Shown: positions 1 through 64,000 of the stretch, piece by piece | Position numbering within the stretch: the stretch's first letter is position 1 | Layout: every line of letters begins with the position of its first letter | From: Microbacterium murale | Lineage (GTDB): Bacteria > Actinomycetota > Actinomycetes > Actinomycetales > Microbacteriaceae | Direction: 5' to 3' | NCBI RefSeq assembly: GCF_014635185.1 | Contig: NZ_BMCM01000001.1 | Location: 558,001-622,000, forward strand | Length of the DNA stretch: 64,000 nucleotides | The notes under the pieces: generated by a model | Told to the model about the DNA's origin: nothing | What the model saw: the letters and a program-made list of their open reading frames with translations, nothing else | Database searches by the model: none | Made by a program: the position numbers and the translations under genes

Positions 1-624
1 GAGATCGGCGGCGATTACTCCAACGACGCCTATTTTCACGCGCAGTGGCGCCGGTCGAACCCGCTCGAGGACAAGACCCCCCACGTCATCCTCGAGGGCA
101 TCGAGGGTCAGGGACAGTACGTCGGCACCTACATCGCCTGGGGCGTGAACTCCAACGGCTGGTGGGGCGAGGGTGAGATCAAGTTCTACCTCGACGACGA
201 CACCGACTATCCGACGATCGCCGGCACGGGCACCGAGGACTACTTCGGCGGTGCGTGGAACTTCGATATACCAGGCAAGGGCTACACCGAGTTCTCCACC
301 CCCTACCTCGGCATGCCTCAGGTGATCAAACCCGACGGCCTGTACGTGAGCCAGCAGCGCTTCGGCATGTACCGCTGGCACCTGCTCGATCCGATCCACT
401 TCACCACCGGCATCCCCAAGGTCGACATCCAGGCTCTCGGATGGCGCAGCGGATGGCGTTACCTGCCACTGCGTGACGACATCGCCTCCACTGCCGTGTT
501 CTACCTCGACCGGCCTACCGCTCGCCGCCCGAGGACGCCCAGCGCCGACGACCTGGAGGTTCACTTGGCGACGGGTCCGGTCCCTGACATCGGCGCGACG
601 CCTCCCCGCGCACCGCGGGACTGA
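1..624 (+). CDS. GH172 (DUF2961) glycoside hydrolase, 5' truncated
   Basis: The reading frame is open from base 1, so only the C-terminal 207 residues are present. The stretch GEGEIKFYLDDD followed by GTGTEDYFGGAWNF is the hallmark of the DUF2961 family, now GH172. The Glu in GTEDYF belongs to the conserved acidic active-site set. Family members act on alpha-D-arabinofuranosides and difructose anhydride, so the likely role is release of terminal D-arabinofuranose or fructofuranose. The lipoprotein gene follows after 6 bases, which suggests one transcript. The N-terminus and any signal peptide lie outside the window, so location in the cell cannot be judged. Family assignment is secure; the substrate is inferred from context. 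Confidence 0.9.
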   Translation, partial: EIGGDYSNDAYFHAQWRRSNPLEDKTPHVILEGIEGQGQYVGTYIAWGVNSNGWWGEGEIKFYLDDDTDYPTIAGTGTEDYFGGAWNFDIPGKGYTEFSTPYLGMPQVIKPDGLYVSQQRFGMYRWHLLDPIHFTTGIPKVDIQALGWRSGWRYLPLRDDIASTAVFYLDRPTARRPRTPSADDLEVHLATGPVPDIGATPPRAPRD

Positions 625-630
625 CGGCCG

Positions 631-1752
631 ATGCGCCGGACCGTCGCGATGGTCGCGCTCACTGCGTCGATTATGTTCACCGCCGGTTGCTCGACAGCGG
701 GCGGTTCTGGAACAGGCGGAGACACGGGGCCGTTCTCGGCCGTCATCGAGGATGCACCCACCGCGATCGGGGTCTCCGATGGCGACCTCTGGCCCAGCTG
801 TTGGTCGGACGACGACGCCCTCTACACGGCGAACGGCGACGGCGCGGGGTTCGGAAACGAGTTCAGCGACATCGTAATGAACCGGGTCACCGGCACCCCG
901 GCATCCGACGATCTAGAAGGCGAAGGACTCGCACTCGGCGATGAGCTCGGCCAGGTGTGGTCGGGCGAGGGGTTCACGCGCAAGCCGACCGGCATGCTGT
1001 GCACGGACGGCACGATCTTCCTGGCTGTGCAGGATCTGGCTCGGGATTTCAATGCCGCTCCCGCCGCAACGATCGCGCACAGCGACGATCACGGCCAGAC
1101 CTGGAAGTGGGACACGGCCGCGCCGATGTTCGACGACGGCGTGTTCACGACGATCTGGTTCGCTGATTACGGTCAGGACGCGGCATCCGCCCCCGACCCC
1201 GAGTACGCGTACGCCTACGGACTCGACGGCAACTGGCGCGACTCGTTCTCGGACGTCGTGCCAGACCCCACCGAGCTGTTCCTTGCTCGAGTGCCGGTCG
1301 ACTCGGTGCAGGATGCCGCGGCGTGGCAGTTCTACGCCGGCGAACCGGGCGATGCCGAGGCGACCTGGACCGGCGACATCGCCTCGAAGCGTCCGGTGCT
1401 GATCGACGAGCGACGCCAGCATGATCTGAGCGTCATCTCGCAGGGCGGCGTGACGTATCTGCCGAAGCACGACCGTTATGTCTATACGTCCTGGACGGAG
1501 TTCACATTCGAGTTCTACGAGTCGCCGACTCCATGGGGACCGTGGGAGCCGTTCCTGACGGAAGACTTCGGGGAGTACCCATGGGATGCAGAGCAGATCG
1601 GCGGGTACGGCACGACGATCCCCTCGAAGTTCGTCTCAGAGGACGAGAAGACGATGTGGGTGCAGTCGAACGTGTGCCCATGCGCGCCGGCGGGTACCAC
1701 CTCGTACTGGTTCGGGCTGCGCGAGATGACGCTGGAAGATTCCGCCAAGTGA
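631..1752 (+). CDS. Secreted lipoprotein, distant DUF4185/beta-propeller-like
   Basis: The 373-residue protein begins with a lipoprotein signal peptide (MRRTVAMVALTASIMFTAGC, lipobox ending at Cys20), so it is probably anchored on the outer face of the membrane. The rest reads like a DUF4185/sialidase-type propeller: DGDLWPSCWSDDDALYTANGDG near the start, HSDDHGQTWKW in the middle, and SPTPWGPWEPF late, a segment also seen in the two DUF4185 proteins at 12838 and 14907. It lacks their GTDLG and FGDTFG motifs, so its catalytic competence is doubtful. It lies between GH172 and an SDR gene, probably in one operon. It may be a divergent hydrolase or a glycan-binding protein. Confidence 0.6.
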   Translation: MRRTVAMVALTASIMFTAGCSTAGGSGTGGDTGPFSAVIEDAPTAIGVSDGDLWPSCWSDDDALYTANGDGAGFGNEFSDIVMNRVTGTPASDDLEGEGLALGDELGQVWSGEGFTRKPTGMLCTDGTIFLAVQDLARDFNAAPAATIAHSDDHGQTWKWDTAAPMFDDGVFTTIWFADYGQDAASAPDPEYAYAYGLDGNWRDSFSDVVPDPTELFLARVPVDSVQDAAAWQFYAGEPGDAEATWTGDIASKRPVLIDERRQHDLSVISQGGVTYLPKHDRYVYTSWTEFTFEFYESPTPWGPWEPFLTEDFGEYPWDAEQIGGYGTTIPSKFVSEDEKTMWVQSNVCPCAPAGTTSYWFGLREMTLEDSAK

Positions 1753-1767
1753 GACGAGGATGACGAC

Positions 1768-2559
1768 ATGACCGACGCAACCTATCCAGATCTTGACTGC
1801 AAGCTCGCCGTCGTCACCGGCGGCGGCCGCGGCATCGGGCTCGCGACCGTCCGGCGGCTGCTCGATCAGGGCGCGCGGGTCATCGTCGTCGACCTGAACA
1901 TGACGGTCGGCGATGTCGGTCAGGCGGATGCGGATGGCTGGCAATCGGTGAGCGGTGAGGTCGAGCTCGACTTCGTGCGCGTCGACGTGACGGATCCGGA
2001 TGCTGTCGCCGAGTTCGCCCGCATCGTCGCAGAGCGCCACGGCGCTCCGGACGTCGTGCTGAACGCCGCCGGTATCGTTCGCTCGGCGAGCGCGGAGGAG
2101 ATGAGCGCCGCAGACTGGCGCCAGGTCGTGGACATCAATCTGTCCGGCGTCTTCTACGTCTCGCAGGCACTCGGGCGTCTCATGCTCGACGCCGGACGCG
2201 GTTCGATCGTCAACATCGCGTCGATGAGCGGCGCCATCAGCAATTACCCGCAGAAGCAATCCAGCTACAACGCCTCCAAGGCCGGCGTCGCCCATCTCTC
2301 TCGCACGCTCGCGGGTGAGTGGGCCAGTCGCGGCGTACGCGTGAACTCGGTCTCGCCCGGTTACATCGCGACAGATCTGACTGCGGCCCTCCTGGAGCGG
2401 GAGCCGGAGTTGGGCGTCACGTGGCGCGAGCGCACGCCGATCGGCCGCCTGGGTACGCCGGACGAGGTGGCATCCGTCATCCTCTTCCTCGCGTCGGACG
2501 CCTCGAGCTTCGTCGTCGGCACCGACCTCGTCGCGGACGGCGGCTACACGGTCTGGTGA
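1768..2559 (+). CDS. SDR family NAD(P)-dependent oxidoreductase
   Basis: A 263-residue classical short-chain dehydrogenase. The cofactor motif TGGGRGIG is at residues 17-24, the NAAG motif near 99-102, and the catalytic triad reads Ser154, Tyr167 and Lys171 (YNASK). An Asp after the second beta strand (VVDLN) favours NAD over NADP. The length is typical. The gene lies 15 bases after the lipoprotein gene, so it probably belongs to the same transcript. In a pentose-glycan locus it could oxidise the released sugar at C1 or interconvert a sugar alcohol, but many SDR substrates are possible and the sequence alone does not decide. Confidence 0.88.
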   Translation: MTDATYPDLDCKLAVVTGGGRGIGLATVRRLLDQGARVIVVDLNMTVGDVGQADADGWQSVSGEVELDFVRVDVTDPDAVAEFARIVAERHGAPDVVLNAAGIVRSASAEEMSAADWRQVVDINLSGVFYVSQALGRLMLDAGRGSIVNIASMSGAISNYPQKQSSYNASKAGVAHLSRTLAGEWASRGVRVNSVSPGYIATDLTAALLEREPELGVTWRERTPIGRLGTPDEVASVILFLASDASSFVVGTDLVADGGYTVW

Positions 2560-2580
2560 GATTCGGTCGGTGACCGAATC
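2560..2580. terminator. Hairpin between convergent genes
   Basis: Arms GATTCGGTC and GACCGAATC form a perfect 9-bp stem with a 3-base GGT loop, placed one base after the SDR stop codon and before the convergent ABC gene. There is no T-tract on either side, so it is a probable but not classical terminator for both directions. Confidence 0.6.
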
Positions 2581-2602
2581 GAGAACGGGTATGGCGCCGC
2601 TA

Positions 2603-4402
2603 TCAGTGGTCGCGCATGGCGCCGTCATCACTCCACGCGTTCCAGAGGTCTGCGTAGCCTCCGGCGGCTGACACGAGTTCGTCGTGCGTGCCGAGTTCCA
2701 CCAGGCGCCCTGCGTCGACGACGGCGATGCGATCCGCGTCGTGCGCAGTGGACAGCCGATGCGCGATGGCGATGACAGTGCGACCGGCCAGCGCGGCACC
2801 GAGCGCCGACTCCAGTTCGCGGGCGGCTCCCGGATCCATCGACGATGTCGCCTCGTCCAGCACGATCGTGCGCGGGTCGGCGAGTACGACTCGCGCAAGG
2901 GCGAGCTGCTGCTCCTGTGCGCCGCTGAGCACATGACCGCCTCTGCCGACCATGGTGTGCCATCCTTCCTCCAGCGCGGTGATCCACCGCTGTGCTCCGA
3001 CCGTCGTCAGCGCCGCTGACAACTGCATGTCATTCGCATCTGGGCGCGCGAGAAGAACGTTGTCGCGAATGCTCGTCGCGAAGATGTGGCTCTCCTGCGT
3101 CACGAGCAGTACGGCACGGCGCCGATGCGCGACGTCGAGCTCGGCGAGGTCGACTCCTCCGACACAGACGCGGCCGGCAGCCGGCGAGTCCAGCCCCGCG
3201 AGCAGGCGCGCCAGAGTCGACTTTCCCGCTCCGGATGGTCCGACAACAGCCAGACGCTCGCCCGGAACGATGTGCAGCGACACCCCGTGCAACACCTCCC
3301 GGCCCGCGCGATAGGCGAAGCGCACATCATGCAGCTCGACATCCCCCGAGGCAGGACCAACGGCAGGGTCAACGGCAGTAGCCGCGGCGGGGTGCGCGAT
3401 GGGGACTGGGTCATGCTCCTGCGGCGTACGGCTGATGCCGAGAACACGGGCGAATGATACGAAGCCGCGCTGCAGCTCATCCGTGCACTCGATGAGCGAC
3501 TCCATCGGAGCGACCAGCGCGGATGCGTACAAGGTGACAGCGACCACGGCGCCGATCGAGACCCGCCCATCGATCGCGAGCCAGCCGCCCCACGCAAGTG
3601 AGGCGAACACCGGAATCGCGAACGAGAGGTTCGACCACGGCAGCATCATCTGGCGCAGACGGATACGCCCGACCGCCGCAGACCAGTGCGCGCCGATCGT
3701 CTGATCTATCGATCGGTTGCGCGCATCCTGAAGGCTCAGCGCCTCGACGGTGCGAGAGCCGGACGATGTCTCGTGCACCGACGCGAACATCGCGCCGTAG
3801 CTGCCACCCAGCCGGTGGTAAACCGCGGGGGCCCGGCGCACGTACCATCGCATCACCACCACCAGCAGCGGCAGCGCGAGCAGGTACACCGGCGCGATCA
3901 GAGGCGCGGTCAAGGCAGCGGCGACGACGGTGAGCACGACGGTCACCACGGCGATGAGCGTCTGAGGTATCGCATCACGCACCGTGCCGCCGAGCGAGCG
4001 GACATCCTGCGTGGTCCGCGTGACGAGCTCACCTGTACCACCGCGTTCGATCAGGCCGATCGGCAGCCGCAGCGCGTTCCTCATGAACTCGTCGCGTACG
4101 CCGCGGAATACGTCCTCGCCGAGCACGAGTGCAGTCCGCGTCGCCAGTAGCAGCAGTGCCGCCTGCGTTACGACACTGACGATCATCCCTCCGCAGAACA
4201 ACGCGATGACGCCACCATCAGCTCCCGCATCCAACCGATCGATGAGTGCCCCGAACAGCTTCGGCGGTGCGAGAGCGGCCACAGCCGCCGCCCCGTAAAG
4301 CACCGCGATCAGGACGAACCGGCCGCGCCGATCACGCCAGAAATTCGACAGCGCAGCCCACACGTCGCGACTGCTCGCGATCGGGAGTGTCGGATCACTC
4401 AT
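2603..4402 (-). CDS. ABC exporter half-transporter, catalytically competent subunit
   Basis: The 599-residue protein has an N-terminal six-helix transmembrane domain (about residues 25-320) followed by an ATPase domain. Walker A is GPSGAGKST and Walker B is TIVLDEATSSMD with the catalytic Glu present. The signature motif is altered to LSGAQ. It is co-transcribed with the gene at 4399, whose start lies upstream and whose end overlaps this start in an ATGA junction. Together they form a heterodimeric exporter in which this subunit supplies the working Walker motifs. The substrate (lipid, peptide or drug) is unknown. The adjacent glycan genes may be coincidental neighbours. Confidence 0.9.
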   Translation of the reverse strand: MSDPTLPIASSRDVWAALSNFWRDRRGRFVLIAVLYGAAAVAALAPPKLFGALIDRLDAGADGGVIALFCGGMIVSVVTQAALLLLATRTALVLGEDVFRGVRDEFMRNALRLPIGLIERGGTGELVTRTTQDVRSLGGTVRDAIPQTLIAVVTVVLTVVAAALTAPLIAPVYLLALPLLVVVMRWYVRRAPAVYHRLGGSYGAMFASVHETSSGSRTVEALSLQDARNRSIDQTIGAHWSAAVGRIRLRQMMLPWSNLSFAIPVFASLAWGGWLAIDGRVSIGAVVAVTLYASALVAPMESLIECTDELQRGFVSFARVLGISRTPQEHDPVPIAHPAAATAVDPAVGPASGDVELHDVRFAYRAGREVLHGVSLHIVPGERLAVVGPSGAGKSTLARLLAGLDSPAAGRVCVGGVDLAELDVAHRRRAVLLVTQESHIFATSIRDNVLLARPDANDMQLSAALTTVGAQRWITALEEGWHTMVGRGGHVLSGAQEQQLALARVVLADPRTIVLDEATSSMDPGAARELESALGAALAGRTVIAIAHRLSTAHDADRIAVVDAGRLVELGTHDELVSAAGGYADLWNAWSDDGAMRDH

Positions 4403-6177
4403 CGTGTCGCCTCCTTCTCGTCAGCGGCAGGTTCCGGTTGTGCTCGCAGCACAGCGGTGACGTAGGCGCCGTCTCTTCTCAGCAGTTCGTCATGAGTGCC
4501 GTCGGCGCGCACCTCGCCGTCTATGACGAGTGCGACTCGATCAGCGACGCTCAACACGAGCGGGCTCGAGGTGACGATGATCGTCGTGCGCCCTCGGCGA
4601 TGTGAGCGGATGCCGTCGGCCATTCGCTCCTCGGTGGCGGCGTCCACGGACGAAGTGGGATCGTGCAACACGAGAACCTCGGGCTCGGAGAGCAGGGCTC
4701 GCGCTGCTCCGAGCCGCTGGCGCTGGCCGCCGGAGAACTCGATGCCTCCCTCGCCGACGAGCACTCCCAGACCACCGTCCACCGACTCGATGACGTCGAG
4801 CGCATCGACGCTTCTCACCGCTCGCAGCAGTGCATCGTCGTCGTGCTGAGCCCACGGGTCGAGCACGCTGCGCAGCGTTCCACTGAAGAGGAACGGTACG
4901 GGGTCGGAGACGACGACAGCGCTGCGGACCTGCTCGATCGGCAGTCGGCAGATGCTGTCGCCATGCAACCGTACGGCAGGCGCCACGGCATCCGGCTCGT
5001 CAGCGTCCTTTCCTTCGACGTCCATTCGTCCGAGCCGATCCACGAATTCCCTCGCCTCGGAAGAGTTCGGAATCACCACCGCGAGCAACTCGCCATCCCG
5101 CACGGTCACACCGGTCCGCTCGTCTACGAGCGCCGGCATCTCCGCTGCGGCATCCGACGCTCGGCTCTCCCCGTCCTGGGCCCACAGCGGGTCGACCTCC
5201 AACACGTCGACGACCTTGCGTGCACCGATGAAGCCGGAGACCACGACTCGCAACACCTGGTTGAACAGCGCCACCGGCATCATCATGAAGCCGGCGTAGC
5301 CGTAGAAGGAGACGAGCTCGCCGACTTGCAGGTCGCCCTGAGCGACCAGCCCGGCGCCGATCCACGTCAGCGTGGCGACCAGGATGCCGGCGATGAGCAC
5401 GTTCAGGCCTTCGGCAGCCGCCAGCGGCCAGGACGCCTTCTTCGCCGCTTTACCCAACTGCGACGAATGCGTGCGAAAGCGCGACAGGAACTGCTCCTCG
5501 CCGCCAATACCGCGCAGCACGCGCATTCCTTTGACGCTGTCGGCGGCGACGGCGTTCATCTGCTCCGAGGCTTTGCGGACGATCCATTGCCGCTTGTGCA
5601 GAGACTTCACGAGCGCGAACTGCACGAGTGCGAACGCCGGTACGCCGACGACGACGAGCAGGCCGAGCAGCAGCGAATCACGCAACAGCAGCGCGGACAC
5701 CGTGATGAACGCGACCAGCGAAGAGATCAGGGAACCGACGTTGATCGGAATGAAGCTGATCGCCCAGGAATCCGACGACGCCACCGTCACCATCGCTCCC
5801 GCCGGCAGCTTCTGGTCGGCTGCCACCGTCACCCTGGTCGACGCACGGGCGATCACCTGACTCACCCGGCTCGAGGCGCGCTCGAAGTTCACCGAACCGG
5901 CGCGGTCACGAAGACCCTGAATCAGCGAATGCTGCAACTGAAGCCAGATCACGACCGCGAGCCAGCGCAAGAATGCGGCAAAGTCGCCGGCGACGAGGCC
6001 TTCGTCGATCGCGCGTCCGATGGCCCAGGGCGTGAGGGCGAGTCCCAGCAGCCAGATGATGTCGCACACAGTTCCCTGCACAACGGTGGTCCACTGCATC
6101 CGGGTGATCCAGAGTAGGAAGCCGCCGGGCGTCACCCCAGCCGGCGGCGCGGTGTACGGTTCGGGGACGGCGCGCAT
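4399..6177 (-). CDS. ABC exporter half-transporter, degenerate ATP-site subunit
   Basis: The 592-residue partner of the downstream ABC gene has a six-helix membrane domain (about residues 25-320) and a C-terminal ATPase domain. The region that should hold Walker A reads AVVIPNSSEAREFVDRLG, with no GxxGxGK[ST]. Walker B ends in LHDPTSSVD, with Pro where the catalytic Glu should be. The signature FSGGQRQR is intact, so it can complete the partner's ATP site. Start at 6177 is supported by the ribosome site AAGGAG just upstream. This is a known type of asymmetric heterodimeric exporter, but complete loss of Walker A is extreme. Confidence 0.88.
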   Translation of the reverse strand: MRAVPEPYTAPPAGVTPGGFLLWITRMQWTTVVQGTVCDIIWLLGLALTPWAIGRAIDEGLVAGDFAAFLRWLAVVIWLQLQHSLIQGLRDRAGSVNFERASSRVSQVIARASTRVTVAADQKLPAGAMVTVASSDSWAISFIPINVGSLISSLVAFITVSALLLRDSLLLGLLVVVGVPAFALVQFALVKSLHKRQWIVRKASEQMNAVAADSVKGMRVLRGIGGEEQFLSRFRTHSSQLGKAAKKASWPLAAAEGLNVLIAGILVATLTWIGAGLVAQGDLQVGELVSFYGYAGFMMMPVALFNQVLRVVVSGFIGARKVVDVLEVDPLWAQDGESRASDAAAEMPALVDERTGVTVRDGELLAVVIPNSSEAREFVDRLGRMDVEGKDADEPDAVAPAVRLHGDSICRLPIEQVRSAVVVSDPVPFLFSGTLRSVLDPWAQHDDDALLRAVRSVDALDVIESVDGGLGVLVGEGGIEFSGGQRQRLGAARALLSEPEVLVLHDPTSSVDAATEERMADGIRSHRRGRTTIIVTSSPLVLSVADRVALVIDGEVRADGTHDELLRRDGAYVTAVLRAQPEPAADEKEATR

Positions 6178-6321
6178 GGGCGCTCCTTAAATTCGCTGAG
6201 TGAACACGGGAGTCGCCGTCGACCCGATTCGGCGTCGACGGCATGGTCCTTCACCTCGATCGGGTGCGGACTCGACGTTCTGTGTCACTTGCGCATGTCG
6301 AGCACACTATCGGATTTTCTA

Positions 6322-6335
6322 TGAAACCGATATCA
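6322..6335. promoter_or_regulatory. LacI-type operator, copy 1
   Basis: The 14-mer TGAAACCGATATCA matches the palindrome TGAAATCGATTTCA in 12 of 14 positions. It lies in the 215-base gap between the divergent ABC exporter and lactonase genes, 58 bases before the lactonase start. The same motif occurs before three other units of this locus. Confidence 0.6.
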
Positions 6336-6392
6336 GCATGGGTAAAGCAATCGCTATCACCGTCGTTTCCTCGCTCACCGTACGATCGAGGC

Positions 6393-7421
6393 ATGACCGA
6401 CTCTGCGCTCGTCCTGGTCGCCAACGCCGGCGAAGGATCCATCAGCACCTTCCGCCTCAAGAACGGGAGGATCGAGCTCCTCGCCGTCACTGACGGACTC
6501 CCCGGATGCTCGACCTTCGCTGTCGACTCCGACCGCGATCTCGTCTATGCGGGTGTGAAAGGCGAGCCCGCCGGCATCCTGACCCTGTCGCTGGACCGCC
6601 AAAGCGGACGGCTCACTCCGCAGTCCCGGCTCGATCTCCCAGGCGGGGGCATGAATTATCTCGCCATCGTGCGGGGTGGCACAGCGCTTCTTGGTGCGTC
6701 ATACGGCGGCGGCTACGGCATCAGCTGCCCGGTTTCAGGCGACGTCGTCGGCGAGCCGGTTTCGAAGATCGAGTTCCCGAACCTGCACTCGGTGTTGCCG
6801 AGCGTCGATGGCCGATTCGCCTACTTCGTGTCGCTCGGCGCGGATATCGTGGCGCAGTACGCACTCGACGGAGACTTCCGACTCGTACCGCTGACCCCGC
6901 AGACGGTGGAAGCACCGGCCGGCAGCGGCCCGCGCCACCTCGTGCTGAACGACGCACAGGACGCGGCGTACGTGCTCACCGAGTTCTCCGGTGAGGTGCT
7001 CCACTACTCTCGCGACGCCCGGAGCGGGCGGCTCGAGCTCCGCGACGCGACCACCGCGTACGACACGACCAAGGACCTCGGCCACAGCGTTTTCGGCGCT
7101 GACCCGCTTGCGAACCACTACATCTGGGGCGCCGACCTGCACTTCGGCGCGGGGGGCAACTGGCTGTGGAGCTCGGAACGCACCGAGAGCACACTGGGTG
7201 CGGTGGCAGTGGCCGATGACGGATCGGTGTCGGCACCGACGCGCTTCACCGTCACCGAGACACAGCCACGCGGGTTCGCCGTCAGCCCCGACGGCGCCTA
7301 TCTCATCGCCGCCGGAGAACGGTCGACGACCGTCTCCCTCTACGCCGTCCGCGATGATGAGCTCGAACTGCTTCAGCGGGCCGAAACCGGCACCGGCGCG
7401 AACTGGGTGCGCTTCGTCTGA
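6393..7421 (+). CDS. Lactonase family (7-bladed propeller, Pgl-like) protein
   Basis: A 342-residue protein of the 6-phosphogluconolactonase/lactonase family (PF10282). Typical blade segments are visible: LVANAGEGSISTF at the start, CSTFAVDSDRDLVYAGV, GSGPRHLVLNDA in the middle, and ETQPRGFAVSPDGAYL near the end. No signal peptide is seen, so it is cytoplasmic. The longer reading frame starts at 6243, but ATG at 6393 gives the family-like N-terminus MTDSALVLVANAG. A TACGAT element at 6381-6386 would place transcription at or next to this ATG, so the mRNA may be leaderless. It could hydrolyse an aldonolactone formed from the sugar released by the neighbouring glycosidases. Confidence 0.85.
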   Translation: MTDSALVLVANAGEGSISTFRLKNGRIELLAVTDGLPGCSTFAVDSDRDLVYAGVKGEPAGILTLSLDRQSGRLTPQSRLDLPGGGMNYLAIVRGGTALLGASYGGGYGISCPVSGDVVGEPVSKIEFPNLHSVLPSVDGRFAYFVSLGADIVAQYALDGDFRLVPLTPQTVEAPAGSGPRHLVLNDAQDAAYVLTEFSGEVLHYSRDARSGRLELRDATTAYDTTKDLGHSVFGADPLANHYIWGADLHFGAGGNWLWSSERTESTLGAVAVADDGSVSAPTRFTVTETQPRGFAVSPDGAYLIAAGERSTTVSLYAVRDDELELLQRAETGTGANWVRFV

Positions 7422-9379
7422 CCAACAACGGTCCACGGAATCTCGGTAACGCGAAGGCGAGCCGCACCATATGGGATCAGGTCGATCATCTGCACGTCTC
7501 CTTGCACAGAAACGGGACTCATCGGGGGTGCTGCGGCCGCGCCGTGCTCGACCCGCCACCCCGGGGCCCGACTCGCCGAGGCGCGCAGTCGCATGGGAGC
7601 GCCGTCCGGAGTGAACGGCTCATCCCCGAGCGGTCCGCGCGCGAGCTCAACCTCGGGTCGCTTGGCACCCGGGTCGAGCACGAGTGCGAGATTCCATGGG
7701 CTCAGCGGCAGCACCTCCCACATCTCGTGTGGCGGCTCGCCGCCGATCACGCGCCATCCCTCTTCGATCGCAGCGGCGAAGACGATCGGGCCACGGGTCA
7801 GAGTCACAGCGTCGTTGAATCCGCGTCGCACCTCGACGGGGACGTCCCACTGCAGCACGATCCGATGCCGGCCGCCCCAGTGCCGATCGAGCGTGATCGA
7901 CGTCCCGGCGGACGGCGAGAGCGGTTCCTCCCCGTCGACCGTCACCGTCGAATCGCGCGCCCAGCCGGGAATCCGCAGATGCAGCGGGAAGGCCGCTCCG
8001 GTACCGGCGGTGATCTCGATCATCACACGATCCTCGAACGGATACTGCGACTCCACCCGCACCCGCACAGCGGCACCCGTCACCTCGGTGTCGATCTCGC
8101 ACGGCGCGTACGAGATCGCTGCTAGTCCGCCATCCTGGCTTCGCATCCACAGACGGGACGCGAACTTGGGCCAGCCCTGGTGTCGATTCGCCGTGCAGCA
8201 GCCGAAGTGCGGAGCGAGCGCGAAGGTGTTCGACTCCGGACCGTTGTTCGTGTACACACGGTCCTCAGTGACGTGGCAGATCACCTGGTTCGCCTGCTGA
8301 TCGTACTGGTGGGCCGATTCGTCCGAGCGCGCGCTGGCGGGCAGCGCATTGAACGCGAGGCGTTCGAGGCGGTCTGCGACGTGCTCGTCGGCGCCCCACG
8401 CCTCCAGTGCCGTCTCCAGCGAGAACATGAGCTCCACGACCGTGCAGGTCTCGGTCCCCTGCGACGGATTCGTGCCGGCGAGGTGCTCGTCGCTGGTGAA
8501 CAGTCCCGTCGCTTGGCCGTGGTGCCGGTCGAGTCGCTCGAGCATCGACGAGAACGCCGCGCGTTGCCGTTCATCGCCGCTGGCCCGCCACCACACAGGC
8601 ATCGCCTTCAGCCCCATCGCGATGTTCACACCGTGCGTGGCGAGGAAGTCGTCGTTCATCCACACGCCGTCGGCACGGTCCTCGAAGCTGTGGAGAACGG
8701 CATCCGTCACCTTCTCGCGGTACGGAAAGGTCTCCGCGTGCTCGGTCCAGTCGTAGCCCTGTTCGCGCACGAGCACGGCAACCTCGAGCAGGGTATCGTC
8801 GCCGGTCTGCTCGTGCAGTTCGAGGATCGACATCACGAGGTCGGCCCACCTCACCCGCCCCCACTCATGCAGCGGGTGCGCAGCGAGGACGTGGCCGATC
8901 CGCTTGACCAGGCGCACGGCGGCCGGGATGATCCGCTTGTCGCCGGTCGCAGAATGGAACTGCAGGAGCGCCTTCAGGACGATCATCCGCGGCCACACGT
9001 CATAGTCCCCGAAGTCGGCGTGGTGCAGTTCCGATGGGTCGCCGGCGGCCGGTCCGATCCATCCGTCGTTCGTCTGATGCTCGATGATGTGGTCTACCCA
9101 GCGAGTGACCTTCCCGATGAGTTTCGCGTCGCCGGTCAGGAAGGCGAGCGGCACCATGGCGTCGAGCCAATACGGTCCGCGCTCCCATCCCTCTGCCGGT
9201 CCGCCGATCCACCCGCTGTCGCGCACATCAGGCCAGAACTCGTCAAGTGTGCCGCCCATGCCCGTCAGCTGGCGATCGAGCTGGCCTCGCAACCATCCGG
9301 CCGGCCGCAGCTGTCCGAGCGGGAGTGGTGTCAGAGTTCGCGCGAAGGACGCGACGGAATCGCGCGCTGTCGGAGTCAT
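7373..9379 (-). CDS. GH127 family glycoside hydrolase (beta-L-arabinofuranosidase-like)
   Basis: The 668-residue protein has the GH127 (formerly DUF1680) alpha/alpha barrel and C-terminal beta domains. The Zn-thiolate catalytic site is recognisable: Glu310 and Cys312 in TETCTVVE and the Cys394-Cys395 pair in FGCCTANRHQGWPKF, the pattern in which one Cys is the nucleophile. There is no signal peptide, so it probably acts on imported oligosaccharides. It is the last gene of the importer operon (11 bases after the permease). Its 3' end overlaps the convergent lactonase gene by 49 bases. The family's known activity is beta-L-arabinofuranosidase; related families accept other furanosides, so the substrate is uncertain. 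Confidence 0.92.
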   Translation of the reverse strand: MTPTARDSVASFARTLTPLPLGQLRPAGWLRGQLDRQLTGMGGTLDEFWPDVRDSGWIGGPAEGWERGPYWLDAMVPLAFLTGDAKLIGKVTRWVDHIIEHQTNDGWIGPAAGDPSELHHADFGDYDVWPRMIVLKALLQFHSATGDKRIIPAAVRLVKRIGHVLAAHPLHEWGRVRWADLVMSILELHEQTGDDTLLEVAVLVREQGYDWTEHAETFPYREKVTDAVLHSFEDRADGVWMNDDFLATHGVNIAMGLKAMPVWWRASGDERQRAAFSSMLERLDRHHGQATGLFTSDEHLAGTNPSQGTETCTVVELMFSLETALEAWGADEHVADRLERLAFNALPASARSDESAHQYDQQANQVICHVTEDRVYTNNGPESNTFALAPHFGCCTANRHQGWPKFASRLWMRSQDGGLAAISYAPCEIDTEVTGAAVRVRVESQYPFEDRVMIEITAGTGAAFPLHLRIPGWARDSTVTVDGEEPLSPSAGTSITLDRHWGGRHRIVLQWDVPVEVRRGFNDAVTLTRGPIVFAAAIEEGWRVIGGEPPHEMWEVLPLSPWNLALVLDPGAKRPEVELARGPLGDEPFTPDGAPMRLRASASRAPGWRVEHGAAAAPPMSPVSVQGDVQMIDLIPYGAARLRVTEIPWTVVGQTKRTQFAPVPVSAR

Positions 9380-9390
9380 GGTGCCTCTGC

Positions 9391-10284
9391 CTACTTCAGC
9401 CCCGCCATCTTGATGTTGCCGATGATCTGGCGCTGGAAGATAAGGAACAGGATGACCACGGGCGCGGCCGCGAGCACGGAACCTGCCATCAGCAGTCCCA
9501 GTTCCGTCGAGCGCTCGGAGCGGAACGTCGCGAGGTACTGCTGCACGACGAAACGCTCAGGGCTGGTGATCGTCAGGATCGGCCAGACGTAGGAGTTCCA
9601 GTACGCGAGGAACGCAGTGATGCCCATCACGACGAACGGCGGCTTCGACAGCGGCAGGAAGATCCGCACGAAGATCGCGAATCGTCCGCATCCGTCGAGC
9701 ATCGCCGCCTCTTCGAGGCTCGCCGGGATGTTGAGGTAGAACTGCCGGATGAAGAACACCGTCGCCGCGCTCGCGGCTCCTGGCAGAACGAGCACCGCGA
9801 GGGTGTCGAGCATGCTGAGCTTGGTGACGACGATGAAGCTGGTGAGGAGGATGGTCATGGCCGGAATGAACATCGTGGTGATGACGATCGTCCAGATCGT
9901 CTTCTTAAACCGGAACTCCAACCGTGCGAAGGCGTACGCCGCGAGCGAGTTGATCGTGAGGCTGAGGAGCGTGAACAGGACGGCGCCCATGAACGTCCAC
10001 CCCATGGTGAGCGTGAACGTGGGATCCGCCAGGATCTGCACGTAGTTCTCCCACTTCCACACCTCCGGGAAGAACTGGAACGGCGTCTGAATGACCTCGG
10101 TCTTCGACTTGAAGCCGGCGATCACCATCCATGCGAGCGGGAAGAGCGCGGCCACCAGGAACAGGAGTCCGGCGATCCCCTTGCCGATGAGCACCAGCCA
10201 CGAGCCGGGTGTGCGCGGCAGCGGCTTGCGCTGGGGCTCTTTGCCTGCGAGGACGATCCGCGTCGTGTCCTGAACGATGGCCAT
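9391..10284 (-). CDS. Carbohydrate ABC transporter permease (MalG-type)
   Basis: A 297-residue inner-membrane permease with about six transmembrane segments and the cytoplasmic coupling motif EEAAMLDGCGRFAIFVRIFLPL typical of CUT1 sugar importers. An N-terminal cytoplasmic tail with a positive charge cluster precedes helix 1. The start follows the upstream permease stop directly (TGAGATG), indicating translational coupling. No ATPase gene is encoded in this operon. CUT1 systems of actinobacteria often share one MsiK/MalK-type ATPase encoded elsewhere, which is the likely energy source here. Confidence 0.93.
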   Translation of the reverse strand: MAIVQDTTRIVLAGKEPQRKPLPRTPGSWLVLIGKGIAGLLFLVAALFPLAWMVIAGFKSKTEVIQTPFQFFPEVWKWENYVQILADPTFTLTMGWTFMGAVLFTLLSLTINSLAAYAFARLEFRFKKTIWTIVITTMFIPAMTILLTSFIVVTKLSMLDTLAVLVLPGAASAATVFFIRQFYLNIPASLEEAAMLDGCGRFAIFVRIFLPLSKPPFVVMGITAFLAYWNSYVWPILTITSPERFVVQQYLATFRSERSTELGLLMAGSVLAAAPVVILFLIFQRQIIGNIKMAGLK

Positions 10285-10285
10285 C

Positions 10286-11212
10286 TCAGTCCACCAGCCT
10301 CTCCGAGTTGACGAATCTGAAGACCACGGCCGAGACCGTGCCCAGCACCACGAACATCAGCAGGGCGGCGGCGATCGAGTAGCCGACGTTGATGTCGTTG
10401 CGGAAGTGATTGAAGATGAACAGGTTCGGCAGCATGGTCGAATCCAGAGGCCCGCCGTTCGTCATGACGAGCGGAAGTTCGAACTGCTGAATCGCGGCGA
10501 CGAAGCCGGTGATCAGAAGGTAGAGGAGGATGTTCTTCATCTGCGGGAGTGTGATGTAGGCGGTCTTCTGCCACCAGTTCGCGCCCTCCATCGCGGCGGC
10601 CTCGTAGAACTCCTGCGGGATGTCGACCATCGCCGCCACCATGATCAGAGACGTGAGCCCCATGCCCAGCCAGATCGCAGGGACGGCGATCGCGAGCAGT
10701 GCCCATGCGGGATCGCCGATCCAGGCGATCGGGTCGATGCCGAAGAACGCGAGGAACCAGTTGAGCAGGCCGCCGGAGTAGTCGTAGATGAGTACGAAGA
10801 TGATCGAGGTGATCACCGCGGAGATGATCGTCGGGATGTAGATGCTGACCTTCAGGATGCCGGCGAACCTCTTGCCGACGCTGACGACCAGACTGGCGAA
10901 AAGGAATGCCAGGACCAGCATGGGCGGCACGGTCAACGCCACGAAGCCGAAGCCGCGGGCGACCGACGCCCAGAACAGCGGGTCTGACATCACATCCGTG
11001 AAGTTCTTCCAGCCGACGAACTCAGGGTCCTTGTAGAAGCTCCAGTTCTGGAACGAGAGGTAGCCCGCGTAGATCGCCGGCCAGATCACGAAGATCCCGA
11101 GCAGCACCACCACCGGCACCAGGAACCAGTAGGCGATCTTGTCGTCCCGGAATCGATGCCGGTTCTGCCTCTGCCGGATCATCCGGCGTTCTTGCACAGC
11201 TTGACTGGCCAT
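10286..11212 (-). CDS. Carbohydrate ABC transporter permease (MalF-type)
   Basis: The 308-residue permease has six or so transmembrane helices (for example ...YWFLVPVVVLLGIFVIWPAIYAGYL near the N-terminus) and the coupling loop YEAAAMEGANWWQKTAYITLP. ATG at 11212 was chosen because GAGGTGG precedes it by a few bases; a GTG nine codons upstream (11239) is open but has no clear ribosome site. It forms the membrane channel with the MalG-type partner. A strong hairpin separates it from the upstream binding-protein gene, so it is probably made in smaller amounts than that protein. Confidence 0.9.
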   Translation of the reverse strand: MASQAVQERRMIRQRQNRHRFRDDKIAYWFLVPVVVLLGIFVIWPAIYAGYLSFQNWSFYKDPEFVGWKNFTDVMSDPLFWASVARGFGFVALTVPPMLVLAFLFASLVVSVGKRFAGILKVSIYIPTIISAVITSIIFVLIYDYSGGLLNWFLAFFGIDPIAWIGDPAWALLAIAVPAIWLGMGLTSLIMVAAMVDIPQEFYEAAAMEGANWWQKTAYITLPQMKNILLYLLITGFVAAIQQFELPLVMTNGGPLDSTMLPNLFIFNHFRNDINVGYSIAAALLMFVVLGTVSAVVFRFVNSERLVD

Positions 11213-11243
11213 GTCCACCTCATCGTTCGGGTGCGTCACGGTT

Positions 11244-11270
11244 CGAGGGCCGGGATGATCCCGGCCCTCG
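11244..11270 (-). terminator. Post-binding-protein hairpin (attenuator)
   Basis: Arms CGAGGGCCGGGA and TCCCGGCCCTCG form a perfect 12-bp stem with a TGA loop, 12 bases after the binding-protein stop and 31 bases before the permease start. There is no T-run, so partial termination or mRNA 3'-end protection is more likely than full termination. Confidence 0.75.
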
Positions 11271-11282
11271 ACGTGAGCGCTG

Positions 11283-12653
11283 TCAGTTCTTCGGAGCCTT
11301 ATCGGCCAGTCCGTCGCGGTCGATCACGGTCTGGATCGCCTTGTTCGCGGTGTTGATCGCGTCATCGGCAGATGCTGCGCCCTTCATCACGGTCTCGAGC
11401 GCGGTTCCCACTGCCAGGGACACGTCCCAGGGATAGGTCGGCTCGGGGATCGCGGTGGGTGCGATCTCGTTGACGATGATGTCCGACCAGGGTGCGTCGG
11501 CGGCTTCGTCGCTCTCGGCGACGGCATCCTGCACGGACTGCCGGACCGGCACCTTCGTGAACTGCGTGTCGACGAAGAACGGCACGACGTTCTCCGGGTC
11601 GCCGGCGATCGCCCAGCTGAGGAACTCACCGGCGGCCTCGGCGTTCTTGGTCTTCGCGTCGACGACCCACTTGAAGTTGCCGAGCGTGGTGGCCGTGCGG
11701 TCGTCGGAACCCGACGCACTCGGGAACGCGCCGATGCCAATGTTGGTGAGCATGTCGGGGTAGTCCGACCCCATCTCCGACATCGTCCACGAGCCGGAAA
11801 CCTTGAAGGCGACCTTCTGCTCGCCGAAGTCCTTGCCCTCGACGTAGGCAGCGAGCGGCTGCTTCGGCATGTACCCGTTGTCCCAAAGCGACTTGTACTG
11901 CTCCATAAGATCGCGGTAGCCGTCATCGTCGATGTTCGGCGCGGTCCAATCGTCGGTAAGAGCGGTGTGCCCGGCGAAGTTGTACTGCTGTCCGACGGAC
12001 GACCAGGCGAAGGTGGCTGCGTCCTGCGCGGGAGAGATGCAGTATTGGCCCGAGGCAAGCGTCGGCTTGATCTCAGCGCAGGCGGCCAGGAGTTCGTCCC
12101 ACGTTTCAGGACCGTTCTCCGTGTCGACGCCCGCCGCGTCGAGTAGCTCCTTGTTCCAGTAGAGCACGGTCTGCGGCTCAAGCAGCAAGGGGTAGGCGTA
12201 GTAGGTGCCGTCGATCTCGGAAACCGACTTCGCGGAGTCAATGATCTCGGCCAACGCGTCCTCAGGGACGATGGAGTCGAGGTCGTGCAGTTGCCCGGCG
12301 TTCACCGCATCCTGGATGCTGCCCGAGTGGGTGTAGACATCAGGCGCCTTGCCCGCGGCCTGGGCGGCCTTCATCTTCTGATCCCACGTGTCGCCGGGAA
12401 CCTCGGTGTCGACGACCTTGATCTCGTCCTGCGACTCGTTGAATTTCTTGACGATGCCCTCGTACCACTCGTTCTCGACCGGAGTGAACGTCCGGTGCCA
12501 GAACTGAATGGTCGTGACTCCGTCTTCTCCTCCGCCGTCTCCGGCGGACTCGCCGGGGGTGCTGGAGCCGCAGCCGGCCAGCAGACCGACTGCGGTGACC
12601 GCGCTGAGGGCCGACAGAGTGATCCGCCTTCTGCGGGATGTGTTGATTGCCAT
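11283..12653 (-). CDS. Sugar ABC transporter substrate-binding lipoprotein
   Basis: The 456-residue family-1 solute-binding protein starts MAINTSRRRRITLSALSA and has a lipobox LLAGC. The following FWHRTFTPVENEWYEGIV is typical of CUT1 binding proteins. The frame is open further upstream, but ATG 12653 is preceded by an excellent AGGAGG site. It is membrane-anchored outside the cell and delivers an oligosaccharide to the two permeases encoded next. A LacI-type palindrome lies about 105 bases upstream. In this locus the ligand is probably a pentofuranosyl oligosaccharide released by the secreted hydrolases; the ligand itself cannot be read from the sequence. Confidence 0.93.
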   Translation of the reverse strand: MAINTSRRRRITLSALSAVTAVGLLAGCGSSTPGESAGDGGGEDGVTTIQFWHRTFTPVENEWYEGIVKKFNESQDEIKVVDTEVPGDTWDQKMKAAQAAGKAPDVYTHSGSIQDAVNAGQLHDLDSIVPEDALAEIIDSAKSVSEIDGTYYAYPLLLEPQTVLYWNKELLDAAGVDTENGPETWDELLAACAEIKPTLASGQYCISPAQDAATFAWSSVGQQYNFAGHTALTDDWTAPNIDDDGYRDLMEQYKSLWDNGYMPKQPLAAYVEGKDFGEQKVAFKVSGSWTMSEMGSDYPDMLTNIGIGAFPSASGSDDRTATTLGNFKWVVDAKTKNAEAAGEFLSWAIAGDPENVVPFFVDTQFTKVPVRQSVQDAVAESDEAADAPWSDIIVNEIAPTAIPEPTYPWDVSLAVGTALETVMKGAASADDAINTANKAIQTVIDRDGLADKAPKN

Positions 12654-12758
12654 GGGTTCCTCCTCAGGAACGTGACTCGACATCGAGTCATGCTGTTCGG
12701 GCTGGTGCCAGGGAGCCGGTTGATCGGGTCGCCGTCGACCGGTAGACGACACGCTAGA

Positions 12759-12772
12759 CGAAATCGATTTCA
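12759..12772. promoter_or_regulatory. LacI-type operator, copy 2
   Basis: CGAAATCGATTTCA contains the perfect 12-base palindrome GAAATCGATTTC. It lies between the upstream DUF4185 gene and the sugar-importer operon, about 105 bases before the binding-protein start, and is identical base for base to copy 4 at 16086. Confidence 0.75.
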
Positions 12773-12837
12773 AGCACAAGCGGGAAAGAGGCGAATGCGA
12801 GGAGAATTCCCGCATCCGCCTCTCCCACCTCACCGAA

Positions 12838-14742
12838 TCAGTGTCCGGTCTGCCTGCGGCGAACGGCGGTCATCACGCCTCCCGCCACGAGCAGCAGAGT
12901 GCCGATGACCAGTGGCACGATCAGCGCCACGCCATCGGAACCCGTCGCCGCCAGCGGCCCGCCGTCGCCGCTTCCGCCCGATGCAGGAAGCGCACCAGGC
13001 GCCGGGTCGGTCGGTCCGCCCCCGCCAGGTGCCGTCGGCGGAACCGTGACTGGCGGGTCGGTCGGATCCACCGGGTCGGTCGGATCCACCGGGTCGGTCG
13101 GATCCACGGGATCGGTCGGATCCACGGGATCGGTCGGATCCACGGGATCGGTCGGATCCACCTTGACCACGGCGAGATCATCGATCTGCACCCACCGATC
13201 GCCGTTCAGCGCCGTCCCGACGAAGGCCTCGACGCTGGTGGCCGATCCGGAGTTGAACGCGACCTCGAACCGCTGATAGGGCGCGACCGCGGTGAAGCCG
13301 GTCGATCCGAGCGCTGCCGCCCCTGGACCGACCTCGCGCACACCGAAGGTCCCGTCGGCCGGCACACCTCCCGTGATCACGAAGCCCGAGAAGACGTAAT
13401 CCGTGTTCGGCTCGACGGCGACTGCCTGATGCACGTCCACGGTGCCGGCGTTGCTGCGCATCCACGCTTGGCGACTGCCCGCATACGACCAGGCGTGATT
13501 CGTGTCGATCCCGCAGTTGCCGTTGCACGCCCAAGGTGCGGCGATCGTCGAGCTATGTTCGAAACTGGGGTTCTGGATGAGATTCGGGTTCGTGATCGAG
13601 CCGTCCTCGTCGAGGTGGACGCGCACGAGGAAGACGTTGTACGGATCCCACTGCGACATCGCGACGTAGAGATCAGGACCCGACGACCAGGGGTGGATGT
13701 ATCCGCCGTAGAGGCCAGGATAATCGAGCGAGTTCGCGATGCCTTCACCCTGCGTCCAGGGGCCTTCCGGGCTGTCTGCGGTTCGCAGCAGCATCGTGCC
13801 GTCGGCCTTGCCGTCCAGAGTCACCATCAGCCATTTCCCAGTGTACTCGTTGAACTGCACGGACAGCTCGGAGTTCATCGGAGGCACGATCGCGACGGCG
13901 TTCGTGCCGTCGCCCGCACTCCATGCCGCACCGTCCCAGTACCGCCAGGCCGCCTTGTCGAGCATGTCGGTCTCCGCGACGCGCGCGACATGGACGGCGC
14001 CGAGACGGCCGTTCGGCGTGCCGAACATGTAGACGTACCCGTCGCGCTTCTCGAAGGCGACCATCTGGAACGGATGCTGCGGACCATCCGGATCCGCCCA
14101 CTGCGACGCCGTCGCCGTGTTCTGCCAGGTCGGGCCGTCGGTGGAGTTCCACGTCTCGCCGTTGTCGTCCGAATACGCGATCCGGCTGAAGTTCGTCCAC
14201 CACTGGCCGGGGGGACCCCACTCGCGCACCGACATGAATGCCATGTACTGCCGATCGCCGACCGCGATGCCGGCCGTCGGAATCGTGGTCATCTCGTCGC
14301 CCGAGATCTTCTTCGACGGGATCAGCTCGCCCGCATGCCCCGGCACATCCTCAACCGCGGAGTCGAAGCTCATGCCGTCGCTGAGGTCGGTGTCCGTGGA
14401 GCGCAGGAGCACATTCGAGCGCCAGTCGCCTCCGCCGCCGCCCGGCCCTCCCCAGTCCCCGAACGTGTCGCCGAAGGCGGTGAGCACCTCGTCCTCGCCG
14501 TTGTCCCACATAATCCCGAGGTCGGTACCGGTGACCCGCCATCGGTCGGCCACGTCGGTCGTCGCGCTGCTTCCGGTCATCTGCGCGATCATCACCGCCG
14601 GTGACGACGGGAGAGGTTCAGCAGCAGCGGCACCGGTACCGGCGGCGCCGAGGCCGGCGATCGCCAGCAGTGCGCCGACGGCGCACGCGATCCTCGGCCG
14701 CGCTCGGCGTCGAGCGAGGCGGGGAGATGAAGGTGGGGTCAC
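12838..14742 (-). CDS. Secreted, wall-sorted DUF4185/GH183-type protein with CBM
   Basis: The 634-residue protein starts at GTG 14742, preceded by AAAGGA. It has, in order: a signal peptide (to about residue 40, ending GAAAAEP); a DUF4185 domain with GTDLG and FGDTFGDWGG; a carbohydrate-binding-like domain starting near NLIQNPSFEH; six VDPTDP repeats; a Gly/Pro-rich linker; and a C-terminal sorting signal LAATG followed by a hydrophobic helix and RRRQ. LAxTG is the class-E sortase type, so it is probably covalently anchored to the wall. DUF4185 is the GH183 family of endo-D-arabinofuranases. A LacI-type operator lies upstream at 14864. Confidence 0.85.
   Translation of the reverse strand: MTPPSSPRLARRRARPRIACAVGALLAIAGLGAAGTGAAAAEPLPSSPAVMIAQMTGSSATTDVADRWRVTGTDLGIMWDNGEDEVLTAFGDTFGDWGGPGGGGGDWRSNVLLRSTDTDLSDGMSFDSAVEDVPGHAGELIPSKKISGDEMTTIPTAGIAVGDRQYMAFMSVREWGPPGQWWTNFSRIAYSDDNGETWNSTDGPTWQNTATASQWADPDGPQHPFQMVAFEKRDGYVYMFGTPNGRLGAVHVARVAETDMLDKAAWRYWDGAAWSAGDGTNAVAIVPPMNSELSVQFNEYTGKWLMVTLDGKADGTMLLRTADSPEGPWTQGEGIANSLDYPGLYGGYIHPWSSGPDLYVAMSQWDPYNVFLVRVHLDEDGSITNPNLIQNPSFEHSSTIAAPWACNGNCGIDTNHAWSYAGSRQAWMRSNAGTVDVHQAVAVEPNTDYVFSGFVITGGVPADGTFGVREVGPGAAALGSTGFTAVAPYQRFEVAFNSGSATSVEAFVGTALNGDRWVQIDDLAVVKVDPTDPVDPTDPVDPTDPVDPTDPVDPTDPVDPTDPPVTVPPTAPGGGGPTDPAPGALPASGGSGDGGPLAATGSDGVALIVPLVIGTLLLVAGGVMTAVRRRQTGH
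13054..13161 (-). repeat. Six 18-bp tandem repeats encoding VDPTDP
   Basis: The unit reads approximately GGATCCACCGGGTCGGTC on the + strand, with a second version carrying ACGGGATCG. The six copies encode a Pro/Asp-rich spacer between the carbohydrate-binding domain and the wall-sorting signal. Such arrays can change copy number by slippage. Confidence 0.9.
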
Positions 14743-14863
14743 GACGTTCCTTTCGACACGCTCCCGCCGCGCGACGGGCACCACGAAACAACGGTGCGAG
14801 CATCGCGGCGAGGAGCTGATTGGCATCGGCATCCGGTCGGAGGACAGCATCGTCACCCGCGAA

Positions 14864-14877
14864 TGAAACCGATTTCA
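14864..14877. promoter_or_regulatory. LacI-type operator, copy 3
   Basis: TGAAACCGATTTCA differs from the perfect palindrome TGAAATCGATTTCA at one position. It sits in the 164-base gap between the lipoprotein gene at 14907 and the downstream DUF4185 gene, about 120 bases before that gene's start. Confidence 0.7.
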
Positions 14878-14906
14878 ACACAGAATAGGGAGAGTCGCGC
14901 GACCCG

Positions 14907-16058
14907 TCAAGAGGCGCGTTCGAGATCGGCCGAGAACCAGAACACGTTGTACGGCCCCCACAGCGACAGCGTGAAGTAGATCGTCTGACCATCGCCCGAC
15001 ACGTATCGCGGGTTGAGGTACGGCGAGTAGAGACCGGGATGGTCGGCGCCCGAAACCAGTTCGTGGGGATCGCCCCATGGCCCCCATGGCGTGGCCCCTT
15101 CTCGGATGTACGCGGTGCCCGCGTCCGAGTACGTCATGATCCAGCGGTCGAGATAGGTCGACCACATCACCGACAGCTCGCCGATGGTTCCCTCGACGAT
15201 CGTCTCGGCATCCGACATCTCGGAACTCCAATGCGGCTCCGCGCCGTCCGCCCCGACGAAGTACTCGTAGGAGGTCTGATCCTCGACCGCTTCCTCCGTC
15301 GCGGGCACACGCATGAGCTGAACACCGCCGAAGCGTCCTGATGGGATCGCCCAGAAGTAGACGTAGTCGACGCCGTCCTCGGTGACCGGCACTGTCGCGA
15401 ACTGGACGAAGTTCGAATCCCCCGGCCACTGCACGCCCTCGACCGGCATCCAGGAAGCGCCGTCATCACGCGAGACGATCAGCGCGGAGTGGTTCGCATC
15501 CCAAGCGCCCGGCTCGCCCCAGTGGCGCACAGACATGTACGAGACGTAGATCGTCTCACCCACCGCGAAGCCGTAGGTCGGAATCTTCGTGACCTCGCCT
15601 TCCGCGTCGTTGGCGTCGTGATCGCCCTCGGTGAGCGCGGCGGCCAGCCCGATGTCATCCGTGACCCAGTCGTCGAAGGTGATGCCGTCGCTCGGGTCGG
15701 CATCCGTCGTCCAGGCCGCGACATTGGAGCGCCAGAACCCTCCCTGCCCTCCGATGGACTCGGGATCGCGTTCGCCGAACGTGTCGCCGAAGAAGAAGTA
15801 CGTCCTGTCGTCGACGTTCACCATGGAGCCCAGATCCGTGCCGGCGACAGAGACCGACGAGGTGTCGTTGATCGCGTCCGGCCCCGTGAGCTGAGCGATC
15901 TCCGTGAGATTCGAGACGCCGTCGAGAACGAACGGCTTGTCCGGATTCGGATCGACGATCACGCTCGCTCCACTTGAACATGCCGCGAGCCCGATGGCCA
16001 GCAGAGCGGATGCTGCGACCGCAGCGGTACGGCGAACGGACGTGCGGTCATGTCGCAT
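14907..16058 (-). CDS. DUF4185/GH183-type secreted lipoprotein
   Basis: A 383-residue protein with a lipoprotein signal peptide (lipobox LAAC) and a single DUF4185 domain. It shows GTDLGSMVNVDD and FFFGDTFGERD, the same motifs as the larger wall-sorted paralogue, and ends LSLWGPYNVFWF, matching that protein's MSQWDPYNVFLV. It is probably an endo-acting enzyme on D-arabinofuranosyl polymer, held at the membrane face. The ribosome site GAGGAGG precedes ATG 16058. The gene is divergent from the unknown gene at 16119, and a LacI-type palindrome lies between the two, so both may respond to the same inducer. Confidence 0.85.
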   Translation of the reverse strand: MRHDRTSVRRTAAVAASALLAIGLAACSSGASVIVDPNPDKPFVLDGVSNLTEIAQLTGPDAINDTSSVSVAGTDLGSMVNVDDRTYFFFGDTFGERDPESIGGQGGFWRSNVAAWTTDADPSDGITFDDWVTDDIGLAAALTEGDHDANDAEGEVTKIPTYGFAVGETIYVSYMSVRHWGEPGAWDANHSALIVSRDDGASWMPVEGVQWPGDSNFVQFATVPVTEDGVDYVYFWAIPSGRFGGVQLMRVPATEEAVEDQTSYEYFVGADGAEPHWSSEMSDAETIVEGTIGELSVMWSTYLDRWIMTYSDAGTAYIREGATPWGPWGDPHELVSGADHPGLYSPYLNPRYVSGDGQTIYFTLSLWGPYNVFWFSADLERAS

Positions 16059-16085
16059 GATCCTCCTCGATCAGCGCCACTCTAG

Positions 16086-16099
16086 CGAAATCGATTTCA
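16086..16099. promoter_or_regulatory. LacI-type operator, copy 4
   Basis: CGAAATCGATTTCA is identical to copy 2 and contains the perfect 12-base palindrome. It lies 28 bases from the DUF4185 lipoprotein start and 20 bases from the divergent gene at 16119, so one bound repressor could block both promoters. Confidence 0.75.
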
Positions 16100-16118
16100 G
16101 GTCGCTACCGTGTTCAGG

Positions 16119-17030
16119 ATGCACTCATCATGGACACGACCAGAGCCGACCGAGAACACCGAGCCGCGCTGGGGGCACGCCGACGGCATGCAAGTCGGCA
16201 TTCCGCCGATCCCCGGGCCACGCGGGCTGCTGCGGATCTTCACGCCATACCTCGACCACCCCCGCGAGCGTCTGGTGAACTTCATCGCGATCGAGCCCGT
16301 CGTCGAGGGGCAGACCGAGCGCGGGTACTCCGAACTCGAGCCGAGCACGCTCGATCCTGGCCTGCGCGGCAAGCGCCTCTGGTCCATGGATCGCCCAGGC
16401 GACGGCCCCGACGGTGTCGCGCAGGGCGTGACCGAAACCATCGACGGCGTCGAGTGCCTCACGGTCTGGATCGGCGTCGAGCGCTTCGACAGCGGGGCGG
16501 ATGTGCGGGTGCGCGTGCGTTTCCGAGCCGATCGCCCGCACGAGGTGGAGGTCGCCGGCTTCGCCGAGGATGCGTCGGCGCCGCTGAGCCACCTGATCCT
16601 CACAGCCACCATGGGCAACTGGGCACGACTGCGCACACTGGAGCTCTCCGACCGCACAGTGACTCCGGCTGAACTCTGGCCCGGGTTCTCCGGCACGGCA
16701 TTCGCCGAGCACGCCCGATTCGCGTTGTCCGAGTTGCGACGCGACGGCGAGGCCGCTGTCGTGAGCGCCGTCGGCGATGAGACCGAACCGTGGTCCGCCG
16801 TCTACTCCGACGACACGGCGAAGCACTGGCACTTCTTCGGCCGCCTGGCCAGACAGACGTGGACCGTCGATGACCCGCATCCAGAGCTCGAGGCACTCGT
16901 GAACGCGCGGTGGTCGTACTGGGCGAGCGCGTCTCCCATTCCTGGCGGACCCGCGTTCGAGAACTTCGAGGTCGTGGAGCCGTTCAGGCAGGGCGCGGCG
17001 TTCCGGTTCTCGGTCGAGCCGCTGGATTGA
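16119..17030 (+). CDS. Protein of unknown function in glycan locus
   Basis: I do not recognise a family. The 303-residue product has no signal peptide or membrane helix and is rich in charged residues and Trp. Notable segments are GIPPIPGPRGLLRIFTPYLD near the start, LILTATMGNWARLRTLEL in the middle and KHWHFFGRLARQTW late. Its even beta-strand-like pattern hints at a beta-sandwich, but this is only an impression. ATG 16119 has no ribosome site; a TACCGT element at 16106-16111 would put transcription at the ATG, so the mRNA may be leaderless. GTG 16110 is an alternative start. The shared operator region suggests a role in the same glycan response. Confidence 0.65.
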   Translation: MHSSWTRPEPTENTEPRWGHADGMQVGIPPIPGPRGLLRIFTPYLDHPRERLVNFIAIEPVVEGQTERGYSELEPSTLDPGLRGKRLWSMDRPGDGPDGVAQGVTETIDGVECLTVWIGVERFDSGADVRVRVRFRADRPHEVEVAGFAEDASAPLSHLILTATMGNWARLRTLELSDRTVTPAELWPGFSGTAFAEHARFALSELRRDGEAAVVSAVGDETEPWSAVYSDDTAKHWHFFGRLARQTWTVDDPHPELEALVNARWSYWASASPIPGGPAFENFEVVEPFRQGAAFRFSVEPLD

Positions 17031-17051
17031 TCACGCGAGAGGGGCGCGGGC

Positions 17052-17921
17052 TCAGCGGTGCCGCGCCACAACCTGCGCGACCGCTTCGCGCTCAGCATCC
17101 GTCGGCTCGGCGATGGCCATGCGGCAGTGCGTGTCGGTGACGCCGAGGGCGCGATAGCCCTCTTTCATGCGCGCCATGTCACCGCCGATGAGCGAGACGA
17201 CCTCGTCGACATCCGCCTGCGCTGCGGCGATGGCGGCGGCGTCTCCCGAACGAGCGGCATCCGCCAGCGCCCGGAACGGCTTCGGCGTCACCGATGAGAC
17301 GCCAGAGACGACACCCTGGGCGCCCGCTCCGACTGCGGCGATGAGGTCACGGTCGGCGCCGGTGTAGAGCTCGAAGCCCTCGGGCACCACGGCGCGGTAT
17401 GCAGCGATCTCTTCCAGCGACAATTCGCTGATCTTCGCGCCGACGACGTTCGGCAGGGCGGACAGCCGTACCAGGAGCTCAGGCGAGACCGGGTTTCCAC
17501 TGCGCGCAGGGTAGATGTACACGTACAGGCGCCCGTCGCCGACCGCATCCGACACGGCCTGGAAGTAGTCGAAGATCGCGTCATCGGTCGAACGCAGGTA
17601 GTACGGGGTGAGCGCGGCGAACTCGGTTGCACCGAGGTCGCGCGCGATCCGTGTGAGCCGAACGGCTTCGAAGGTGCTGGGCTGGCCGACGTGCACCACG
17701 ACGCGCATCAGATCAGCGAGCTCTGCGAGCGCGGCCTCGATCAGAGACGTGAATTCGGCCATGTCCACAGCGGGGAACTCACCCGTCGTCCCGAGCACGA
17801 AAGCGCCCTCGTTGCCCGACTCCCCCACGAACCGGAAGATCGCACGCGATCCCTCGAGATCGAGGCTCCCGTCGCGGTGGAACGCGGTCGGAATCGCCGT
17901 GAGGATGTCGTAACGGGTCAC
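17052..17921 (-). CDS. DapA-family aldolase/lyase (KDG-aldolase type)
   Basis: The 289-residue protein is a class I (beta/alpha)8 aldolase of the dihydrodipicolinate synthase/N-acetylneuraminate lyase superfamily. GTTGE lies at residues 44-48, the active-site Tyr135 in YIYPARSGN and the Schiff-base Lys163 in GAKISE, spaced 28 residues apart as in DapA. The context is not lysine synthesis: the gene overlaps tctA by 4 bases, so the enzyme probably acts on an acid brought in by that transporter, for example a 2-keto-3-deoxy sugar acid giving pyruvate plus an aldehyde. The exact substrate is unknown. Confidence 0.88.
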   Translation of the reverse strand: MTRYDILTAIPTAFHRDGSLDLEGSRAIFRFVGESGNEGAFVLGTTGEFPAVDMAEFTSLIEAALAELADLMRVVVHVGQPSTFEAVRLTRIARDLGATEFAALTPYYLRSTDDAIFDYFQAVSDAVGDGRLYVYIYPARSGNPVSPELLVRLSALPNVVGAKISELSLEEIAAYRAVVPEGFELYTGADRDLIAAVGAGAQGVVSGVSSVTPKPFRALADAARSGDAAAIAAAQADVDEVVSLIGGDMARMKEGYRALGVTDTHCRMAIAEPTDAEREAVAQVVARHR

Positions 17922-19567
17922 TTCTTGTTCTCCTTGGAGTTCTTGCGAAGCCGACGGCTCTTCGCCGCCTGCGGGTTGCGCACCGTCGAGGTGAGCAGGT
18001 CTGGGTCGGCGGCGAGCTCTTCATGCGCCTTCGAGAGCTGCGTCACGCTTGCCGTGTCGAGCACGGAATCGGCGAAGGATGCGCGCTCTGCGCGGGGCTT
18101 GCGTGCGGCGCGGATCGCAGGCATCACGATCGACAGCACAGCGAGCACGAGCAGCACGATCGCGATCGGGCTGACGACCTCGAAGAACGGCCTCGTCGGC
18201 AGGATCGCCAGCGTGCGGGCCAGATTCTCCTCGGCCAGCGGGCCGAGCAGCAGCCCCAGGACGACCGGCCCTGCCGGCACCTGCATCCGCTTGAGCAGCA
18301 CTCCGACGACACCGAACACGAGCATCGTGATGACGGTCGAGAGGCTGTTCGACGTGGCGTAGGTGCCGATGATGCAGAAGATCAGGATGCCGCTCCACAG
18401 GTACGGCTGCGGCACATCGAGCAGTTTCACCATGCCCTTCATGCGCACGAGGCTGAGTCCCAGAGAGAGCAGGGTGGCGACGAGCATGATGCCGACGATC
18501 GACACGACGAGGTCGGGCCGCTCGGTGAACAGCGTGGGGCCGGGGGTGATGCCCCAGATGATCATCGATCCGATCATGACCGCCATCACCGAGTCACCGG
18601 GGATGCCGAGCGCCATGGTCGTGGTGAGCGATCCGCCGAGTGTCGCGCTGGATGCCGTGTCGGATGCCGCGACGCCCTCGATCGAACCCTTCCCGAACAT
18701 CTCCGGGTGCTTGGAGGCCTTGCGGGCGCGCTCCCAGCCGATGAGTCCCGCGATGTCGCCACCCGCGGCGGGGATGAGCCCGACGCCGAGACCGACGGCG
18801 CCTGCGACTGCTGTGGCGCGTCCGCTCTGCTTGAATTCGGACTTGTTCGGCCACCAGCGACCGAGACTCGAGATCGGACGCACGTGGCTCTTGCGGTGGG
18901 TGAGCAGCTGATCGAACAGTTCGGCGATGCCGAAGAGCCCGATGATGACGGCGATGAAGTTCACGCCTTCGACGAGATCGAGCGAACCGAACGTGAAACG
19001 CTTGTCGGCGGTGGCCGCGTAGGTGCCGACGGTGCCGAGCATGAGTCCGAACACGCCGGCGAGGATGCCCTTGAGCATCGACTTCGACGAGATGCCGATC
19101 ATGATCGCGATGCCGAACACGACGAGCGCGAACAGCTCGGGCGATTTGAAGTAGTCGCGGGCGAAGCTCGCGATCGGCACGGCCGCCAGCGCGAAGAGCA
19201 CGAGCGAGGCGAGGATGCCGACGGCCGAGACGATGGCCGACATAGTGAGGGCGAGGCCGGCCCTGCCCTGTTTCGCCATCGGATAGCCGTCGAGCGTGGT
19301 GGCGATGGATGCCGGAGTACCCGGAGTGTTGATGAGGATCGACGGCACCCGGTCGCCGAAGTTCGCGGCGACATAGATCGTGAGCAGCACCGCGAGGCCC
19401 TGCACGGGTTCCAGAGTCATGGTGAAGCCGGCGGCGAGCGCGACGGCCATGGTCGCCGTGATGCCGGGGAACGCCCCGACCATGAAGCCGAGCAGCAGTC
19501 CGACGAGCATGTACAGCAGGATCGAGATGTCGAGGAGCGAGTTCAGCCCCTCCAGCAGCGGGGTCAT
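17918..19567 (-). CDS. tctA: Tripartite tricarboxylate-type transporter, large permease TctA
   Basis: A 549-residue integral membrane protein of the TctA family with about 11-12 helices. The family-typical segment LLGFMVGAFPGITATMAVAL is near the N-terminus and GDRVPSILINTPGTPASIATTLDG follows. The track is open upstream, but ATG 19567 gives the normal N-terminus and overlaps the tctB stop (ATGA). The C-terminal cytoplasmic tail is unusually long and basic (ends KSRRLRKNSKENKK). It forms the channel of a secondary, binding-protein-dependent importer for a carboxylate, working with the TctB and TctC proteins encoded upstream. Confidence 0.93.
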   Translation of the reverse strand: MTPLLEGLNSLLDISILLYMLVGLLLGFMVGAFPGITATMAVALAAGFTMTLEPVQGLAVLLTIYVAANFGDRVPSILINTPGTPASIATTLDGYPMAKQGRAGLALTMSAIVSAVGILASLVLFALAAVPIASFARDYFKSPELFALVVFGIAIMIGISSKSMLKGILAGVFGLMLGTVGTYAATADKRFTFGSLDLVEGVNFIAVIIGLFGIAELFDQLLTHRKSHVRPISSLGRWWPNKSEFKQSGRATAVAGAVGLGVGLIPAAGGDIAGLIGWERARKASKHPEMFGKGSIEGVAASDTASSATLGGSLTTTMALGIPGDSVMAVMIGSMIIWGITPGPTLFTERPDLVVSIVGIMLVATLLSLGLSLVRMKGMVKLLDVPQPYLWSGILIFCIIGTYATSNSLSTVITMLVFGVVGVLLKRMQVPAGPVVLGLLLGPLAEENLARTLAILPTRPFFEVVSPIAIVLLVLAVLSIVMPAIRAARKPRAERASFADSVLDTASVTQLSKAHEELAADPDLLTSTVRNPQAAKSRRLRKNSKENKK

Positions 19568-20091
19568 AGCGGGATCCTCAGCAGCATCCCGAACACGACG
19601 TAGATGAACGCCGTGATGGATGCGGTGTAGATGACGAGACTCAGCCAGCGCCGGTGCCCGTAGACGAGCATGAGGCCGGCCATGAGCAGGGCGGCGGCGA
19701 TCGGGAACACCTCGACGCGGTAGCCGAACAGGATGACGGACCCGAGCGACCACAGCGCGATGAACGCGATCGAGATCACGAGCGTCGCCGCGACCCGTAC
19801 GACGCCTCCCGGCTGGATGCGCTCGATGTCCTCACGGCCCGGCGCGGGTCGGGTGATGGCGATGACGAGGAGCACGATCGCCACGACGATGCCGGTGACG
19901 GCAAGGACCATCGGCCAGAAGCGCGCATCGATCTGCCCGGGAGCAGCCTCGCGCCGGAGGGAGATCTGAGTGGTGAGCGCCAGGTAGCCGACGGTCACCG
20001 CGAGCGCGACGATGGCGAACGCGATCTCAAGCCCACGCGACGGCGTCGCGCCCTGGTACTCGTCGCTCTCGGCGACTTCTGTTGAAGACAT
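19564..20091 (-). CDS. tctB: Tripartite tricarboxylate-type transporter, small permease TctB
   Basis: A 175-residue membrane protein with four predicted helices, typical for the small TctB subunit. An N-terminal hydrophilic stretch MSSTEVAESDEYQG precedes helix 1. The start at 20091 is chosen over an in-frame upstream start because GGAGG lies just before it. It overlaps tctA by 4 bases and follows tctC after a 56-base gap that holds a strong hairpin. Confidence 0.88.
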   Translation of the reverse strand: MSSTEVAESDEYQGATPSRGLEIAFAIVALAVTVGYLALTTQISLRREAAPGQIDARFWPMVLAVTGIVVAIVLLVIAITRPAPGREDIERIQPGGVVRVAATLVISIAFIALWSLGSVILFGYRVEVFPIAAALLMAGLMLVYGHRRWLSLVIYTASITAFIYVVFGMLLRIPL

Positions 20092-20108
20092 GTGCTTCCT
20101 CCGACGGA

Positions 20109-20141
20109 TGCGGAGGTCGGAGAGTGACCCCGACCTCCGCA
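20109..20141 (-). terminator. Post-binding-protein hairpin (attenuator)
   Basis: Arms TGCGGAGGTCGG and CCGACCTCCGCA form a perfect 12-bp stem with a 9-base loop, between the tctC stop (20148) and the tctB start (20091). It has the same placement as the hairpins at 11244, 30340 and 45043. Confidence 0.75.
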
Positions 20142-20147
20142 AGGTGA

Positions 20148-21116
20148 TCAACCCAGCAGATCCTGGAACAGCGCGAACTGTTCGCCGACGAACTCGGTGA
20201 ACTCGGCGGAGTCGCGGTAGACGACCAGGTTTCCGGCGTCTTCCTGGAACTTCGTGTAGGTGTCGGATTCGACGGCCTCCTTGATGGCGGCCTCGAGGGT
20301 GTCGTGCACGTCATCCGGCAGGCCTGCCGGAGCGTAGATTCCGCCCCAACCGCCGAAGACGAGCTCGGTGCCGATGGCCTCTTCCGCCGTGGGCACGTCT
20401 GGTGCGTCGGGGTGGCGCTCATCGTTCATCACGGCGAGGATGCGCACTGCGTCGCCCTGCGAAAGTGCTTCGCCGAGCCCGGAGACCGCGGCGACGGTCT
20501 CACCGGACGCAGCCGCGGCGACGGCGGGTGCGCCGCCGTCATACGGAACCGGAGTGACCTCTCCGCCGGTCTCCGCGCCCAGCGCGATGCTCGCCGCCTC
20601 CCAGATCGAACCGGCGCCCGAGTTGGCGATCGTGACCGGTGCCGTCTTGGACTGTGCGACGAGATCTTCGAGCGTCTGGATGTCGCTGCCGGCCGACACC
20701 GTGATGACGCCGGGGGCGAGCATGATCTGGCCGAGCATGTCGAAGTTCTCGGGCAGGACGTTCGCATCCTGCGTCGTGTTGAGCATGGCGATCTCGACCG
20801 GGCCGAAGCCGATCACGTAGCCGTCGGGGTCCTGCTCGGCGACGTACTCCATCGCGAGCGCACCGGCGGCGCCAGGCATGTTCTCCGGGATGACACTGAC
20901 GTCGAGGATCTTCTCGAGTTCGGTGGCCAGCGCGCGCGACGACAGATCGGAGCCACCGCCAGGGTTGGCCTGGATGATCAGCCGGATGTCCTTCTCGGGG
21001 AAGGAGGACGCAGCATCGCCGCCCTCTTCCACCTTCGTGCATCCGGACATGATCAGTGCGGCTGCGGTGAAGACCGCGGCGGCTGCGAGCACGCGGTTCA
21101 CACGCTTGATGGGCAT
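20148..21116 (-). CDS. tctC: Tripartite tricarboxylate-type transporter binding lipoprotein TctC
   Basis: A 322-residue extracytoplasmic binding protein of the TctC/Bug family. The lipobox reads LIMSGC, which is expected in a Gram-positive where the protein must be tethered. Family segments include DIRLIIQANPGGGSDLSSR, GYVIGFGP and FGGWGGIYAPAGLPDD. It is the first gene of the tctC-tctB-tctA-aldolase operon. A perfect 20-base palindrome lies 58 bases upstream of its start and is probably the operator for the GntR protein encoded next to it. The ligand is likely a sugar acid or other carboxylate. Confidence 0.92.
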   Translation of the reverse strand: MPIKRVNRVLAAAAVFTAAALIMSGCTKVEEGGDAASSFPEKDIRLIIQANPGGGSDLSSRALATELEKILDVSVIPENMPGAAGALAMEYVAEQDPDGYVIGFGPVEIAMLNTTQDANVLPENFDMLGQIMLAPGVITVSAGSDIQTLEDLVAQSKTAPVTIANSGAGSIWEAASIALGAETGGEVTPVPYDGGAPAVAAAASGETVAAVSGLGEALSQGDAVRILAVMNDERHPDAPDVPTAEEAIGTELVFGGWGGIYAPAGLPDDVHDTLEAAIKEAVESDTYTKFQEDAGNLVVYRDSAEFTEFVGEQFALFQDLLG

Positions 21117-21173
21117 CTTTGCTCCTCTTTGAGTGCAGGTGGGGACCGTACCAACGGACCCGAGCGTAGCATT

Positions 21174-21193
21174 GTTGACTGTTAACAGTCAAC
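21174..21193. promoter_or_regulatory. GntR-type operator before tctC
   Basis: GTTGACTGTTAACAGTCAAC is a perfect 20-base palindrome located 58-77 bases before tctC. The core ACTGTTAACAGT recurs with two changes before the GntR gene itself (21951). Confidence 0.8.
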
Positions 21194-21269
21194 GTCGCAT
21201 GGGTCGTCGATGTCCGAGGTCGTCGGGGCAGGGCCGCGGACGCGGGACTGCCAGGTCAGGGCAAGCGGA

Positions 21270-21935
21270 TCAGGGTCGCCGCTGCGACAGCTCGCTGAGC
21301 ATCCGATCGCGCGCACCGTCGAGATGCTCGGTGAGCACGGTGGCGGCCTGCTCGGGCGAACCGGTGCGCATCACGTCCATGAGCCTGACATGATCGCCCG
21401 ACGACTCGTGCAGGTCATCGTCGTGATTGATCGTCACCTCGAGAAGTGCTGAGAAGGTGGGCAGGTACTGCTGCCATGCGCCCGCCAGCCGCGGATGGTC
21501 GGCGAGGGCGTAGATCTGCGAATGGAACTCGAGATCCGCAGCGACGAACGCGGCGTGATCGCCGGAATCGGCGGCCTCTCCCATGCGTCCGACGGCCGCA
21601 GCCATCGCTGTCCAGCGTGAGGGGTCCTCGACGCGCATCGCCCGCGACAACGCCAGCTGCTCGAGGGCGCCCCGCAGGCTGTAGAGCTGATCGACGTCGT
21701 CGTGGGTGAGGCCGACGATGTACACCCCGCGCGGGCGCTGCACCTCGACCAGCTTCTCGAAGCTCAGCTGCGTCAGGGCGTCGCGGATCGGACCGCGACT
21801 GACGGCGAACTCCTCGGCCAGCGCTTCCTCGGTGATGCGCTCGCCCGGAGCGAGCTCTCCACGAACGATGCGCTGTCGCAGCACACCCGCGACCTGGGCG
21901 CCAAGAGATTCACCGCGCTTCACTGTCTGCGTCAA
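21270..21935 (-). CDS. GntR family regulator, FCD (FadR) subfamily
   Basis: The 221-residue protein has an N-terminal winged helix (LRQRIVRGELAPGERITEEALAEEFAVSRGPIRDAL) and a C-terminal all-helical FCD effector domain with conserved Asp/His positions (DLEFHSQIYALADHP, DHVRLMDVM). The frame is open to 22040, but a TTG at 21935 preceded by AGGAGG fits the family N-terminus best. The gene lies upstream of and parallel to the tct operon. It most likely senses the imported acid or its breakdown product and releases the tctC promoter. A second operator-like site overlaps its own ribosome-binding region. Confidence 0.88.
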   Translation of the reverse strand: MTQTVKRGESLGAQVAGVLRQRIVRGELAPGERITEEALAEEFAVSRGPIRDALTQLSFEKLVEVQRPRGVYIVGLTHDDVDQLYSLRGALEQLALSRAMRVEDPSRWTAMAAAVGRMGEAADSGDHAAFVAADLEFHSQIYALADHPRLAGAWQQYLPTFSALLEVTINHDDDLHESSGDHVRLMDVMRTGSPEQAATVLTEHLDGARDRMLSELSQRRP

Positions 21936-21950
21936 GATGACCTCCTGTTT

Positions 21951-21962
21951 ACTGTTGACAGG
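21951..21962. promoter_or_regulatory. GntR-type operator-like site at its own gene
   Basis: ACTGTTGACAGG matches the core ACTGTTAACAGT of the tctC operator in 10 of 12 positions. It lies immediately upstream of the AGGAGG ribosome site of the GntR gene, suggesting autoregulation. Confidence 0.5.
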
Positions 21963-22009
21963 ATACACACCCGGCAGCCATCGGCGCACTGAGGAACAGG
22001 GTCGAGGCG

Positions 22010-22435
22010 TCAGTCCTCGCCGCGACCGCCCGGCCGCCACAGCACGATGTCGGTGGAGCGGCGGATGCGGCGGCCGCTCGGCACGGGGACGACGCCGCTC
22101 GCACCGGCGGCGAACACACGCACGCCGGGGCGGTTCTCGCGTTCGGCGCGCAGTGCGCCTTCGAGATCGACGACTCTGCGGCGCAGCATCCGCACCTCGT
22201 CCTCGAGATCGAGCAGGCGAGCGATCGCGGGCAGGCTCATGCCATCGGCGGAGAGGCGGGCGACCTCGCGCAGCTGGGCGATGTTGCGTGCCGAGTAGCG
22301 GCGGGAGCCGCCGCGCGTGCGACCAGGGACGACGAGTCCTATCCGGTCGTACTGACGCAGAGTCTGCGGGTGCATGCCCGCGAACTCCGCGGCGACGGCG
22401 ATCGCGAAGATCGGGGCGTCTTCATCCTCGACCAT
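22010..22435 (-). CDS. hspR: Heat-shock repressor HspR (MerR family)
   Basis: A 141-residue MerR-type regulator with FAIAVAAEFAGMHPQTLRQYDRIGLVVPGRTRGGSRRYS, the characteristic HspR DNA-binding domain, then a short coiled coil. ATG 22435 is chosen because GGAGGTGATC precedes it. It is the last gene of the dnaK operon. By established knowledge HspR binds HAIR inverted repeats and uses DnaK as co-repressor, so it shuts off its own operon when free DnaK is abundant. HAIR-like sites are found before dnaK at 26028. Confidence 0.93.
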   Translation of the reverse strand: MVEDEDAPIFAIAVAAEFAGMHPQTLRQYDRIGLVVPGRTRGGSRRYSARNIAQLREVARLSADGMSLPAIARLLDLEDEVRMLRRRVVDLEGALRAERENRPGVRVFAAGASGVVPVPSGRRIRRSTDIVLWRPGGRGED

Positions 22436-22462
22436 CGCGATCACCTCCGCTCGACCCGTTCA

Positions 22463-23449
22463 TCAGGCCTGCGCCTTCGCCATCAACTCCGCACGCGGGT
22501 TCTCCTTCGGCTCCAGGTCGTGGAACTTCTGCAGCGCTTCGCGCGCGGCATCGTCCAGGTGCGTCGGCACCGCGACCTGCAGCTCGGCGAGGAGATCGCC
22601 CGTGCCCTTCGACGATGCGACGCCGCGGCCCTTGACGCGCAGGACACGTCCGGAGGGCGTACCCGGTGCGACACGGAGCTTCACGATGTCGCCCGCCAGG
22701 GTCGGCACCTCGATCGTCGCGCCGAGCGTCGCCTCGGTGAAGGTCACCGGCACCGTCAGGCGCAGGTTCAGACCGTCGCGAGTGAAGACCGGATGCGGAC
22801 GCACCTTGATCTGCACGACGATGTCGCCGTTCTCCCCACCGTCGGGAGATGGGCGACCGCGGCCCCGCAGACGGATCTTCTGCCCGTCTGCGACACCGGC
22901 AGGGATCTTCACCTTGAACGGCTTGCCGTCCTCGCCCTGCAGCGAGATGGTCTCGCCTTGCACGGCGGTCGCGAAGTCGAGCGTCGTGCGCGCAGTGACG
23001 TCCGCGCCCTTCTGCGGTCCGCCGAATCCGCGGTATCCGCCGCTCGTCTGGCCGAAGCGGCCGGAGCCGAAGTTCCCGCCCTGACTCTGATTGAACATCG
23101 CGAAGATGTCCTCGAAGTCGGCGTTGCTCTGGCCCCGCCCGCCCTGACCGAACCGGCTGAACACGTCTTCGAAGCCGCCAGCGCCGCCGCCGCTCGCCGT
23201 GAACCGCGCACCCGAACCCATGGCCCGGATCTCGTCGTACTCCTTGCGCTGCTCCGAATCCGAGAGCACCGAGTACGCCTCGCTGATCTCCTTGAACATC
23301 GCCTCGGCCTTCGCATCACCCTGATTGGAGTCGGGGTGGTACTTGCGCGCGAGTTTGCGGTACGTCTTCTTCAGATCCGCATCACTGACGTCCTTCGCGA
23401 CGCCGAGCGTCTTGTAGAAGTCCTTGTCGAACCAGTCCTGGCTAGCCAT
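22463..23449 (-). CDS. dnaJ: Chaperone DnaJ (zinc-finger-less type)
   Basis: The 328-residue J protein has an N-terminal J domain with HPD (KYHPDSN) at about residues 38-40, a Gly/Phe-rich linker (about 80-145) and two C-terminal beta domains (KVKIPAGVADGQKIRLRGRG). The four CxxCxGxG zinc repeats of class I DnaJ are absent, so this is the short type that accompanies dnaK-grpE-hspR in actinobacteria; a full class I DnaJ is probably encoded elsewhere. It stimulates DnaK ATP hydrolysis and delivers unfolded clients. It starts 11 bases after grpE. Confidence 0.95.
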   Translation of the reverse strand: MASQDWFDKDFYKTLGVAKDVSDADLKKTYRKLARKYHPDSNQGDAKAEAMFKEISEAYSVLSDSEQRKEYDEIRAMGSGARFTASGGGAGGFEDVFSRFGQGGRGQSNADFEDIFAMFNQSQGGNFGSGRFGQTSGGYRGFGGPQKGADVTARTTLDFATAVQGETISLQGEDGKPFKVKIPAGVADGQKIRLRGRGRPSPDGGENGDIVVQIKVRPHPVFTRDGLNLRLTVPVTFTEATLGATIEVPTLAGDIVKLRVAPGTPSGRVLRVKGRGVASSKGTGDLLAELQVAVPTHLDDAAREALQKFHDLEPKENPRAELMAKAQA

Positions 23450-23460
23450 CGATCACCCGC

Positions 23461-24102
23461 CTACTCAGCGGGCACCGCGACGACGACCTTCGCCGGGCGC
23501 AGCTCGACATCGCCGAGACGATATCCCACCTCGACGACCTCAAGGATCGTCGAGGATTCTGCGCCTGGAGTCGGCTGCTGGAAGATCGCCTCATGGTGCT
23601 GCGGGTCGAAGATCTCGCCCTTCTCCCCATAGGCGACGACGCCGAGACGCTCGACCATTGCACGGATCTTCTCGCCGATCACGAAGAACGGCGTCCCGTC
23701 GACGAGATCGCCGTGCTGGGTCGCACGGTCGAGGTCGTCGAGCACGGGGATCAGGCCCTTGGCCGCTTCGCCCTTCGCGCGGTCGATCTCGAGCTGACGC
23801 TGCTCTTCGGTACGCCGACGGTAGTTGGCGTACTCGGCCTGCAGTCGCTTGAGGTCGTTGAGCAGAGTGCTCTCGAGGTCGGCGAGCACGGCGTCCTCCG
23901 CCGCGGCCTCACCGGTCTGCTCCGCGCCGAGGATGTCGTCGACCGTGAGGTCGTCGTCGGATCCTTCGGCAGCGGCAGCCTCCGCAGAGTCAGGGTTCTC
24001 CTGCGACGCTGCGCCTTCCTGCGGCGATGGGCCGGATGCCGCAGCATCCGACCCCTCGTCCTCAGGAACTTCACCGTTCTCGTTGAAGTTCTTGTCTGTC
24101 AT
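23461..24102 (-). CDS. grpE: Nucleotide exchange factor GrpE
   Basis: The 213-residue protein has a long acidic, Ala-rich N-terminal region (about residues 1-75), a coiled-coil helix (LKRLQAEYANYRRRTEEQRQ) and the C-terminal beta domain with FDPQHHEAI and VVEVGYRLGDVELRPAKVVV. It forms a dimer that opens the DnaK nucleotide pocket. It begins 2 bases after the dnaK stop, so translation is coupled. Confidence 0.96.
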   Translation of the reverse strand: MTDKNFNENGEVPEDEGSDAAASGPSPQEGAASQENPDSAEAAAAEGSDDDLTVDDILGAEQTGEAAAEDAVLADLESTLLNDLKRLQAEYANYRRRTEEQRQLEIDRAKGEAAKGLIPVLDDLDRATQHGDLVDGTPFFVIGEKIRAMVERLGVVAYGEKGEIFDPQHHEAIFQQPTPGAESSTILEVVEVGYRLGDVELRPAKVVVAVPAE

Positions 24103-24104
24103 GG

Positions 24105-25967
24105 TTACTTCTTCTCGTCCTCGTCTTCGACGACCTCGGCGTCGACGACGTCCTCCTCGTCGGAGGCGTCACCGGCCGGGGCCTCGCCCTCAGCGGACTC
24201 GCCGGCTGCGGCATCCGCCTGGGACTGTGCGTAGATCGCCTCACCGAGCTTGCCCTGCGACTCGTTCAGCTTGTCGAACGCCACCTTCACGGCGTCGTCG
24301 TCCTCGCCGGCGAGAGCCGTCTTCAGAGCATCGACGTCAGCCTGGACGGTGTCCTTGACGTCGGCGGGGAGCTTGTCCTCGTTCTCCTTGATGAGCTTCT
24401 CGATCGAGTACGAGAGGGTCTCGGCCTGGTTGCGCTGCTCGAGAGCGTCTGCACGCTTCTTGTCGTCAGCGGCGTTCTCCTCCGCCTCGCGGACCATGCG
24501 CTCGATGTCTTCCTTCGACAGCGACGAGCCGCCGGTGATCGTCATCGACTGCTCCTTGCCGGTGCCCTTGTCCTTGGCGGACACGTGCACGATGCCGTTC
24601 GCGTCGATGTCGAACGTGACCTCGACCTGCGGGATGCCACGGGGAGCCGGAGCGATGCCCGTGAGCTCGAACGTACCGAGCGGCTTGTTGTCGCGGGTGA
24701 ACTCGCGCTCGCCCTGGAAGACCTGGATCGCGACGGACGGCTGGTTGTCGTCTGCCGTGGTGAAGGTCTCGCTGCGCTTGGTCGGGATGGCCGTGTTGCG
24801 CTCGATGAGCTTGGTCATCCGGCCGCCCTTGGTCTCGATGCCGAGGCTCAGCGGGGTGACGTCGATGAGCAGGACGTCCTTGCGCTCGCCCTTGAGGACA
24901 CCGGCCTGGAGCGCGGCTCCGACGGCGACGACCTCGTCAGGGTTGACGCCCTTGTTCGCTTCCTTGCCGGTCTCGCGCTTGACGAGTTCGGCGACGGCGG
25001 GCATACGGGTCGATCCACCGACGAGCACGACGTGGTCGATGTCTGCGACCTTGACGTTCGCCTCGCGGATGACGTCCTCGAAGGGCTTCTTGGTGCGGTC
25101 AAGCAGGTCCTTGGTGAGGTCCTCGAACTTCGCGCGCGTGATCGTCTCGCTCAGCGACACGGGGCCCGACTCGGTCAGAGACAGGTACGGCAGGTTGATC
25201 GAGGTGCTGGTCGAGGAGGAGAGCTCCTTCTTCGCCTGCTCCGCAGCCTCCTTCAGACGCTGCAGGGCGATCTTGTCGCCCGAGACGTCGACGCCGGTGG
25301 TCTCCTTGAACTGCTTGATGAGGTGGTCGACCAGGCGCTGGTCCCAGTCGTCACCGCCGAGGCGGTTGTCACCTGCAGTCGAGCGCACCTGGATCGTGGA
25401 GAAGTCGTCGTCCTTGCCCACCTCGAGCAGCGAGACGTCGAACGTTCCGCCACCGAGGTCGAAGACGAGGATGAGCTCGTCTTCCTTGCCGCGGTCGAGG
25501 CCGTAGGCCAGAGCGGCGGCGGTCGGCTCGTTGATGATGCGCAGCACGTTGAGGCCCGCGATCTCACCGGCTTCCTTCGTGGCCTGACGCTCGGCGTCGT
25601 TGAAGTAGGCGGGGACGGTGATGACGGCATCCGTCACGGTGTCACCGAGGTAGGACTCGGCGTCGCGCTTGAGCTTCATGAGGATGCGCGCGGAGATCTC
25701 CTGCGGCGTCCACTTCTTGCCGTCGATCTCGAAGCTCCAGTCGGTGCCCATGTGGCGCTTGACGGATGCGACGGTGCGGTCGACGTTCGTGACGGCCTGG
25801 CGCTTCGCGGTCTCACCGACGAGCACCTCGCCGTCCTTCGTGTATGCGACCACCGAGGGAGTGGTGCGGAAGCCCTCGGCGTTGGCGATGACCTTCGGCT
25901 CGCCACCTTCGAGGACGCTGACGACGGAGTTCGTCGTACCGAGGTCGATTCCAACAGCACGTGCCAT
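24105..25967 (-). CDS. dnaK: Chaperone DnaK (Hsp70)
   Basis: The 620-residue Hsp70 has an ATPase domain starting [18 protein letters not shown], the adenosine and phosphate motifs ([43 protein letters not shown]), a substrate-binding domain and a C-terminal lid ending in a Gly/Ala- and Asp/Glu-rich tail. The actinobacterial short form lacks part of the ATPase loop found in E. coli. The strong site GAAGGAG lies just before the start. It is the first gene of the dnaK-grpE-dnaJ-hspR operon, controlled by the promoter and HAIR sites directly upstream. Confidence 0.98.
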
Positions 25968-26027
25968 GTGATTTCTCCTTCTGTTGCTGACGTTGGTTGA
26001 TTCTTAAACCTGCGGCGACCAGGGAAA

Positions 26028-26075
26028 CCTGAGTCGCGATGACTCAACTGTAACGCGATGTCGAATATCTGTCAA
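26028..26075 (-). promoter_or_regulatory. dnaK promoter with HAIR operator
   Basis: On the minus strand TTGACA (26075-26070) and TACAGT (26052-26047) are spaced by 17 bases, a good vegetative promoter. The site CCTGAGT-N7-ACTCAAC (26028-26048) matches the HspR consensus CTTGAGT-N7-ACTCAAG in 12 of 14 positions and overlaps the -10 and start region, where repressor would block transcription. Confidence 0.8.
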
Positions 26076-26081
26076 AGCAAA

Positions 26082-26102
26082 CTTGATATGAGGTCGCTCA
26101 AC
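26082..26102. promoter_or_regulatory. Second, degenerate HAIR-like site
   Basis: CTTGATA-N7-GCTCAAC keeps 10 of 14 consensus positions of the HAIR element and lies just upstream of the dnaK -35 box, next to the lipase stop. Tandem HAIR sites are known before actinobacterial dnaK operons. Confidence 0.45.
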
Positions 26103-26104
26103 TT

Positions 26105-27322
26105 TCAACAGGTCGTGTTCGGCCGATGCCCCGTGTCGACCTCCGCCAGCCACAGCATCAGTTCGGGGATGGACGCATCCGCTGCGAGCGCATGCGTGAT
26201 TCCGGGGAACCTGTGGAAGACGACATCCGCCTCCTGTGAGCAGAGGAGTTTCACATAGTCCTCGGTGGTGCTCGGCACCACGAGTTCATCGGCGAGGCCT
26301 TGACCCACGAAGATCGGCACGTCGATCTCCTGCCCGCCGGCACTGTTCTCTTTCAGCAGCGTCTGCCAGGGTTCGGTGGTCGCGGGGTCCGAGCTGACGT
26401 AGGCGCCCACCAGCGGGTCGGCGATCGCGTGGATCTCCTTCGTCTGGGTCAGCAGACACAGCGCCGCCATCTTCGGCGTCGCGGCGAGGCCCGCCGGTGT
26501 CAGGATCGCGTCGATCTCGTCCTTCGAATAGCGGTCGGCATACGCTGCCTCGTACGCGGGGATCGCGAACGAGGCGATCGTGGTGCCGGAGAGGTTCACG
26601 ATGTCGTCCGACATCAGGGCAATGAGGTTCGCCGCAGGCGCGGCCACGGCGACACCTTCCAGCTTCAACTCCGGTGCGTATGAAGATGCCCGCTCTGCGG
26701 CGAACAGCGCGGCCTGGCCGCCCTGCGAGTGACCCCACAGCAGCAATCGGTCGCTCGCTCCGGTGCCGGTCAGGGCCCGCGCGGCCCTGGCTGCATCGAG
26801 CATGCTGTTCGATTCGGGGATTCCGAGGAGATACGAGGATGCCCCTTCGACACCGAGCCCCGGGTAGTCGGTGGCGGCGATCGCATATCCCGCGGCGAGC
26901 AGTTCGTGCAGTCCTTCGATCAATTCGAACGGATCGAGCCCGAGCGACGGCGCGCATCTCGCGGCGGCGCCGGTCGTCGGGTGCGCCCAGGAGACGACGG
27001 TGCGGCCGCCATCCGGGACCGGCCCGTCCGGCACGATGACCACACCGGACACCGCGATGTCGGCGCCGGCCAGATCACGCGAGTGATAGAGCACCCGCCA
27101 CGCTGTCGAACCGATCGGAGCGCTCGCGATCGGTTCGCTGCGGATGATCGTTCCAGGCGCCGCAGCCTTCAGCGGCACCGGCGGCACATAGAAGGGTGCA
27201 TCGGTCTTCTGCTCGGCGGAGCCCTCGGCCACCCGGCGGATGGCCTCGACGGCGATCAAGGCGATCACCACCAAGAAGATGGCGACGACGACGAGAACCC
27301 AGCGACGCGAGCGGGTGCGCAT
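26105..27322 (-). CDS. Secreted lipase-family alpha/beta hydrolase
   Basis: A 405-residue protein with an N-terminal membrane anchor or signal peptide (RRWVLVVVAIFLVVIALIAV, residues 6-25) and an extracellular hydrolase domain of the secretory lipase (LIP) family. The nucleophile elbow is GHSQGG, the acid lies in the region FVGQGLADELVVP, and the His is probably in FPGITHALA. Preceding oxyanion-region segment SWAHPTTGAAARCAPS is typical of the family. It probably hydrolyses esters or lipids outside the cell. It is not part of the dnaK operon: its stop falls just upstream of the dnaK promoter. Confidence 0.88.
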   Translation of the reverse strand: MRTRSRRWVLVVVAIFLVVIALIAVEAIRRVAEGSAEQKTDAPFYVPPVPLKAAAPGTIIRSEPIASAPIGSTAWRVLYHSRDLAGADIAVSGVVIVPDGPVPDGGRTVVSWAHPTTGAAARCAPSLGLDPFELIEGLHELLAAGYAIAATDYPGLGVEGASSYLLGIPESNSMLDAARAARALTGTGASDRLLLWGHSQGGQAALFAAERASSYAPELKLEGVAVAAPAANLIALMSDDIVNLSGTTIASFAIPAYEAAYADRYSKDEIDAILTPAGLAATPKMAALCLLTQTKEIHAIADPLVGAYVSSDPATTEPWQTLLKENSAGGQEIDVPIFVGQGLADELVVPSTTEDYVKLLCSQEADVVFHRFPGITHALAADASIPELMLWLAEVDTGHRPNTTC

Positions 27323-27374
27323 GGTTCTTTCTAGCGCATCGACCGCTGTCGTGGTGCTACGCGTGCGACTTCGA

Positions 27375-27836
27375 TCACTTGCCGCCGGGAGGGCCGATCG
27401 TCAGGAGGATCACGTAGAGCGCGATCACGGCGGCGGCGATGAGGGCCACGAGCACCCATGCACGACGCAGGAACCAACGCATCGTGCGGTCGTACCAGGT
27501 GCGGTCCTGCGGATGGTCGGTCTCCTCGAGACGCCACTCACCCTTCAGGCGGCCGGAGCGATGCAGCCAGATCTCCATCGGGATCGTGGCGTAAGGCACG
27601 ATGGCGCTGGCGACGGCGAGCACGCCGACGCCGATCGACCAGCGCTGGTTGAACGCGACGAGGATCGCCGTGGCCCCATAGGAGAGGAAGACGAATCCGT
27701 GGATGCCTCCGGCGATCGTGACCACGATCGGTGGCGCCCCGACGGCTCGCGCGATCAGCGCGGCGATCAGAAGCGTCCACGTGATCGCCTCGGCGATGGC
27801 GAGGACTCGATAGAGGCGGGCAGGCGTGCGGAACAT
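27375..27836 (-). CDS. DUF3817 integral membrane protein
   Basis: A 153-residue protein with about four transmembrane helices. RLYRVLAIAEAITWTLLIAAL and GGIHGFVFLSYGATAIL are characteristic of DUF3817, which has no established function. ATG 27836 follows AAGGAG; the longer frame to 27908 has no support. A hydrophilic loop GEWRLEETDHPQDRTWYDR separates helices 3 and 4. The lipase gene lies downstream after 52 bases, with no obvious functional tie. Confidence 0.85.
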   Translation of the reverse strand: MFRTPARLYRVLAIAEAITWTLLIAALIARAVGAPPIVVTIAGGIHGFVFLSYGATAILVAFNQRWSIGVGVLAVASAIVPYATIPMEIWLHRSGRLKGEWRLEETDHPQDRTWYDRTMRWFLRRAWVLVALIAAAVIALYVILLTIGPPGGK

Positions 27837-28080
27837 CGTGCTCCTTGCGGGTTGGGTCGTCACAAGCCTACGCAAGCCGATTGCGAGGTCACGTGCTCCC
27901 CGCCTCATCCGAAAGGTTGATATCGCGCGGCCTGCACCCTGATCGTCTCGTCGGAATAGCCGGACGTGCTCATGCGTTTGAATGAGAGGCGCACCGACCC
28001 TTGCTGGTGCAACGCCACTGTTGCCCGCCGTGACGCCGCGGTCCGCGCGACACGACCCTTTCTCCTAGCATCGAAGAGAC

Positions 28081-28809
28081 ATGTCCACACCCCTCACCGC
28101 TTCCGAAGACCACGCCCGCTGGCAGTCCGAACGTCGCGACGCCGTGACGGCGCGTACCGGCAACCTCGCACTCATCGAGACGCGGTGGACCGGCTCTGAG
28201 CGCCCCGATCTCGCCGCCGAGCAACAGGGCGCGGCGTCGGCATCCGTCACGGTGACGGCACTCGAGCGCAAGGACCTCACGACCGGAGAGGCCGAGTACG
28301 GCCTGCGCGTCTGGGATGCGGAGTCGCCGGCGATCAGGGCGTTCGACCACATCGACACCTACGACTACGACCCCGACTGGGTCATCGAGGCGCAGTTCAC
28401 GCCGGTCGACAGCGATCGCACCGTGCCGTTCGAGCACATCCGCGACAACGGCGGCTCCCGTGAACTCGTCGTCCCCGGCGACATCACCTTCACCCTGGGC
28501 GGGGTCGCGCATCGGCTCGCCGCGTTCGACGACGCCGGCTCACTGCTGCTCGTCTTCGGCGATGCCACGAACGGCGCAGAGACGTATGGCGCGGGTCGCT
28601 TCCTCTTCGTTCCCTGCGACGCCGCAGAATTCGGCGCTGAGGGCACCGTCGTCCTCGACTTCAACCGCGCCTTCGTGCCGCCGTGCGGCTTCTCCGCGCA
28701 GTACAACTGCCCGATGCCGCCCGCACAGAACCGCTTCGCAGAGCCGATCCGCGCCGGAGAGAAGAACGTCGTCTTCCAGGGCGACTTCGACATCTACGCC
28801 GCGCTCTGA
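28081..28809 (+). CDS. DUF1684 family protein
   Basis: A 242-residue cytoplasmic protein of DUF1684, a family of unknown function. The C-terminal signature VLDFNRAFVPPCGFSAQYNCP holds two Cys spaced C-x7-C-P, shared with the paralogues at 48023 and 56995. Another shared stretch is ETYGAGRFLFV. The gene is followed 33 bases later by a peptide-type binding protein gene, so it is likely the first gene of that importer operon. It could process or sense the imported compound. ATG 28081 is the natural start. The 172 bases upstream contain no gene that I can support. Confidence 0.85.
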   Translation: MSTPLTASEDHARWQSERRDAVTARTGNLALIETRWTGSERPDLAAEQQGAASASVTVTALERKDLTTGEAEYGLRVWDAESPAIRAFDHIDTYDYDPDWVIEAQFTPVDSDRTVPFEHIRDNGGSRELVVPGDITFTLGGVAHRLAAFDDAGSLLLVFGDATNGAETYGAGRFLFVPCDAAEFGAEGTVVLDFNRAFVPPCGFSAQYNCPMPPAQNRFAEPIRAGEKNVVFQGDFDIYAAL

Positions 28810-28842
28810 CCCGTAACCAGAAACCAACCCCGGAGAAACCCC

Positions 28843-30330
28843 TTGAGAAGACCACTCGCGCTCGTCGCAGCCATCGCCGTCTCGGCGCTCGTCCTCGTCG
28901 GCTGCTCACCGAGTGGGGGCGAGACGGCCGAGGAAGACGCCAGCATCCACATCGGCTCGCTCTACGAACCGCAGAACCTCAGCAACACGCAGGGTGGCGG
29001 CCAGGGCGTCACCGAGGCATTCAACGGCAACGTCTACGAGGGTCTTTATCGGCTCACCGACGACGGTGAGGTCGAGCCGCTTCTCGCGACGGATGCCGAG
29101 AAGAGTGAAGACGGACTCACCTACACGGTCACGCTGCGCGACGATGTCACCTTCCACTCCGGCAAGGCGCTCACCTCGGCAGACGTGAAGGCCAGCGTCG
29201 AGGCCGTGACCGCCGAGGACTCGCAGTCCGCCCGCGCTTCTGCCTTCACCGTCATCTCGGGCATCGAGACGCCGGACGAGCAGACCGTCGTCTTCACGCT
29301 CTCCGAGCCGTCGATCTCGTTCCTCTACAACCTCGCCTACATCTGGATCGTCAACGGCGAGGCCGACGACCTCACCACGGCCGAGGACGGGACCGGCCCG
29401 TACACGCTCGACGAGTGGAAGCAGGGCAGTACCCTGACTCTCACCCGCTGGGACGACTACTGGGGCGAGGCCGCCAAGAACGGCGAGGTCGTCTTCAACT
29501 ACTACACCGATGCGACCGCACAGAACAACGCGCTCCTCACCGGCGAGATCGATCTGATCACCAGCATCCAGAGCCCCGATGCGCTGGCGCAGTTCGACAA
29601 CGACGACTACACGATCAGCGAGGGCACCTCCACGACCAAGGAGCTGCTCGCCTTCAACGATCGCGTCGCCCCCTTCAACGACCCGCTCGTCCGCAAGGCG
29701 ATCTACTCGGCGATCGACACGCAGAAGCTCCTGAACTCGATCTGGGCCGACTACGGCACGCTCATCGGATCCATGGTGCCGCCGACCGACCCCTGGTACG
29801 AAGACCTCACCGACGTCAACCCGTACGACGTCGATCTCGCGAAGCAGCAGCTCGCCGAGGCGGGCTTCCCGAACGGCTTCGAGTTCACGCTCGACACCCC
29901 GAGCTACGACCCGCACCCCGCCGTCGCGGAGTTCCTGCAGTCCCAGCTCGCCGAGGTCGGTGTCACGGTGAACATCAACACCATCAGCGCCGACGAGTGG
30001 TACACGAAGGTGTTCCAGGAGCGCGACTTCGAGGCGACGCTGCAGGAGCACGTCAATGACCGCGACGTCGTCTGGTACGGCAACCCCGACTTCTACTGGG
30101 GCTACGACAACGCCGACGTGCAGCAGTGGGTCGCCGAAGCCGAGCAGGCAGCGACACCCGAGGAGCAGACCGAGCTGCTGAAGAAGGTGAACGAGCAGAT
30201 CGCCGAGGATGCCGCGAGCGTCTGGCTCTACCTCTACCCGCAGATCGTCGTCGCCTCGGCTGACGTCACCGGATACCCTGTCAATGGCTTGAACTCGCAG
30301 TTCTTCGCCTACGACATCGTCAAGTCCTGA
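28843..30330 (+). CDS. Peptide/nickel-type ABC transporter binding lipoprotein (SBP family 5)
   Basis: The 495-residue family-5 binding protein has a signal peptide with lipobox LVGC at Cys21 and family segments GLTYTVTLRDDVTFHSGKALTSADV, GTGPYTLDEWKQGS and VRKAIYSAIDTQKL. It starts at TTG 28843 with GGAGAAA upstream. It is anchored outside the membrane and hands its ligand (peptide, opine, glycoside or similar) to the DppB/DppC-type permeases encoded next. A 12-bp hairpin follows the stop. The ligand is not predictable from sequence. Confidence 0.93.
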   Translation: MRRPLALVAAIAVSALVLVGCSPSGGETAEEDASIHIGSLYEPQNLSNTQGGGQGVTEAFNGNVYEGLYRLTDDGEVEPLLATDAEKSEDGLTYTVTLRDDVTFHSGKALTSADVKASVEAVTAEDSQSARASAFTVISGIETPDEQTVVFTLSEPSISFLYNLAYIWIVNGEADDLTTAEDGTGPYTLDEWKQGSTLTLTRWDDYWGEAAKNGEVVFNYYTDATAQNNALLTGEIDLITSIQSPDALAQFDNDDYTISEGTSTTKELLAFNDRVAPFNDPLVRKAIYSAIDTQKLLNSIWADYGTLIGSMVPPTDPWYEDLTDVNPYDVDLAKQQLAEAGFPNGFEFTLDTPSYDPHPAVAEFLQSQLAEVGVTVNINTISADEWYTKVFQERDFEATLQEHVNDRDVVWYGNPDFYWGYDNADVQQWVAEAEQAATPEEQTELLKKVNEQIAEDAASVWLYLYPQIVVASADVTGYPVNGLNSQFFAYDIVKS

Positions 30331-30339
30331 TCCGCTCGC

Positions 30340-30379
30340 AGTGTGTGTGAGGGCCCGGACAGCGGCTCTCACACACACT
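30340..30379 (+). terminator. Post-binding-protein hairpin (attenuator)
   Basis: Arms AGTGTGTGTGAG and CTCACACACACT pair perfectly over 12 bp around a 16-base G/C-rich loop, in the 59-base gap between the binding-protein stop and the first permease. It has no T-run. Confidence 0.75.
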
Positions 30380-30389
30380 GACTCATTGC

Positions 30390-31358
30390 GTGCTCATGCT
30401 CCCCTACCTCCTCCGCCGCCTCGCGTTCCTCGTCGTGTCGCTCGTCGTCGCGATGGTCGTGATCTTCGTGCTGCTGCGACTGCTGCCCGGCGACCCCGCG
30501 AACGCGCTGCTGTCGGTGGACGCCACGCCGGAGCAGATCGCGGCGGCGCAGGCGCAGGTCGGATCGGACCAGCCGCTCGCGCAGCAGTTCTTCACCTGGG
30601 CCGGGCAGATGCTGCGCTTCGATCTGGGCGACTCGTACATCAGCACACTCCCGGTGGCGCCGGAGATCGCATCCCGCCTGCAGATCACCCTCCCGCTGAC
30701 GCTCCTCGCATTCGCACTGGCACTGGTCATCTCGGTCGTCGTCGGCATCACGGCCGCCGTCAAGTCCGACCGCTGGTACGGGTCGGTGCTCTCCGGCTTC
30801 TCGCAGCTCGGCATCGCCGTGCCGGTGTTCTGGGTCGGCATCATCCTGGTCTGGATCTTCGCGCTCGGACTCGGCATCCTCCCGTCCGGCGGCTTCCCAC
30901 GCGACGACTGGGAGGATCCGGCCGAAGCGCTGCGCGCCCTCACCCTCCCGGTCATCACGATCGCACTCGTCATGAGCGCCTCGCTCGCCCGCTACGTACG
31001 CGCGGCCACGCTCGATGTGCTGGGCAGCGACTATCTGCGCACTGCACGGGCCGGCGGCTCCGGCCTCGGCGAAGCGCTGCTGCGGCACGGACTGCGCAAC
31101 GGCGCGGTACCGGTCGTCGCCATCCTCGGCATCGAGCTCTCGACGACTCTGCTGGGAGCGGTCGTGGTCGAGAGCGTCTTCTCCCTCCCCGGCCTTGGCA
31201 GCATGCTGCTGACCGGGATCGAGCAGCACGACTTCGCCAACATCCAGGGCGTGCTCGTCGTAAGTACCCTGTTCGTGCTGCTCGTCGGCTTCGTCGCCGA
31301 CATCGGTCAGCGCCTGATCGATCCGCGCCTGCGCGGCAGTGTGGCGGGTAACCGATGA
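30390..31358 (+). CDS. Dipeptide-type ABC permease (DppB-like)
   Basis: A 322-residue permease with six transmembrane helices; YLLRRLAFLVVSLVVAMVVIFVLLRLLPGDPA is the usual DppB/OppB N-terminus and LGEALLRHGLRNGAVPVVAILG the coupling region. Either GTG 30390 or ATG 30396 could be the start; neither has a clear ribosome site. It is translationally coupled to the next permease (ATGA overlap). It belongs to the operon DUF1684-SBP-DppB-DppC-OppD-OppF. Confidence 0.92.
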   Translation: MLMLPYLLRRLAFLVVSLVVAMVVIFVLLRLLPGDPANALLSVDATPEQIAAAQAQVGSDQPLAQQFFTWAGQMLRFDLGDSYISTLPVAPEIASRLQITLPLTLLAFALALVISVVVGITAAVKSDRWYGSVLSGFSQLGIAVPVFWVGIILVWIFALGLGILPSGGFPRDDWEDPAEALRALTLPVITIALVMSASLARYVRAATLDVLGSDYLRTARAGGSGLGEALLRHGLRNGAVPVVAILGIELSTTLLGAVVVESVFSLPGLGSMLLTGIEQHDFANIQGVLVVSTLFVLLVGFVADIGQRLIDPRLRGSVAGNR

Positions 31359-32218
31359 GCGCCGTGATCGAGCAGGAGCTCGAGGATGCTGCGCCGCACC
31401 GCCGCATCGGCCGTCACGCGACCCTCGTGCTCGGACTCTCGCTGACCGGGCTCGTCGTGCTGCTCGCGGTGGTCTCCCTCGTGTGGCTGCCCTACCCGCC
31501 ATCCGACATCAGCGGAGGACGCCTCGAAGCACCCAGCGCCGCACACCTGCTCGGCACGGACAAGCTCGGACGCGACCTCTTCACGCAGCTCATGATCGGC
31601 GCGCGCATCGCGCTTCTCGTCGGCATAGGCTCGGTCGCCCTCGCCGCTGTACTGGGCGTGCTCATCGGTCTCGTCGCCGCGTTCGCCCGACCGTGGGTGG
31701 ATGATTCGCTCTCGGCCACGCTCGACGTCGTGATCGCCTTCCCCGTGCTGCTGCTGGCGATGCTCGTCGTGGCGGTGCAGGGCGCTTCCCTGTGGTCGGC
31801 GATCCTCGCGATCGGTCTCGCGATGTCTGCAGTCGTCGCCAGGCTCACCCGCATCCTCGCCCGCCGCGTGCTGCAGGAGCAGTTCATCACCGCTGCGCGC
31901 ACGAGCGGCACGCGCTGGCCCGGCATCGTGCTGTTCCACGTGCTGCCGAACATCGCCCCGACGCTCGGCGTGAACCTCGCACTCCAGTTCGGCGCGGCGG
32001 TGCTGGCCGAGGCGAGCCTGTCGTACCTCGGACTCGGCGCGCCCCCGCCGAACGCCTCATGGGGTCGCCTATTGCAGGAGGCGCAGGGCACAGTGCTCAC
32101 AGCGCCGGTCGGGGCGATCGCTCCCGGCGTTGCGCTGGTCACGCTCGTACTGGGCGTGAACTTCGTGGCCGACGGCCTCCGCGACTTCATCGACCCGACC
32201 CGCAGGAGGCAGCGATGA
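31355..32218 (+). CDS. Dipeptide-type ABC permease (DppC-like)
   Basis: The 287-residue partner permease carries the DppC-type entry segment SAAHLLGTDKLGRDLFTQLMIGARIAL and the coupling loop EQFITAARTSGTRWPGIVLFHVLPNI. It has about six transmembrane helices. Both ends overlap neighbouring genes by 4 bases (ATGA), so the whole import complex is translated as a coupled unit. Confidence 0.93.
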   Translation: MSAVIEQELEDAAPHRRIGRHATLVLGLSLTGLVVLLAVVSLVWLPYPPSDISGGRLEAPSAAHLLGTDKLGRDLFTQLMIGARIALLVGIGSVALAAVLGVLIGLVAAFARPWVDDSLSATLDVVIAFPVLLLAMLVVAVQGASLWSAILAIGLAMSAVVARLTRILARRVLQEQFITAARTSGTRWPGIVLFHVLPNIAPTLGVNLALQFGAAVLAEASLSYLGLGAPPPNASWGRLLQEAQGTVLTAPVGAIAPGVALVTLVLGVNFVADGLRDFIDPTRRRQR

Positions 32219-33033
32219 ACCTTCTCGACGTCTCCGGCCTGACCGTCTCTGCCGGCCGGCAGCGTCTGGTCGACGACGTGTCGTTCACGATCGCTCCGGG
32301 AGAGCGTGTCGGTGTGATCGGCGAATCCGGTTCCGGTAAGTCGGTGACCTCGCTCGCGGTCACCGGGCTCCTGGCCGACTCTCTCACCGCCTCCGGGTCG
32401 GTGCTGCTCGACGGCACGCAGGTCGTCGGTGCTCCGGACAGAGCGCTTCGTCCGCTGCGCGGCCCGGTGGCCGGCATCCTGTTCCAGGAGCCGCTGACGG
32501 CGCTCGATCCGCTCATGCGCGTCGGACGGCAGATCGCCGAGCCGATGCGTCGCCATCTCGACCTGCGTGGAGTCGCGCTGCAGGATGCCGTGCGCGCTGC
32601 GCTCGAAGACGTGTCGCTGCCCGACCCGAGGTTCGCGAGGGCGTTCCCGCACGAGCTCTCCGGCGGACAGCGTCAGCGCGTCGCCACAGCGATCGCCCTC
32701 GCCGCACGGCCGAAGCTGCTGATCGCCGACGAGCCGACCACGGCGCTCGACGTCACCGTGCAGGATGAGATCCTCACTCTGCTCGACCGGCTGGTCTCGG
32801 AACGCGACATGGCGCTCATGTTCATCAGTCATGATCTGGCCGTCGTGAGCCGCATGACCGACCGGGTCGTCGTGATGCGCGGCGGGCGGGCGGTCGAGCA
32901 GGGAACGGTCGAACAGATCGTCGGCGAACCACACGATCCTTATACGGCGGCACTGGTCGCGAGCGCGCGGGCGCTGGATTCCGCCCTCGACGCGCCGGCA
33001 TCCCCGTCGGCGGACGGAGAGGTGCGCCGATGA
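32215..33033 (+). CDS. Peptide-type ABC transporter ATPase (OppD-like)
   Basis: The 272-residue ATPase starts at ATG 32215 inside the upstream stop (ATGA); the longer open frame upstream is antisense-like noise over the permease. Walker A is GESGSGKS, the signature LSGGQRQRV and Walker B LLIADEPTTALD. It energises import together with the OppF-like partner that follows. The C-terminus lacks the iron-sulfur or Cys-rich extension found in some OppD/DppD proteins. Confidence 0.93.
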   Translation: MNLLDVSGLTVSAGRQRLVDDVSFTIAPGERVGVIGESGSGKSVTSLAVTGLLADSLTASGSVLLDGTQVVGAPDRALRPLRGPVAGILFQEPLTALDPLMRVGRQIAEPMRRHLDLRGVALQDAVRAALEDVSLPDPRFARAFPHELSGGQRQRVATAIALAARPKLLIADEPTTALDVTVQDEILTLLDRLVSERDMALMFISHDLAVVSRMTDRVVVMRGGRAVEQGTVEQIVGEPHDPYTAALVASARALDSALDAPASPSADGEVRR

Positions 33034-33800
33034 GCATCCTGGAGTTGCGAGGCGCCGGATTCGCCTATGGCCACCGCACCGTGGTCGACGATGTCTCGCT
33101 CGAGGTTTCGGCGGGTGAGGCTGTGGGCCTCGTCGGCGAGTCGGGCGCCGGCAAGTCGACCATCCTGTCGCTGCTGCTCGGGCTCGCGACGCCCCGTACA
33201 GGCGGCGTGCACTTCGACGGCGTACCGCTCGACCGACGTGATCGCCGGCTCATGCGGCGCTTCCGGGCGAACGTGCAGACCGTGTTCCAAGACCCGTACT
33301 CGTCACTCGACCCTCGTCAGCGCATCGACCGCATCGTCGGTGAACCGCTGCGTTCGCTCGGCATCGCAAGCGGTGGCGAGGCAAGACAGGCAGTGGCGGA
33401 TGCTGTGACCTCCGTCGGTCTGGACGTCGACGTGCTCCAGCGATACCCGCATGAGTTCTCGGGCGGACAGCGTCAGCGCATCGCGATCGCACGTGCGATC
33501 GTCTCCAAGCCCCGCGTACTGCTCGCCGACGAACCCGTGAGCGCGCTGGACGTGACCACCCGCATCCAGGTGATCGACCTGCTGCAGCAGCTTCGGCGCG
33601 AGACGGGGCTCGCGCTGATCATGGTCTCGCACGACCTCAGCGCTGTCGCAGCACTCTGCGAACGGACCGTCGTGTTGCAGAACGGCCGCGTCGTCGAGGC
33701 CGGAGCGACGACAGATGTGCTGCACGACCCGCAGACCGACTACGCCCGCACCCTCGTGTCGGCGATCCCGCGCCTGCCGTCTGCGCGCGCCGCGGAATAG
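33030..33800 (+). CDS. Peptide-type ABC transporter ATPase (OppF-like)
   Basis: A 256-residue ATPase with Walker A GESGAGKST, the Q-loop VFQDPYSSLDPRQ, the signature FSGGQRQRIAIARAI and Walker B VLLADEPVSALD. It is the last gene of the Dpp-type operon and overlaps the OppD-like gene by 4 bases. It forms the ATPase heterodimer of the importer at the cytoplasmic membrane face. Confidence 0.93.
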   Translation: MSILELRGAGFAYGHRTVVDDVSLEVSAGEAVGLVGESGAGKSTILSLLLGLATPRTGGVHFDGVPLDRRDRRLMRRFRANVQTVFQDPYSSLDPRQRIDRIVGEPLRSLGIASGGEARQAVADAVTSVGLDVDVLQRYPHEFSGGQRQRIAIARAIVSKPRVLLADEPVSALDVTTRIQVIDLLQQLRRETGLALIMVSHDLSAVAALCERTVVLQNGRVVEAGATTDVLHDPQTDYARTLVSAIPRLPSARAAE

Positions 33801-33828
33801 CCCCGGCATCCTGATCGTTGCCACCACC

Positions 33829-34737
33829 ATGGCGACGATCGATCAGGCGACACTGGAGCGTGTGCTCGCAGGAGTGAACGTGGTCTCCGGTGCCACACGG
33901 CGCATCGAGTTGCCGGCATCCGGCGTGCTTCCGCTCACCGACGGCGTCGTGAGTTTCGTGCACGTGATCTCGGGTGCCGTGCGCGGCCACCCGCCGCTGG
34001 CGAGCGGCTGCACCCTCGGCGTCGACCGTCTGACCCGGGCCATCAGCGTCAGTCAGCCGGCTGCTCCCGATCTGCTCTCTGCGGGCGGAGCGCTGCTCAC
34101 GCTCGGAGACCGCTCGGTCATCCTCGATGCCTCGCAAGGCGCCACCCTGGTCGTGGGTGAGCTGCGGCTCTCCGACCCGACAGCGCTGCACATGGTGCCG
34201 GGCTTCGTGGTCGTCAACGATTTCGCTGCACTGGAACCGGCGGCCGCCGCGCTCGCGGCGCAGCTGGGGCTGGACCCGTTCACCACCGACGACGTGCGCT
34301 CGGGTGATCCGGTGATCTGCCGGATGATGGCGACCACCGTGCTGCTCTCGGTGATCCGCGCGTGGGCCGAGATCGGATGCGTCCCGGACGAATGGGCTGC
34401 CCGATCTCACGACCCGTTCCTCGACCGCGTGATCGCCGCGATTCACCAGGCGCCCGGCCGCGAGTGGACGGTCGAGTCGCTCGCGGGTGTCGGCGCGATG
34501 TCGCGCTCGGTTTTCGCCGAGCGGTTCCGCTCCGTGATCGGCCGATCGCCGGCGAGCTATGTCGTCGGCGTGCGGATGGATGCGGCGAAGTCGATGCTCG
34601 CTGCCGGAAGTACCGTGTCGGAGACCGCGCGGGAACTCGGCTACTCGTCGGATGAGGGCTTCAGCCGCGCGTTCCGCCGCCACTCCGGGATGACGCCCTC
34701 GGCGTGGCGGGCGCAGCGCGTCGTCGTCGCCGCCTGA
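33829..34737 (+). CDS. AraC family transcriptional regulator
   Basis: The 302-residue regulator has an N-terminal cupin-like sensor domain (Cupin_6 type; SGAVRGHPPLASGC region) and a C-terminal AraC DNA-binding domain with two helix-turn-helix units (WTVESLAGVGAMSRSVFAERFRSVIG and VSETARELGYSSDEGFSRAFRR). The longer frame upstream reads through the importer ATPase end and is not used; ATG 33829 gives a normal N-terminus although no ribosome site is evident. It is convergent with an MFS gene 25 bases away. Regulators of this type commonly control such an adjacent transporter. Confidence 0.88.
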   Translation: MATIDQATLERVLAGVNVVSGATRRIELPASGVLPLTDGVVSFVHVISGAVRGHPPLASGCTLGVDRLTRAISVSQPAAPDLLSAGGALLTLGDRSVILDASQGATLVVGELRLSDPTALHMVPGFVVVNDFAALEPAAAALAAQLGLDPFTTDDVRSGDPVICRMMATTVLLSVIRAWAEIGCVPDEWAARSHDPFLDRVIAAIHQAPGREWTVESLAGVGAMSRSVFAERFRSVIGRSPASYVVGVRMDAAKSMLAAGSTVSETARELGYSSDEGFSRAFRRHSGMTPSAWRAQRVVVAA

Positions 34738-34761
34738 GGCGCGGCCTCGGCGCCACCCCGG

Positions 34762-35952
34762 TCAACCGCGCACGCGGTTCGAGAGTCCGAACAGGATCGC
34801 ACCCACCACGAGCGCGACAGCGCCGAGGCCGTACGACGGCTCCACGCCGATGCTGTCGACGAGGACGCCGCCCAGGCCCGCGGCGATCATGATCGCGCCC
34901 TGGAATCCGACGACGACGAGGCTGCCGCCGGCTTCGAGGCGGTCGGGCATCCGGTGCCCCACCCAGGTGTTGACCACGATCAGCCATGACGCGAAGAAGA
35001 ATCCCCACACGAACACGGCGATTCCGACGCCGAGAACCGTACCCGAGAGCAGGATGGTCGCGGCGACCGCCACCGCGATCACGGCGGGCGCCAGTACGGC
35101 GAACAGCCGGAACGAGCGGTCGATGATCAGCCCGATCGTGAGGTTTCCGATCAGACCCCCGACGCCGAACACCGCCAGCAGCACGACGATCGTGCCGGCG
35201 TCGACCTCCGGAATCCGCTCGAGCGCGAGGCGGACGTACGTGTAGGCGAGGAAGTGACCCAGCACGACCAGCACGTGACCGGTCAGTCCCAGTCCGATGC
35301 CGGGGCGCCGGATCGTGTCGGCGAGCAGCGCGAAGCTCGATGTCTGCGCTGCGGGAACCCGCGGCAGCATGGTGCGCAGCGCCACTGCCAGCAGGCCGGT
35401 GACGATGCCGGCGAGAGCGAACACCGCGCGCCAGTCCATCACCTGGCTCAGCATCACGCCGACCGGAACGCCCGCGACAGTGGCGAGCGAGGTGCCGGCA
35501 GAGGTGAACATCACCGCGCGTCCGAGTCGTTCCGGGCCGGCGATGCGCACGGCGACCGTGATCGACATCGACCAGAAGGTGCTCAAGGCGGCGCCGAGCA
35601 GGAAGCGCGCGAGAAGGATGATGATCAGATTCGGCGAGACCGCGACGATGAGGTTCGACGCCGCCGCGGCGAGAGCCATCCAGACCAGAAGGGTTCGGCG
35701 ATCGACTCTGGGGAACACCATTCCGACCGTCGGCGCGACGATGAAGCCGACGAGCGCGGTGACCGTGACGGTCTGCCCGGCCTGGCCCGGCGTGACGCCG
35801 AGCGCATCCGCCATCTCGGTGAGCATGCCGTTGGGCAGGAACTCGGCCGTGACGAGGAGGAAGCTCAGCAGCATCATGACGACGAGGGCGCCGTAACGGA
35901 TCCGCTCGGCAGGGGCGGAGACGTTCACGGGTATGGATGCGGTCGTTGTCAT
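34762..35952 (-). CDS. MFS transporter (DHA1-type efflux)
   Basis: A 396-residue protein with 12 predicted transmembrane helices. The segments LLVTAEFLPNGMLTEMADALGVTPGQAGQ and RFLLGAALSTFWSM resemble the arabinose-efflux/chloramphenicol-resistance-like DHA1 group. ATG 35952 was chosen over an upstream start (36006) because MTTTASIPVN is the natural hydrophilic N-terminus. It is probably a proton-driven exporter of sugars or small toxic compounds. Its convergent AraC neighbour may regulate it. Confidence 0.88.
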   Translation of the reverse strand: MTTTASIPVNVSAPAERIRYGALVVMMLLSFLLVTAEFLPNGMLTEMADALGVTPGQAGQTVTVTALVGFIVAPTVGMVFPRVDRRTLLVWMALAAAASNLIVAVSPNLIIILLARFLLGAALSTFWSMSITVAVRIAGPERLGRAVMFTSAGTSLATVAGVPVGVMLSQVMDWRAVFALAGIVTGLLAVALRTMLPRVPAAQTSSFALLADTIRRPGIGLGLTGHVLVVLGHFLAYTYVRLALERIPEVDAGTIVVLLAVFGVGGLIGNLTIGLIIDRSFRLFAVLAPAVIAVAVAATILLSGTVLGVGIAVFVWGFFFASWLIVVNTWVGHRMPDRLEAGGSLVVVGFQGAIMIAAGLGGVLVDSIGVEPSYGLGAVALVVGAILFGLSNRVRG

Positions 35953-36045
35953 GGTTCCATGCTGGCAGGCGAGCGGATGCCGCACCCGACTGCGCGTCCG
36001 CAGCATCCGACCATTCGTCCGCCGTCATGAAGTTCGGCGCAGTAC

Positions 36046-36074
36046 GTGACAGGGCCGCACCCTCGCGGTATTGT
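36046..36074 (+). promoter_or_regulatory. Candidate promoter of the RIO-kinase unit
   Basis: GTGACA (36046-36051) and TATTGT (36069-36074) are separated by 17 bases. A small hairpin CCGGGG-CCG-CCCCGG (36084-36098) follows in the presumed 5' leader, ahead of the short ORF at 36126. Confidence 0.5.
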
Positions 36075-36125
36075 CGGATGGCACCGGGGCCGCCCCGGGG
36101 AAGAACCGAGCGGAAGGAGCCGAAG

Positions 36126-36188
36126 ATGTCCACTGTCTTTGTCGCGCCTCTCGCCGACATCCTTCCCCTCGAGGCCACCCGCTCCTGA
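36126..36188 (+). CDS. Short ORF (20 aa) upstream of RIO kinase, possible leader peptide
   Basis: A 20-codon ORF encodes MSTVFVAPLADILPLEATRS. It is preceded by a near-perfect ribosome site, GGAAGGAG, at suitable spacing and ends 33 bases before the RIO kinase start. The leader hairpin at 36084 and the good promoter support real transcription. The peptide has no obvious transmembrane or run-type attenuator codons. It could be a leader peptide coupling translation to the kinase or a small functional protein. It may also be chance; conservation would decide. Confidence 0.45.
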   Translation: MSTVFVAPLADILPLEATRS

Positions 36189-36221
36189 TCCGCGTGTGGT
36201 CTCCCTTCCGGAGCAACCACC

Positions 36222-37079
36222 GTGACTGATCCCTTCGCGTCATTCGACGCATCCTCTTCCTTCTCACTCGATTCCACGCTCTCGTTCGCCGACGTCGAAC
36301 CCGGCGACGGCCAGCGCTGGTCGACGTGGCCGGCGATCACTCCAACTGAGCGCGGGCCACAGCCATGGCCGGAGTGGGTCGTGACCTCTGCCGGCGCGCT
36401 CGACACCGAGCTCGGCATCCTCAAGACGGGCAAGGAGGCCGACGTGTTCCTGATCGAGCGCGCCGTGCCCGATGATCCGACGCAGCGCACGCTGCTGGCG
36501 GCGAAGCGCTACCGCAGCGAAGAGCACCGCTCGTTCCATCGGTCGACGGTCTACACCGAGGGCCGTCGCGTGCAGAACTCGCGCGATGCGCGCGCACTCG
36601 CGAAGAAGTCGTCGTTCGGACGAGAGGTCGCCGCCGCCGAGTGGTCGTTCGCCGAGTTCAACGCCCTGTGTCGGATGTGGGAGCTCGGTGCCCCGGTGCC
36701 GTACCCCGTGCAGGTGAACGGCACCGAGGTGCTGATGGAGTTCATCGGCACAGAAGCGACGGCGGCTCCACGGCTCGCACAGGAGCGCGGCGACCGTCAT
36801 GTGCTCGCGGACTACTTCACGCAGGTCGTCGACCTCATGCGCATCTTCGCGGCTGCGGGCTTCGCCCACGGCGACCTGTCGCCGTACAACCTCCTCGTCC
36901 ACGAGAGTCGGGTGCGCGTGATCGACCTGCCGCAGATCGTCGACATCATCGCGAACCCGCAGGGGCTCGATCTGCTGCATCGCGACTGCGTGAACGTGTG
37001 CGACTGGTTCGCCAGGCACCGAGTCGACTGCGATGCGGAGGAACTCTTCGCGGAGCTGATGGCGTCGTCGTACGCGTGA
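36222..37079 (+). CDS. RIO-type serine/threonine kinase
   Basis: A 285-residue bacterial RIO1-type kinase. The ATP-binding Lys is in LLAAKRY, the catalytic loop is HGDLSPYNLLV and the metal-binding motif is VIDLPQIVD, matching the RIO pattern IDxPQ rather than the DFG of ordinary kinases. The segment LKTGKEADVFLIE is the RIO-type flexible nucleotide loop. The first 45 residues are low-complexity Ser/Asp/Phe-rich. RIO kinases assist ribosome maturation in archaea and eukaryotes; the bacterial role is largely unknown. It follows the short ORF at 36126. Confidence 0.9.
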   Translation: MTDPFASFDASSSFSLDSTLSFADVEPGDGQRWSTWPAITPTERGPQPWPEWVVTSAGALDTELGILKTGKEADVFLIERAVPDDPTQRTLLAAKRYRSEEHRSFHRSTVYTEGRRVQNSRDARALAKKSSFGREVAAAEWSFAEFNALCRMWELGAPVPYPVQVNGTEVLMEFIGTEATAAPRLAQERGDRHVLADYFTQVVDLMRIFAAAGFAHGDLSPYNLLVHESRVRVIDLPQIVDIIANPQGLDLLHRDCVNVCDWFARHRVDCDAEELFAELMASSYA

Positions 37080-37155
37080 GCGGCGGTGCCACTTCGAGGA
37101 CTCCGGCGCGGCGCGCCGCTACCTCTCGTTCACCGGATCCCGCCAGACTTCGAGC

Positions 37156-38565
37156 ATGAGCGCTTCCGACAACGACGCCGTTCCGACTCCGGGCCCCACA
37201 GCCAACAGCGGCGCGGTCGCCGTCGTGGGCTTGGAGCTGCGCGGCGACACCGAGGCCCCGAAGAAGCAGATCTATTCATGGGCGCTGTGGGACTGGGCGA
37301 CGCAGCCCTTCAACACCGTCATCCTGACGTTCATCTTCACGGCGCTCTACCTCACGACCGAGGCGTTCCTGCCGGCGGACATCGCAGCGCTCGCGGAGGA
37401 CGACCCCATCCGCAAGACTGCGGAGGCCGGGCTCGCCTCGGGGCTGGGGCTGGGCTCCACGATCGCCGCTCTCGCGATCCTGATCCTCGCTCCCGTCCTC
37501 GGCCAGCGCGCCGACGCGGCAGGGCGCCAGAAGCTCTGGCTCGGGATCGGCACCGGTGCGCTGATCGCCTGCATGCTCGGCCTGTGGTTCGTCGAACCGA
37601 CGCCGACGCTGTTCTGGTTGGGCGTCGCTCTCATCTCGGCCGGTTCCGTGTTCGGCGAGATCGCTGCGGTGAACTCCAACGCCATGCTCATCGGCATCGC
37701 GAACCCTAAGACTGTGGGCAAGATCTCCGGACTTGGTTGGGGTTTCGGCTATATCGGCGGCGTCCTCGCCCTCGTCATCGTCATCGTCTTCTATGCCTTC
37801 GACTGGTTCGGAGTCTCCGACGATGCAGGCCTGCCGTTCCGCATCATTGCGCTCGGGTGCGCGATCTGGGCGATCGTCTTCTCCATCCCGATCTTTCTCA
37901 ACGTCCCGGAGCCGTCGCTCGGGCGTCCTGAGCGGCAGGTCGGTTTCTTCACGTCGTACGTGCTGCTCGTCAAGGACGTCATCGGCCTATACCGCTCCCC
38001 CGAGACGCGGCCCACGTTCTGGTTCCTGCTCGCCAGCGCCGTCTTCCGCGACGGGCTCGGCGGAATCTTCGCATTCGGCGCGATCATCGCCGGTCAGGTC
38101 TTCGGCTTCAAGTTCCTGGAGCTCGCCATCTTCGGCATCGCGGCCAACCTCATCGCCGGCATCTCGACCATCCTCGCCGGCCGCCTCGACGATCGGTTCG
38201 GCCCCAAGCGCATCATCCTGTTCGCACTGGGCGCGATGGTGATCGCCGGTCTCGCCGTGTTCTTCCTCGTGGACGCCGGCACCGTCGTCTTCTGGATCGG
38301 CGGCCTGGTCCTCTGCGCATTCGTCGGCCCGGCACAGGCGGCATCGCGATCGTTCCTGGCGCGCGTCACGCCGGCCGGGCGAGAGGGCGAGATCTTCGGC
38401 CTCTACGCCACAACCGGCCGCGCCGCGAGCTGGATGGCCTCTGGCGCATGGACGCTGCTCATCGTGCTCACCGGCGCCACTTCGTTCGGCATCCTGGGCA
38501 TCATCCTGGTGCTGCTGCTCGGGTTCCTGCTTCTGCTGCCGGTGAAGGCTCAGCAGAAGGTCTGA
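37156..38565 (+). CDS. UMF1-type MFS transporter
   Basis: A 469-residue, 12-helix membrane protein of the UMF1/Atg22-like MFS group. Family-typical segments are YSWALWDWATQPFNTVILTFIF near the start and GKISGLGWGFGYIGGVLAL in the first half. It is likely a secondary transporter, possibly for amino acids by analogy with Atg22, but bacterial members are uncharacterised. It follows the RIO kinase after 76 bases in the same direction and is convergent with the LLM gene, from which only 4 bases separate it. Confidence 0.88.
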   Translation: MSASDNDAVPTPGPTANSGAVAVVGLELRGDTEAPKKQIYSWALWDWATQPFNTVILTFIFTALYLTTEAFLPADIAALAEDDPIRKTAEAGLASGLGLGSTIAALAILILAPVLGQRADAAGRQKLWLGIGTGALIACMLGLWFVEPTPTLFWLGVALISAGSVFGEIAAVNSNAMLIGIANPKTVGKISGLGWGFGYIGGVLALVIVIVFYAFDWFGVSDDAGLPFRIIALGCAIWAIVFSIPIFLNVPEPSLGRPERQVGFFTSYVLLVKDVIGLYRSPETRPTFWFLLASAVFRDGLGGIFAFGAIIAGQVFGFKFLELAIFGIAANLIAGISTILAGRLDDRFGPKRIILFALGAMVIAGLAVFFLVDAGTVVFWIGGLVLCAFVGPAQAASRSFLARVTPAGREGEIFGLYATTGRAASWMASGAWTLLIVLTGATSFGILGIILVLLLGFLLLLPVKAQQKV

Positions 38566-38569
38566 ATCC

Positions 38570-39931
38570 TCACCTCTCGGCGAGAACCGCCTCCTCCTCC
38601 TGCGCCCCGGCGTACCGGTTCTCCGGGATGCCGAGTCCGAGGTTCCCCCGCAGCGTGTCTGCCTCGTACTCGGCGCGGAAGACACCTCGGTCCTGCAGGA
38701 TCGGCACGACCTCATCGATGAACCGACCCAACTGCGCCGGATGGCCGGCGTGGATGTTGTACCCGTCAACGCCGCGCTCCTCGAACCACTCCTGCAGGCG
38801 GTCAGCGACGGCCTCGGCCGTGCCGGTGAATGGTCCACGATCACGACGAAGGCTCTGCTGCACGGTCTGACGCAGCGTCCAGCCCTCCTCGGCCGCGCGT
38901 CCCGCGATGCGTTCGGCCTGCGTGCGGAAGCTGTTCTGCGCGTATCGCAGAGCCTGCTGCGGGAACGGCGCATCCAGATCGTACTGGCGGAAATCGTGCC
39001 ATCCGAATGATCGGCCGAACTCCCCCAGCGCCTGCACGAAGGAGTGGTCGCTCGAGCGGTAATGCTGCTCGAGGTCGACAGCCTCGTCATCCGTGTCGCC
39101 GATGATCACACCGACGCCAGGGAGGATGAGCAGGTCCTCGGGCCGGCGGCCGTACTTCGACACCGCCCTGCCCTTGATGTCGTCGTAGAACGCCTTGGCC
39201 TGGGCGAGCGACGCCGCGTGCGTGAAGATCCCCTCCCCGACCTCGGCACCCAGATCTCGCCCCTGTTCGGAATCTCCGGCCTGGAAGATGACCGGCCGAC
39301 CCTGAGGCGGACGCTCCAGATTCAGCGGCCCCTTCACGGAGAAGTACTCGCCGCGGTGGTTCAGCTCATGCAGCTTCGACGCATCGAGGAACTGCCCCGT
39401 CGCCCGATCACGCGGCAGGGCATCCGGCTCGTACGAGTCCCACAGCGCCTGCACGAGCTTGACGTGCTCGCTGGCCCTGCCGTAGCGCGTGTCGTAGTCG
39501 TAGTGCTCATCGAGCGAGTAGTTGCCCGCCGTGCCGGCATCGCCACTGGTCACCACGTTCCATCCCGAGCGGCCGCGGCTGATGTGATCCAGCGACGCGA
39601 ACCGGCGCGCGACGTTGAATGGGGCGTTGTAGGACGTGGTGAGCGTGCCGACCAGGCCGACGTGCTTCGTGTGCGTCGCAACCCCCGACAGCAGCGTGAG
39701 CGGCTCGAGCCTGCTGAGGTAGTGCGGTGGGGAATCCGGGGTGATGTACTGACTGTCCACGATGAAGACGAGATCGAACTTCGCCTCCTCCGCCTTCTTC
39801 GCGTACTCGATGTACCAGTCGATGTCGACGCTGGCATTCGCGGGGATTTCAGGATCGAGCCACAGGTTGTGGTTTCCCGGGCCCCCGGAGCCGGTGAGTA
39901 CCAACCCGAGTTTGAGCTGTCGCTTCGTCAT
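38570..39931 (-). CDS. LLM flavin-dependent monooxygenase (NtaA/SnaA/DszA group)
   Basis: The 453-residue enzyme is a bacterial luciferase-like (beta/alpha)8 protein of the NtaA/SnaA/DszA subgroup. The flavin-site motif reads RGRSGWNVVTSGDAGTAGNY and LNLERPPQGRPVIFQAGDS follows, typical of the group. These enzymes use reduced FMN delivered by a separate reductase and oxygen to cleave C-N or C-S bonds in compounds such as nitrilotriacetate or dibenzothiophene sulfone. It is the last gene of the LLM-importer cluster and lies 3 bases after its paralogue. The substrate is unknown. Confidence 0.9.
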   Translation of the reverse strand: MTKRQLKLGLVLTGSGGPGNHNLWLDPEIPANASVDIDWYIEYAKKAEEAKFDLVFIVDSQYITPDSPPHYLSRLEPLTLLSGVATHTKHVGLVGTLTTSYNAPFNVARRFASLDHISRGRSGWNVVTSGDAGTAGNYSLDEHYDYDTRYGRASEHVKLVQALWDSYEPDALPRDRATGQFLDASKLHELNHRGEYFSVKGPLNLERPPQGRPVIFQAGDSEQGRDLGAEVGEGIFTHAASLAQAKAFYDDIKGRAVSKYGRRPEDLLILPGVGVIIGDTDDEAVDLEQHYRSSDHSFVQALGEFGRSFGWHDFRQYDLDAPFPQQALRYAQNSFRTQAERIAGRAAEEGWTLRQTVQQSLRRDRGPFTGTAEAVADRLQEWFEERGVDGYNIHAGHPAQLGRFIDEVVPILQDRGVFRAEYEADTLRGNLGLGIPENRYAGAQEEEAVLAER

Positions 39932-39934
39932 GAC

Positions 39935-41287
39935 TCACGCCTCCACGAGGGCGGATGCGTCGGTATCCACCGCATAGCGGTTCTCCGGCACCTTCAACCC
40001 GAGATTTCCGCGCAGCGTCTCCGCCTCGTACTCGGTGCGGAACAGTCCGCGCTTCTGCAGGATCGGCAGCACCTCCTCGGTGAAGCTGTCGATGTCGTCC
40101 GGAGTCCGCGCGCGCAGGTTCAGCCCGTCGGCTGCGCGACCGAGGAACCACTTCTCGATCGTGTCTGCGACGGTCTGCGCACTGCCGATGAACGGCGAGG
40201 GCTTGTACTGCGCGGACTCCTCCACGACCTGGCGCAAGGTGAGCTTCTCCTCGCGCGCCCGTTCGATGATCGCCTGCGACCGCGTGCGGCCGCCCTTGTC
40301 CGCGAGAGCCGCGACATCGGGGAACGGCGCATCCAGATCGTGCTGCGAGAAGTCATACGCCCCGAATCCGCGGCCGAAGGCAGCCAGCTTGCGATCGAAG
40401 TCGTTGTCGGACTCGTAGATCTCGCGGGCACGGTCGTGTGCCTCAGCATCCGTCGACGCGATCACCGGCGTCGCGCCGACGAGGATGACGAGGTCGTCCC
40501 AGTGCCGGCCGTGCGCGGCGAGCCGTCCCTTCACGTCGGCGTAGTACTCGACCGCCGATTCGAAGTCCTCGCCGGGTGCGTAGATGCCCTCGGCGACCTC
40601 CCCCGCGAGGGTCTTCCCTTCTTCCGAGATGCCGGCCTGGAAGATCACCGGCTGCCCCTGCGGCGAGCGCGAAAGGTTCAGCGGACCGTCCACCCGGAAG
40701 TTCTCGCCCCGATGGTTCAGCGCGTGCAGCTTGGTCGGATCGAGGAACAGGTCGTTCTCGACATCGGCGACGAACGCGTCGTCCTCGTACGAGTCCCAGA
40801 GTCCGCGGATGACCTGCACCGCCTCGAGCGCACGCCCGTAACGCGTCGCGTAGTCGAGGTGCTCTTCCAGGCCGTAGTTGCGCGAGGTGCCGGTGTCGAA
40901 GCTCGTGACGACGTTCCAGCCTGCCCTCCCGTGGCTGATCTGGTCGAGCGACCCGAAGCGGCGGGCGAGGTTGAACGGCGAGTTGTATGTGGAGCTCGCC
41001 GTACCGATGAGCCCCAGATGCTTCGTGTGCGTCGCGACGGCGGAGAGGAGCGTGAGGGGCTCGAGACGGTTCAGGTAGTGCGCCGGGTAGGTCGCGTTGA
41101 TGAACTGGCTGTCCACGATGAACAGCGCATCGAAGAGCGCGGCCTCGGCCTGCTTCGCCCTGGCGATGTACCAGTCGATGTCGATCGAGGCGTTCTTCGG
41201 GATGCGGGGGTCCTTCCAGAGGCTGTGATGGCCTGGGCCGCCGACCCCGTAGACGCTGAGGGCGAGCTTGAGCTTTCGTTCGGACAT
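39935..41287 (-). CDS. LLM flavin-dependent monooxygenase (NtaA/SnaA/DszA group), paralogue
   Basis: A 450-residue paralogue of the gene downstream with the same layout: HGRAGWNVVTSFDTGTSRNYG and LNLSRSPQGQPVIFQAG. ATG 41287 is used because GGAGA precedes it; an ATG four codons earlier is possible. Tandem paralogous monooxygenases suggest either two steps in one pathway or two related substrates. It follows the importer ATPase gene after 59 bases, so uptake and oxidation are probably co-expressed. A flavin reductase gene is not seen in the window and must be supplied elsewhere. Confidence 0.9.
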   Translation of the reverse strand: MSERKLKLALSVYGVGGPGHHSLWKDPRIPKNASIDIDWYIARAKQAEAALFDALFIVDSQFINATYPAHYLNRLEPLTLLSAVATHTKHLGLIGTASSTYNSPFNLARRFGSLDQISHGRAGWNVVTSFDTGTSRNYGLEEHLDYATRYGRALEAVQVIRGLWDSYEDDAFVADVENDLFLDPTKLHALNHRGENFRVDGPLNLSRSPQGQPVIFQAGISEEGKTLAGEVAEGIYAPGEDFESAVEYYADVKGRLAAHGRHWDDLVILVGATPVIASTDAEAHDRAREIYESDNDFDRKLAAFGRGFGAYDFSQHDLDAPFPDVAALADKGGRTRSQAIIERAREEKLTLRQVVEESAQYKPSPFIGSAQTVADTIEKWFLGRAADGLNLRARTPDDIDSFTEEVLPILQKRGLFRTEYEAETLRGNLGLKVPENRYAVDTDASALVEA

Positions 41288-41346
41288 TTCGGTCTCCATG
41301 GTTCGGATGCGTTGGGTGGTTCGGATGTGTCGGATGCTGCGGATCG

Positions 41347-42177
41347 TCAGTGCGCGTCGAGCAGTCGACGCAGCTCGGCGCGCTCCTCGCGGGCGATCGC
41401 CCCGGTGTGCAGGCTGGGCGCGGATCCCACCAGGAGCCTGGTGTACGGATGCTGCGGCTCGCTCACGACGTCGACTGTCGGCCCCGATTCGACGATCTCT
41501 CCGCGGTACAGCACGAGCACACGATCGGTGACGCCGGCGACTGAGCCGAGATCGTGCGAGATGAACACCAGTGACGTGCCGGCAGCCCGCAGATCGTTCA
41601 GGATCTCGAGGACCGACACCCGGTTCGCGGCATCCAGAGCGCTCACCGGCTCATCGAGGATGAGGACACGCGGTTCGGTGGCCAGTGCGCGGGCCAGCAG
41701 CACGCGTTGGCGCTGCCCGCCGGAGAGCTCACCGGGAAAGCGCTCGAGGAGCCGGGGATGCAGCCGCACCTGCTCCAGCCGGAAGGCGATGCGATCCCGG
41801 ATCTGCGCTTTCGACAGCCGCCCTTGCAGGCGCAGCGGCTCGGCCAGCGAATCGCCGATGGTGAGGTCGGGATCCAGCGCACGCAGCGGATCCTGGAACA
41901 CGTACTGGATCACACCGCGGCGGCGGAAGTCGCGCCACTGGCCGGGTCTGAAGGAGGTGACCTCTTCTCCACCGACCGCGACTGTTCCCGCTGCAGCGGG
42001 GACGAGCCCGACGATCGCGCGTGCGATCGTCGACTTCCCCGACCCGGTCTCCCCGATCACTCCGACCGACTCGCCGGCCCCCACCTCGAACGAGACATCG
42101 TGGATGATCTGCTTGCGGTTCCGCCCGGTGCCGTAGGAGACAGCGAGCCCTCGGGCCTCGACGACGGCATCAGACAT
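41347..42177 (-). CDS. Peptide-type ABC transporter ATPase (OppF-like)
   Basis: A 276-residue ATPase with Walker A GETGSGKST, signature LSGGQRQRVLLARAL and Walker B VLILDEPVSALD. Start ATG 42177 lies 8 bases inside the end of the OppD-like gene, a translational coupling. It is the second ATPase of the LLM-cluster importer. Confidence 0.93.
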   Translation of the reverse strand: MSDAVVEARGLAVSYGTGRNRKQIIHDVSFEVGAGESVGVIGETGSGKSTIARAIVGLVPAAAGTVAVGGEEVTSFRPGQWRDFRRRGVIQYVFQDPLRALDPDLTIGDSLAEPLRLQGRLSKAQIRDRIAFRLEQVRLHPRLLERFPGELSGGQRQRVLLARALATEPRVLILDEPVSALDAANRVSVLEILNDLRAAGTSLVFISHDLGSVAGVTDRVLVLYRGEIVESGPTVDVVSEPQHPYTRLLVGSAPSLHTGAIAREERAELRRLLDAH

Positions 42178-43027
42178 GACCCACCTCCACCCGTTCCGCG
42201 GCGGGCACGTGCCCTGCGACCGGGTTGCGACGGAACCGATCCAGGCCGTAGGTGTTGTGCTCATCGATCAGCAGGCGGGTGTATTCGTGCTCGGGTGCGA
42301 ACAGGATCTTCTTCGCGTATCCGTGCTCGACGACTTCGCCGTGGCGCAGCACCAGCACGTCATCGCAGGTCTGCGCGACCACGGCGAGATCGTGCGAGAC
42401 GACGATGAGGGCGAGTCCGTGCGACTCCTTGAGGTCCATCAGCAGATCGAGGACCTCGGCCTGCACGGTGACATCGAGCGCCGTGGTCACCTCGTCGGCG
42501 ATGAGGATCCGCGGCTCCAGCGAGATCGCCGACGCGATCAGCACACGCTGCAGCATCCCGCCGGAGAGTTCATGCGGGTAGCTGCGATAGACGAGTTCGG
42601 GGTCTCGCAGCCGCACGTCCGCGAGAAGCTCCAACGCGCGCTGCTTCGCCTCACGACGCGTGCGTCCCCCGCGCACACGCAAGGCCTCGGCGAGCTGGGG
42701 CCCGACGCGCAGCGACGGGTTGAGGTACGAGCCGGGGTCCTGGAACACGGCCGTGATGCTCACGCCGCGCAGCTGTTCCCAGTCGCGGGCGGTGAATCCG
42801 GCGATGTCCTGGCCGAACAGCTCCACCTTCCCACCGGAGACCTCGAAGAGCTTCGGCAGAATGCCGAGGATCGCGCGGCAGGTCAAGGTCTTGCCGCTGC
42901 CGGATTCGCCGACGATGCCGACCACCCTCCCCGGATGCAGATCGAAGGTGACACCGCGGACGATCTCCTCCCCGGTGTGGCGGTGTGAGATGCGCACGTC
43001 GTCCAGACGCAGGATGCTGTCGGTCAT
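42170..43027 (-). CDS. Peptide-type ABC transporter ATPase (OppD-like)
   Basis: The 285-residue ATPase has Walker A GESGSGKT, the OppD-type signature LSGGMLQRVLIASAI and Walker B ILIADEVTTALD. It ends with an OppD-like C-terminal extension rich in charged residues. It overlaps the upstream permease gene by 4 bases. Confidence 0.93.
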   Translation of the reverse strand: MTDSILRLDDVRISHRHTGEEIVRGVTFDLHPGRVVGIVGESGSGKTLTCRAILGILPKLFEVSGGKVELFGQDIAGFTARDWEQLRGVSITAVFQDPGSYLNPSLRVGPQLAEALRVRGGRTRREAKQRALELLADVRLRDPELVYRSYPHELSGGMLQRVLIASAISLEPRILIADEVTTALDVTVQAEVLDLLMDLKESHGLALIVVSHDLAVVAQTCDDVLVLRHGEVVEHGYAKKILFAPEHEYTRLLIDEHNTYGLDRFRRNPVAGHVPAAERVEVGHV

Positions 43028-43953
43028 GATGAGCTCCTTCCGGCGAGCGCACTGCCCGTCTGATCGGTACCCGATGGCGCGTCGACGCCGCGGCCATTTC
43101 GACGCCGGCTGCGCACGGCATCCCGCTCGGCGAGCAGGGTGCGCCCCGACTCCCCCGCGACGTCACGGATGACGTCGGCGAGGAGGTTGAACGCCCAGAC
43201 CGTGAGCATGATCAGCACGGTGGTGAAGATCGGCGCATACGGCCGGTAATTGAGATATCCGAGGTCGCTGGCGAGCACGCCACCCCACGACGGTGCGGGT
43301 GGCTGGATGCCGATCCCGAGGAACGTCAGGCTGGAGACGACCACGAATCCGATGCCGAGCGTGTTCGCCGTGGCGATCGCGATCGGGGGCAGCACCTTGC
43401 TGAACACGTGCACGCGCACGATCCAGTCGGTGCGGGCCCCGGAGAGGACCGCCGCTTCGACGTACTGCGACTTCGCCACGCTCATCGTCGCGGCACGCGA
43501 GACGCGGTAGAACAGTGGCGAGACCATGATGCCCACGACGAACATCGCCTGCGGGATGCCGTTGCCCAGCAGCGCCGTGGCAGCGACGGCGAACACGAGG
43601 AACGGCAGGGCGATCAACGTGTCGACGAAGCGCAGCGTGAGCCACTCGAACACGCGGCCGAGGTAGACCGACAGCACCCCGGGGATCGCCCCGACGAACA
43701 GGGCGATCGCGGCGACCTGCACGGCACCGAAGACGCTGATGGTGGATCCGGCGAGGATCCGGCTGAGCACGTCACGACCGAGGTAGTCGGTGCCCAGCCA
43801 GTGCGCGGCCGACGGGTGCGACAGGATGTCGTCGGTGCCGGCGAGCGGATCGTAGGGCGCGAGCACCGGGCCGAGCAGCGCGAGGAGCGTGATGAACACC
43901 AGGAAGGCGGCGGCGAACCGACCGGCCGGCAGCGCGAGGATGCGACGGACCAT
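43024..43953 (-). CDS. Dipeptide-type ABC permease (DppC-like)
   Basis: A 309-residue permease with six helices, the DppC entry segment SAAHWLGTDYLGRDVLSRILAG and the coupling loop SQYVEAAVLSGARTDWIVRVHVF. ATG 43953 follows the upstream stop by one base (TGAGATG). The earlier in-frame start at 44070 reads through the partner gene and is rejected. The C-terminus carries an unusual polar extension of roughly 35 residues (RTLLAERDAVRSRRRNGRGV...). Confidence 0.92.
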   Translation of the reverse strand: MVRRILALPAGRFAAAFLVFITLLALLGPVLAPYDPLAGTDDILSHPSAAHWLGTDYLGRDVLSRILAGSTISVFGAVQVAAIALFVGAIPGVLSVYLGRVFEWLTLRFVDTLIALPFLVFAVAATALLGNGIPQAMFVVGIMVSPLFYRVSRAATMSVAKSQYVEAAVLSGARTDWIVRVHVFSKVLPPIAIATANTLGIGFVVVSSLTFLGIGIQPPAPSWGGVLASDLGYLNYRPYAPIFTTVLIMLTVWAFNLLADVIRDVAGESGRTLLAERDAVRSRRRNGRGVDAPSGTDQTGSALAGRSSS

Positions 43954-43954
43954 C

Positions 43955-44980
43955 TCAGACTCCTCTCGCGGAGGCGGGGTTGAGCCGCACGAGCAGCAGG
44001 TTGACGATGAGGTTGAAGACGACCACGAGCACGATCGCGACGACGAGCACGCCCTGCACCGAGGGGACATCTCCGCGGCTGGCCGAGTCGGCGGCGAACT
44101 TGCCGAAGCCGGCGAGTCCGAAGATCGCCTCGGTCACCACCGCACCGCCGAGCAGCGCGGGGAACTTCATGCCGAGCACCGTGAGCGCAGGACCTGAACC
44201 GTTGCGCAGCACGTGGCCGAAGAAGATGCGACGCGAACCGAGTCCGCGCATCTGCGCCCCGGTGACGTAGTTCTCGCGTCCGGCCTGGATGAGTCCGACG
44301 CGCATCTGGCGGGCGAGGTCGGCGACCGTGTCGAAGCTCAGCGCGATGGCGGGCAGCCACAGGTGCCAGAGCCAGAGCCCGACGCCGCCCCGCTCGATCG
44401 GCACGTAGCCTGCGGAGGGGAACCAGCCCAACGAGACCGCGAAGACGGCGACGAGCGCGATGCCGACGACGAAGGACGGCATCACCGAGATGACCGTGGT
44501 GAAACCGGTGATGGAACGGTCGAGCAGGCTCGTCGGATACGCGGCCGCCAGGACCCCGAGACCGAAGCCGAGCACGATCCCGATCAGGAGCGCGAGCCCC
44601 GCGACCGAGAGGCTGATGCCGGCGCGCGACGCGAGCAGGTCGGTGACGCTCGCGCCGTTGTACCAGCTGTTGCCGAGGTCGCCGTGCAGGATGCCGGCGA
44701 ACCAGTCGATGTACTGCACGAGGAACGGCCGATCCAGGCCCCATTCGTGCTCGAGGGCGGCGACCTGCTCGGGGGTGGCGGATTCCCCCAGCTGCAGGTG
44801 TGCGGGGCTCAACCCGCTGAGACCCTGCAGCGCGAAGGTGATGAAGGTCGCGAACAGGAAGACGGTCGCGAAGACGATCACGGTGTGCGCGACGATGCGC
44901 GCGAGCGTTCCCACGTGCGCGTTCAGGCGCGGCGGGCGCGGGACTGCGGATGCTGCGGCAGGCGATGCGATGGCGGTCAT
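43955..44980 (-). CDS. Dipeptide-type ABC permease (DppB-like)
   Basis: A 341-residue permease with six helices and DppB features (LARIVAHTVIVFATVFLFATFITFALQGL; coupling loop LIQAGRENYVTGAQMRGLGSRRIFF). ATG 44980 is preceded by GAGGAGC. The frame is open upstream through a hexamer repeat that would encode a Thr/Asn run; this is not part of the protein. It is separated from its binding-protein gene by that repeat and a strong hairpin. Confidence 0.92.
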   Translation of the reverse strand: MTAIASPAAASAVPRPPRLNAHVGTLARIVAHTVIVFATVFLFATFITFALQGLSGLSPAHLQLGESATPEQVAALEHEWGLDRPFLVQYIDWFAGILHGDLGNSWYNGASVTDLLASRAGISLSVAGLALLIGIVLGFGLGVLAAAYPTSLLDRSITGFTTVISVMPSFVVGIALVAVFAVSLGWFPSAGYVPIERGGVGLWLWHLWLPAIALSFDTVADLARQMRVGLIQAGRENYVTGAQMRGLGSRRIFFGHVLRNGSGPALTVLGMKFPALLGGAVVTEAIFGLAGFGKFAADSASRGDVPSVQGVLVVAIVLVVVFNLIVNLLLVRLNPASARGV

Positions 44981-44995
44981 GTGCTGCTCCTCTCT

Positions 44996-45043
44996 GTTCG
45001 TGTTCGTGTTCGTGTTCGAATTCGTATTCGTGTTCGTCTTCGT
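44996..45043. repeat. Eight imperfect hexamer repeats (GTTCGT)
   Basis: Eight 6-base units, mostly GTTCGT with variants GTTCGA, ATTCGT and CTTCGT, lie in the gap between the hairpin after the binding-protein gene and the ribosome site of the DppB-like permease. They are untranslated in the expected reading and may vary in number by slippage. Confidence 0.85.
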
Positions 45044-45075
45044 GCGCGGAGCCGGCATCACGCCGGCTCCGCGCA
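45043..45075 (-). terminator. Post-binding-protein hairpin (attenuator)
   Basis: Arms TGCGCGGAGCCGGC and GCCGGCTCCGCGCA pair perfectly over 14 bp around a 5-base loop. The hairpin begins 5 bases after the binding-protein stop, without a T-run. Confidence 0.8.
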
Positions 45076-45079
45076 TCCG

Positions 45080-46606
45080 TCACTCCCCGATGGTGACGCC
45101 CGTCAGGTTGATCTGCCCCGGGATCTGTTCGAGATCGGAGACCTTAGGGGACTTCACGACGAGCGTGGGTGTGCCGACCGTGAAGATGAGCGCCTCGCTC
45201 TGCAGTCCGGCGCGGGTGGCGGCCTGCAGGTTCGCGGCGTAGTCCGGCGAGTCCAGCGGTGTCTCACGGGCGACCTTGATGGCCTCGGCGAAGCCGTCGG
45301 GCTCGTACGGGGTGGACAGGTTCAGCGGACCGTCCGGTCCGAAGTGCGCCGTGAGCGTCTGCACCGGCGACTCGCGGCCGGTAGTGCCGTACGTCGACAG
45401 GGTGAGGTCCTTCGCGAAGAAGGGCGTCGCCCAGTCCGGTGCCACCGTGATGTTCGCGGTGATGCCGATGGCGGCGAGCTGCGATTGCACGATCTCATTG
45501 GAGACGGCATCCGTGCTCACAACGAAGTCGACGACGATCTCTCCTGGCTCGTACCCGGCGTCCTCGAGGATCTGCTTCGACAGCTCCGGGTCATACGGCC
45601 AGAGGTCCTCCGACTCGGGGTCATAGGCGACGTACCCTTCCGGGAACGGCTGCGTCGTGGCGTAGCCCAGACCGAACGTGACCTTCTCGAGGAACTCGTC
45701 ACGGTTGATCGAATGCCGCACGGCCTCGACCACGGCCGGGTCGTTGAACGGGGCCTTGTTGATGTTCAGGCTGATGTTCGATGCGGAGTACACCGGGTGC
45801 TGCGAGACATCCAGGCCCGCGTCGATCGCCGTGTCGTACTGCGACGCATCAAGGCCATACGCGAAGTCGTAGACGCCGGTCTCGATCGAGGCGACCAGCG
45901 TGGACGGGTCAGGTGCGGTGGAGAGCTCGAGACGGTCGATGTGGATGTTGTCGGCGTCCCAGTAGTCCTCGTTCTTCTCGAAGTAGATGTGCGACTCGGG
46001 GACGTACTCGGTGACCGTGAAGGGGCCGGCGCCGACTGGCCACTGGTCGAGTTTCTTTGGGTCCTCTGCGGCCGTGGGGCTGGTGATCTGCGCCGTGCGC
46101 TTGCCCAGCAGCAGGGGAATCTGATGGTCGACCTGGTTGAGATGCACCGTGACGTCGAGTTCGCTGTCGGCCGTGACCGATTCGATCGAGGTGAGATCGC
46201 CGAACAGTGCCGAGTTCTCCTGCGTCTTCGCGCGCTCGATGTAGAGCTTGATCGCTTCGGCGTTCACCGGTTCGTCGTCCTGGAAGGTGAGGCCCTCACG
46301 GAGGTGGAAGGTGACCGCGGTGCCCTCGTCGTTGTAGTCCCAGCTCTCAGCGAGGCCGGGAGCCGCATCGCCGTTCTCATCGATCTCGGTGAGTGACGCG
46401 TAGGCGAGAGCGGTGAGGTTGAAGTTGAAGCCGGAGCCCTGGACGACCGGATCCCAGTGCGCGGGGAGCGTCGCGGCCCAGCGGAGCACCTTCTCCTCGC
46501 CGTCGCCGGTGGCTCCGGACGGCGATGCCGCGCACGCCGTGAGCGCAAGGGCGCCCACGAGCACGGCCGCGGCAGCCGTTCGAAGTCGAGTGATTCTGCT
46601 GGTCAT
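45080..46606 (-). CDS. Peptide/nickel-type ABC transporter binding lipoprotein (SBP family 5)
   Basis: The 508-residue family-5 binding protein has a signal peptide with lipobox LTAC (MTSRITRLRTAAAAVLVGAL) and family segments GTAVTFHLREGLTFQDDEPVNAEAI, GAGPFTVTEY and VVEAVRHSINRDEFLEKV. It delivers the substrate of the LLM cluster to the DppB/DppC channel. It is the first gene of the minus-strand operon and is divergent from the third LLM gene across a 375-base regulatory region. Confidence 0.92.
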   Translation of the reverse strand: MTSRITRLRTAAAAVLVGALALTACAASPSGATGDGEEKVLRWAATLPAHWDPVVQGSGFNFNLTALAYASLTEIDENGDAAPGLAESWDYNDEGTAVTFHLREGLTFQDDEPVNAEAIKLYIERAKTQENSALFGDLTSIESVTADSELDVTVHLNQVDHQIPLLLGKRTAQITSPTAAEDPKKLDQWPVGAGPFTVTEYVPESHIYFEKNEDYWDADNIHIDRLELSTAPDPSTLVASIETGVYDFAYGLDASQYDTAIDAGLDVSQHPVYSASNISLNINKAPFNDPAVVEAVRHSINRDEFLEKVTFGLGYATTQPFPEGYVAYDPESEDLWPYDPELSKQILEDAGYEPGEIVVDFVVSTDAVSNEIVQSQLAAIGITANITVAPDWATPFFAKDLTLSTYGTTGRESPVQTLTAHFGPDGPLNLSTPYEPDGFAEAIKVARETPLDSPDYAANLQAATRAGLQSEALIFTVGTPTLVVKSPKVSDLEQIPGQINLTGVTIGE

Positions 46607-46693
46607 GGTTCGGGTCCGTTCTGCTGTGTGGAAGTCGATGTTCGGGGGTGCTGGCAATCATTCGCGGGGATGCATATGCCCGGGAGGGGTCGT

Positions 46694-46720
46694 GTCACAA
46701 AGCTTCTGCGGGCGTCACAC
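46694..46720. repeat. GTCACAA-N13-GTCACAC element, copy 1
   Basis: Two direct GTCACA half-sites with a 20-base period, i.e. on nearly the same face of the helix. The same 27-base layout recurs at 46853. It is likely a regulator-binding site for the LLM/importer promoters. Confidence 0.65.
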
Positions 46721-46760
46721 AGCGACATACAGCCGCTGTATGACGCCGGCAGGGCGCCCC

Positions 46761-46839
46761 CGTTCGGGAGGAGTTCTCCTCGTCGGGAGGAGACGACGCT
46801 CCAGTCCTTCCTCCCGAGCGGGAGTTCTCCTCCCGAACG
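46761..46839. repeat. Inverted-repeat block with CGGGAGGAG/CTCCTCCCG motifs
   Basis: The outer arms CGTTCGGGAGGAG (46761-46773) and CTCCTCCCGAACG (46827-46839) are perfect 13-base complements. Inside lie another CGGGAGGAG (46784) and CTCCT/CTCCCG segments, so several alternative stems are possible. It lies between the two GTCACA elements. Confidence 0.75.
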
Positions 46840-46852
46840 TGAAGCCCGCCGC

Positions 46853-46879
46853 GTCACAATTCGTCCGCTGCCGTCACAC
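46853..46879. repeat. GTCACAA-N13-GTCACAC element, copy 2
   Basis: Same half-sites and spacing as copy 1 at 46694, about 103 bases before the third LLM gene start. The 13-base spacers differ between copies, which argues that the half-sites are the conserved part. Confidence 0.65.
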
Positions 46880-46981
46880 GGAGACACGGATCCCAGCCGG
46901 CATCCGACTCTGGCTACCGTGACCGCAGGCGCACCGAAACAGCGCCGCCGGCCAGATGGGCCGCTGTCGAAGGGAGTCGCC

Positions 46982-48004
46982 ATGGGCGACGCAGGATCAT
47001 TCCGTCTCGGATTCCTCACACACGTCGAGGGTGGTGAGAACGTGCGCGAGTCGTACCGCAACGCGCTGGAGCTGTTCGTCGCCGCCGACGAGCTCGGCTT
47101 CGATTCGGGCTGGGTGGCGCAGCATCATTTCGGCGATGATGCCGCCGGCGGCCTCGGCTCGCCCTGGGTGTTCCTTGCGAATGCGGCAGCGCGCACGCGC
47201 AGCATCCATCTGGGAACGGCGGTGACGCTGATCCCGCTCTACGAGCCGATCCAGCTCGCCCAGGATGTCGGCCTGCTCGACGCGATCTCGGACGGCCGCG
47301 TCGAGCTCGGCGTCGGAACGGGCTTCGATCCTGTGGCGTACGGCATCTACGGCCGCGACTTCGAACGGCGAAGAGAGCTGACGACCGACTACTTCGCCGC
47401 CGTGCGATCCGCCCTGCGCGGCATCCCCCTCGACGCCCAAGGCACAGTCTTGAAGACGGCGTCCCCCGCGCTCGCCGACGAACGCAGCTGGCACGCCGTG
47501 TTCAGCGCGGAGGGTGCGGCGCATGTCGCCGGCGAAGGCGCGAACCTCCTACTGAACCGTGCGACCTACGGGTATGAGGAGCGCACCGACGTCGTGCAGC
47601 GGGCATGGGCCGAGCGCTACCTGGCCGAGTGGACGCAGCCGCGCGCGCCGCGGATCGGTCTCTCCCGGCTCATATTCGCCGCGGAGGACCGGCAGAGCGC
47701 ACTCGGCCACATCGGCGACGCTCTCATCGACAACGTGCGGCGTGCGAACGCAGGCGGCAGACCCCTCGGCGAGGAGACGCTGGAGAACGCGCTGTTCCGC
47801 TATCACGCGCACTACGGACATCCGGACGAGGTCATCGCGCAGTTGCAGGGCGAGCAGGTACTGCCCCTCGCGACGGACCTGTTGGCGCAGTTCAACCCGG
47901 CCCGGCCGACGCTGGATGCCTCGATCAGGGCGTTGGAGCTGCTGGCGACCGAGATCGCACCGGCGCTCGGCTGGAAATCCGCCCGCGAGAAGGTGGCCGC
48001 CTGA
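46982..48004 (+). CDS. LLM class flavin-dependent oxidoreductase (luciferase-like)
   Basis: The 340-residue protein starts MGDAGSFRLGFLTHVEGGEN and is a luciferase-like monooxygenase of a different subgroup from the two minus-strand paralogues; FDSGWVAQHHFGDDAAGGLGSPWVFLANAAA, IHLGTAVTLIPLYEPIQLAQDVGLLD and GRVELGVGTGFDP are typical. The long upstream extension of the frame crosses the regulatory region and is not coding. It lies 18 bases before a DUF1684 gene, probably co-transcribed with it. It may act on the same imported compound. Confidence 0.9.
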   Translation: MGDAGSFRLGFLTHVEGGENVRESYRNALELFVAADELGFDSGWVAQHHFGDDAAGGLGSPWVFLANAAARTRSIHLGTAVTLIPLYEPIQLAQDVGLLDAISDGRVELGVGTGFDPVAYGIYGRDFERRRELTTDYFAAVRSALRGIPLDAQGTVLKTASPALADERSWHAVFSAEGAAHVAGEGANLLLNRATYGYEERTDVVQRAWAERYLAEWTQPRAPRIGLSRLIFAAEDRQSALGHIGDALIDNVRRANAGGRPLGEETLENALFRYHAHYGHPDEVIAQLQGEQVLPLATDLLAQFNPARPTLDASIRALELLATEIAPALGWKSAREKVAA

Positions 48005-48022
48005 GCGGCCGGAGGAGACATC

Positions 48023-48829
48023 ATGAGCATCGCAGAGACGGCCACCACGTTCGCCGCGGAATGGCAGGACTGGCACGAGGCGCTCGAACGGCGCCGACGC
48101 GAGCCGCACGGTTTCCTGGCGTACACGAGTTTCAATCTGCTCAGCGCCGATCCCCAGCGCTTCGACGACGTACCAGGGTCGTGGACCACAGGTCCTGATG
48201 GCGTGTCCGTCGAACTCGATGCGGGGCAGGTGCTCGACGTCGACGGTGTCGCGGTGCGGGGCCGGCACGACTGGGGCGTGATCGCCGAGCGGACCTTCCA
48301 TCGCGCACGCTTCGAGGATGCCGTGATCGAGGTGTCCAAGCGCGGCGGACGTGACATCGTGCGACCGCTGCATCCCGAGCACGAGCTGCGTACCGGGTAC
48401 CGCGGCACTCCGACCTTCACGCCGGACGAGCGGTGGGTGATCGAGGGGATCTTCGATCCGACGGATCCGCGCGAGATCCCGATCGCCGCGGCGATCGACG
48501 CGATCGAGCACACGCACGTGACCCCGGGCAGAGTGCGATTCGCCGTCGACGGCGTCGAGGTCGCGGTCACGCTGATCTCGCGGGGAGCGGATGCCGCGAC
48601 CGTGCTGTTCCGCGATTCGACGAGCGGCGTGACCACCTATGGTGCGAGCAGAACCCTCAGCGTGACGCTACCCGAGGGCGACGACCGACGCGTCGTGCTC
48701 GATTTCAACCGGGCGAGCAACCTGCAGTGCGCATACACCGACTACTCACCCTGCCCGTTGGCGCCGGTCGAGAACTGGCTTCCGTTCGCGATCGAGGCCG
48801 GCGAGAAGACACCGCTCGATCGCACCTGA
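48023..48829 (+). CDS. DUF1684 family protein
   Basis: A 268-residue paralogue of the proteins at 28081 and 56995. The signature VLDFNRASNLQCAYTDYSPCP keeps the C-x7-C-P pair, and the segment GVTTYGASRTLSV matches the family. It starts 18 bases after the LLM gene. Together with the DUF1684 gene before the other Dpp importer, this makes a repeated link between DUF1684 and Dpp-type uptake. Function is unknown. Its 3' end abuts the convergent MarR gene with one base between. Confidence 0.85.
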   Translation: MSIAETATTFAAEWQDWHEALERRRREPHGFLAYTSFNLLSADPQRFDDVPGSWTTGPDGVSVELDAGQVLDVDGVAVRGRHDWGVIAERTFHRARFEDAVIEVSKRGGRDIVRPLHPEHELRTGYRGTPTFTPDERWVIEGIFDPTDPREIPIAAAIDAIEHTHVTPGRVRFAVDGVEVAVTLISRGADAATVLFRDSTSGVTTYGASRTLSVTLPEGDDRRVVLDFNRASNLQCAYTDYSPCPLAPVENWLPFAIEAGEKTPLDRT

Positions 48830-48830
48830 C

Positions 48831-49388
48831 TCAATTCCCCCAGTTGTCGGCGAGCTTCGACAGCAGACGGGCGAGTTCGCGGGCCTCTTCATCAGTGAAC
48901 GACTCGAGCGCCTTCGACAGCACCTCACGCCGCTCGCCCCGCATGCCGCGGGCGATCTTCTGGCCGGTCTCCGTGAGGGCGATGCGTGTGCGACGTGCGT
49001 CGTCGGGGTCGGCCTCTCGCTGCACGAGCCCGCGCTGAACCCCCTGCTGCACGAGTCGCGAGGCGCGCGGCTGGTCGACGCCCACGGCCTCGCCGAGCGC
49101 GCTCACACTGAGCGGTTCGGATGCCGCGGCCAGAGCCTCCAGCATCCGCATCCACGCGGGCCCGCCCAGACGTCCCCCGGGCCCGCCGGCCCACGGCGGA
49201 GGGACGATCCCGCGACGGCCGAGCGGCGAGTGGTCGCCGTGCCCATGGCCATGCGCGTGATGATCCCCCGGGAAATCTCCGCGCATCCCATGCGGACCGC
49301 CGCGTCCTGGACCGTGCGGTCGTCGTCCGCGCAGACGCCCGAGGGCCTGCGCGATGATCTCGGCCGGGTCTGGATTGTCTGTGCTCAC
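48831..49388 (-). CDS. MarR family regulator with Gly/His-rich N-terminal region
   Basis: The 185-residue protein starts at GTG 49388 (MSTDNPDPAEIIAQALGRLRG). Residues about 20-75 are low complexity, rich in Gly, His, Pro and Arg (GDHHAHGHGHGDHS). A MarR winged helix follows: LEALAAASEPLSVSALGEAVGVDQPRASRLVQQGVQRGLVQREADPDDARRTRIALT. The frame is open far upstream, but that part is antisense to the divergent gene. The His cluster could bind metal. It is divergent from a second MarR-like gene across 88 bases that hold repeated ACATG half-sites. Confidence 0.85.
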   Translation of the reverse strand: MSTDNPDPAEIIAQALGRLRGRRPHGPGRGGPHGMRGDFPGDHHAHGHGHGDHSPLGRRGIVPPPWAGGPGGRLGGPAWMRMLEALAAASEPLSVSALGEAVGVDQPRASRLVQQGVQRGLVQREADPDDARRTRIALTETGQKIARGMRGERREVLSKALESFTDEEARELARLLSKLADNWGN

Positions 49389-49400
49389 GCGTTCGATTTT

Positions 49401-49450
49401 ACATGCGACTTGACATGTATCCGCATTGCATGTCACACTACATATACATG
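49401..49450. promoter_or_regulatory. Array of ACATG/CATGT half-sites (MarR-type operators)
   Basis: TGACATG-N11-CATGTCA (49411-49435) is a clean inverted repeat, and ACATG-N8-CATGT (49401-49418) overlaps it. A further TACATGCA lies at about 49446. The sites fill the gap between the two divergent MarR-type genes and overlap the likely promoters. Confidence 0.65.
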
Positions 49451-49476
49451 CACAGTTACAAGCAAAGGATTTTCCC

Positions 49477-50304
49477 ATGAACACCATCAACCCTGATGAG
49501 AATTCCCGCCCGTTCGGATTCTGGCTCAAGGCCGTCGATCGCCTCATGGCGGCCGAGTTCGCCTCCGCCTTCGAGTCCGAGGGCATCACGCGCCGCGAAT
49601 GGCGCCTCCTGAACGTCATCGACGGCACGGTTCCGGCCGACCGTCCGAAGAGCGATCGTCCGCTGCCCGCACACAAGCTGGCGCGGCTGATCGAACTGGG
49701 CTGGGTGACGGATGCCGAAGGCACCTGGACCCTGACCGCCGAAGGCCGCACGGCCAAGGAACGCCTCGGCGGCATCGTCGACGGCATCCGCGCGAAGGTC
49801 ACCGACGCGATTCCCGCTGAAGACCTCGCCACCACCATGGCCACCCTCGAGAAGCTCGCCCGCACATTCGGCTGGGACGAGGAGACCCCACTCCCCCGCG
49901 GACGCGGACGTCGCGGCTTCGACCCTCGTGGATTCGGCCGAGACGGCTTCGAGCGCGAAGGCTTCGACCCTCGTGGTTTCGGCCGAGGACGCGGTCGCGG
50001 GTTCGGCCCGCACGGCTTCGGACCCCGCGGATTCGGCAAGCCCGGATTCGGCCCGCAGTCCTTCGACCACGAGGGCCATGGCGCCCCCGACTACGACGGA
50101 CGCGGACACTGCGAGCATGGCGACCGCCGGTTCGCGCACGACGCCGACCACGGCCACCGTGGTGGCCCGCGCGCTCACAATGGACGCGAGGGCTACGAGC
50201 ACCGGGACCACGGCCGCGGTCGGGCGCACTTCGCACGCTTCGTGCAGGGCTCCTACGAGCGCGGCTTCGACGCCGGATTCGCCCGCGGTCGCGACGCGCA
50301 GTGA
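49477..50304 (+). CDS. MarR-like winged-helix protein with long RGF/His-rich tail
   Basis: A 275-residue protein starting at ATG 49477 after AAAGGA. Residues 1-130 resemble a MarR-type winged helix (FESEGITRREWRLLNVIDG, ARLIELGWVTDAEGTWTLTAEGR). Residues about 135-275 are low complexity: GF, FG, RG and RGF repeats (GFDPRGFGRDGFEREGFDPRG), then a His/Gly/Asp-rich stretch (GHCEHGDRRFAHDADHGHRG). The usual recognition helix region is shortened. Such tails resemble RNA-binding or condensate-forming RGG/FG regions. It is divergent from the MarR gene at 48831, which has a related composition. Confidence 0.75.
   Translation: MNTINPDENSRPFGFWLKAVDRLMAAEFASAFESEGITRREWRLLNVIDGTVPADRPKSDRPLPAHKLARLIELGWVTDAEGTWTLTAEGRTAKERLGGIVDGIRAKVTDAIPAEDLATTMATLEKLARTFGWDEETPLPRGRGRRGFDPRGFGRDGFEREGFDPRGFGRGRGRGFGPHGFGPRGFGKPGFGPQSFDHEGHGAPDYDGRGHCEHGDRRFAHDADHGHRGGPRAHNGREGYEHRDHGRGRAHFARFVQGSYERGFDAGFARGRDAQ
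49915..49987 (+). repeat. Duplicated 28-base segment in the RGF tail
   Basis: The segments at 49915-49942 and 49960-49987 differ at one base and are 45 bases apart. Each encodes GFDPRGFGR, showing that the tail grew by DNA duplication. Confidence 0.85.
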
Positions 50305-50340
50305 CAATCACCCACCGGTCCCACGCGGGGCCGGGCTCAC

Positions 50341-50370
50341 CAATGGCGGATGCTTCGGCATCCGCCATTG
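50341..50370. terminator. Bidirectional terminator hairpin with TTCG loop
   Basis: Arms CAATGGCGGATGC and GCATCCGCCATTG pair perfectly over 13 bp around a stable TTCG tetraloop. It lies between the convergent MarR-like and TetR genes and touches the TetR stop codon. Confidence 0.85.
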
Positions 50371-51024
50371 TCATCTATCGAGAGTGATGACCAGATCTGA
50401 CGGAGCGCCCGCCGCGATGAGTCGTTCGGTCATCGCCGCAGCGGCGAGTGCGTAGGGACGGTCGTCGTTCATGAGCAGCGAGCGCGAGTTCGATTCTTCG
50501 TACAGCGCGATCAGGTGGAACGCGAGCACTTCTGCACCCGCGTTGTCGATCGTCAGCTCGTCGGCGTCGACGGCGAATCCGACCTGCGCCTCGATGTAGC
50601 CGTACCAGTCGGTGGACGCAGCACGCACGGCGTCGCTCACCATTCCCGGTTTGGAGTCGACGTCGGCCGCCGTGGCCGCGAAGAAGCAGCCGCCGGCGAA
50701 GACCCGATCGCGCGAGTAGGTCATCGCGCCGCGCAACAGTGCCACAAGTCGCGACAGCCCGCGCGGCTCGTCGCGCGCCGGAGTGATGACGCGATCGATG
50801 AAGATCTCCCTGGCCGCCGCGACGGTCGCGAGCTGCAGCGCTTCTTTGCTGCCGAACAGCGTCGCGATGCTGCTCTTGCTGCGACCGGACGTTCCCGCGA
50901 GCCGACCGATCGTCAGGCCGTCGAGCCCTTCGACCGAGGCGAGATCGGTCGCGCTGGACAGCACGACACGCCTGGTGGCGTCGCCGCGGGTACGCCGCCC
51001 ATCCTGGACGAGATTCTCTGCCAT
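50371..51024 (-). CDS. TetR/AcrR family regulator
   Basis: The 217-residue regulator has an N-terminal helix-turn-helix (SATDLASVEGLDGLTIGRLAGTSGRSKSSIATLFGSKEAL) and a ligand-binding domain. The start at 51024 gives MAENLVQDGRRTRG; the upstream part of the frame overlaps the operator. It is divergent from an alpha/beta hydrolase gene across 92 bases with two related palindromes, so it most likely represses both genes until a substrate of the hydrolase appears. Confidence 0.88.
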   Translation of the reverse strand: MAENLVQDGRRTRGDATRRVVLSSATDLASVEGLDGLTIGRLAGTSGRSKSSIATLFGSKEALQLATVAAAREIFIDRVITPARDEPRGLSRLVALLRGAMTYSRDRVFAGGCFFAATAADVDSKPGMVSDAVRAASTDWYGYIEAQVGFAVDADELTIDNAGAEVLAFHLIALYEESNSRSLLMNDDRPYALAAAAMTERLIAAGAPSDLVITLDR

Positions 51025-51034
51025 AGCGCTAGTG

Positions 51035-51076
51035 TACGCACGATCGTTCGTATACTCTACATACGATCGTACGTAT
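51035..51076. promoter_or_regulatory. Paired TetR-type operators
   Basis: TACGCACGATCGTTCGTA (51035-51052) is an 18-base near-palindrome, and ATACGATCGTACGTAT (51061-51076) follows 8 bases later. Both contain CGATCGT. They lie between the TetR gene and the divergent hydrolase. Confidence 0.7.
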
Positions 51077-51116
51077 TCATTGACCGAGGAACTCATCGAC
51101 CCAGGAACGAGGAATC

Positions 51117-52154
51117 ATGTCTGCTTCCGTCGCTGCCCTTCGGCGCAGCATCCGCATCTCCGCCGCGATCTCGCCGACGATCGCCGCCCGACTCGCGCTT
51201 TTCGCGTTCTTCCGACCCGGTCCGAAGATGGCTGTGCACGAACGCGATGCCGCGACCGATCTCGCCGGGCACCGCGAGTACCTCCGCTTGCGCGGTCGCG
51301 ATGTCGCCACCTACCGATGGGGCACGGGCGAACGCACGGTGCTCGTGCTGCACGGCTGGCAGGGACGCGCTTCGCAGCTCGCGCCGGTCGTGCACGAGCT
51401 GGTCGCGGTGGGATGCACCGTGGTGTCTTTCGATGCGCCGGCGCATGGCGCCTCAGACGGTCGACGCGCTGACATCACCGACTGGCTCGACGTGAGCGCC
51501 GAACTGGCGCGCCGCCACGGCGGTTTCGACGCGGTGGTCGGACACTGCTTCGGTGGCCTCGCGGCTCTGGCGTTCGCGCGTGATGACGCGGCGATCCGGT
51601 CGGTGGCCGTGATCGCCGCAGCTGCGAGCCCCGCAGCCTTCCTGCACGAGTTCAGCACGATGCTCGAGCTCGACGACGAGACGCATACCCGGTTCGAGCG
51701 ACTCTTCTATGCACGGCTGGGTGAGACGCCGGCCATCGCGATCACGCACTATGACGCCGTCGCGCACCCCCTCCCGGCCACGACAGAGTTGCTCGTCGTG
51801 CACGATCGAGAGGACCGACGGATGCCGGATGCCGGATCGCTTCGCCTTCACGACGCGCACCGCGGCCAGTCCAGACTCATCCGCACGAGCGGCCTCGGTC
51901 ACGCCAGGCTGCTCTCGGATGACGCCGTGCTCGACGCGATCGTCGAGATGACGACCGGCGGTGTGGATGCTGTCGACGCCGTCCGATCTCAGGCAGGCGA
52001 CTGGAAGAACGAGGCCATCGACAGCGCGACAGTCGCCCCCTCGGAAGACGCCGACGCCGACGGGGCGTTGCCGACGAGGAATCCGATCAGGACGATGGCG
52101 CCGATGAGCAGCACCGCGAGTACGGCGAAGATCGTCACCGTCCAGCCGCGGTAG
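51117..52154 (+). CDS. Alpha/beta hydrolase with Cys nucleophile elbow
   Basis: The 345-residue hydrolase has the oxyanion-site segment VLVLHGWQGRASQL and the strand FDAPAHGASDG. The nucleophile elbow is GHCFGG with Cys144 (codon TGC) where Ser is usual, as in dienelactone hydrolase. Likely catalytic partners are Asp in VVHDREDRRMP and His in SGLGHARLL. The domain should end near residue 280 (VEMTTGG); the last 60 residues are polar and lie antisense to the membrane-protein gene, overlapping it by 166 bases. It is divergent from and probably controlled by the TetR gene. Confidence 0.85.
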   Translation: MSASVAALRRSIRISAAISPTIAARLALFAFFRPGPKMAVHERDAATDLAGHREYLRLRGRDVATYRWGTGERTVLVLHGWQGRASQLAPVVHELVAVGCTVVSFDAPAHGASDGRRADITDWLDVSAELARRHGGFDAVVGHCFGGLAALAFARDDAAIRSVAVIAAAASPAAFLHEFSTMLELDDETHTRFERLFYARLGETPAIAITHYDAVAHPLPATTELLVVHDREDRRMPDAGSLRLHDAHRGQSRLIRTSGLGHARLLSDDAVLDAIVEMTTGGVDAVDAVRSQAGDWKNEAIDSATVAPSEDADADGALPTRNPIRTMAPMSSTASTAKIVTVQPR

Positions 52155-52642
52155 CTGGTCCCTTCCGTGCCGCCGGCGGCCGGACTGACGTAGTTCCGGC
52201 TCGCCTCATCACGGGCCGTGGCGGCCCGCGAAGCGGCGGCTCGAGACTCGGCTTTCTGCGCAGCGGTCGGGGGCACGACCTCCTGCTTGTGGGCGGATGC
52301 CGAGGTCCACGTGTCGTTGGGCGCCCAGGTGTTCCGCTTGCGCAGTGCGGGCTCGCCAGTTGCGGCATCCGCATTCTCCGAAGGCGCCGGCGGGATCACA
52401 GGCTCCGCGCTGGGAGCCGGCGCCGCTGCGCCGAACTTGGGTGGCGGCGGCACCTCGAAGCCTTCGATGGCCGCCTCGGCGTCGGGAATCGCGACGGTCT
52501 CCGGCGCCGGGACAGCGAAGGGCTCCACGCCCGGGGCAGCGGCGGGCGGAGCCGACGCCGCCGATTCACCACCAGACACGGGCGCGTCGGTGGTGGCATC
52601 CTCGCCGGGATCTTGCGGTTCTTCCGTGTTTTCGCCGCTCAC
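51989..52642 (-). CDS. Pro/Ala-rich protein with one C-terminal membrane helix
   Basis: I do not recognise a family. The 217-residue protein has a long Pro/Ala/Glu-rich disordered region (residues 1-95), a short conserved-looking part (LRKRNTWAPNDTWTSASAHKQ), a basic Ala-rich stretch and one transmembrane helix near the C-terminus (WTVTIFAVLAVLLIGAIVLIGFLVG). The N-terminal part would be cytoplasmic and the short tail outside. It lies 60 bases from dcd, same direction, and converges with the hydrolase with a 166-base overlap. Confidence 0.75.
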   Translation of the reverse strand: MSGENTEEPQDPGEDATTDAPVSGGESAASAPPAAAPGVEPFAVPAPETVAIPDAEAAIEGFEVPPPPKFGAAAPAPSAEPVIPPAPSENADAATGEPALRKRNTWAPNDTWTSASAHKQEVVPPTAAQKAESRAAASRAATARDEASRNYVSPAAGGTEGTSYRGWTVTIFAVLAVLLIGAIVLIGFLVGNAPSASASSEGATVALSMASFFQSPA

Positions 52643-52702
52643 GCTCTCGATACTACGTGTGACGCGGCGATCCGCACCCGGTCATCCGGCGATATGCGCG
52701 AG

Positions 52703-53308
52703 TCAGCCGCCGACCGACCCGAGGTCGGTGTTGCCGACGTCGGTGCGGTGGAAGTTCTGGAACGAGCGGGATGCCGTCGGCCCGCGCTGCCCCTGGTACC
52801 GGTTTCCGTACGGGCCGGAGCCGTAGGGGTTCTCGGCGGGCGAGGTCAGACGGAAGAAGCACAGCTGCCCGATCTTCATCCCGGGCCAGAGTTTGATCGG
52901 CAGAGTCGCGACGTTCGCGAGCTCGAGCGTGACGTGACCGGTGAAGCCGGGGTCGATGAATCCGGCCGTGGAGTGCGTGATCAGGCCTAGGCGGCCGAGT
53001 GAGCTCTTGCCCTCGAGTCGCGCGGCGATGTCATCCGACAGCGTGACCTGCTCGAACGTCGCGCCGAGCGCGAACTCACCGGGGTGCAGGATGAACGGCT
53101 CGTCGGGCTTGACCTCGATCAGGTGGGTGAGGTCGGGCTGATCCTCCGACGGATCGATGAACGGATACTTGTGATTGTCGAAGAGCCGGAAGTACCTGTC
53201 GAGTCGCACGTCGATGCTCGACGGCTGGATCATCTCCGGCTCGTGCGGAGCAAGACCGATCTTGCCGGAGGCGAGTTCTGCTCTGATGTCGCGGTCGCTG
53301 AGAAGCAC
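52703..53308 (-). CDS. dcd: dCTP deaminase (possibly dUTP-forming/dUTPase bifunctional)
   Basis: A 201-residue trimeric enzyme of pyrimidine deoxynucleotide metabolism. [19 protein letters not shown] at the start, [41 protein letters not shown] and the C-terminal segment [21 protein letters not shown] are typical. The catalytic Glu is expected in GHVTLELAN. Mycobacterial relatives carry out both deamination and triphosphate hydrolysis, giving dUMP directly, so this one may too. It provides dUTP/dUMP for dTMP synthesis in the cytoplasm. Confidence 0.95.
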
Positions 53309-53317
53309 GGGTACAGC

Positions 53318-53995
53318 CTACGGCCACATGGCGGCGAGACCATTTCCGATGGCGGAGAACCCGAGCACGAGGAAGAGAACGCACATGATCGTGTGGTTCT
53401 CACGGACGAGCCAGGCGTGGAGCGATTCGAGCGGCGCGCGCAGGCGCGATGCAGCGACCAGGTAGGCGATCACCGGAACGAGGACAGTGGATGCCGCGAT
53501 CGACGTGAAGAGGACAATGCCGACGACGATCCCGTCGAGTGCGAGGCCGGATGTGCCGAGATCGACAGCCACTGTGGTGCTGAAGATGATGTTCTTCGGA
53601 TTCACGACGGAGAGGAACAGGCCGAGCCGGAGTGCGCCACCGAACCCGAGCCCGTCGACCTTCTGCATCCATCCGGGCAGTGGCGGGATCTCACCGTTCG
53701 CCGGGCGCTTGCGCCACTGCCTGCCCGCGAGGAACAGCAGGAGCGCACCGAGGACGAGCTTGATCACGCCTTCCCAGATGCTGGGGCCACTGGCGTTGTG
53801 CGCCGGCAGGAACGTCGACAGGGCGGTGAGCGTGACGATGACGACGAGGATGCCGACGAGCCACCCGGACAGGAATCCGACGCTGCTCGTTCGCGCCTTC
53901 GGGCTCAGCAGGGTGAGGATCACGACGATGATCGGCAGCGGGCTGATCGCGATGCCGAGTGCGAACGGAAGAAGCTCGCCGATGACGGTGCCCAC
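53318..53995 (-). CDS. GAP family (Sap-like) six-helix membrane protein
   Basis: A 225-residue integral membrane protein starting at GTG 53995, with about six helices. LLPFALGIAISPLPIIVVILTLLSP and NPKNIIFSTTVAVDL place it in the GAP (peptidoglycolipid/sulfolipid addressing) family, distant to LysE exporters. Mycobacterial members take part in export of cell-envelope lipids; here the substrate is unknown. It sits 9 bases upstream of dcd and may be co-transcribed. Confidence 0.85.
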   Translation of the reverse strand: MGTVIGELLPFALGIAISPLPIIVVILTLLSPKARTSSVGFLSGWLVGILVVIVTLTALSTFLPAHNASGPSIWEGVIKLVLGALLLFLAGRQWRKRPANGEIPPLPGWMQKVDGLGFGGALRLGLFLSVVNPKNIIFSTTVAVDLGTSGLALDGIVVGIVLFTSIAASTVLVPVIAYLVAASRLRAPLESLHAWLVRENHTIMCVLFLVLGFSAIGNGLAAMWP

Positions 53996-54119
53996 CCAGG
54001 CCTCAGTTCTCCCCCACGAACGCAGAGGTCAACAACAAGCATGGCCTGTCGCATCGAGCTTTGGCCATGCGCGCGACTGCAGGTAGGCTTGCCTTCACCT
54101 GTTCTTCATGAGCAGGTTC

Positions 54120-54193
54120 GGGACTGTAGTTCAATGGCAGAACTTCTGCTTCCCAAGCAGATAGCGCGGGTTCGATTCCCGTCAGTCCCTCCA
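54120..54193 (+). tRNA. tRNA-Gly (anticodon CCC)
   Basis: Acceptor arms GGGACTG and CAGTCCC pair fully. The D arm is GTTC/GAAC, the anticodon stem TCTGC/GCAGA with loop TTCCCAA (anticodon CCC), and the T arm holds TTCGATT. The CCA end is encoded. All landmarks fit a complete 74-base gene. Confidence 0.95.
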
Positions 54194-54237
54194 CTGCACC
54201 TCTACCCCGCGACGCCGTCTTCTGCTTCGATGGCCTC

Positions 54238-55851
54238 ATGCCTCACGACGTCGTGAATCAGCCCCCGCCTCGCACGGACCTCGACGAGTACGCGATCAAC
54301 ACGGCATTGGTCGAGGGAGTCGAGCGTCACGACGCGACCTGGGCTCACCATCGCCTGCATCTGACGGGTCAGCGGGTCGGCACAGCATCGTTTCAGCGCG
54401 ATGCCGAGCACGCGAACCGTCGCGAACCCGAGCTGCACACGCACGACCGCTACGGGCACCGTATCGACGAGGTCGAGTACGACGATTCATATCACCGGAT
54501 CATCGGCGCCGCGGTCGCAGATGGCGCGCACACCGGCGCGTACGTCGAGCCGATGCCCGGCGCGAACGTCGCGCGAGCTGCAGCCTTCATGCTCTACGCG
54601 CAGGTCGAGCCCGGACACGCGTGCCCTGTCTCGATGACGCATGCCGTGGTGCCGGTTCTGCAGCAGCACGGCGAGACCGCCTGGCTCGCTCGCACCCTCA
54701 GCACGAGCTACGACCCGGCACTCGGCGCCGACAAGCGCAGTGCACTGTTCGGCATGGCGATGACCGAGAAGCAGGGCGGATCCGACGTGCGGTCCAACAC
54801 GACGACCGCGACGCCGATCGGCGAGGGACGATACCTGCTGAACGGTCACAAGTGGTTCTGCTCCGCACCAATGTCGGACGCCTTCCTCGTGCTCGCCCAG
54901 GCACCGGGCGGACTGTCCTGCTTCCTCCTGCCGCGTACTCTCGACGACGGCTCCCGCAACGGCATCCGCATTCGACGTCTCAAGGACAAACTCGGCAACC
55001 GTGCGAACGCCTCGAGCGAGGTCGAGTACGAGGATGCCGTCACCACCCTCGTCGGCGAGGAGGGCAGAGGCGTCCGCACCATCATCGACATGGTCGCGCG
55101 CACTCGCCTGGACTGCGTTCTGGGGTCGACCGCAGGCATGCGTCAGGCGACAGCCGAAGCCGCATGGCATGCACGGCATCGATCGGCATTCGGTCGGGCG
55201 CTGATCGACCAGCCGGCCATGACCGCGGTGGTCGCGGACCTGCAACTCGAGACGGAGGCGGCCACGGCGACCGCGCTGCGGCTCGCCCGCGCGCACGACG
55301 ACGATGCCTCGGATGAGGAGATCGCCTTCCGTCGCCTCGCCACTGCGGTCTCGAAGTACTGGATCTGTAAACGCGGGCCGGGCCACGCGTACGAGGCCCT
55401 GGAGTGCCTGGGCGGCAACGGCTACACCGAGTCGTTTCCGCTCGCGATGCGCTACCGGGAGCAGCCGGTCATGGCGGTGTGGGAGGGATCAGGCAACGTG
55501 ATCGCCCTTGACGTGCTGCGCGTACTCAGCCGTGACGGCGACTCGCTCGCCGCGTTCGACGCGGAGGTCGCCCGCGCCGCAGGTGTCGACTCAAGACTCG
55601 ATGCACGGATCCGCCGCACCCGCGAACTTGCCCGCGAGGTGGCATCCGATCCGCAACCGGATGCCACCGCACGTCGCCTCGTCGGTGCCCTCGCGCTCAC
55701 CCTGCAGGGCGCGCTGCTCGTGCGCCACGCACCTCATGCCGTCGCCGACGCATTCTGCGCGACGCGTCTGTCTGGCGACGCGTACGACGGTGCTCTCTAC
55801 GGCGCACTGCCGAGAGCGGTGGATGCCGCGGCCATCGCCGCTCGCGCTTAG
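54238..55851 (+). CDS. aidB: Acyl-CoA dehydrogenase, AidB-like
   Basis: The 537-residue flavoprotein resembles E. coli AidB: FGMAMTEKQGGSDVRSNTT, NGHKWFCSAPMSDAFLVLAQ, GHAYEALECLGGNGYTES and VWEGSGNVIALDVLR are hallmark segments. The catalytic Glu for dehydrogenation would be in the WEGSGN region. AidB is induced during alkylation stress and binds DNA through a basic C-terminal domain; a protective role is likely here, though acyl-CoA oxidation is not excluded. It begins 45 bases after tRNA-Gly. Confidence 0.9.
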   Translation: MPHDVVNQPPPRTDLDEYAINTALVEGVERHDATWAHHRLHLTGQRVGTASFQRDAEHANRREPELHTHDRYGHRIDEVEYDDSYHRIIGAAVADGAHTGAYVEPMPGANVARAAAFMLYAQVEPGHACPVSMTHAVVPVLQQHGETAWLARTLSTSYDPALGADKRSALFGMAMTEKQGGSDVRSNTTTATPIGEGRYLLNGHKWFCSAPMSDAFLVLAQAPGGLSCFLLPRTLDDGSRNGIRIRRLKDKLGNRANASSEVEYEDAVTTLVGEEGRGVRTIIDMVARTRLDCVLGSTAGMRQATAEAAWHARHRSAFGRALIDQPAMTAVVADLQLETEAATATALRLARAHDDDASDEEIAFRRLATAVSKYWICKRGPGHAYEALECLGGNGYTESFPLAMRYREQPVMAVWEGSGNVIALDVLRVLSRDGDSLAAFDAEVARAAGVDSRLDARIRRTRELAREVASDPQPDATARRLVGALALTLQGALLVRHAPHAVADAFCATRLSGDAYDGALYGALPRAVDAAAIAARA

Positions 55852-55914
55852 GCGCACCCGCCCAAACCCGATCAGAGTGCGAGAATCAGGGTCGACACGA
55901 ATAGAGGCGATCAC

Positions 55915-56130
55915 ATGGCAGACCGGTTCAAGGTCGGCGACCACGTCGGTTGGAACTCGGAGGCCGGACACGTCAGTGGCCGCATCGTGAAGGTGCACAC
56001 CACCGATTTCGATTACAAGGGTCACACGCACCGCGCAAGCGACGACGACCCGCAGTACGAGATCAAGAGCGACAAGACCAATCACGTCGCCGCACACAAG
56101 GGCAGCGCGCTGAAGCGCCTTTCCGACTGA
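55915..56130 (+). CDS. DUF2945 (HVA1/Tudor-like) small protein
   Basis: A 71-residue protein starting MADRFKVGDHVGWNSEAGHVSGRI and containing YEIKSDKTNHVAAHKGSALKRL, the DUF2945 (hypervirulence-associated, Tudor-like) pattern. It is a small barrel protein of unknown function in bacteria. A GAGGCG ribosome site lies just upstream. Confidence 0.88.
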   Translation: MADRFKVGDHVGWNSEAGHVSGRIVKVHTTDFDYKGHTHRASDDDPQYEIKSDKTNHVAAHKGSALKRLSD

Positions 56131-56156
56131 GCGAACCTCGGCGTCCAGCCTGCGAT

Positions 56157-56936
56157 TCAATCAGTGACCCGCGCCGCCACGATCCGAGCGGTCGCCTCGG
56201 GATCCATCCGGTGCCCCACGGATTCCGGCACCTGCAGGAATTCAGCATCCGGCATCGTCTCCGCGAGACGCGATGCCGCGGACACGAGGAACGGCATCGT
56301 CTCGACCCCGCACAGGATCGTCACCGGCATCCGCACGCCACGCATCTCGGCCGACGGGGTCGCCACACGTCGGGTCACCATCGTGTCGTAGATCGTGGAC
56401 CGACCGAGCGGCGCGATCTGAGCGAACGCCGGTGAGGCGCGGAACTGCTCGATGAAGGCCTCCGGCAGACCGACGCCCTCGCGCTGGAACAGCACGACAG
56501 CCTCCTCCGGATGCCCGTCGTCGACGAATGCCTGAAGACGATCTTCGAGATCCGGTGCGGGGTCATCCTCACCGAATCGAAACGGCGGCTCGGAGAGGAA
56601 CAACCGCGAGATCGGCACGCCCTGCCCTGCGGCGAACAGTGCGAGGACAGCACCGGATGAGTGGCCGATCACGGCGGTGTCAGGACCGGATGCCGCGATG
56701 ATCGCAGCCAGATCCTCCACCTCTCGCTCTGGCGCTGCGGTGTCGCTGTCGCCGCTGTCGCCTCTGGCACGCCGGTCGTAGGTGATCGCACGCAGCCCGG
56801 CATCGGCGAAGGCGCGGGCGATCTCCGCCGCATCGTGCGCGGTCGACAATGCGCCATTGATGATGACGATCGTCGGGCCCGCACCGTCCTCGTGCATGGC
56901 GATGAGGGTTCCGTCCGCAGACGTGACGTGCTTCAT
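56157..56936 (-). CDS. Alpha/beta hydrolase
   Basis: The 259-residue cytoplasmic hydrolase has the segment IVIINGALSTAHDA for the oxyanion site, the strand ITYDRRARGDSGDS, the nucleophile elbow GHSSGA and a C-terminal His in VPESVGHRMDPE. The acidic residue is probably in ILCGVETMP. It resembles small esterase/haloperoxidase-like enzymes. The substrate is not predictable. The gene converges with the DUF2945 gene. Confidence 0.88.
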   Translation of the reverse strand: MKHVTSADGTLIAMHEDGAGPTIVIINGALSTAHDAAEIARAFADAGLRAITYDRRARGDSGDSDTAAPEREVEDLAAIIAASGPDTAVIGHSSGAVLALFAAGQGVPISRLFLSEPPFRFGEDDPAPDLEDRLQAFVDDGHPEEAVVLFQREGVGLPEAFIEQFRASPAFAQIAPLGRSTIYDTMVTRRVATPSAEMRGVRMPVTILCGVETMPFLVSAASRLAETMPDAEFLQVPESVGHRMDPEATARIVAARVTD

Positions 56937-56994
56937 CGTTCAAGGCAACACCCGCGCCGTGAGCGCGTCAAGGGCTGAGTATCCCCGCGAGCAG

Positions 56995-57630
56995 TCAGTC
57001 CGTCCGGCCCGAGTACAGCTCACCCACCGGGACCGCTGCCGAGAGCACGTTGCCGGGCTGGGCGAGCGGGCAGGCCCACGCAGGGTCATAGGCGCAGGAC
57101 GGGTTGTAGGCGAAGTTGAAGTCGAGCACGATCGTCCCGCGCTCGGCATCGGATCCGAGGTCTGCACCCTTGATCGTGTCGATCAGGTAGCGCCCGCCCC
57201 CGTAGGTTCCGCCGGGCTGTCCGGCGAGTGCATCGCGCACCGGGATGAACAATCCGCCGCCGTATGACATCAGGCGCCACACGTCGAGCGCTCCGACATC
57301 CGGGATCTCGACCTTGCCGATCCGCTCGAACGGCACGACCCCGTCAGTCCCTGTCGCGAACTCGAAGCCGCCTGGGTCGGCGGGCAGGATCGGCAGTTCG
57401 AAGCGCCACTCCGCGTCGTCGGAAGCGATGGACAACCCCTCGAACAGGGCGCGATCCTCGGGCAGCAGCGGAGTCGCCGGGTGCCGCAGCATCAGATCGT
57501 CCCGCTCGATCCGCCAGAGTTCGTGCGCATCCTCCGGAGAATCAGCACGCCACACTGCCGCGTAGAGGGCGAAAACACGGCGGCGCCAATCGACGACCTC
57601 GGTGGCCGTGCGCGCGTTCGTTGCGATCAT
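56995..57630 (-). CDS. DUF1684 family protein (short form)
   Basis: A 211-residue third paralogue of DUF1684, shorter than those at 28081 and 48023. The C-terminal signature VLDFNFAYNPSCAYDPAWACP keeps C-x7-C-P; GGTYGGGRYLIDT matches the family. It is not next to an importer here. Function is unknown. Confidence 0.85.
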   Translation of the reverse strand: MIATNARTATEVVDWRRRVFALYAAVWRADSPEDAHELWRIERDDLMLRHPATPLLPEDRALFEGLSIASDDAEWRFELPILPADPGGFEFATGTDGVVPFERIGKVEIPDVGALDVWRLMSYGGGLFIPVRDALAGQPGGTYGGGRYLIDTIKGADLGSDAERGTIVLDFNFAYNPSCAYDPAWACPLAQPGNVLSAAVPVGELYSGRTD

Positions 57631-57677
57631 GTGCCCCAGGCTACGCGGGTCGCCTCACGCTCCCGGCGTAGCGCGCG

Positions 57678-59306
57678 TCAGCTCACGCGGATGAGCGAGC
57701 GCTGCCAGCCGGATGAGCCGTTCGGCGCGATGGGCGCGCGCTCCTCGATCTGGAGATCGCCATTCTTGTTGACGGCGCGAACCGCGACGTAGTGCGTGCC
57801 CGGTGTCGCATCCCATTCCATGAACCACTGCACCCAGGTGTCGTCGTTGATGGGCGTCGACAGGGTCGCCGGCATCCACTCGCCCTCATCGATGCGCACC
57901 TCGACCCGCTCGATGCCCACGGTCTGCGCCCAGGCGACGCCGGCGATCGGGATGCGCCCGGCCGACACCGCTTCGCCGATGCTCGGGGTGTCCAGACGGG
58001 ACGAGAACTTGATCGGCGCCTCGGCGCTGTATCCGCGCGGCGTCCAGTAGGCCTCGTCATCGGCGAACGTGGTGACCTTGAGCTCGGTCAGCCACTTCGT
58101 CGCCGACACGTAGCCGTACAGGCCTGGCACGACCATCCGCACCGGGAAGCCGTGCTCGAGCGGCAGCGGCTCTCCGTTCATGCCGACCGCGAGGATCGCG
58201 TCGAGCTCGTCATCGACGAGTGCCGCGAGCGGGGTGCTCGCGGTGTATCCGTCGACGCTGCGGGAGAGCACCATGTCTGCACCGGACTTCACGCCGGCCT
58301 TGCGCAGCACATCGCGCAGCGGCACGCCGAGCCACATCGCGTTGCCCACGAGCTCGCCGCCGACCTCGTTCGAGACGCAGGTCAGGGTGATCGCGTACTC
58401 GTCGACGCCCATGTCGAGGATGTCCTGGAAGCTCATCTCGACTCTCTGGTCGACCATGCCGTCGATCACGAGACGCCAGGTCTCGGGATCGATCGTTGGC
58501 ACGGTGAGCGCAGTGTCGACCCGGTAGAAGTCGTCGTTCGGGGTGAACAGTTCGCTGAGCCCCGGAACATCGAGTTCCGCGCCTTCGGGCACCTTCACGG
58601 TCGTGCGCGGGGCCGGCAGCTTGAGTGCCTTGCGGATCGTCTCCACGGATGAGACCGCCATGCTCACGGTTCGGGCCGTGATGCCGACGACGACGGCGGA
58701 TGCTCCGGCAATTGCCGCCAGAACGAAGAACCGTCGCCGATTGAGCTCCTTCGGGGCCCCGGGGGTGTCGACGACGAGGTCGACCTGAGCATCTTCTTCT
58801 TCTCGGTGATTCTCCACGGCGGCGGATGCAGATGCGCGCCATGCCCGCAGGCGTCGGACGAGGACGACCAGCAGGACCGAGCCGGCGATCGTTCCGAGAA
58901 CCGGCGGAAGGAATGCGAGCGGCGTCACGCCGGAGCGGGTCACGATCGCGGCGGTCGAGAGCACTCCCGCGATGACCAGCGCGACAACTCCGAGGGGAGG
59001 ACGCACGAGTTGCAGAACACCGGCGATCGCCGAGGCGATCACCACGGCAAGGCCCAGCCCTGCCAGCAGAACGATCTTGTCGTACTCCCCGAAGGTGGCG
59101 ATCGCGAATTCCTTGAAGGGCTGCGGCACGATGTCGATCACGAATCCGCCCACCGCGAGGATGGGACTGGCTCCACGCGCGAAGAGCAGAGCGAACAGCT
59201 CAGCGGTTGCGAGGAAGACCGCACCGCCGATCACGCCCGCGAGCGCCGCCCACGCGATGAATCGTTTGCCTCTGTTGCGCTTTGCCACGATGTCCTCCAA
59301 CTTCAC
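57678..59306 (-). CDS. Membrane-anchored molybdopterin oxidoreductase (sulfite oxidase-like)
   Basis: The 542-residue protein has about four N-terminal transmembrane helices (residues 17-155), a cytoplasmic linker, a twin-arginine-like segment NRRRFFVLAAIAGASAVVVGI (189-209) that forms a further helix, and an external sulfite-oxidase-fold domain. Cys310 in ITLTCVSNEVGG is the expected molybdenum ligand, and the dimerisation domain follows (about residues 440-540). It probably oxidises or reduces a sulfur or similar oxyanion substrate at the outer face. The electron partner is not visible. It is divergent from the PatB-like gene. Confidence 0.88.
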   Translation of the reverse strand: MKLEDIVAKRNRGKRFIAWAALAGVIGGAVFLATAELFALLFARGASPILAVGGFVIDIVPQPFKEFAIATFGEYDKIVLLAGLGLAVVIASAIAGVLQLVRPPLGVVALVIAGVLSTAAIVTRSGVTPLAFLPPVLGTIAGSVLLVVLVRRLRAWRASASAAVENHREEEDAQVDLVVDTPGAPKELNRRRFFVLAAIAGASAVVVGITARTVSMAVSSVETIRKALKLPAPRTTVKVPEGAELDVPGLSELFTPNDDFYRVDTALTVPTIDPETWRLVIDGMVDQRVEMSFQDILDMGVDEYAITLTCVSNEVGGELVGNAMWLGVPLRDVLRKAGVKSGADMVLSRSVDGYTASTPLAALVDDELDAILAVGMNGEPLPLEHGFPVRMVVPGLYGYVSATKWLTELKVTTFADDEAYWTPRGYSAEAPIKFSSRLDTPSIGEAVSAGRIPIAGVAWAQTVGIERVEVRIDEGEWMPATLSTPINDDTWVQWFMEWDATPGTHYVAVRAVNKNGDLQIEERAPIAPNGSSGWQRSLIRVS

Positions 59307-59461
59307 CTGTGAAGGTGTGCTCCACCTCTATTCGGAGCCGGAGCGGAATCGGATGTGTTCGCGGCGCTCACCCGACCCCGCACATCAGATCCTCGTTACG
59401 CTGGAAACGGAGCGGCACAGCCGAAGCCCGTTCCAGGCTCAGATCGAGAGGACGGGCGCGG

Positions 59462-60655
59462 ATGTCACCCCAGGACTTCGACGCGATCACGGAAGCCGAC
59501 CTGCGCGAGGCAGGCAGCATGAAGTGGACGATGTTCCCGGACATGATCGGGGCGTTCGTCGCCGAGATGGATTTCGGCGTCGCACCGGCGGTGAAGGACG
59601 CTGTGAACGAGGCTCTGGAACGCGGACTCACCGGCTACCTCCCGGCCGGTCTCGCCGACGACCTCGCCCAGGCGACCGCCGCCTGGTACGCGGATTCGTA
59701 CGGCTGGGACGTGCCGGCCGAGCGGGTGCACCACGCGCCGGATGTCATCGCGGCGTTCGAGTTCGCGATCGAGCAGTTCACGAGTCCCGGTGCCGCCGTC
59801 ATCGTGCCGACCCCCGCCTACATGCCGTTCCTGATGGTGCCGCAGATGCATGGCCGCCGCGTCATCGAGGTGCCCAGCATCGAGGTCGACGGCCGCTGGC
59901 AGATCGATCACGACGCTGTGACCGCAGCCTTCACCGACGGTGGCGAGTTGTTCGTGCTGTGCAATCCTCACAATCCCCTCGGCACGGTCTCCACGCGGGA
60001 AGAGCTCGAGCGCGTCGCCGACACCGTCGCCGCAGCCGGAGGACGGGTGTTCTCCGACGAGATCCACGCCCCGCTCGTGTACTCCCCTGCCCGGCACATC
60101 CCGTATGCCTCGATCTCCGAGACCGCGGCCGGCCACACGATCACCGCGGCATCCGCCTCCAAGGCCTGGAACCTCGCGGGCCTCAAATGTGCGCAGATCA
60201 TCCTGTCCAACGATGCGGACGCGTTGCTGTGGGAAACCGCCGGCGGATGGGTCGGCCACGGCACGTCGACGATCGGAGCTGTGGCGAACATCGGCGCCTA
60301 CACCGGCGGGGCGGGCTGGCTGCAGGAGGTCGTCGAGTATCTCGACGGCAACCGTCGGCTGCTCGCCGAACTCGTCGCAGAGCATCTACCGGACGTCCGG
60401 ATGACGACGCCGGAGGGCACTTACATCGCGATGTTGGACTTCCGCTCCACCGGACTCACCGGCGACCTCGGCACCTGGTTCCGTGAGAACGCCGGCGTCG
60501 CGATGACCGACGGAGCAGCCTGCGGCGTCGCCGCCGTCGGCTTCACCCGCTTCGTCTTCGCGATGCCGAGGCCGCTGATGAGAGAGGCGATCATGCGGAT
60601 CGCCTCGGCGCTTGCGGATCGCACTGTGTCAACCACAGCCGGCGCAGCGCTCTGA
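59462..60655 (+). CDS. MalY/PatB-type aminotransferase (C-S beta-lyase)
   Basis: A 397-residue PLP enzyme of aminotransferase class I/II, MalY/PatB subgroup. GAFVAEMDFGVAP at the start, CNPHNPLGTVST, SDEIHAPLVY and the PLP-Lys in ITAASASKAWNLAGLK fit. These enzymes cleave C-S bonds of cystathionine or S-alkyl-cysteine, giving thiol, pyruvate and ammonia. ATG 59462 is preferred over the open upstream frame because it gives the family N-terminus. It is divergent from the molybdopterin oxidoreductase gene with 155 bases between. Confidence 0.9.
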   Translation: MSPQDFDAITEADLREAGSMKWTMFPDMIGAFVAEMDFGVAPAVKDAVNEALERGLTGYLPAGLADDLAQATAAWYADSYGWDVPAERVHHAPDVIAAFEFAIEQFTSPGAAVIVPTPAYMPFLMVPQMHGRRVIEVPSIEVDGRWQIDHDAVTAAFTDGGELFVLCNPHNPLGTVSTREELERVADTVAAAGGRVFSDEIHAPLVYSPARHIPYASISETAAGHTITAASASKAWNLAGLKCAQIILSNDADALLWETAGGWVGHGTSTIGAVANIGAYTGGAGWLQEVVEYLDGNRRLLAELVAEHLPDVRMTTPEGTYIAMLDFRSTGLTGDLGTWFRENAGVAMTDGAACGVAAVGFTRFVFAMPRPLMREAIMRIASALADRTVSTTAGAAL

Positions 60656-60663
60656 TCACGGCG

Positions 60664-60993
60664 CTACGCCGCTGACCCCTCCTCAGAGGCGTCATCAGCC
60701 GGCGGAAGCCCGTCGAACCGCCGCCAGATCTGGGCGAAGAGCAGCCCCAACGAGCCGGCGAGGGCAGCGATGATCACCGCCGTGAAGAGTTGGCTGGGAT
60801 CGAGAACCTCCGCGACGACGAACAGCGAGACGACGAAGGCGACAGCGCAGAGGCAGGTGATGATCCTGTCCTGCATTCGATACCACTTCCTCGCTCGCGC
60901 CGGAATATCGCGCTCTCCGGAACTGCGTCGGTCCAAGAAGAGCGCGATGAGCATGAGCGGCACGACCTGCATCGCAGTTTCATAGAGCAGCAC
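60664..60993 (-). CDS. Small membrane protein of unknown function
   Basis: The 109-residue protein starts at GTG 60993 with GAGGAG upstream that overlaps the MerR stop, so the two genes form an operon. It has about three transmembrane helices (residues 8-20, 46-65, 70-88) and an acidic C-terminus. No family is recognised. It is likely controlled by or works with the MerR regulator. Confidence 0.7.
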   Translation of the reverse strand: MLLYETAMQVVPLMLIALFLDRRSSGERDIPARARKWYRMQDRIITCLCAVAFVVSLFVVAEVLDPSQLFTAVIIAALAGSLGLLFAQIWRRFDGLPPADDASEEGSAA

Positions 60994-61002
60994 TGCATCT
61001 CC

Positions 61003-61755
61003 TCATTCGGGTTTCGACGCGGGCGTCGCGCCATGGTCGGGTCGTTCGTCAGCGATGAGGATCGCTCGGCGGAGTGCGTCGCGCTGCGCAGCGTTGTACA
61101 GCTCGGGCATCACGTCTCGCAGAGTGGCATCGACGAGGTCGCGCTCAACACGCGTCCCGGATTCCTTCTCGTTCAGCCACGGATAGTCAGCACGGTGTCT
61201 GGCGAGCAGCGGAGCCATGCGTTCAGCCAGCTCCTGCTTGGTGCTTTCACTCGCGTCTGCGGCGAGGTCGTTGTAACCCCGTTCGATATCGGACGGCTCG
61301 ACCTCGATCATCCGTCTGATGTCACTCAGAGCATCCTGATCGAAGAAGCGCGTGTAGATCGTGATGAGTGCCCGATCCGCATCGCTGAGGTGGTCTGCGA
61401 CGGTGCTGAAGCCGAGAGGGACATCGAGCGAGGTCGGGTCGTCGAGCATGAAAGCCAGCTCGGTGCGTGCCCGCTGGAGTCGTTCGATGCTCGTCGCGAG
61501 TTCAGCGTCGATCATCCGGAGTGCATCGTGGGCGTCACCGCCGTCTGCACCCAGCGAATCGACGCGATCCAGTGGCATACCGAGCTCGCGCAGTCGACGA
61601 ATCCGGATGAGGCGGGCGAGATGATGCGTCTTGTACTGCTTGTATCCATTGCTTCGTCGTTCGGGCTCTTCGAGGAGCCCGACCCGGTGGTAGTGACGGA
61701 TGGCATTCACCGTGGTGCCCGCCAGTTCGGCGAGCTCACGAGTGCTCCACGCCAT
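61003..61755 (-). CDS. MerR family regulator
   Basis: A 250-residue MerR protein with the DNA-binding domain YSTRELAELAGTTVNAIRHYHRVGLL-type (actual start MAWSTRELAELAG), basic wing KQYKTHHLARLIRIRRL and a dimerisation coiled coil. The remaining residues (about 115-250) form an effector domain without metal-binding Cys, so a small-molecule or antibiotic-like ligand is more likely than a metal. It is transcribed ahead of the small membrane protein. Confidence 0.88.
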   Translation of the reverse strand: MAWSTRELAELAGTTVNAIRHYHRVGLLEEPERRSNGYKQYKTHHLARLIRIRRLRELGMPLDRVDSLGADGGDAHDALRMIDAELATSIERLQRARTELAFMLDDPTSLDVPLGFSTVADHLSDADRALITIYTRFFDQDALSDIRRMIEVEPSDIERGYNDLAADASESTKQELAERMAPLLARHRADYPWLNEKESGTRVERDLVDATLRDVMPELYNAAQRDALRRAILIADERPDHGATPASKPE

Positions 61756-61833
61756 CCCGACTCCTCACTGCACCTCTGCGGGTGCGCCACTTCATCCACG
61801 CTATGTCCATCGGTGACGGATTGCACGAAGATG

Positions 61834-63435
61834 TCACATCGTGCACGTCGCTCCCTCCTCGGGGACCTCGAGGTCGATCAGATAGGCCGCCGCGACCGCG
61901 TCGACGCAGTCGTTCATCCCCTGCGCGACGATCGTGTGCCCCTGACCGTCCACCGTGAGCAGCGCGCTTCCCAAGGTTTCCGCGAGACGTATCCCGCCCT
62001 CGTGCGGTGTCGTGGGGTCTCGGGTGATCGAGACCACGAGCGTGTCCGGCAGCCCTTCGATGTCCTGCGCGTACGGGAATCCGAGAGTGGGCTCGGCCGG
62101 CCAATGCTCGCACCCGTCACGCGCACCCGCGGTCACATCCACGCCGGGATCCATGAACGGTGCGCTCTCGTACGTCGCGGTGCGGAGCTCTCCGCCCTGC
62201 TCCGGGGTGAGACGCTCTTCGTCCATGCAGTTGATGGCGTAGTTCGCCTCAGGCGTGTTCGGCCATTGCCCGCTCTCGCTGCGCGGACTGAACCCGTAGA
62301 GCAGCTGCATCAGCTGATCTCCCCTGCCTTCGGTGACGACCTCGGTGATGCCGGCGATGATGGCCGGCCACGACGCCTGGTTGTAGAGCCCAGCGATCAT
62401 GGCCCCGACCGCGTCATCGAAGTCCAGTTCTGTCTCCAGCGCGGGAATCGGATCGTCGCGCAGCGGCTGGAAGATCTCCTGGAACCTCGCCGTCGCCTGC
62501 TCCGGATCCGTTCCGAGCGGGCAGTCGGGTTGCGTCGCGCACGAGGCGGCCAGCTCGTCGAACGCGGCCTGGAAGCCGGCGTATGCGTTCACCCGGGACT
62601 CGAACGTGCCCTCGGACGGATCCCGACCGCCGTCCAGCAGCATCGCGCGCACGTTCTCCGGGAACATCTCCGCGTACACCGCGCCCAGACGTGTCCCGTA
62701 GCTCTGACCGAAGTAGGTCAGCTCGTCTTCGCCGAGGGCCGCTCGGAGAACATCCATGTCGCGAGCGGTGTCCCTCGTTCCCATGTGGGTGAGCGCGTCG
62801 ATACCACCCGACCCCTCGGCGCATTTCTCCATGATCGCCCTGGTGTCGTCTTCGGTGAACTCGACCGTGGTGCCCTGTGATCCCAGCGCCACCGTCCCGG
62901 CATCCGCTTCCTCGTCTGTGTAGCAGTCCGCTGCGGGGATCGTGGAGCCGACGCCTCGCGGGTCGAACCCGACCACGTCGAAGGATTCGGTGATGGGGCT
63001 CTCGACCAGGCCCGCCGCCGTGATGATCGCGCCGGTCAGACCCGATCCACCAGGGCCCCCAGGATTGATCACCATCGGCCCGAGCGATTCCCCCCTGGCA
63101 GGCATGCGCAGCACCGCCACTGACGCGAGTTCGCCTTCTGGTTCGGCATAGTCAAGGGGCACGTCGAGACGGGCGCACTCCGCATCGGGCACAAGCCCCA
63201 ACAGCTTCTCGTCGTCATCGGTCACCGCGTAATCGGCGCCGCACGCCTCCCACGAGAGTTCCTGATCGTAGAAGGCGTCGAGATCCGCCGTGGATGAATC
63301 GGATGCGGTGTCCTCCGCCGGCGTCGGCGCGCAGGCCGCCAGCGACAGGGCCACGGCGAGCGCCCCGAAACCGGCGACGACGGGAAGCCCTCGCCGCCGC
63401 ATGAATTCTCTCTTCGGTCGTCCTGCCTCGTTCAC
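61834..63435 (-). CDS. TAP-like alpha/beta hydrolase lipoprotein (tripeptidyl aminopeptidase family)
   Basis: The 533-residue secreted hydrolase starts at GTG 63435 after AAGGGA; ATG 63402 is an alternative. A signal peptide with lipobox LAAC anchors it outside the membrane. Segments VINPGGPGGSG, DVVGFDPRGVGST and the nucleophile elbow GQSYGTRLG are typical; the C-terminal TAP-like domain supplies the His in VDGQGHTIV. Four pairs of Cys may form disulfides. It probably releases short peptides from extracellular proteins for uptake, in keeping with the peptide importers in the window. Confidence 0.9.
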   Translation of the reverse strand: MNEAGRPKREFMRRRGLPVVAGFGALAVALSLAACAPTPAEDTASDSSTADLDAFYDQELSWEACGADYAVTDDDEKLLGLVPDAECARLDVPLDYAEPEGELASVAVLRMPARGESLGPMVINPGGPGGSGLTGAIITAAGLVESPITESFDVVGFDPRGVGSTIPAADCYTDEEADAGTVALGSQGTTVEFTEDDTRAIMEKCAEGSGGIDALTHMGTRDTARDMDVLRAALGEDELTYFGQSYGTRLGAVYAEMFPENVRAMLLDGGRDPSEGTFESRVNAYAGFQAAFDELAASCATQPDCPLGTDPEQATARFQEIFQPLRDDPIPALETELDFDDAVGAMIAGLYNQASWPAIIAGITEVVTEGRGDQLMQLLYGFSPRSESGQWPNTPEANYAINCMDEERLTPEQGGELRTATYESAPFMDPGVDVTAGARDGCEHWPAEPTLGFPYAQDIEGLPDTLVVSITRDPTTPHEGGIRLAETLGSALLTVDGQGHTIVAQGMNDCVDAVAAAYLIDLEVPEEGATCTM

Positions 63436-63549
63436 GTTCGTCCCTTCGTCACGTTCCACACAGCACACACTGTGTTCTGGGAACAGGGTCAAGTACCGGA
63501 GGCTGAGAAAGTATGCCCAGGGTCTGCGTTTCGCGCCTAGCCTGAGAAG

Positions 63550-64000
63550 ATGGCGACCTCCGCGATGTCTGCAACGCGCTGGGCAAAACTGCTGGTGCTG
63601 GTCCTCCCCCTCGCCGTGTCGACAGGTTGCGCTGCCGCCGATGACGTGGAGAATACAGCGCAGTCCGGGGCGCCGGCGACGTCCGAAGTCGTCGTCGACG
63701 GTCTGGACGCCCCGTGGTCCGTGGCGTTTCACGACACGACCGCGCTGGTCAGCGAACGCGACTCCGCGCGCATCCTCGAACTCGACGGCACGGGCGGCGC
63801 TCGCGAAGTCGCGGTGATCGAAGGCGTCGCTCCGGCCGGCGAAGGCGGACTCCTCGGCATCGCCGTTCACGATGATCATCTGTACGCCTACTACACGGCC
63901 GCTGACGAGAACCGCATCGACCGTTTCGAGCTGACCGGTGAGCCCGGGGCGTTGGGCCTCGGCGCTCCCGAGCGCGTGTTCGACGGCATCCCTGCCGCAG
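63550..64000 (+). CDS. PQQ-dependent sugar dehydrogenase-like lipoprotein, 3' truncated
   Basis: The first 150 codons are present; the window ends inside the gene. The start MATSAMSATRWAKLLVLVLP is followed by a lipobox-like VSTGC and an extracytoplasmic domain with VVVDGLDAPWSVAF, SERDSARILEL and APAGEGGLLGIAV, the first blades of a soluble-GDH/Hhip-like six-bladed propeller. It probably oxidises sugars or is a sugar-binding propeller outside the cell. It is divergent from the TAP-like peptidase. The C-terminal part needed to judge the PQQ site is missing. Confidence 0.85.
   Translation, partial: MATSAMSATRWAKLLVLVLPLAVSTGCAAADDVENTAQSGAPATSEVVVDGLDAPWSVAFHDTTALVSERDSARILELDGTGGAREVAVIEGVAPAGEGGLLGIAVHDDHLYAYYTAADENRIDRFELTGEPGALGLGAPERVFDGIPAA

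Follow-up and report, generated by a model that had tools for sequence, protein, structure and literature searches.

D-arabinan is a main wall polymer of mycobacteria and also forms part of lipoarabinomannan. A D-arabinan locus of Microbacterium arabinogalactanolyticum (MIAR_33170-33320) was published in 2023; both D-arabinose and an extract of mycobacterial walls reportedly switch its genes on, four of the encoded enzymes have been assayed, and the D-arabinan-cutting enzymes were offered as tools (PMC10509167). PUL42 of the Bacteroidota member Dysgonomonas gadei shares GH172 and GH183 enzymes with the locus described here, although its host belongs to a different group and the two are likened by description only (PMC10115798). 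The D. gadei D-arabinan locus is also described as having a FucI-like isomerase, as here.

Comparison with described D-arabinan loci

We analysed a window of 64,000 nucleotides from Microbacterium murale (Table 1). By sequence comparison, the cluster at its left end is orthologous to the M. arabinogalactanolyticum locus, and the core system is thus already known. In both, GH116, GH172, the isomerase, an importer, orf306 and two DUF4185 genes are orthologous, and the gene order is alike overall. Unless stated otherwise, identities below are given against genome G398, whose GH172 is 100% identical over 204 residues of ExoMA1 and whose genes contain the EndoMA1 and ExoMA2 strings. In contrast to the published locus, the genome studied here encodes nothing close to the likely EndoMA2 (best match 29%), and its EndoMA1-type gene (46%) lies between the binding protein and the second GH183 gene. 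The locus here additionally carries another importer, accompanied by a fourth DUF4185 gene, as well as an SDR dehydrogenase, a lactonase-like protein, an ABC exporter and GH127.

The original prediction confined the locus to positions 1..17030. The predicted domains and their co-location are confirmed, but the left bound is merely the window edge: a Pfam scan follows the cluster for about 12.3 kb further left, through a LacI regulator, the second importer, the fourth DUF4185 gene (more distant and scoring under the cut-off), an FGGY kinase, GH116 and the FucI-like isomerase. The span also holds three items that were not predicted, namely the ABC-exporter pair, the SDR and the lactonase-like protein. 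Across the whole genome, DUF4185 has four matches at E 0.001, three of them above the cut-off, all within about 22 kb. Because gene order is common to named and other Microbacterium genomes, the cluster is not a chance assembly. The cluster GH172 occurs in 65 of 296 genus members (our genome and 64 others, with 231 lacking it), counts that are not independent since most of these genomes are kin. A separate comparison covered 80 loci from named genomes, including 12 named Microbacterium loci with at most 10 kb on each side.

Table 1. Features of the window, with positions counted from its first nucleotide
Feature	Position	Strand	Evidence and remarks
GH172 exo-alpha-D-arabinofuranosidase, 3' end	1..624	+	Pfam DUF2961
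DUF4185c, divergent GH183-like lipoprotein	631..1752	+	48.8 bits, cut-off 39.5
SDR dehydrogenase	1768..2559	+	Pfam; 15 bases after DUF4185c
ABC-exporter pair	2603..6177	-	Pfam ABC_membrane/ABC_tran
7-bladed lactonase-like protein	6243..7421	+	Pfam PF10282
GH127-family protein	7373..9379	-	PF07944 (75 bits), PF20736 (55.8 bits)
Two sugar-importer permeases	9391..11239	-	BPD_transp_1; conserved in relatives
Solute-binding lipoprotein	11283..12833	-	SBP_bac_1/8
Exact palindrome GAAATCGATTTC	12760..12771	.	Putative LacI operator; 106 bases before likely binding-protein start
Large GH183 endo-D-arabinanase	12838..14856	-	DUF4185, 391 bits; start uncertain
One-mismatch palindrome GAAACCGATTTC	14865..14876	.	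Upstream of large GH183 gene
Second GH183 (GH183b), lipoprotein	14907..16058	-	DUF4185, 276 bits; lipobox LAAC
Exact palindrome GAAATCGATTTC	16087..16098	.	Putative LacI operator; between divergent GH183b and orf306 genes
orf306	16110..17030	+	306 residues; predicted galactose-mutarotase-like fold
DHDPS-family protein, TctA, TctC, GntR/FCD regulator	17052..22040	-	Pfam; conserved right-hand neighbours, candidate members

GH183 enzymes

Two clear DUF4185/GH183 proteins and a distant relative had been predicted, and all three score above the Pfam cut-off. Rather than falling outside GH183, both main proteins match EndoMA1 and retain, in the alignment, its five marked active-site residues (D33, D51, W138, R198 and E243). 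The large GH183 matches the solved EndoMA1 structure 8hhv at E 4.8e-134, with an identity of only 46%. It has a C-terminal module of EndoMA1 type followed by an LAATG motif, a membrane helix and a basic tail, and likely carries a wall anchor; its score against the NCBIfam LAVTG model is 19.5 bits, under the 27-bit cut-off. GH183b also matches the solved EndoMA1 and is 74% identical to a G398 gene; judged by gene order, it is the probable orthologue of MIAR_33320.

DUF4185c has a predicted structure resembling the EndoMA1 propeller. In its alignment D51 is matched and an Asp close to D33 (D52) is invariant, while R198 and E243 are unmatched; the fourth DUF4185 protein to the left likewise lacks the aligned R198/E243 pattern. 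DUF4185c is the probable orthologue of MIAR_33220, going by its place in the gene order, its length and the 74% identity it shares with a G398 gene. If so, such orthologues are present here, in M. barkeri (L015), in Microbacterium sp. Root180 (L030) and in genome G390, contrary to a remark in PMC10509167 that MIAR_33220 homologues are missing from other Microbacterium D-arabinan loci.

Intracellular enzymes and uptake

The whole GH172 gene (C1:557491-558624, 377 aa) begins 509 bases left of the window. Its product, predicted from the outset, shares 90% identity with ExoMA1 as encoded in G398 and retains ExoMA1 Asn253 (counted by hand in the alignment). GH116 is 77% identical to ExoMA2 and keeps its residues E431, H446, R483 and D557, by a hand count that assumes chain numbers equal to paper numbers plus 4. 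The FucI-like isomerase is 86% identical to its G398 counterpart and, like GH116 and the FGGY kinase, lies at most 12.3 kb left of the window. The importer that had been expected is present as a binding protein and two permeases, which we infer to be of CUT1 type. The binding protein is 77% identical to the G398 gene at the MIAR_33310 position, and its true start is probably at 12653, where a lipobox (LLAGC) follows. Thus importer, D-arabinose isomerase and kinase are all present by family, with substrates assigned by inference. Breakdown at the surface before uptake, as originally proposed, fits the endo step only, because GH172, GH116 and GH127 have no signal peptide evident by eye.

A shared palindrome and its LacI regulator

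The palindrome GAAATCGATTTC has exactly three copies in the 3.9 Mb genome, all inside the cluster, against 0.03 expected from base composition. With at most one mismatch there are seven genome sites, five of them in the cluster (three exact and two one-mismatch); these stand before the main transcription units and not before the exporter or the lactonase-like gene. Within the window, six sites with at most two mismatches were observed versus 1.3 expected, and the two-mismatch sites at 6323 and 12220 were set aside as lying within open frames. The cluster regulator (PF00356 and Peripla_BP) is encoded beside GH172.

Across relatives, the palindrome accompanies one LacI-type regulator. Of the 64 further Microbacterium genomes that carry the cluster GH172, 63 contain the exact sequence, as do 10 of 64 that lack it (64 of the 231); in nine of these ten, orthologues of FucI (85-89%) and LacI (73-82%) are encoded beside a site. 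Among the 80 loci, a motif relaxed at one position was present in 28/28 with a LacI relative of at least 48% identity, a cut-off chosen once the values were already known, in 3/13 with a weaker relative and in 2/39 with none; the exact 12-mer gave 25, 1 and 0 loci, respectively. The motif lay more than 400 bases from the LacI gene in seven of the 28. By this association, we consider the palindrome the putative operator of the cluster regulator.

The palindrome and its LacI link are new here. Its letters were not found in open-licence PMC texts, and the main text of PMC10509167 mentions no regulator, operator, LacI, mutarotase or GH127. The likely genetic switch and the two extra members that it singles out as proteins of interest, orf306 and GH127, are not described in the published papers searched (open-licence PMC texts).

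orf306 and GH127

orf306 has no Pfam match and is 75% identical to a G398 gene. Structure prediction gives it a fold like that of galactose mutarotases, and it shares size and the lack of a signal peptide with the GalM family; unlike that family, its sequence matches none of the solved chains, not even in a profile search at E 5. H144, E145, H201, H239 and E284 are invariant in its alignment. Among the 296 genus genomes, all 39 holders of orf306 have the cluster GH172. At the order level, strong GH183 matches occur in 8/8 orf306 genomes (of 297), with GH183 at E 1e-50 in 27/297, and in the Cryobacterium MAG L022 orf306 lies inside a D-arabinan locus. At the class level, the A1 profile found two of 197 genomes, our own and G097. 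Clustering with D-arabinan genes outside Microbacterium was not borne out by six genomes from a different family within the order, which had no GH183, GH172, GH116 or FucI match in the 20 kb surrounding orf306. From the predicted fold, we propose that orf306 is a D-arabinose mutarotase.

GH127 closes the importer operon, separated from the permease gene by 11 bases. It shares its catalytic and middle domains with GH127 beta-L-arabinofuranosidases and aceric acid hydrolases, but similarity to the former is weak (4qjy, 57.8 bits) and the latter profile scores 50 bits against a cut-off of 950. One Glu and three Cys, which we take to be the metal site, align with the solved GH127 relative, whereas the loop holding Glu322, presumably its acid residue, does not. 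Although listed in the original prediction and indeed present, GH127 is accessory: only two of the 64 other cluster-GH172 genomes encode a relative that reaches E 1e-60, neither time near that GH172, which rules out a core role. Genome G390 has an intact, 74% identical GH127 gene whose distance from the cluster is 2.4 Mb on the contig, or 0.8 Mb in the opposite direction should the molecule be circular. One of the four exact palindromes of that genome lies 42 bases upstream of this gene and ties GH127 to the regulon.

Function and alternative readings

Judged from its gene content, the locus very probably serves scavenging of D-arabinan (arabinogalactan or lipoarabinomannan), with a LacI regulon and an accessory GH127. 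The wall- and membrane-anchored GH183 enzymes would cut alpha-D-arabinan outside the cell and the ABC importer would bring in the oligosaccharides, from which cytosolic GH172 (alpha) and GH116 (beta) would free D-arabinose. The mutarotase-like orf306 may provide the anomer used by the FucI-like isomerase, and the FGGY kinase would yield D-ribulose 5-phosphate for central metabolism. GH127 would act as an accessory cytosolic furanosidase drawn into the regulon. The LacI repressor would bind GAAATCGATTTC-type palindromes at five places and be released by D-arabinose or a product thereof.

Scavenging from actinobacteria, as originally proposed, agrees with the reported induction and four assays in the orthologous locus (PMC10509167). 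It is very improbable that the locus acts on a different furanoside polymer, for example L-arabinan from plants or glycans of the fructan type: solved GH127 relatives are named beta-L-arabinofuranosidases and the GH172 family includes a difructose dianhydride enzyme, but this GH172 is ExoMA1-like with Asn253, described as a block against fructofuranosides (PMC10509167), GH116 retains the ExoMA2 site, and the isomerase is of the type described for D. gadei. We give even less credence to the other option of the original prediction, remodelling of the organism's own wall, for which mycobacterial GH183 enzymes acting on their own arabinan are a reported precedent (PMC10115798). Importer, isomerase and kinase make up a catabolic route, and GH172 is restricted to those 65 genus members. 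Microbacterium walls are not known to contain D-arabinan.

Within the D-arabinan scavenging reading, the roles of two proteins are less firm. There is nearly an even chance that orf306 is a lyase, hydrolase or sugar-binding protein sharing the supersandwich fold; its stand-alone, GalM-like form of about 300 residues without signal peptide, its many invariant charged residues and its place in a sugar-isomerase pathway argue for a mutarotase instead. It is possible, though less likely than not, that GH127 is an unrelated operon passenger with no part in D-arabinan use, as its rarity suggests, together with its absence from the 12 named Microbacterium loci, the five scanned neighbours of the G390 copy (glycosyltransferase, GSDH, RibD_C, MFS and FAD oxidoreductase; no D-arabinan genes) and a second GH127 of our genome (41% identical) that lies elsewhere without a palindrome. 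Its operon position and the G390 palindrome speak against this, as does the Acidobacteria MAG locus L063, the one case in 80 loci, where a 43% identical relative ends just before GH172, adjoins a GH116-like gene and has a DUF4185 gene roughly 7 kb away. A link between GH127 and D-arabinan was not found in open-licence PMC texts.

A regulon with one motif would let further D-arabinan genes be traced through their operator instead of their protein family, as the G390 GH127 suggests. It is conceivable, though doubtful as a whole, that one D-arabinose-responsive LacI regulon (GAAATCGATTTC) marks an actinobacterial D-arabinan toolkit, in which orf306 would be the first D-arabinose mutarotase of a new family and the GH127 branch would remove an end or decoration beyond the reach of GH172 and GH116. 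The 5-methylthio-xylofuranose of lipoarabinomannan could be such a decoration.

Neighbouring genes

The right-hand neighbours resemble those of G398 (TctA 88%, TctC 76%, GntR 73%), and a window scan with up to two mismatches found no palindrome among them. An oxidative D-arabinose route through the SDR, lactonase and DHDPS proteins was considered but is not proposed, as the Pfam-scanned cluster genes include no aldonate dehydratase. Promoter- and terminator-like sites showed no excess over shuffled sequence, and the ABC-exporter pair has no match at the corresponding place in G390 (locus L151). The SDR gene is probably on one transcript with DUF4185c. It also lies 3' of GH172 in M. aerolatum (L010, 69%) and G390 (72%), and the lactonase-like protein is 83% identical in the former and 79% in the G390 cluster.

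Relation to the published D-arabinan locus

The D-arabinan system of the window is of an already known kind. According to a 2023 paper (PMC10509167), the M. arabinogalactanolyticum locus holds four genes of the DUF4185/GH183 type alongside GH172, GH116, an importer, an isomerase and a kinase; four enzymes were assayed, and both D-arabinose and mycobacterial wall extract induced the measured genes. In a genus-level search, 204 residues of its GH172 enzyme, ExoMA1, matched genome G398 at 100%, and we take G398 as this species. G398 belongs to the genus of the window's genome, which places the latter in Microbacterium. As read with a gene caller that misses some genes, the G398 locus is syntenic with the M. 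murale cluster. The latter additionally encodes a second importer, accompanied by a fourth DUF4185, as well as an ABC exporter, an SDR, a lactonase and GH127. A GH183 gene lies between the binding protein and the GH183 lipoprotein (GH183b) in M. murale, whereas in G398 one follows the divergent GH183-like lipoprotein (DUF4185c).

Based on alignment, both main GH183 proteins keep the five marked GH183 residues, GH172 keeps Asn253 of ExoMA1, and GH116 keeps the catalytic and recognition residues of ExoMA2 (assuming that chain numbers exceed those of the paper by 4). ExoMA1-type GH172 occurs in 65/296 genus members (E 1e-60). Among 12 named Microbacterium loci, covered for no more than 10 kb to either side, we identified GH116 and GH183 in all, importer permeases in 11, the 306-residue protein orf306 (predicted galactose-mutarotase-like fold) in eight and GH127 in none.

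Features of the cluster and related loci (window coordinates unless a contig is named; identities are to G398)
Feature	Position	Context	Identity
Isomerase			86%
GH116			77%
Exact 12-mer	C1:556243	before second binding protein	
One-mismatch palindrome	C1:557408	LacI/GH172	
GH172			90%
DUF4185c	631-1752		74%
ABC-exporter pair	2603-6177		
Permeases			80-83%
Binding protein			77%
Exact 12-mer	12760	before first binding protein	
GH183a (large GH183 gene)	12838-14856		
One-mismatch palindrome	14865	GH183a	
GH183b	14907-16058		74%
Exact 12-mer	16087	between GH183b and orf306	
orf306	16110-17030		75%
DHDPS-family gene, TctA, TctC, GntR	17052-22040	right-hand neighbours	TctA 88%, TctC 76%, GntR 73%
Second M. 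murale GH127	G000:C5:288919-290760		
G390 GH127	G390:C1:615934-617892	L150:9934-11892	
Palindrome, L165	G554:C75:15486-15721		
Palindrome, L157	G329:C44:74543		
Palindrome, L164	G289:C1:829853		

Gene organization

All domains of the original prediction (GH172, DUF4185/GH183, GH127 and the importer) were found in the window with Pfam; the left limit it gave the cluster merely coincides with the window edge, and genes continue beyond. The GH172 gene starts 509 bases left of the window, followed leftward by a LacI regulator, the second binding protein and two permeases, the fourth DUF4185 (29.6 bits, under the Pfam cut-off; no signal peptide judged by eye), an FGGY kinase, GH116 and a FucI-like isomerase. 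Strands and small intergenic gaps suggest three operons: one leftward that begins with the second binding protein and ends with the isomerase, one rightward comprising GH172-DUF4185c-SDR (gaps 6 and 15 bases), and one leftward comprising binding protein-permease-permease-GH127 (gaps 43, 1 and 11 bases between longest open frames).

A putative LacI operator

Scanning four intergenic stretches for inverted repeats identified GAAATC/GATTTC in the GH183b-orf306 interval, and a near copy in the interval that separates LacI from GH172. The exact 12-mer occurs three times in the whole M. murale genome (0.03 copies expected from base composition), and one-mismatch palindromes outside the cluster number two, on C2 and C9. 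No palindrome was found ahead of the exporter pair or lactonase. The exact 12-mer is present in 63/64 other genus members with cluster GH172, at 2-5 copies each (the exception, G453, is 76% complete), and in 10/64 members without it, drawn from 231. FucI and LacI orthologues adjoin a site in nine of these ten; neither lies beside the G289 palindrome or one of two G329 sites. Across 80 loci, a one-position-relaxed motif is present in 28/28 loci encoding a LacI of at least 48% identity (nine from Streptomyces) versus 5/52 other loci, and the exact 12-mer in 25/28 versus 1/52. From these observations, we infer that LacI would be a D-arabinose-responsive repressor, also serving stand-alone D-arabinose catabolism.

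Nine Microbacterium genomes without cluster GH172 (L154-L156, L158-L163) combine LacI, FucI and the identical palindrome in what appears to be a stand-alone D-arabinose locus. Exact palindromes at L165, L157 and L164, with no GH183, GH172, GH116, FucI or LacI in the fetched stretch, are possibly further regulon members or chance occurrences.

GH127

GH127 is not a core member of the cluster, since it was found in 2/64 relatives with cluster GH172. The sister genome G390, whose cluster otherwise closely resembles that of M. murale (GH172 94%, permeases 96-97%), has an intact, 74% identical GH127 gene with an exact palindrome 42 bases upstream. On the contig, 2.4 Mb separate this gene from the G390 cluster, or 0.8 Mb in the opposite direction should the molecule be circular. 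A GH127 relative of 43% identity in an Acidobacteria MAG (L063) ends immediately before GH172. It is somewhat probable that GH127 serves D-arabinan use. The second M. murale GH127 gene (41% identical) adjoins sugar-type permeases, and the palindrome is absent there. The GH172 protein matches PDB 8ah3_A, a chain labelled 'DG02479 GH127', a label that may be a slip.

Flanking genes

TctA, TctC and the GntR/FCD regulator adjoin the cluster in G398 as well, and their stretch in M. murale contains no palindrome. A DHDPS-family gene lies beside the cluster with TctA in G390, and also in M. aerolatum (L010). Six genomes from another family of the order (L111-L116) contain orf306 relatives (55-59%) that lie apart from D-arabinan genes; GH183 is present in these genomes, but elsewhere. 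Relatives of the ABC-exporter pair occur close to the M. azadirachtae cluster (L020, 61%), and L023 has weaker ones, at 46 and 39%.
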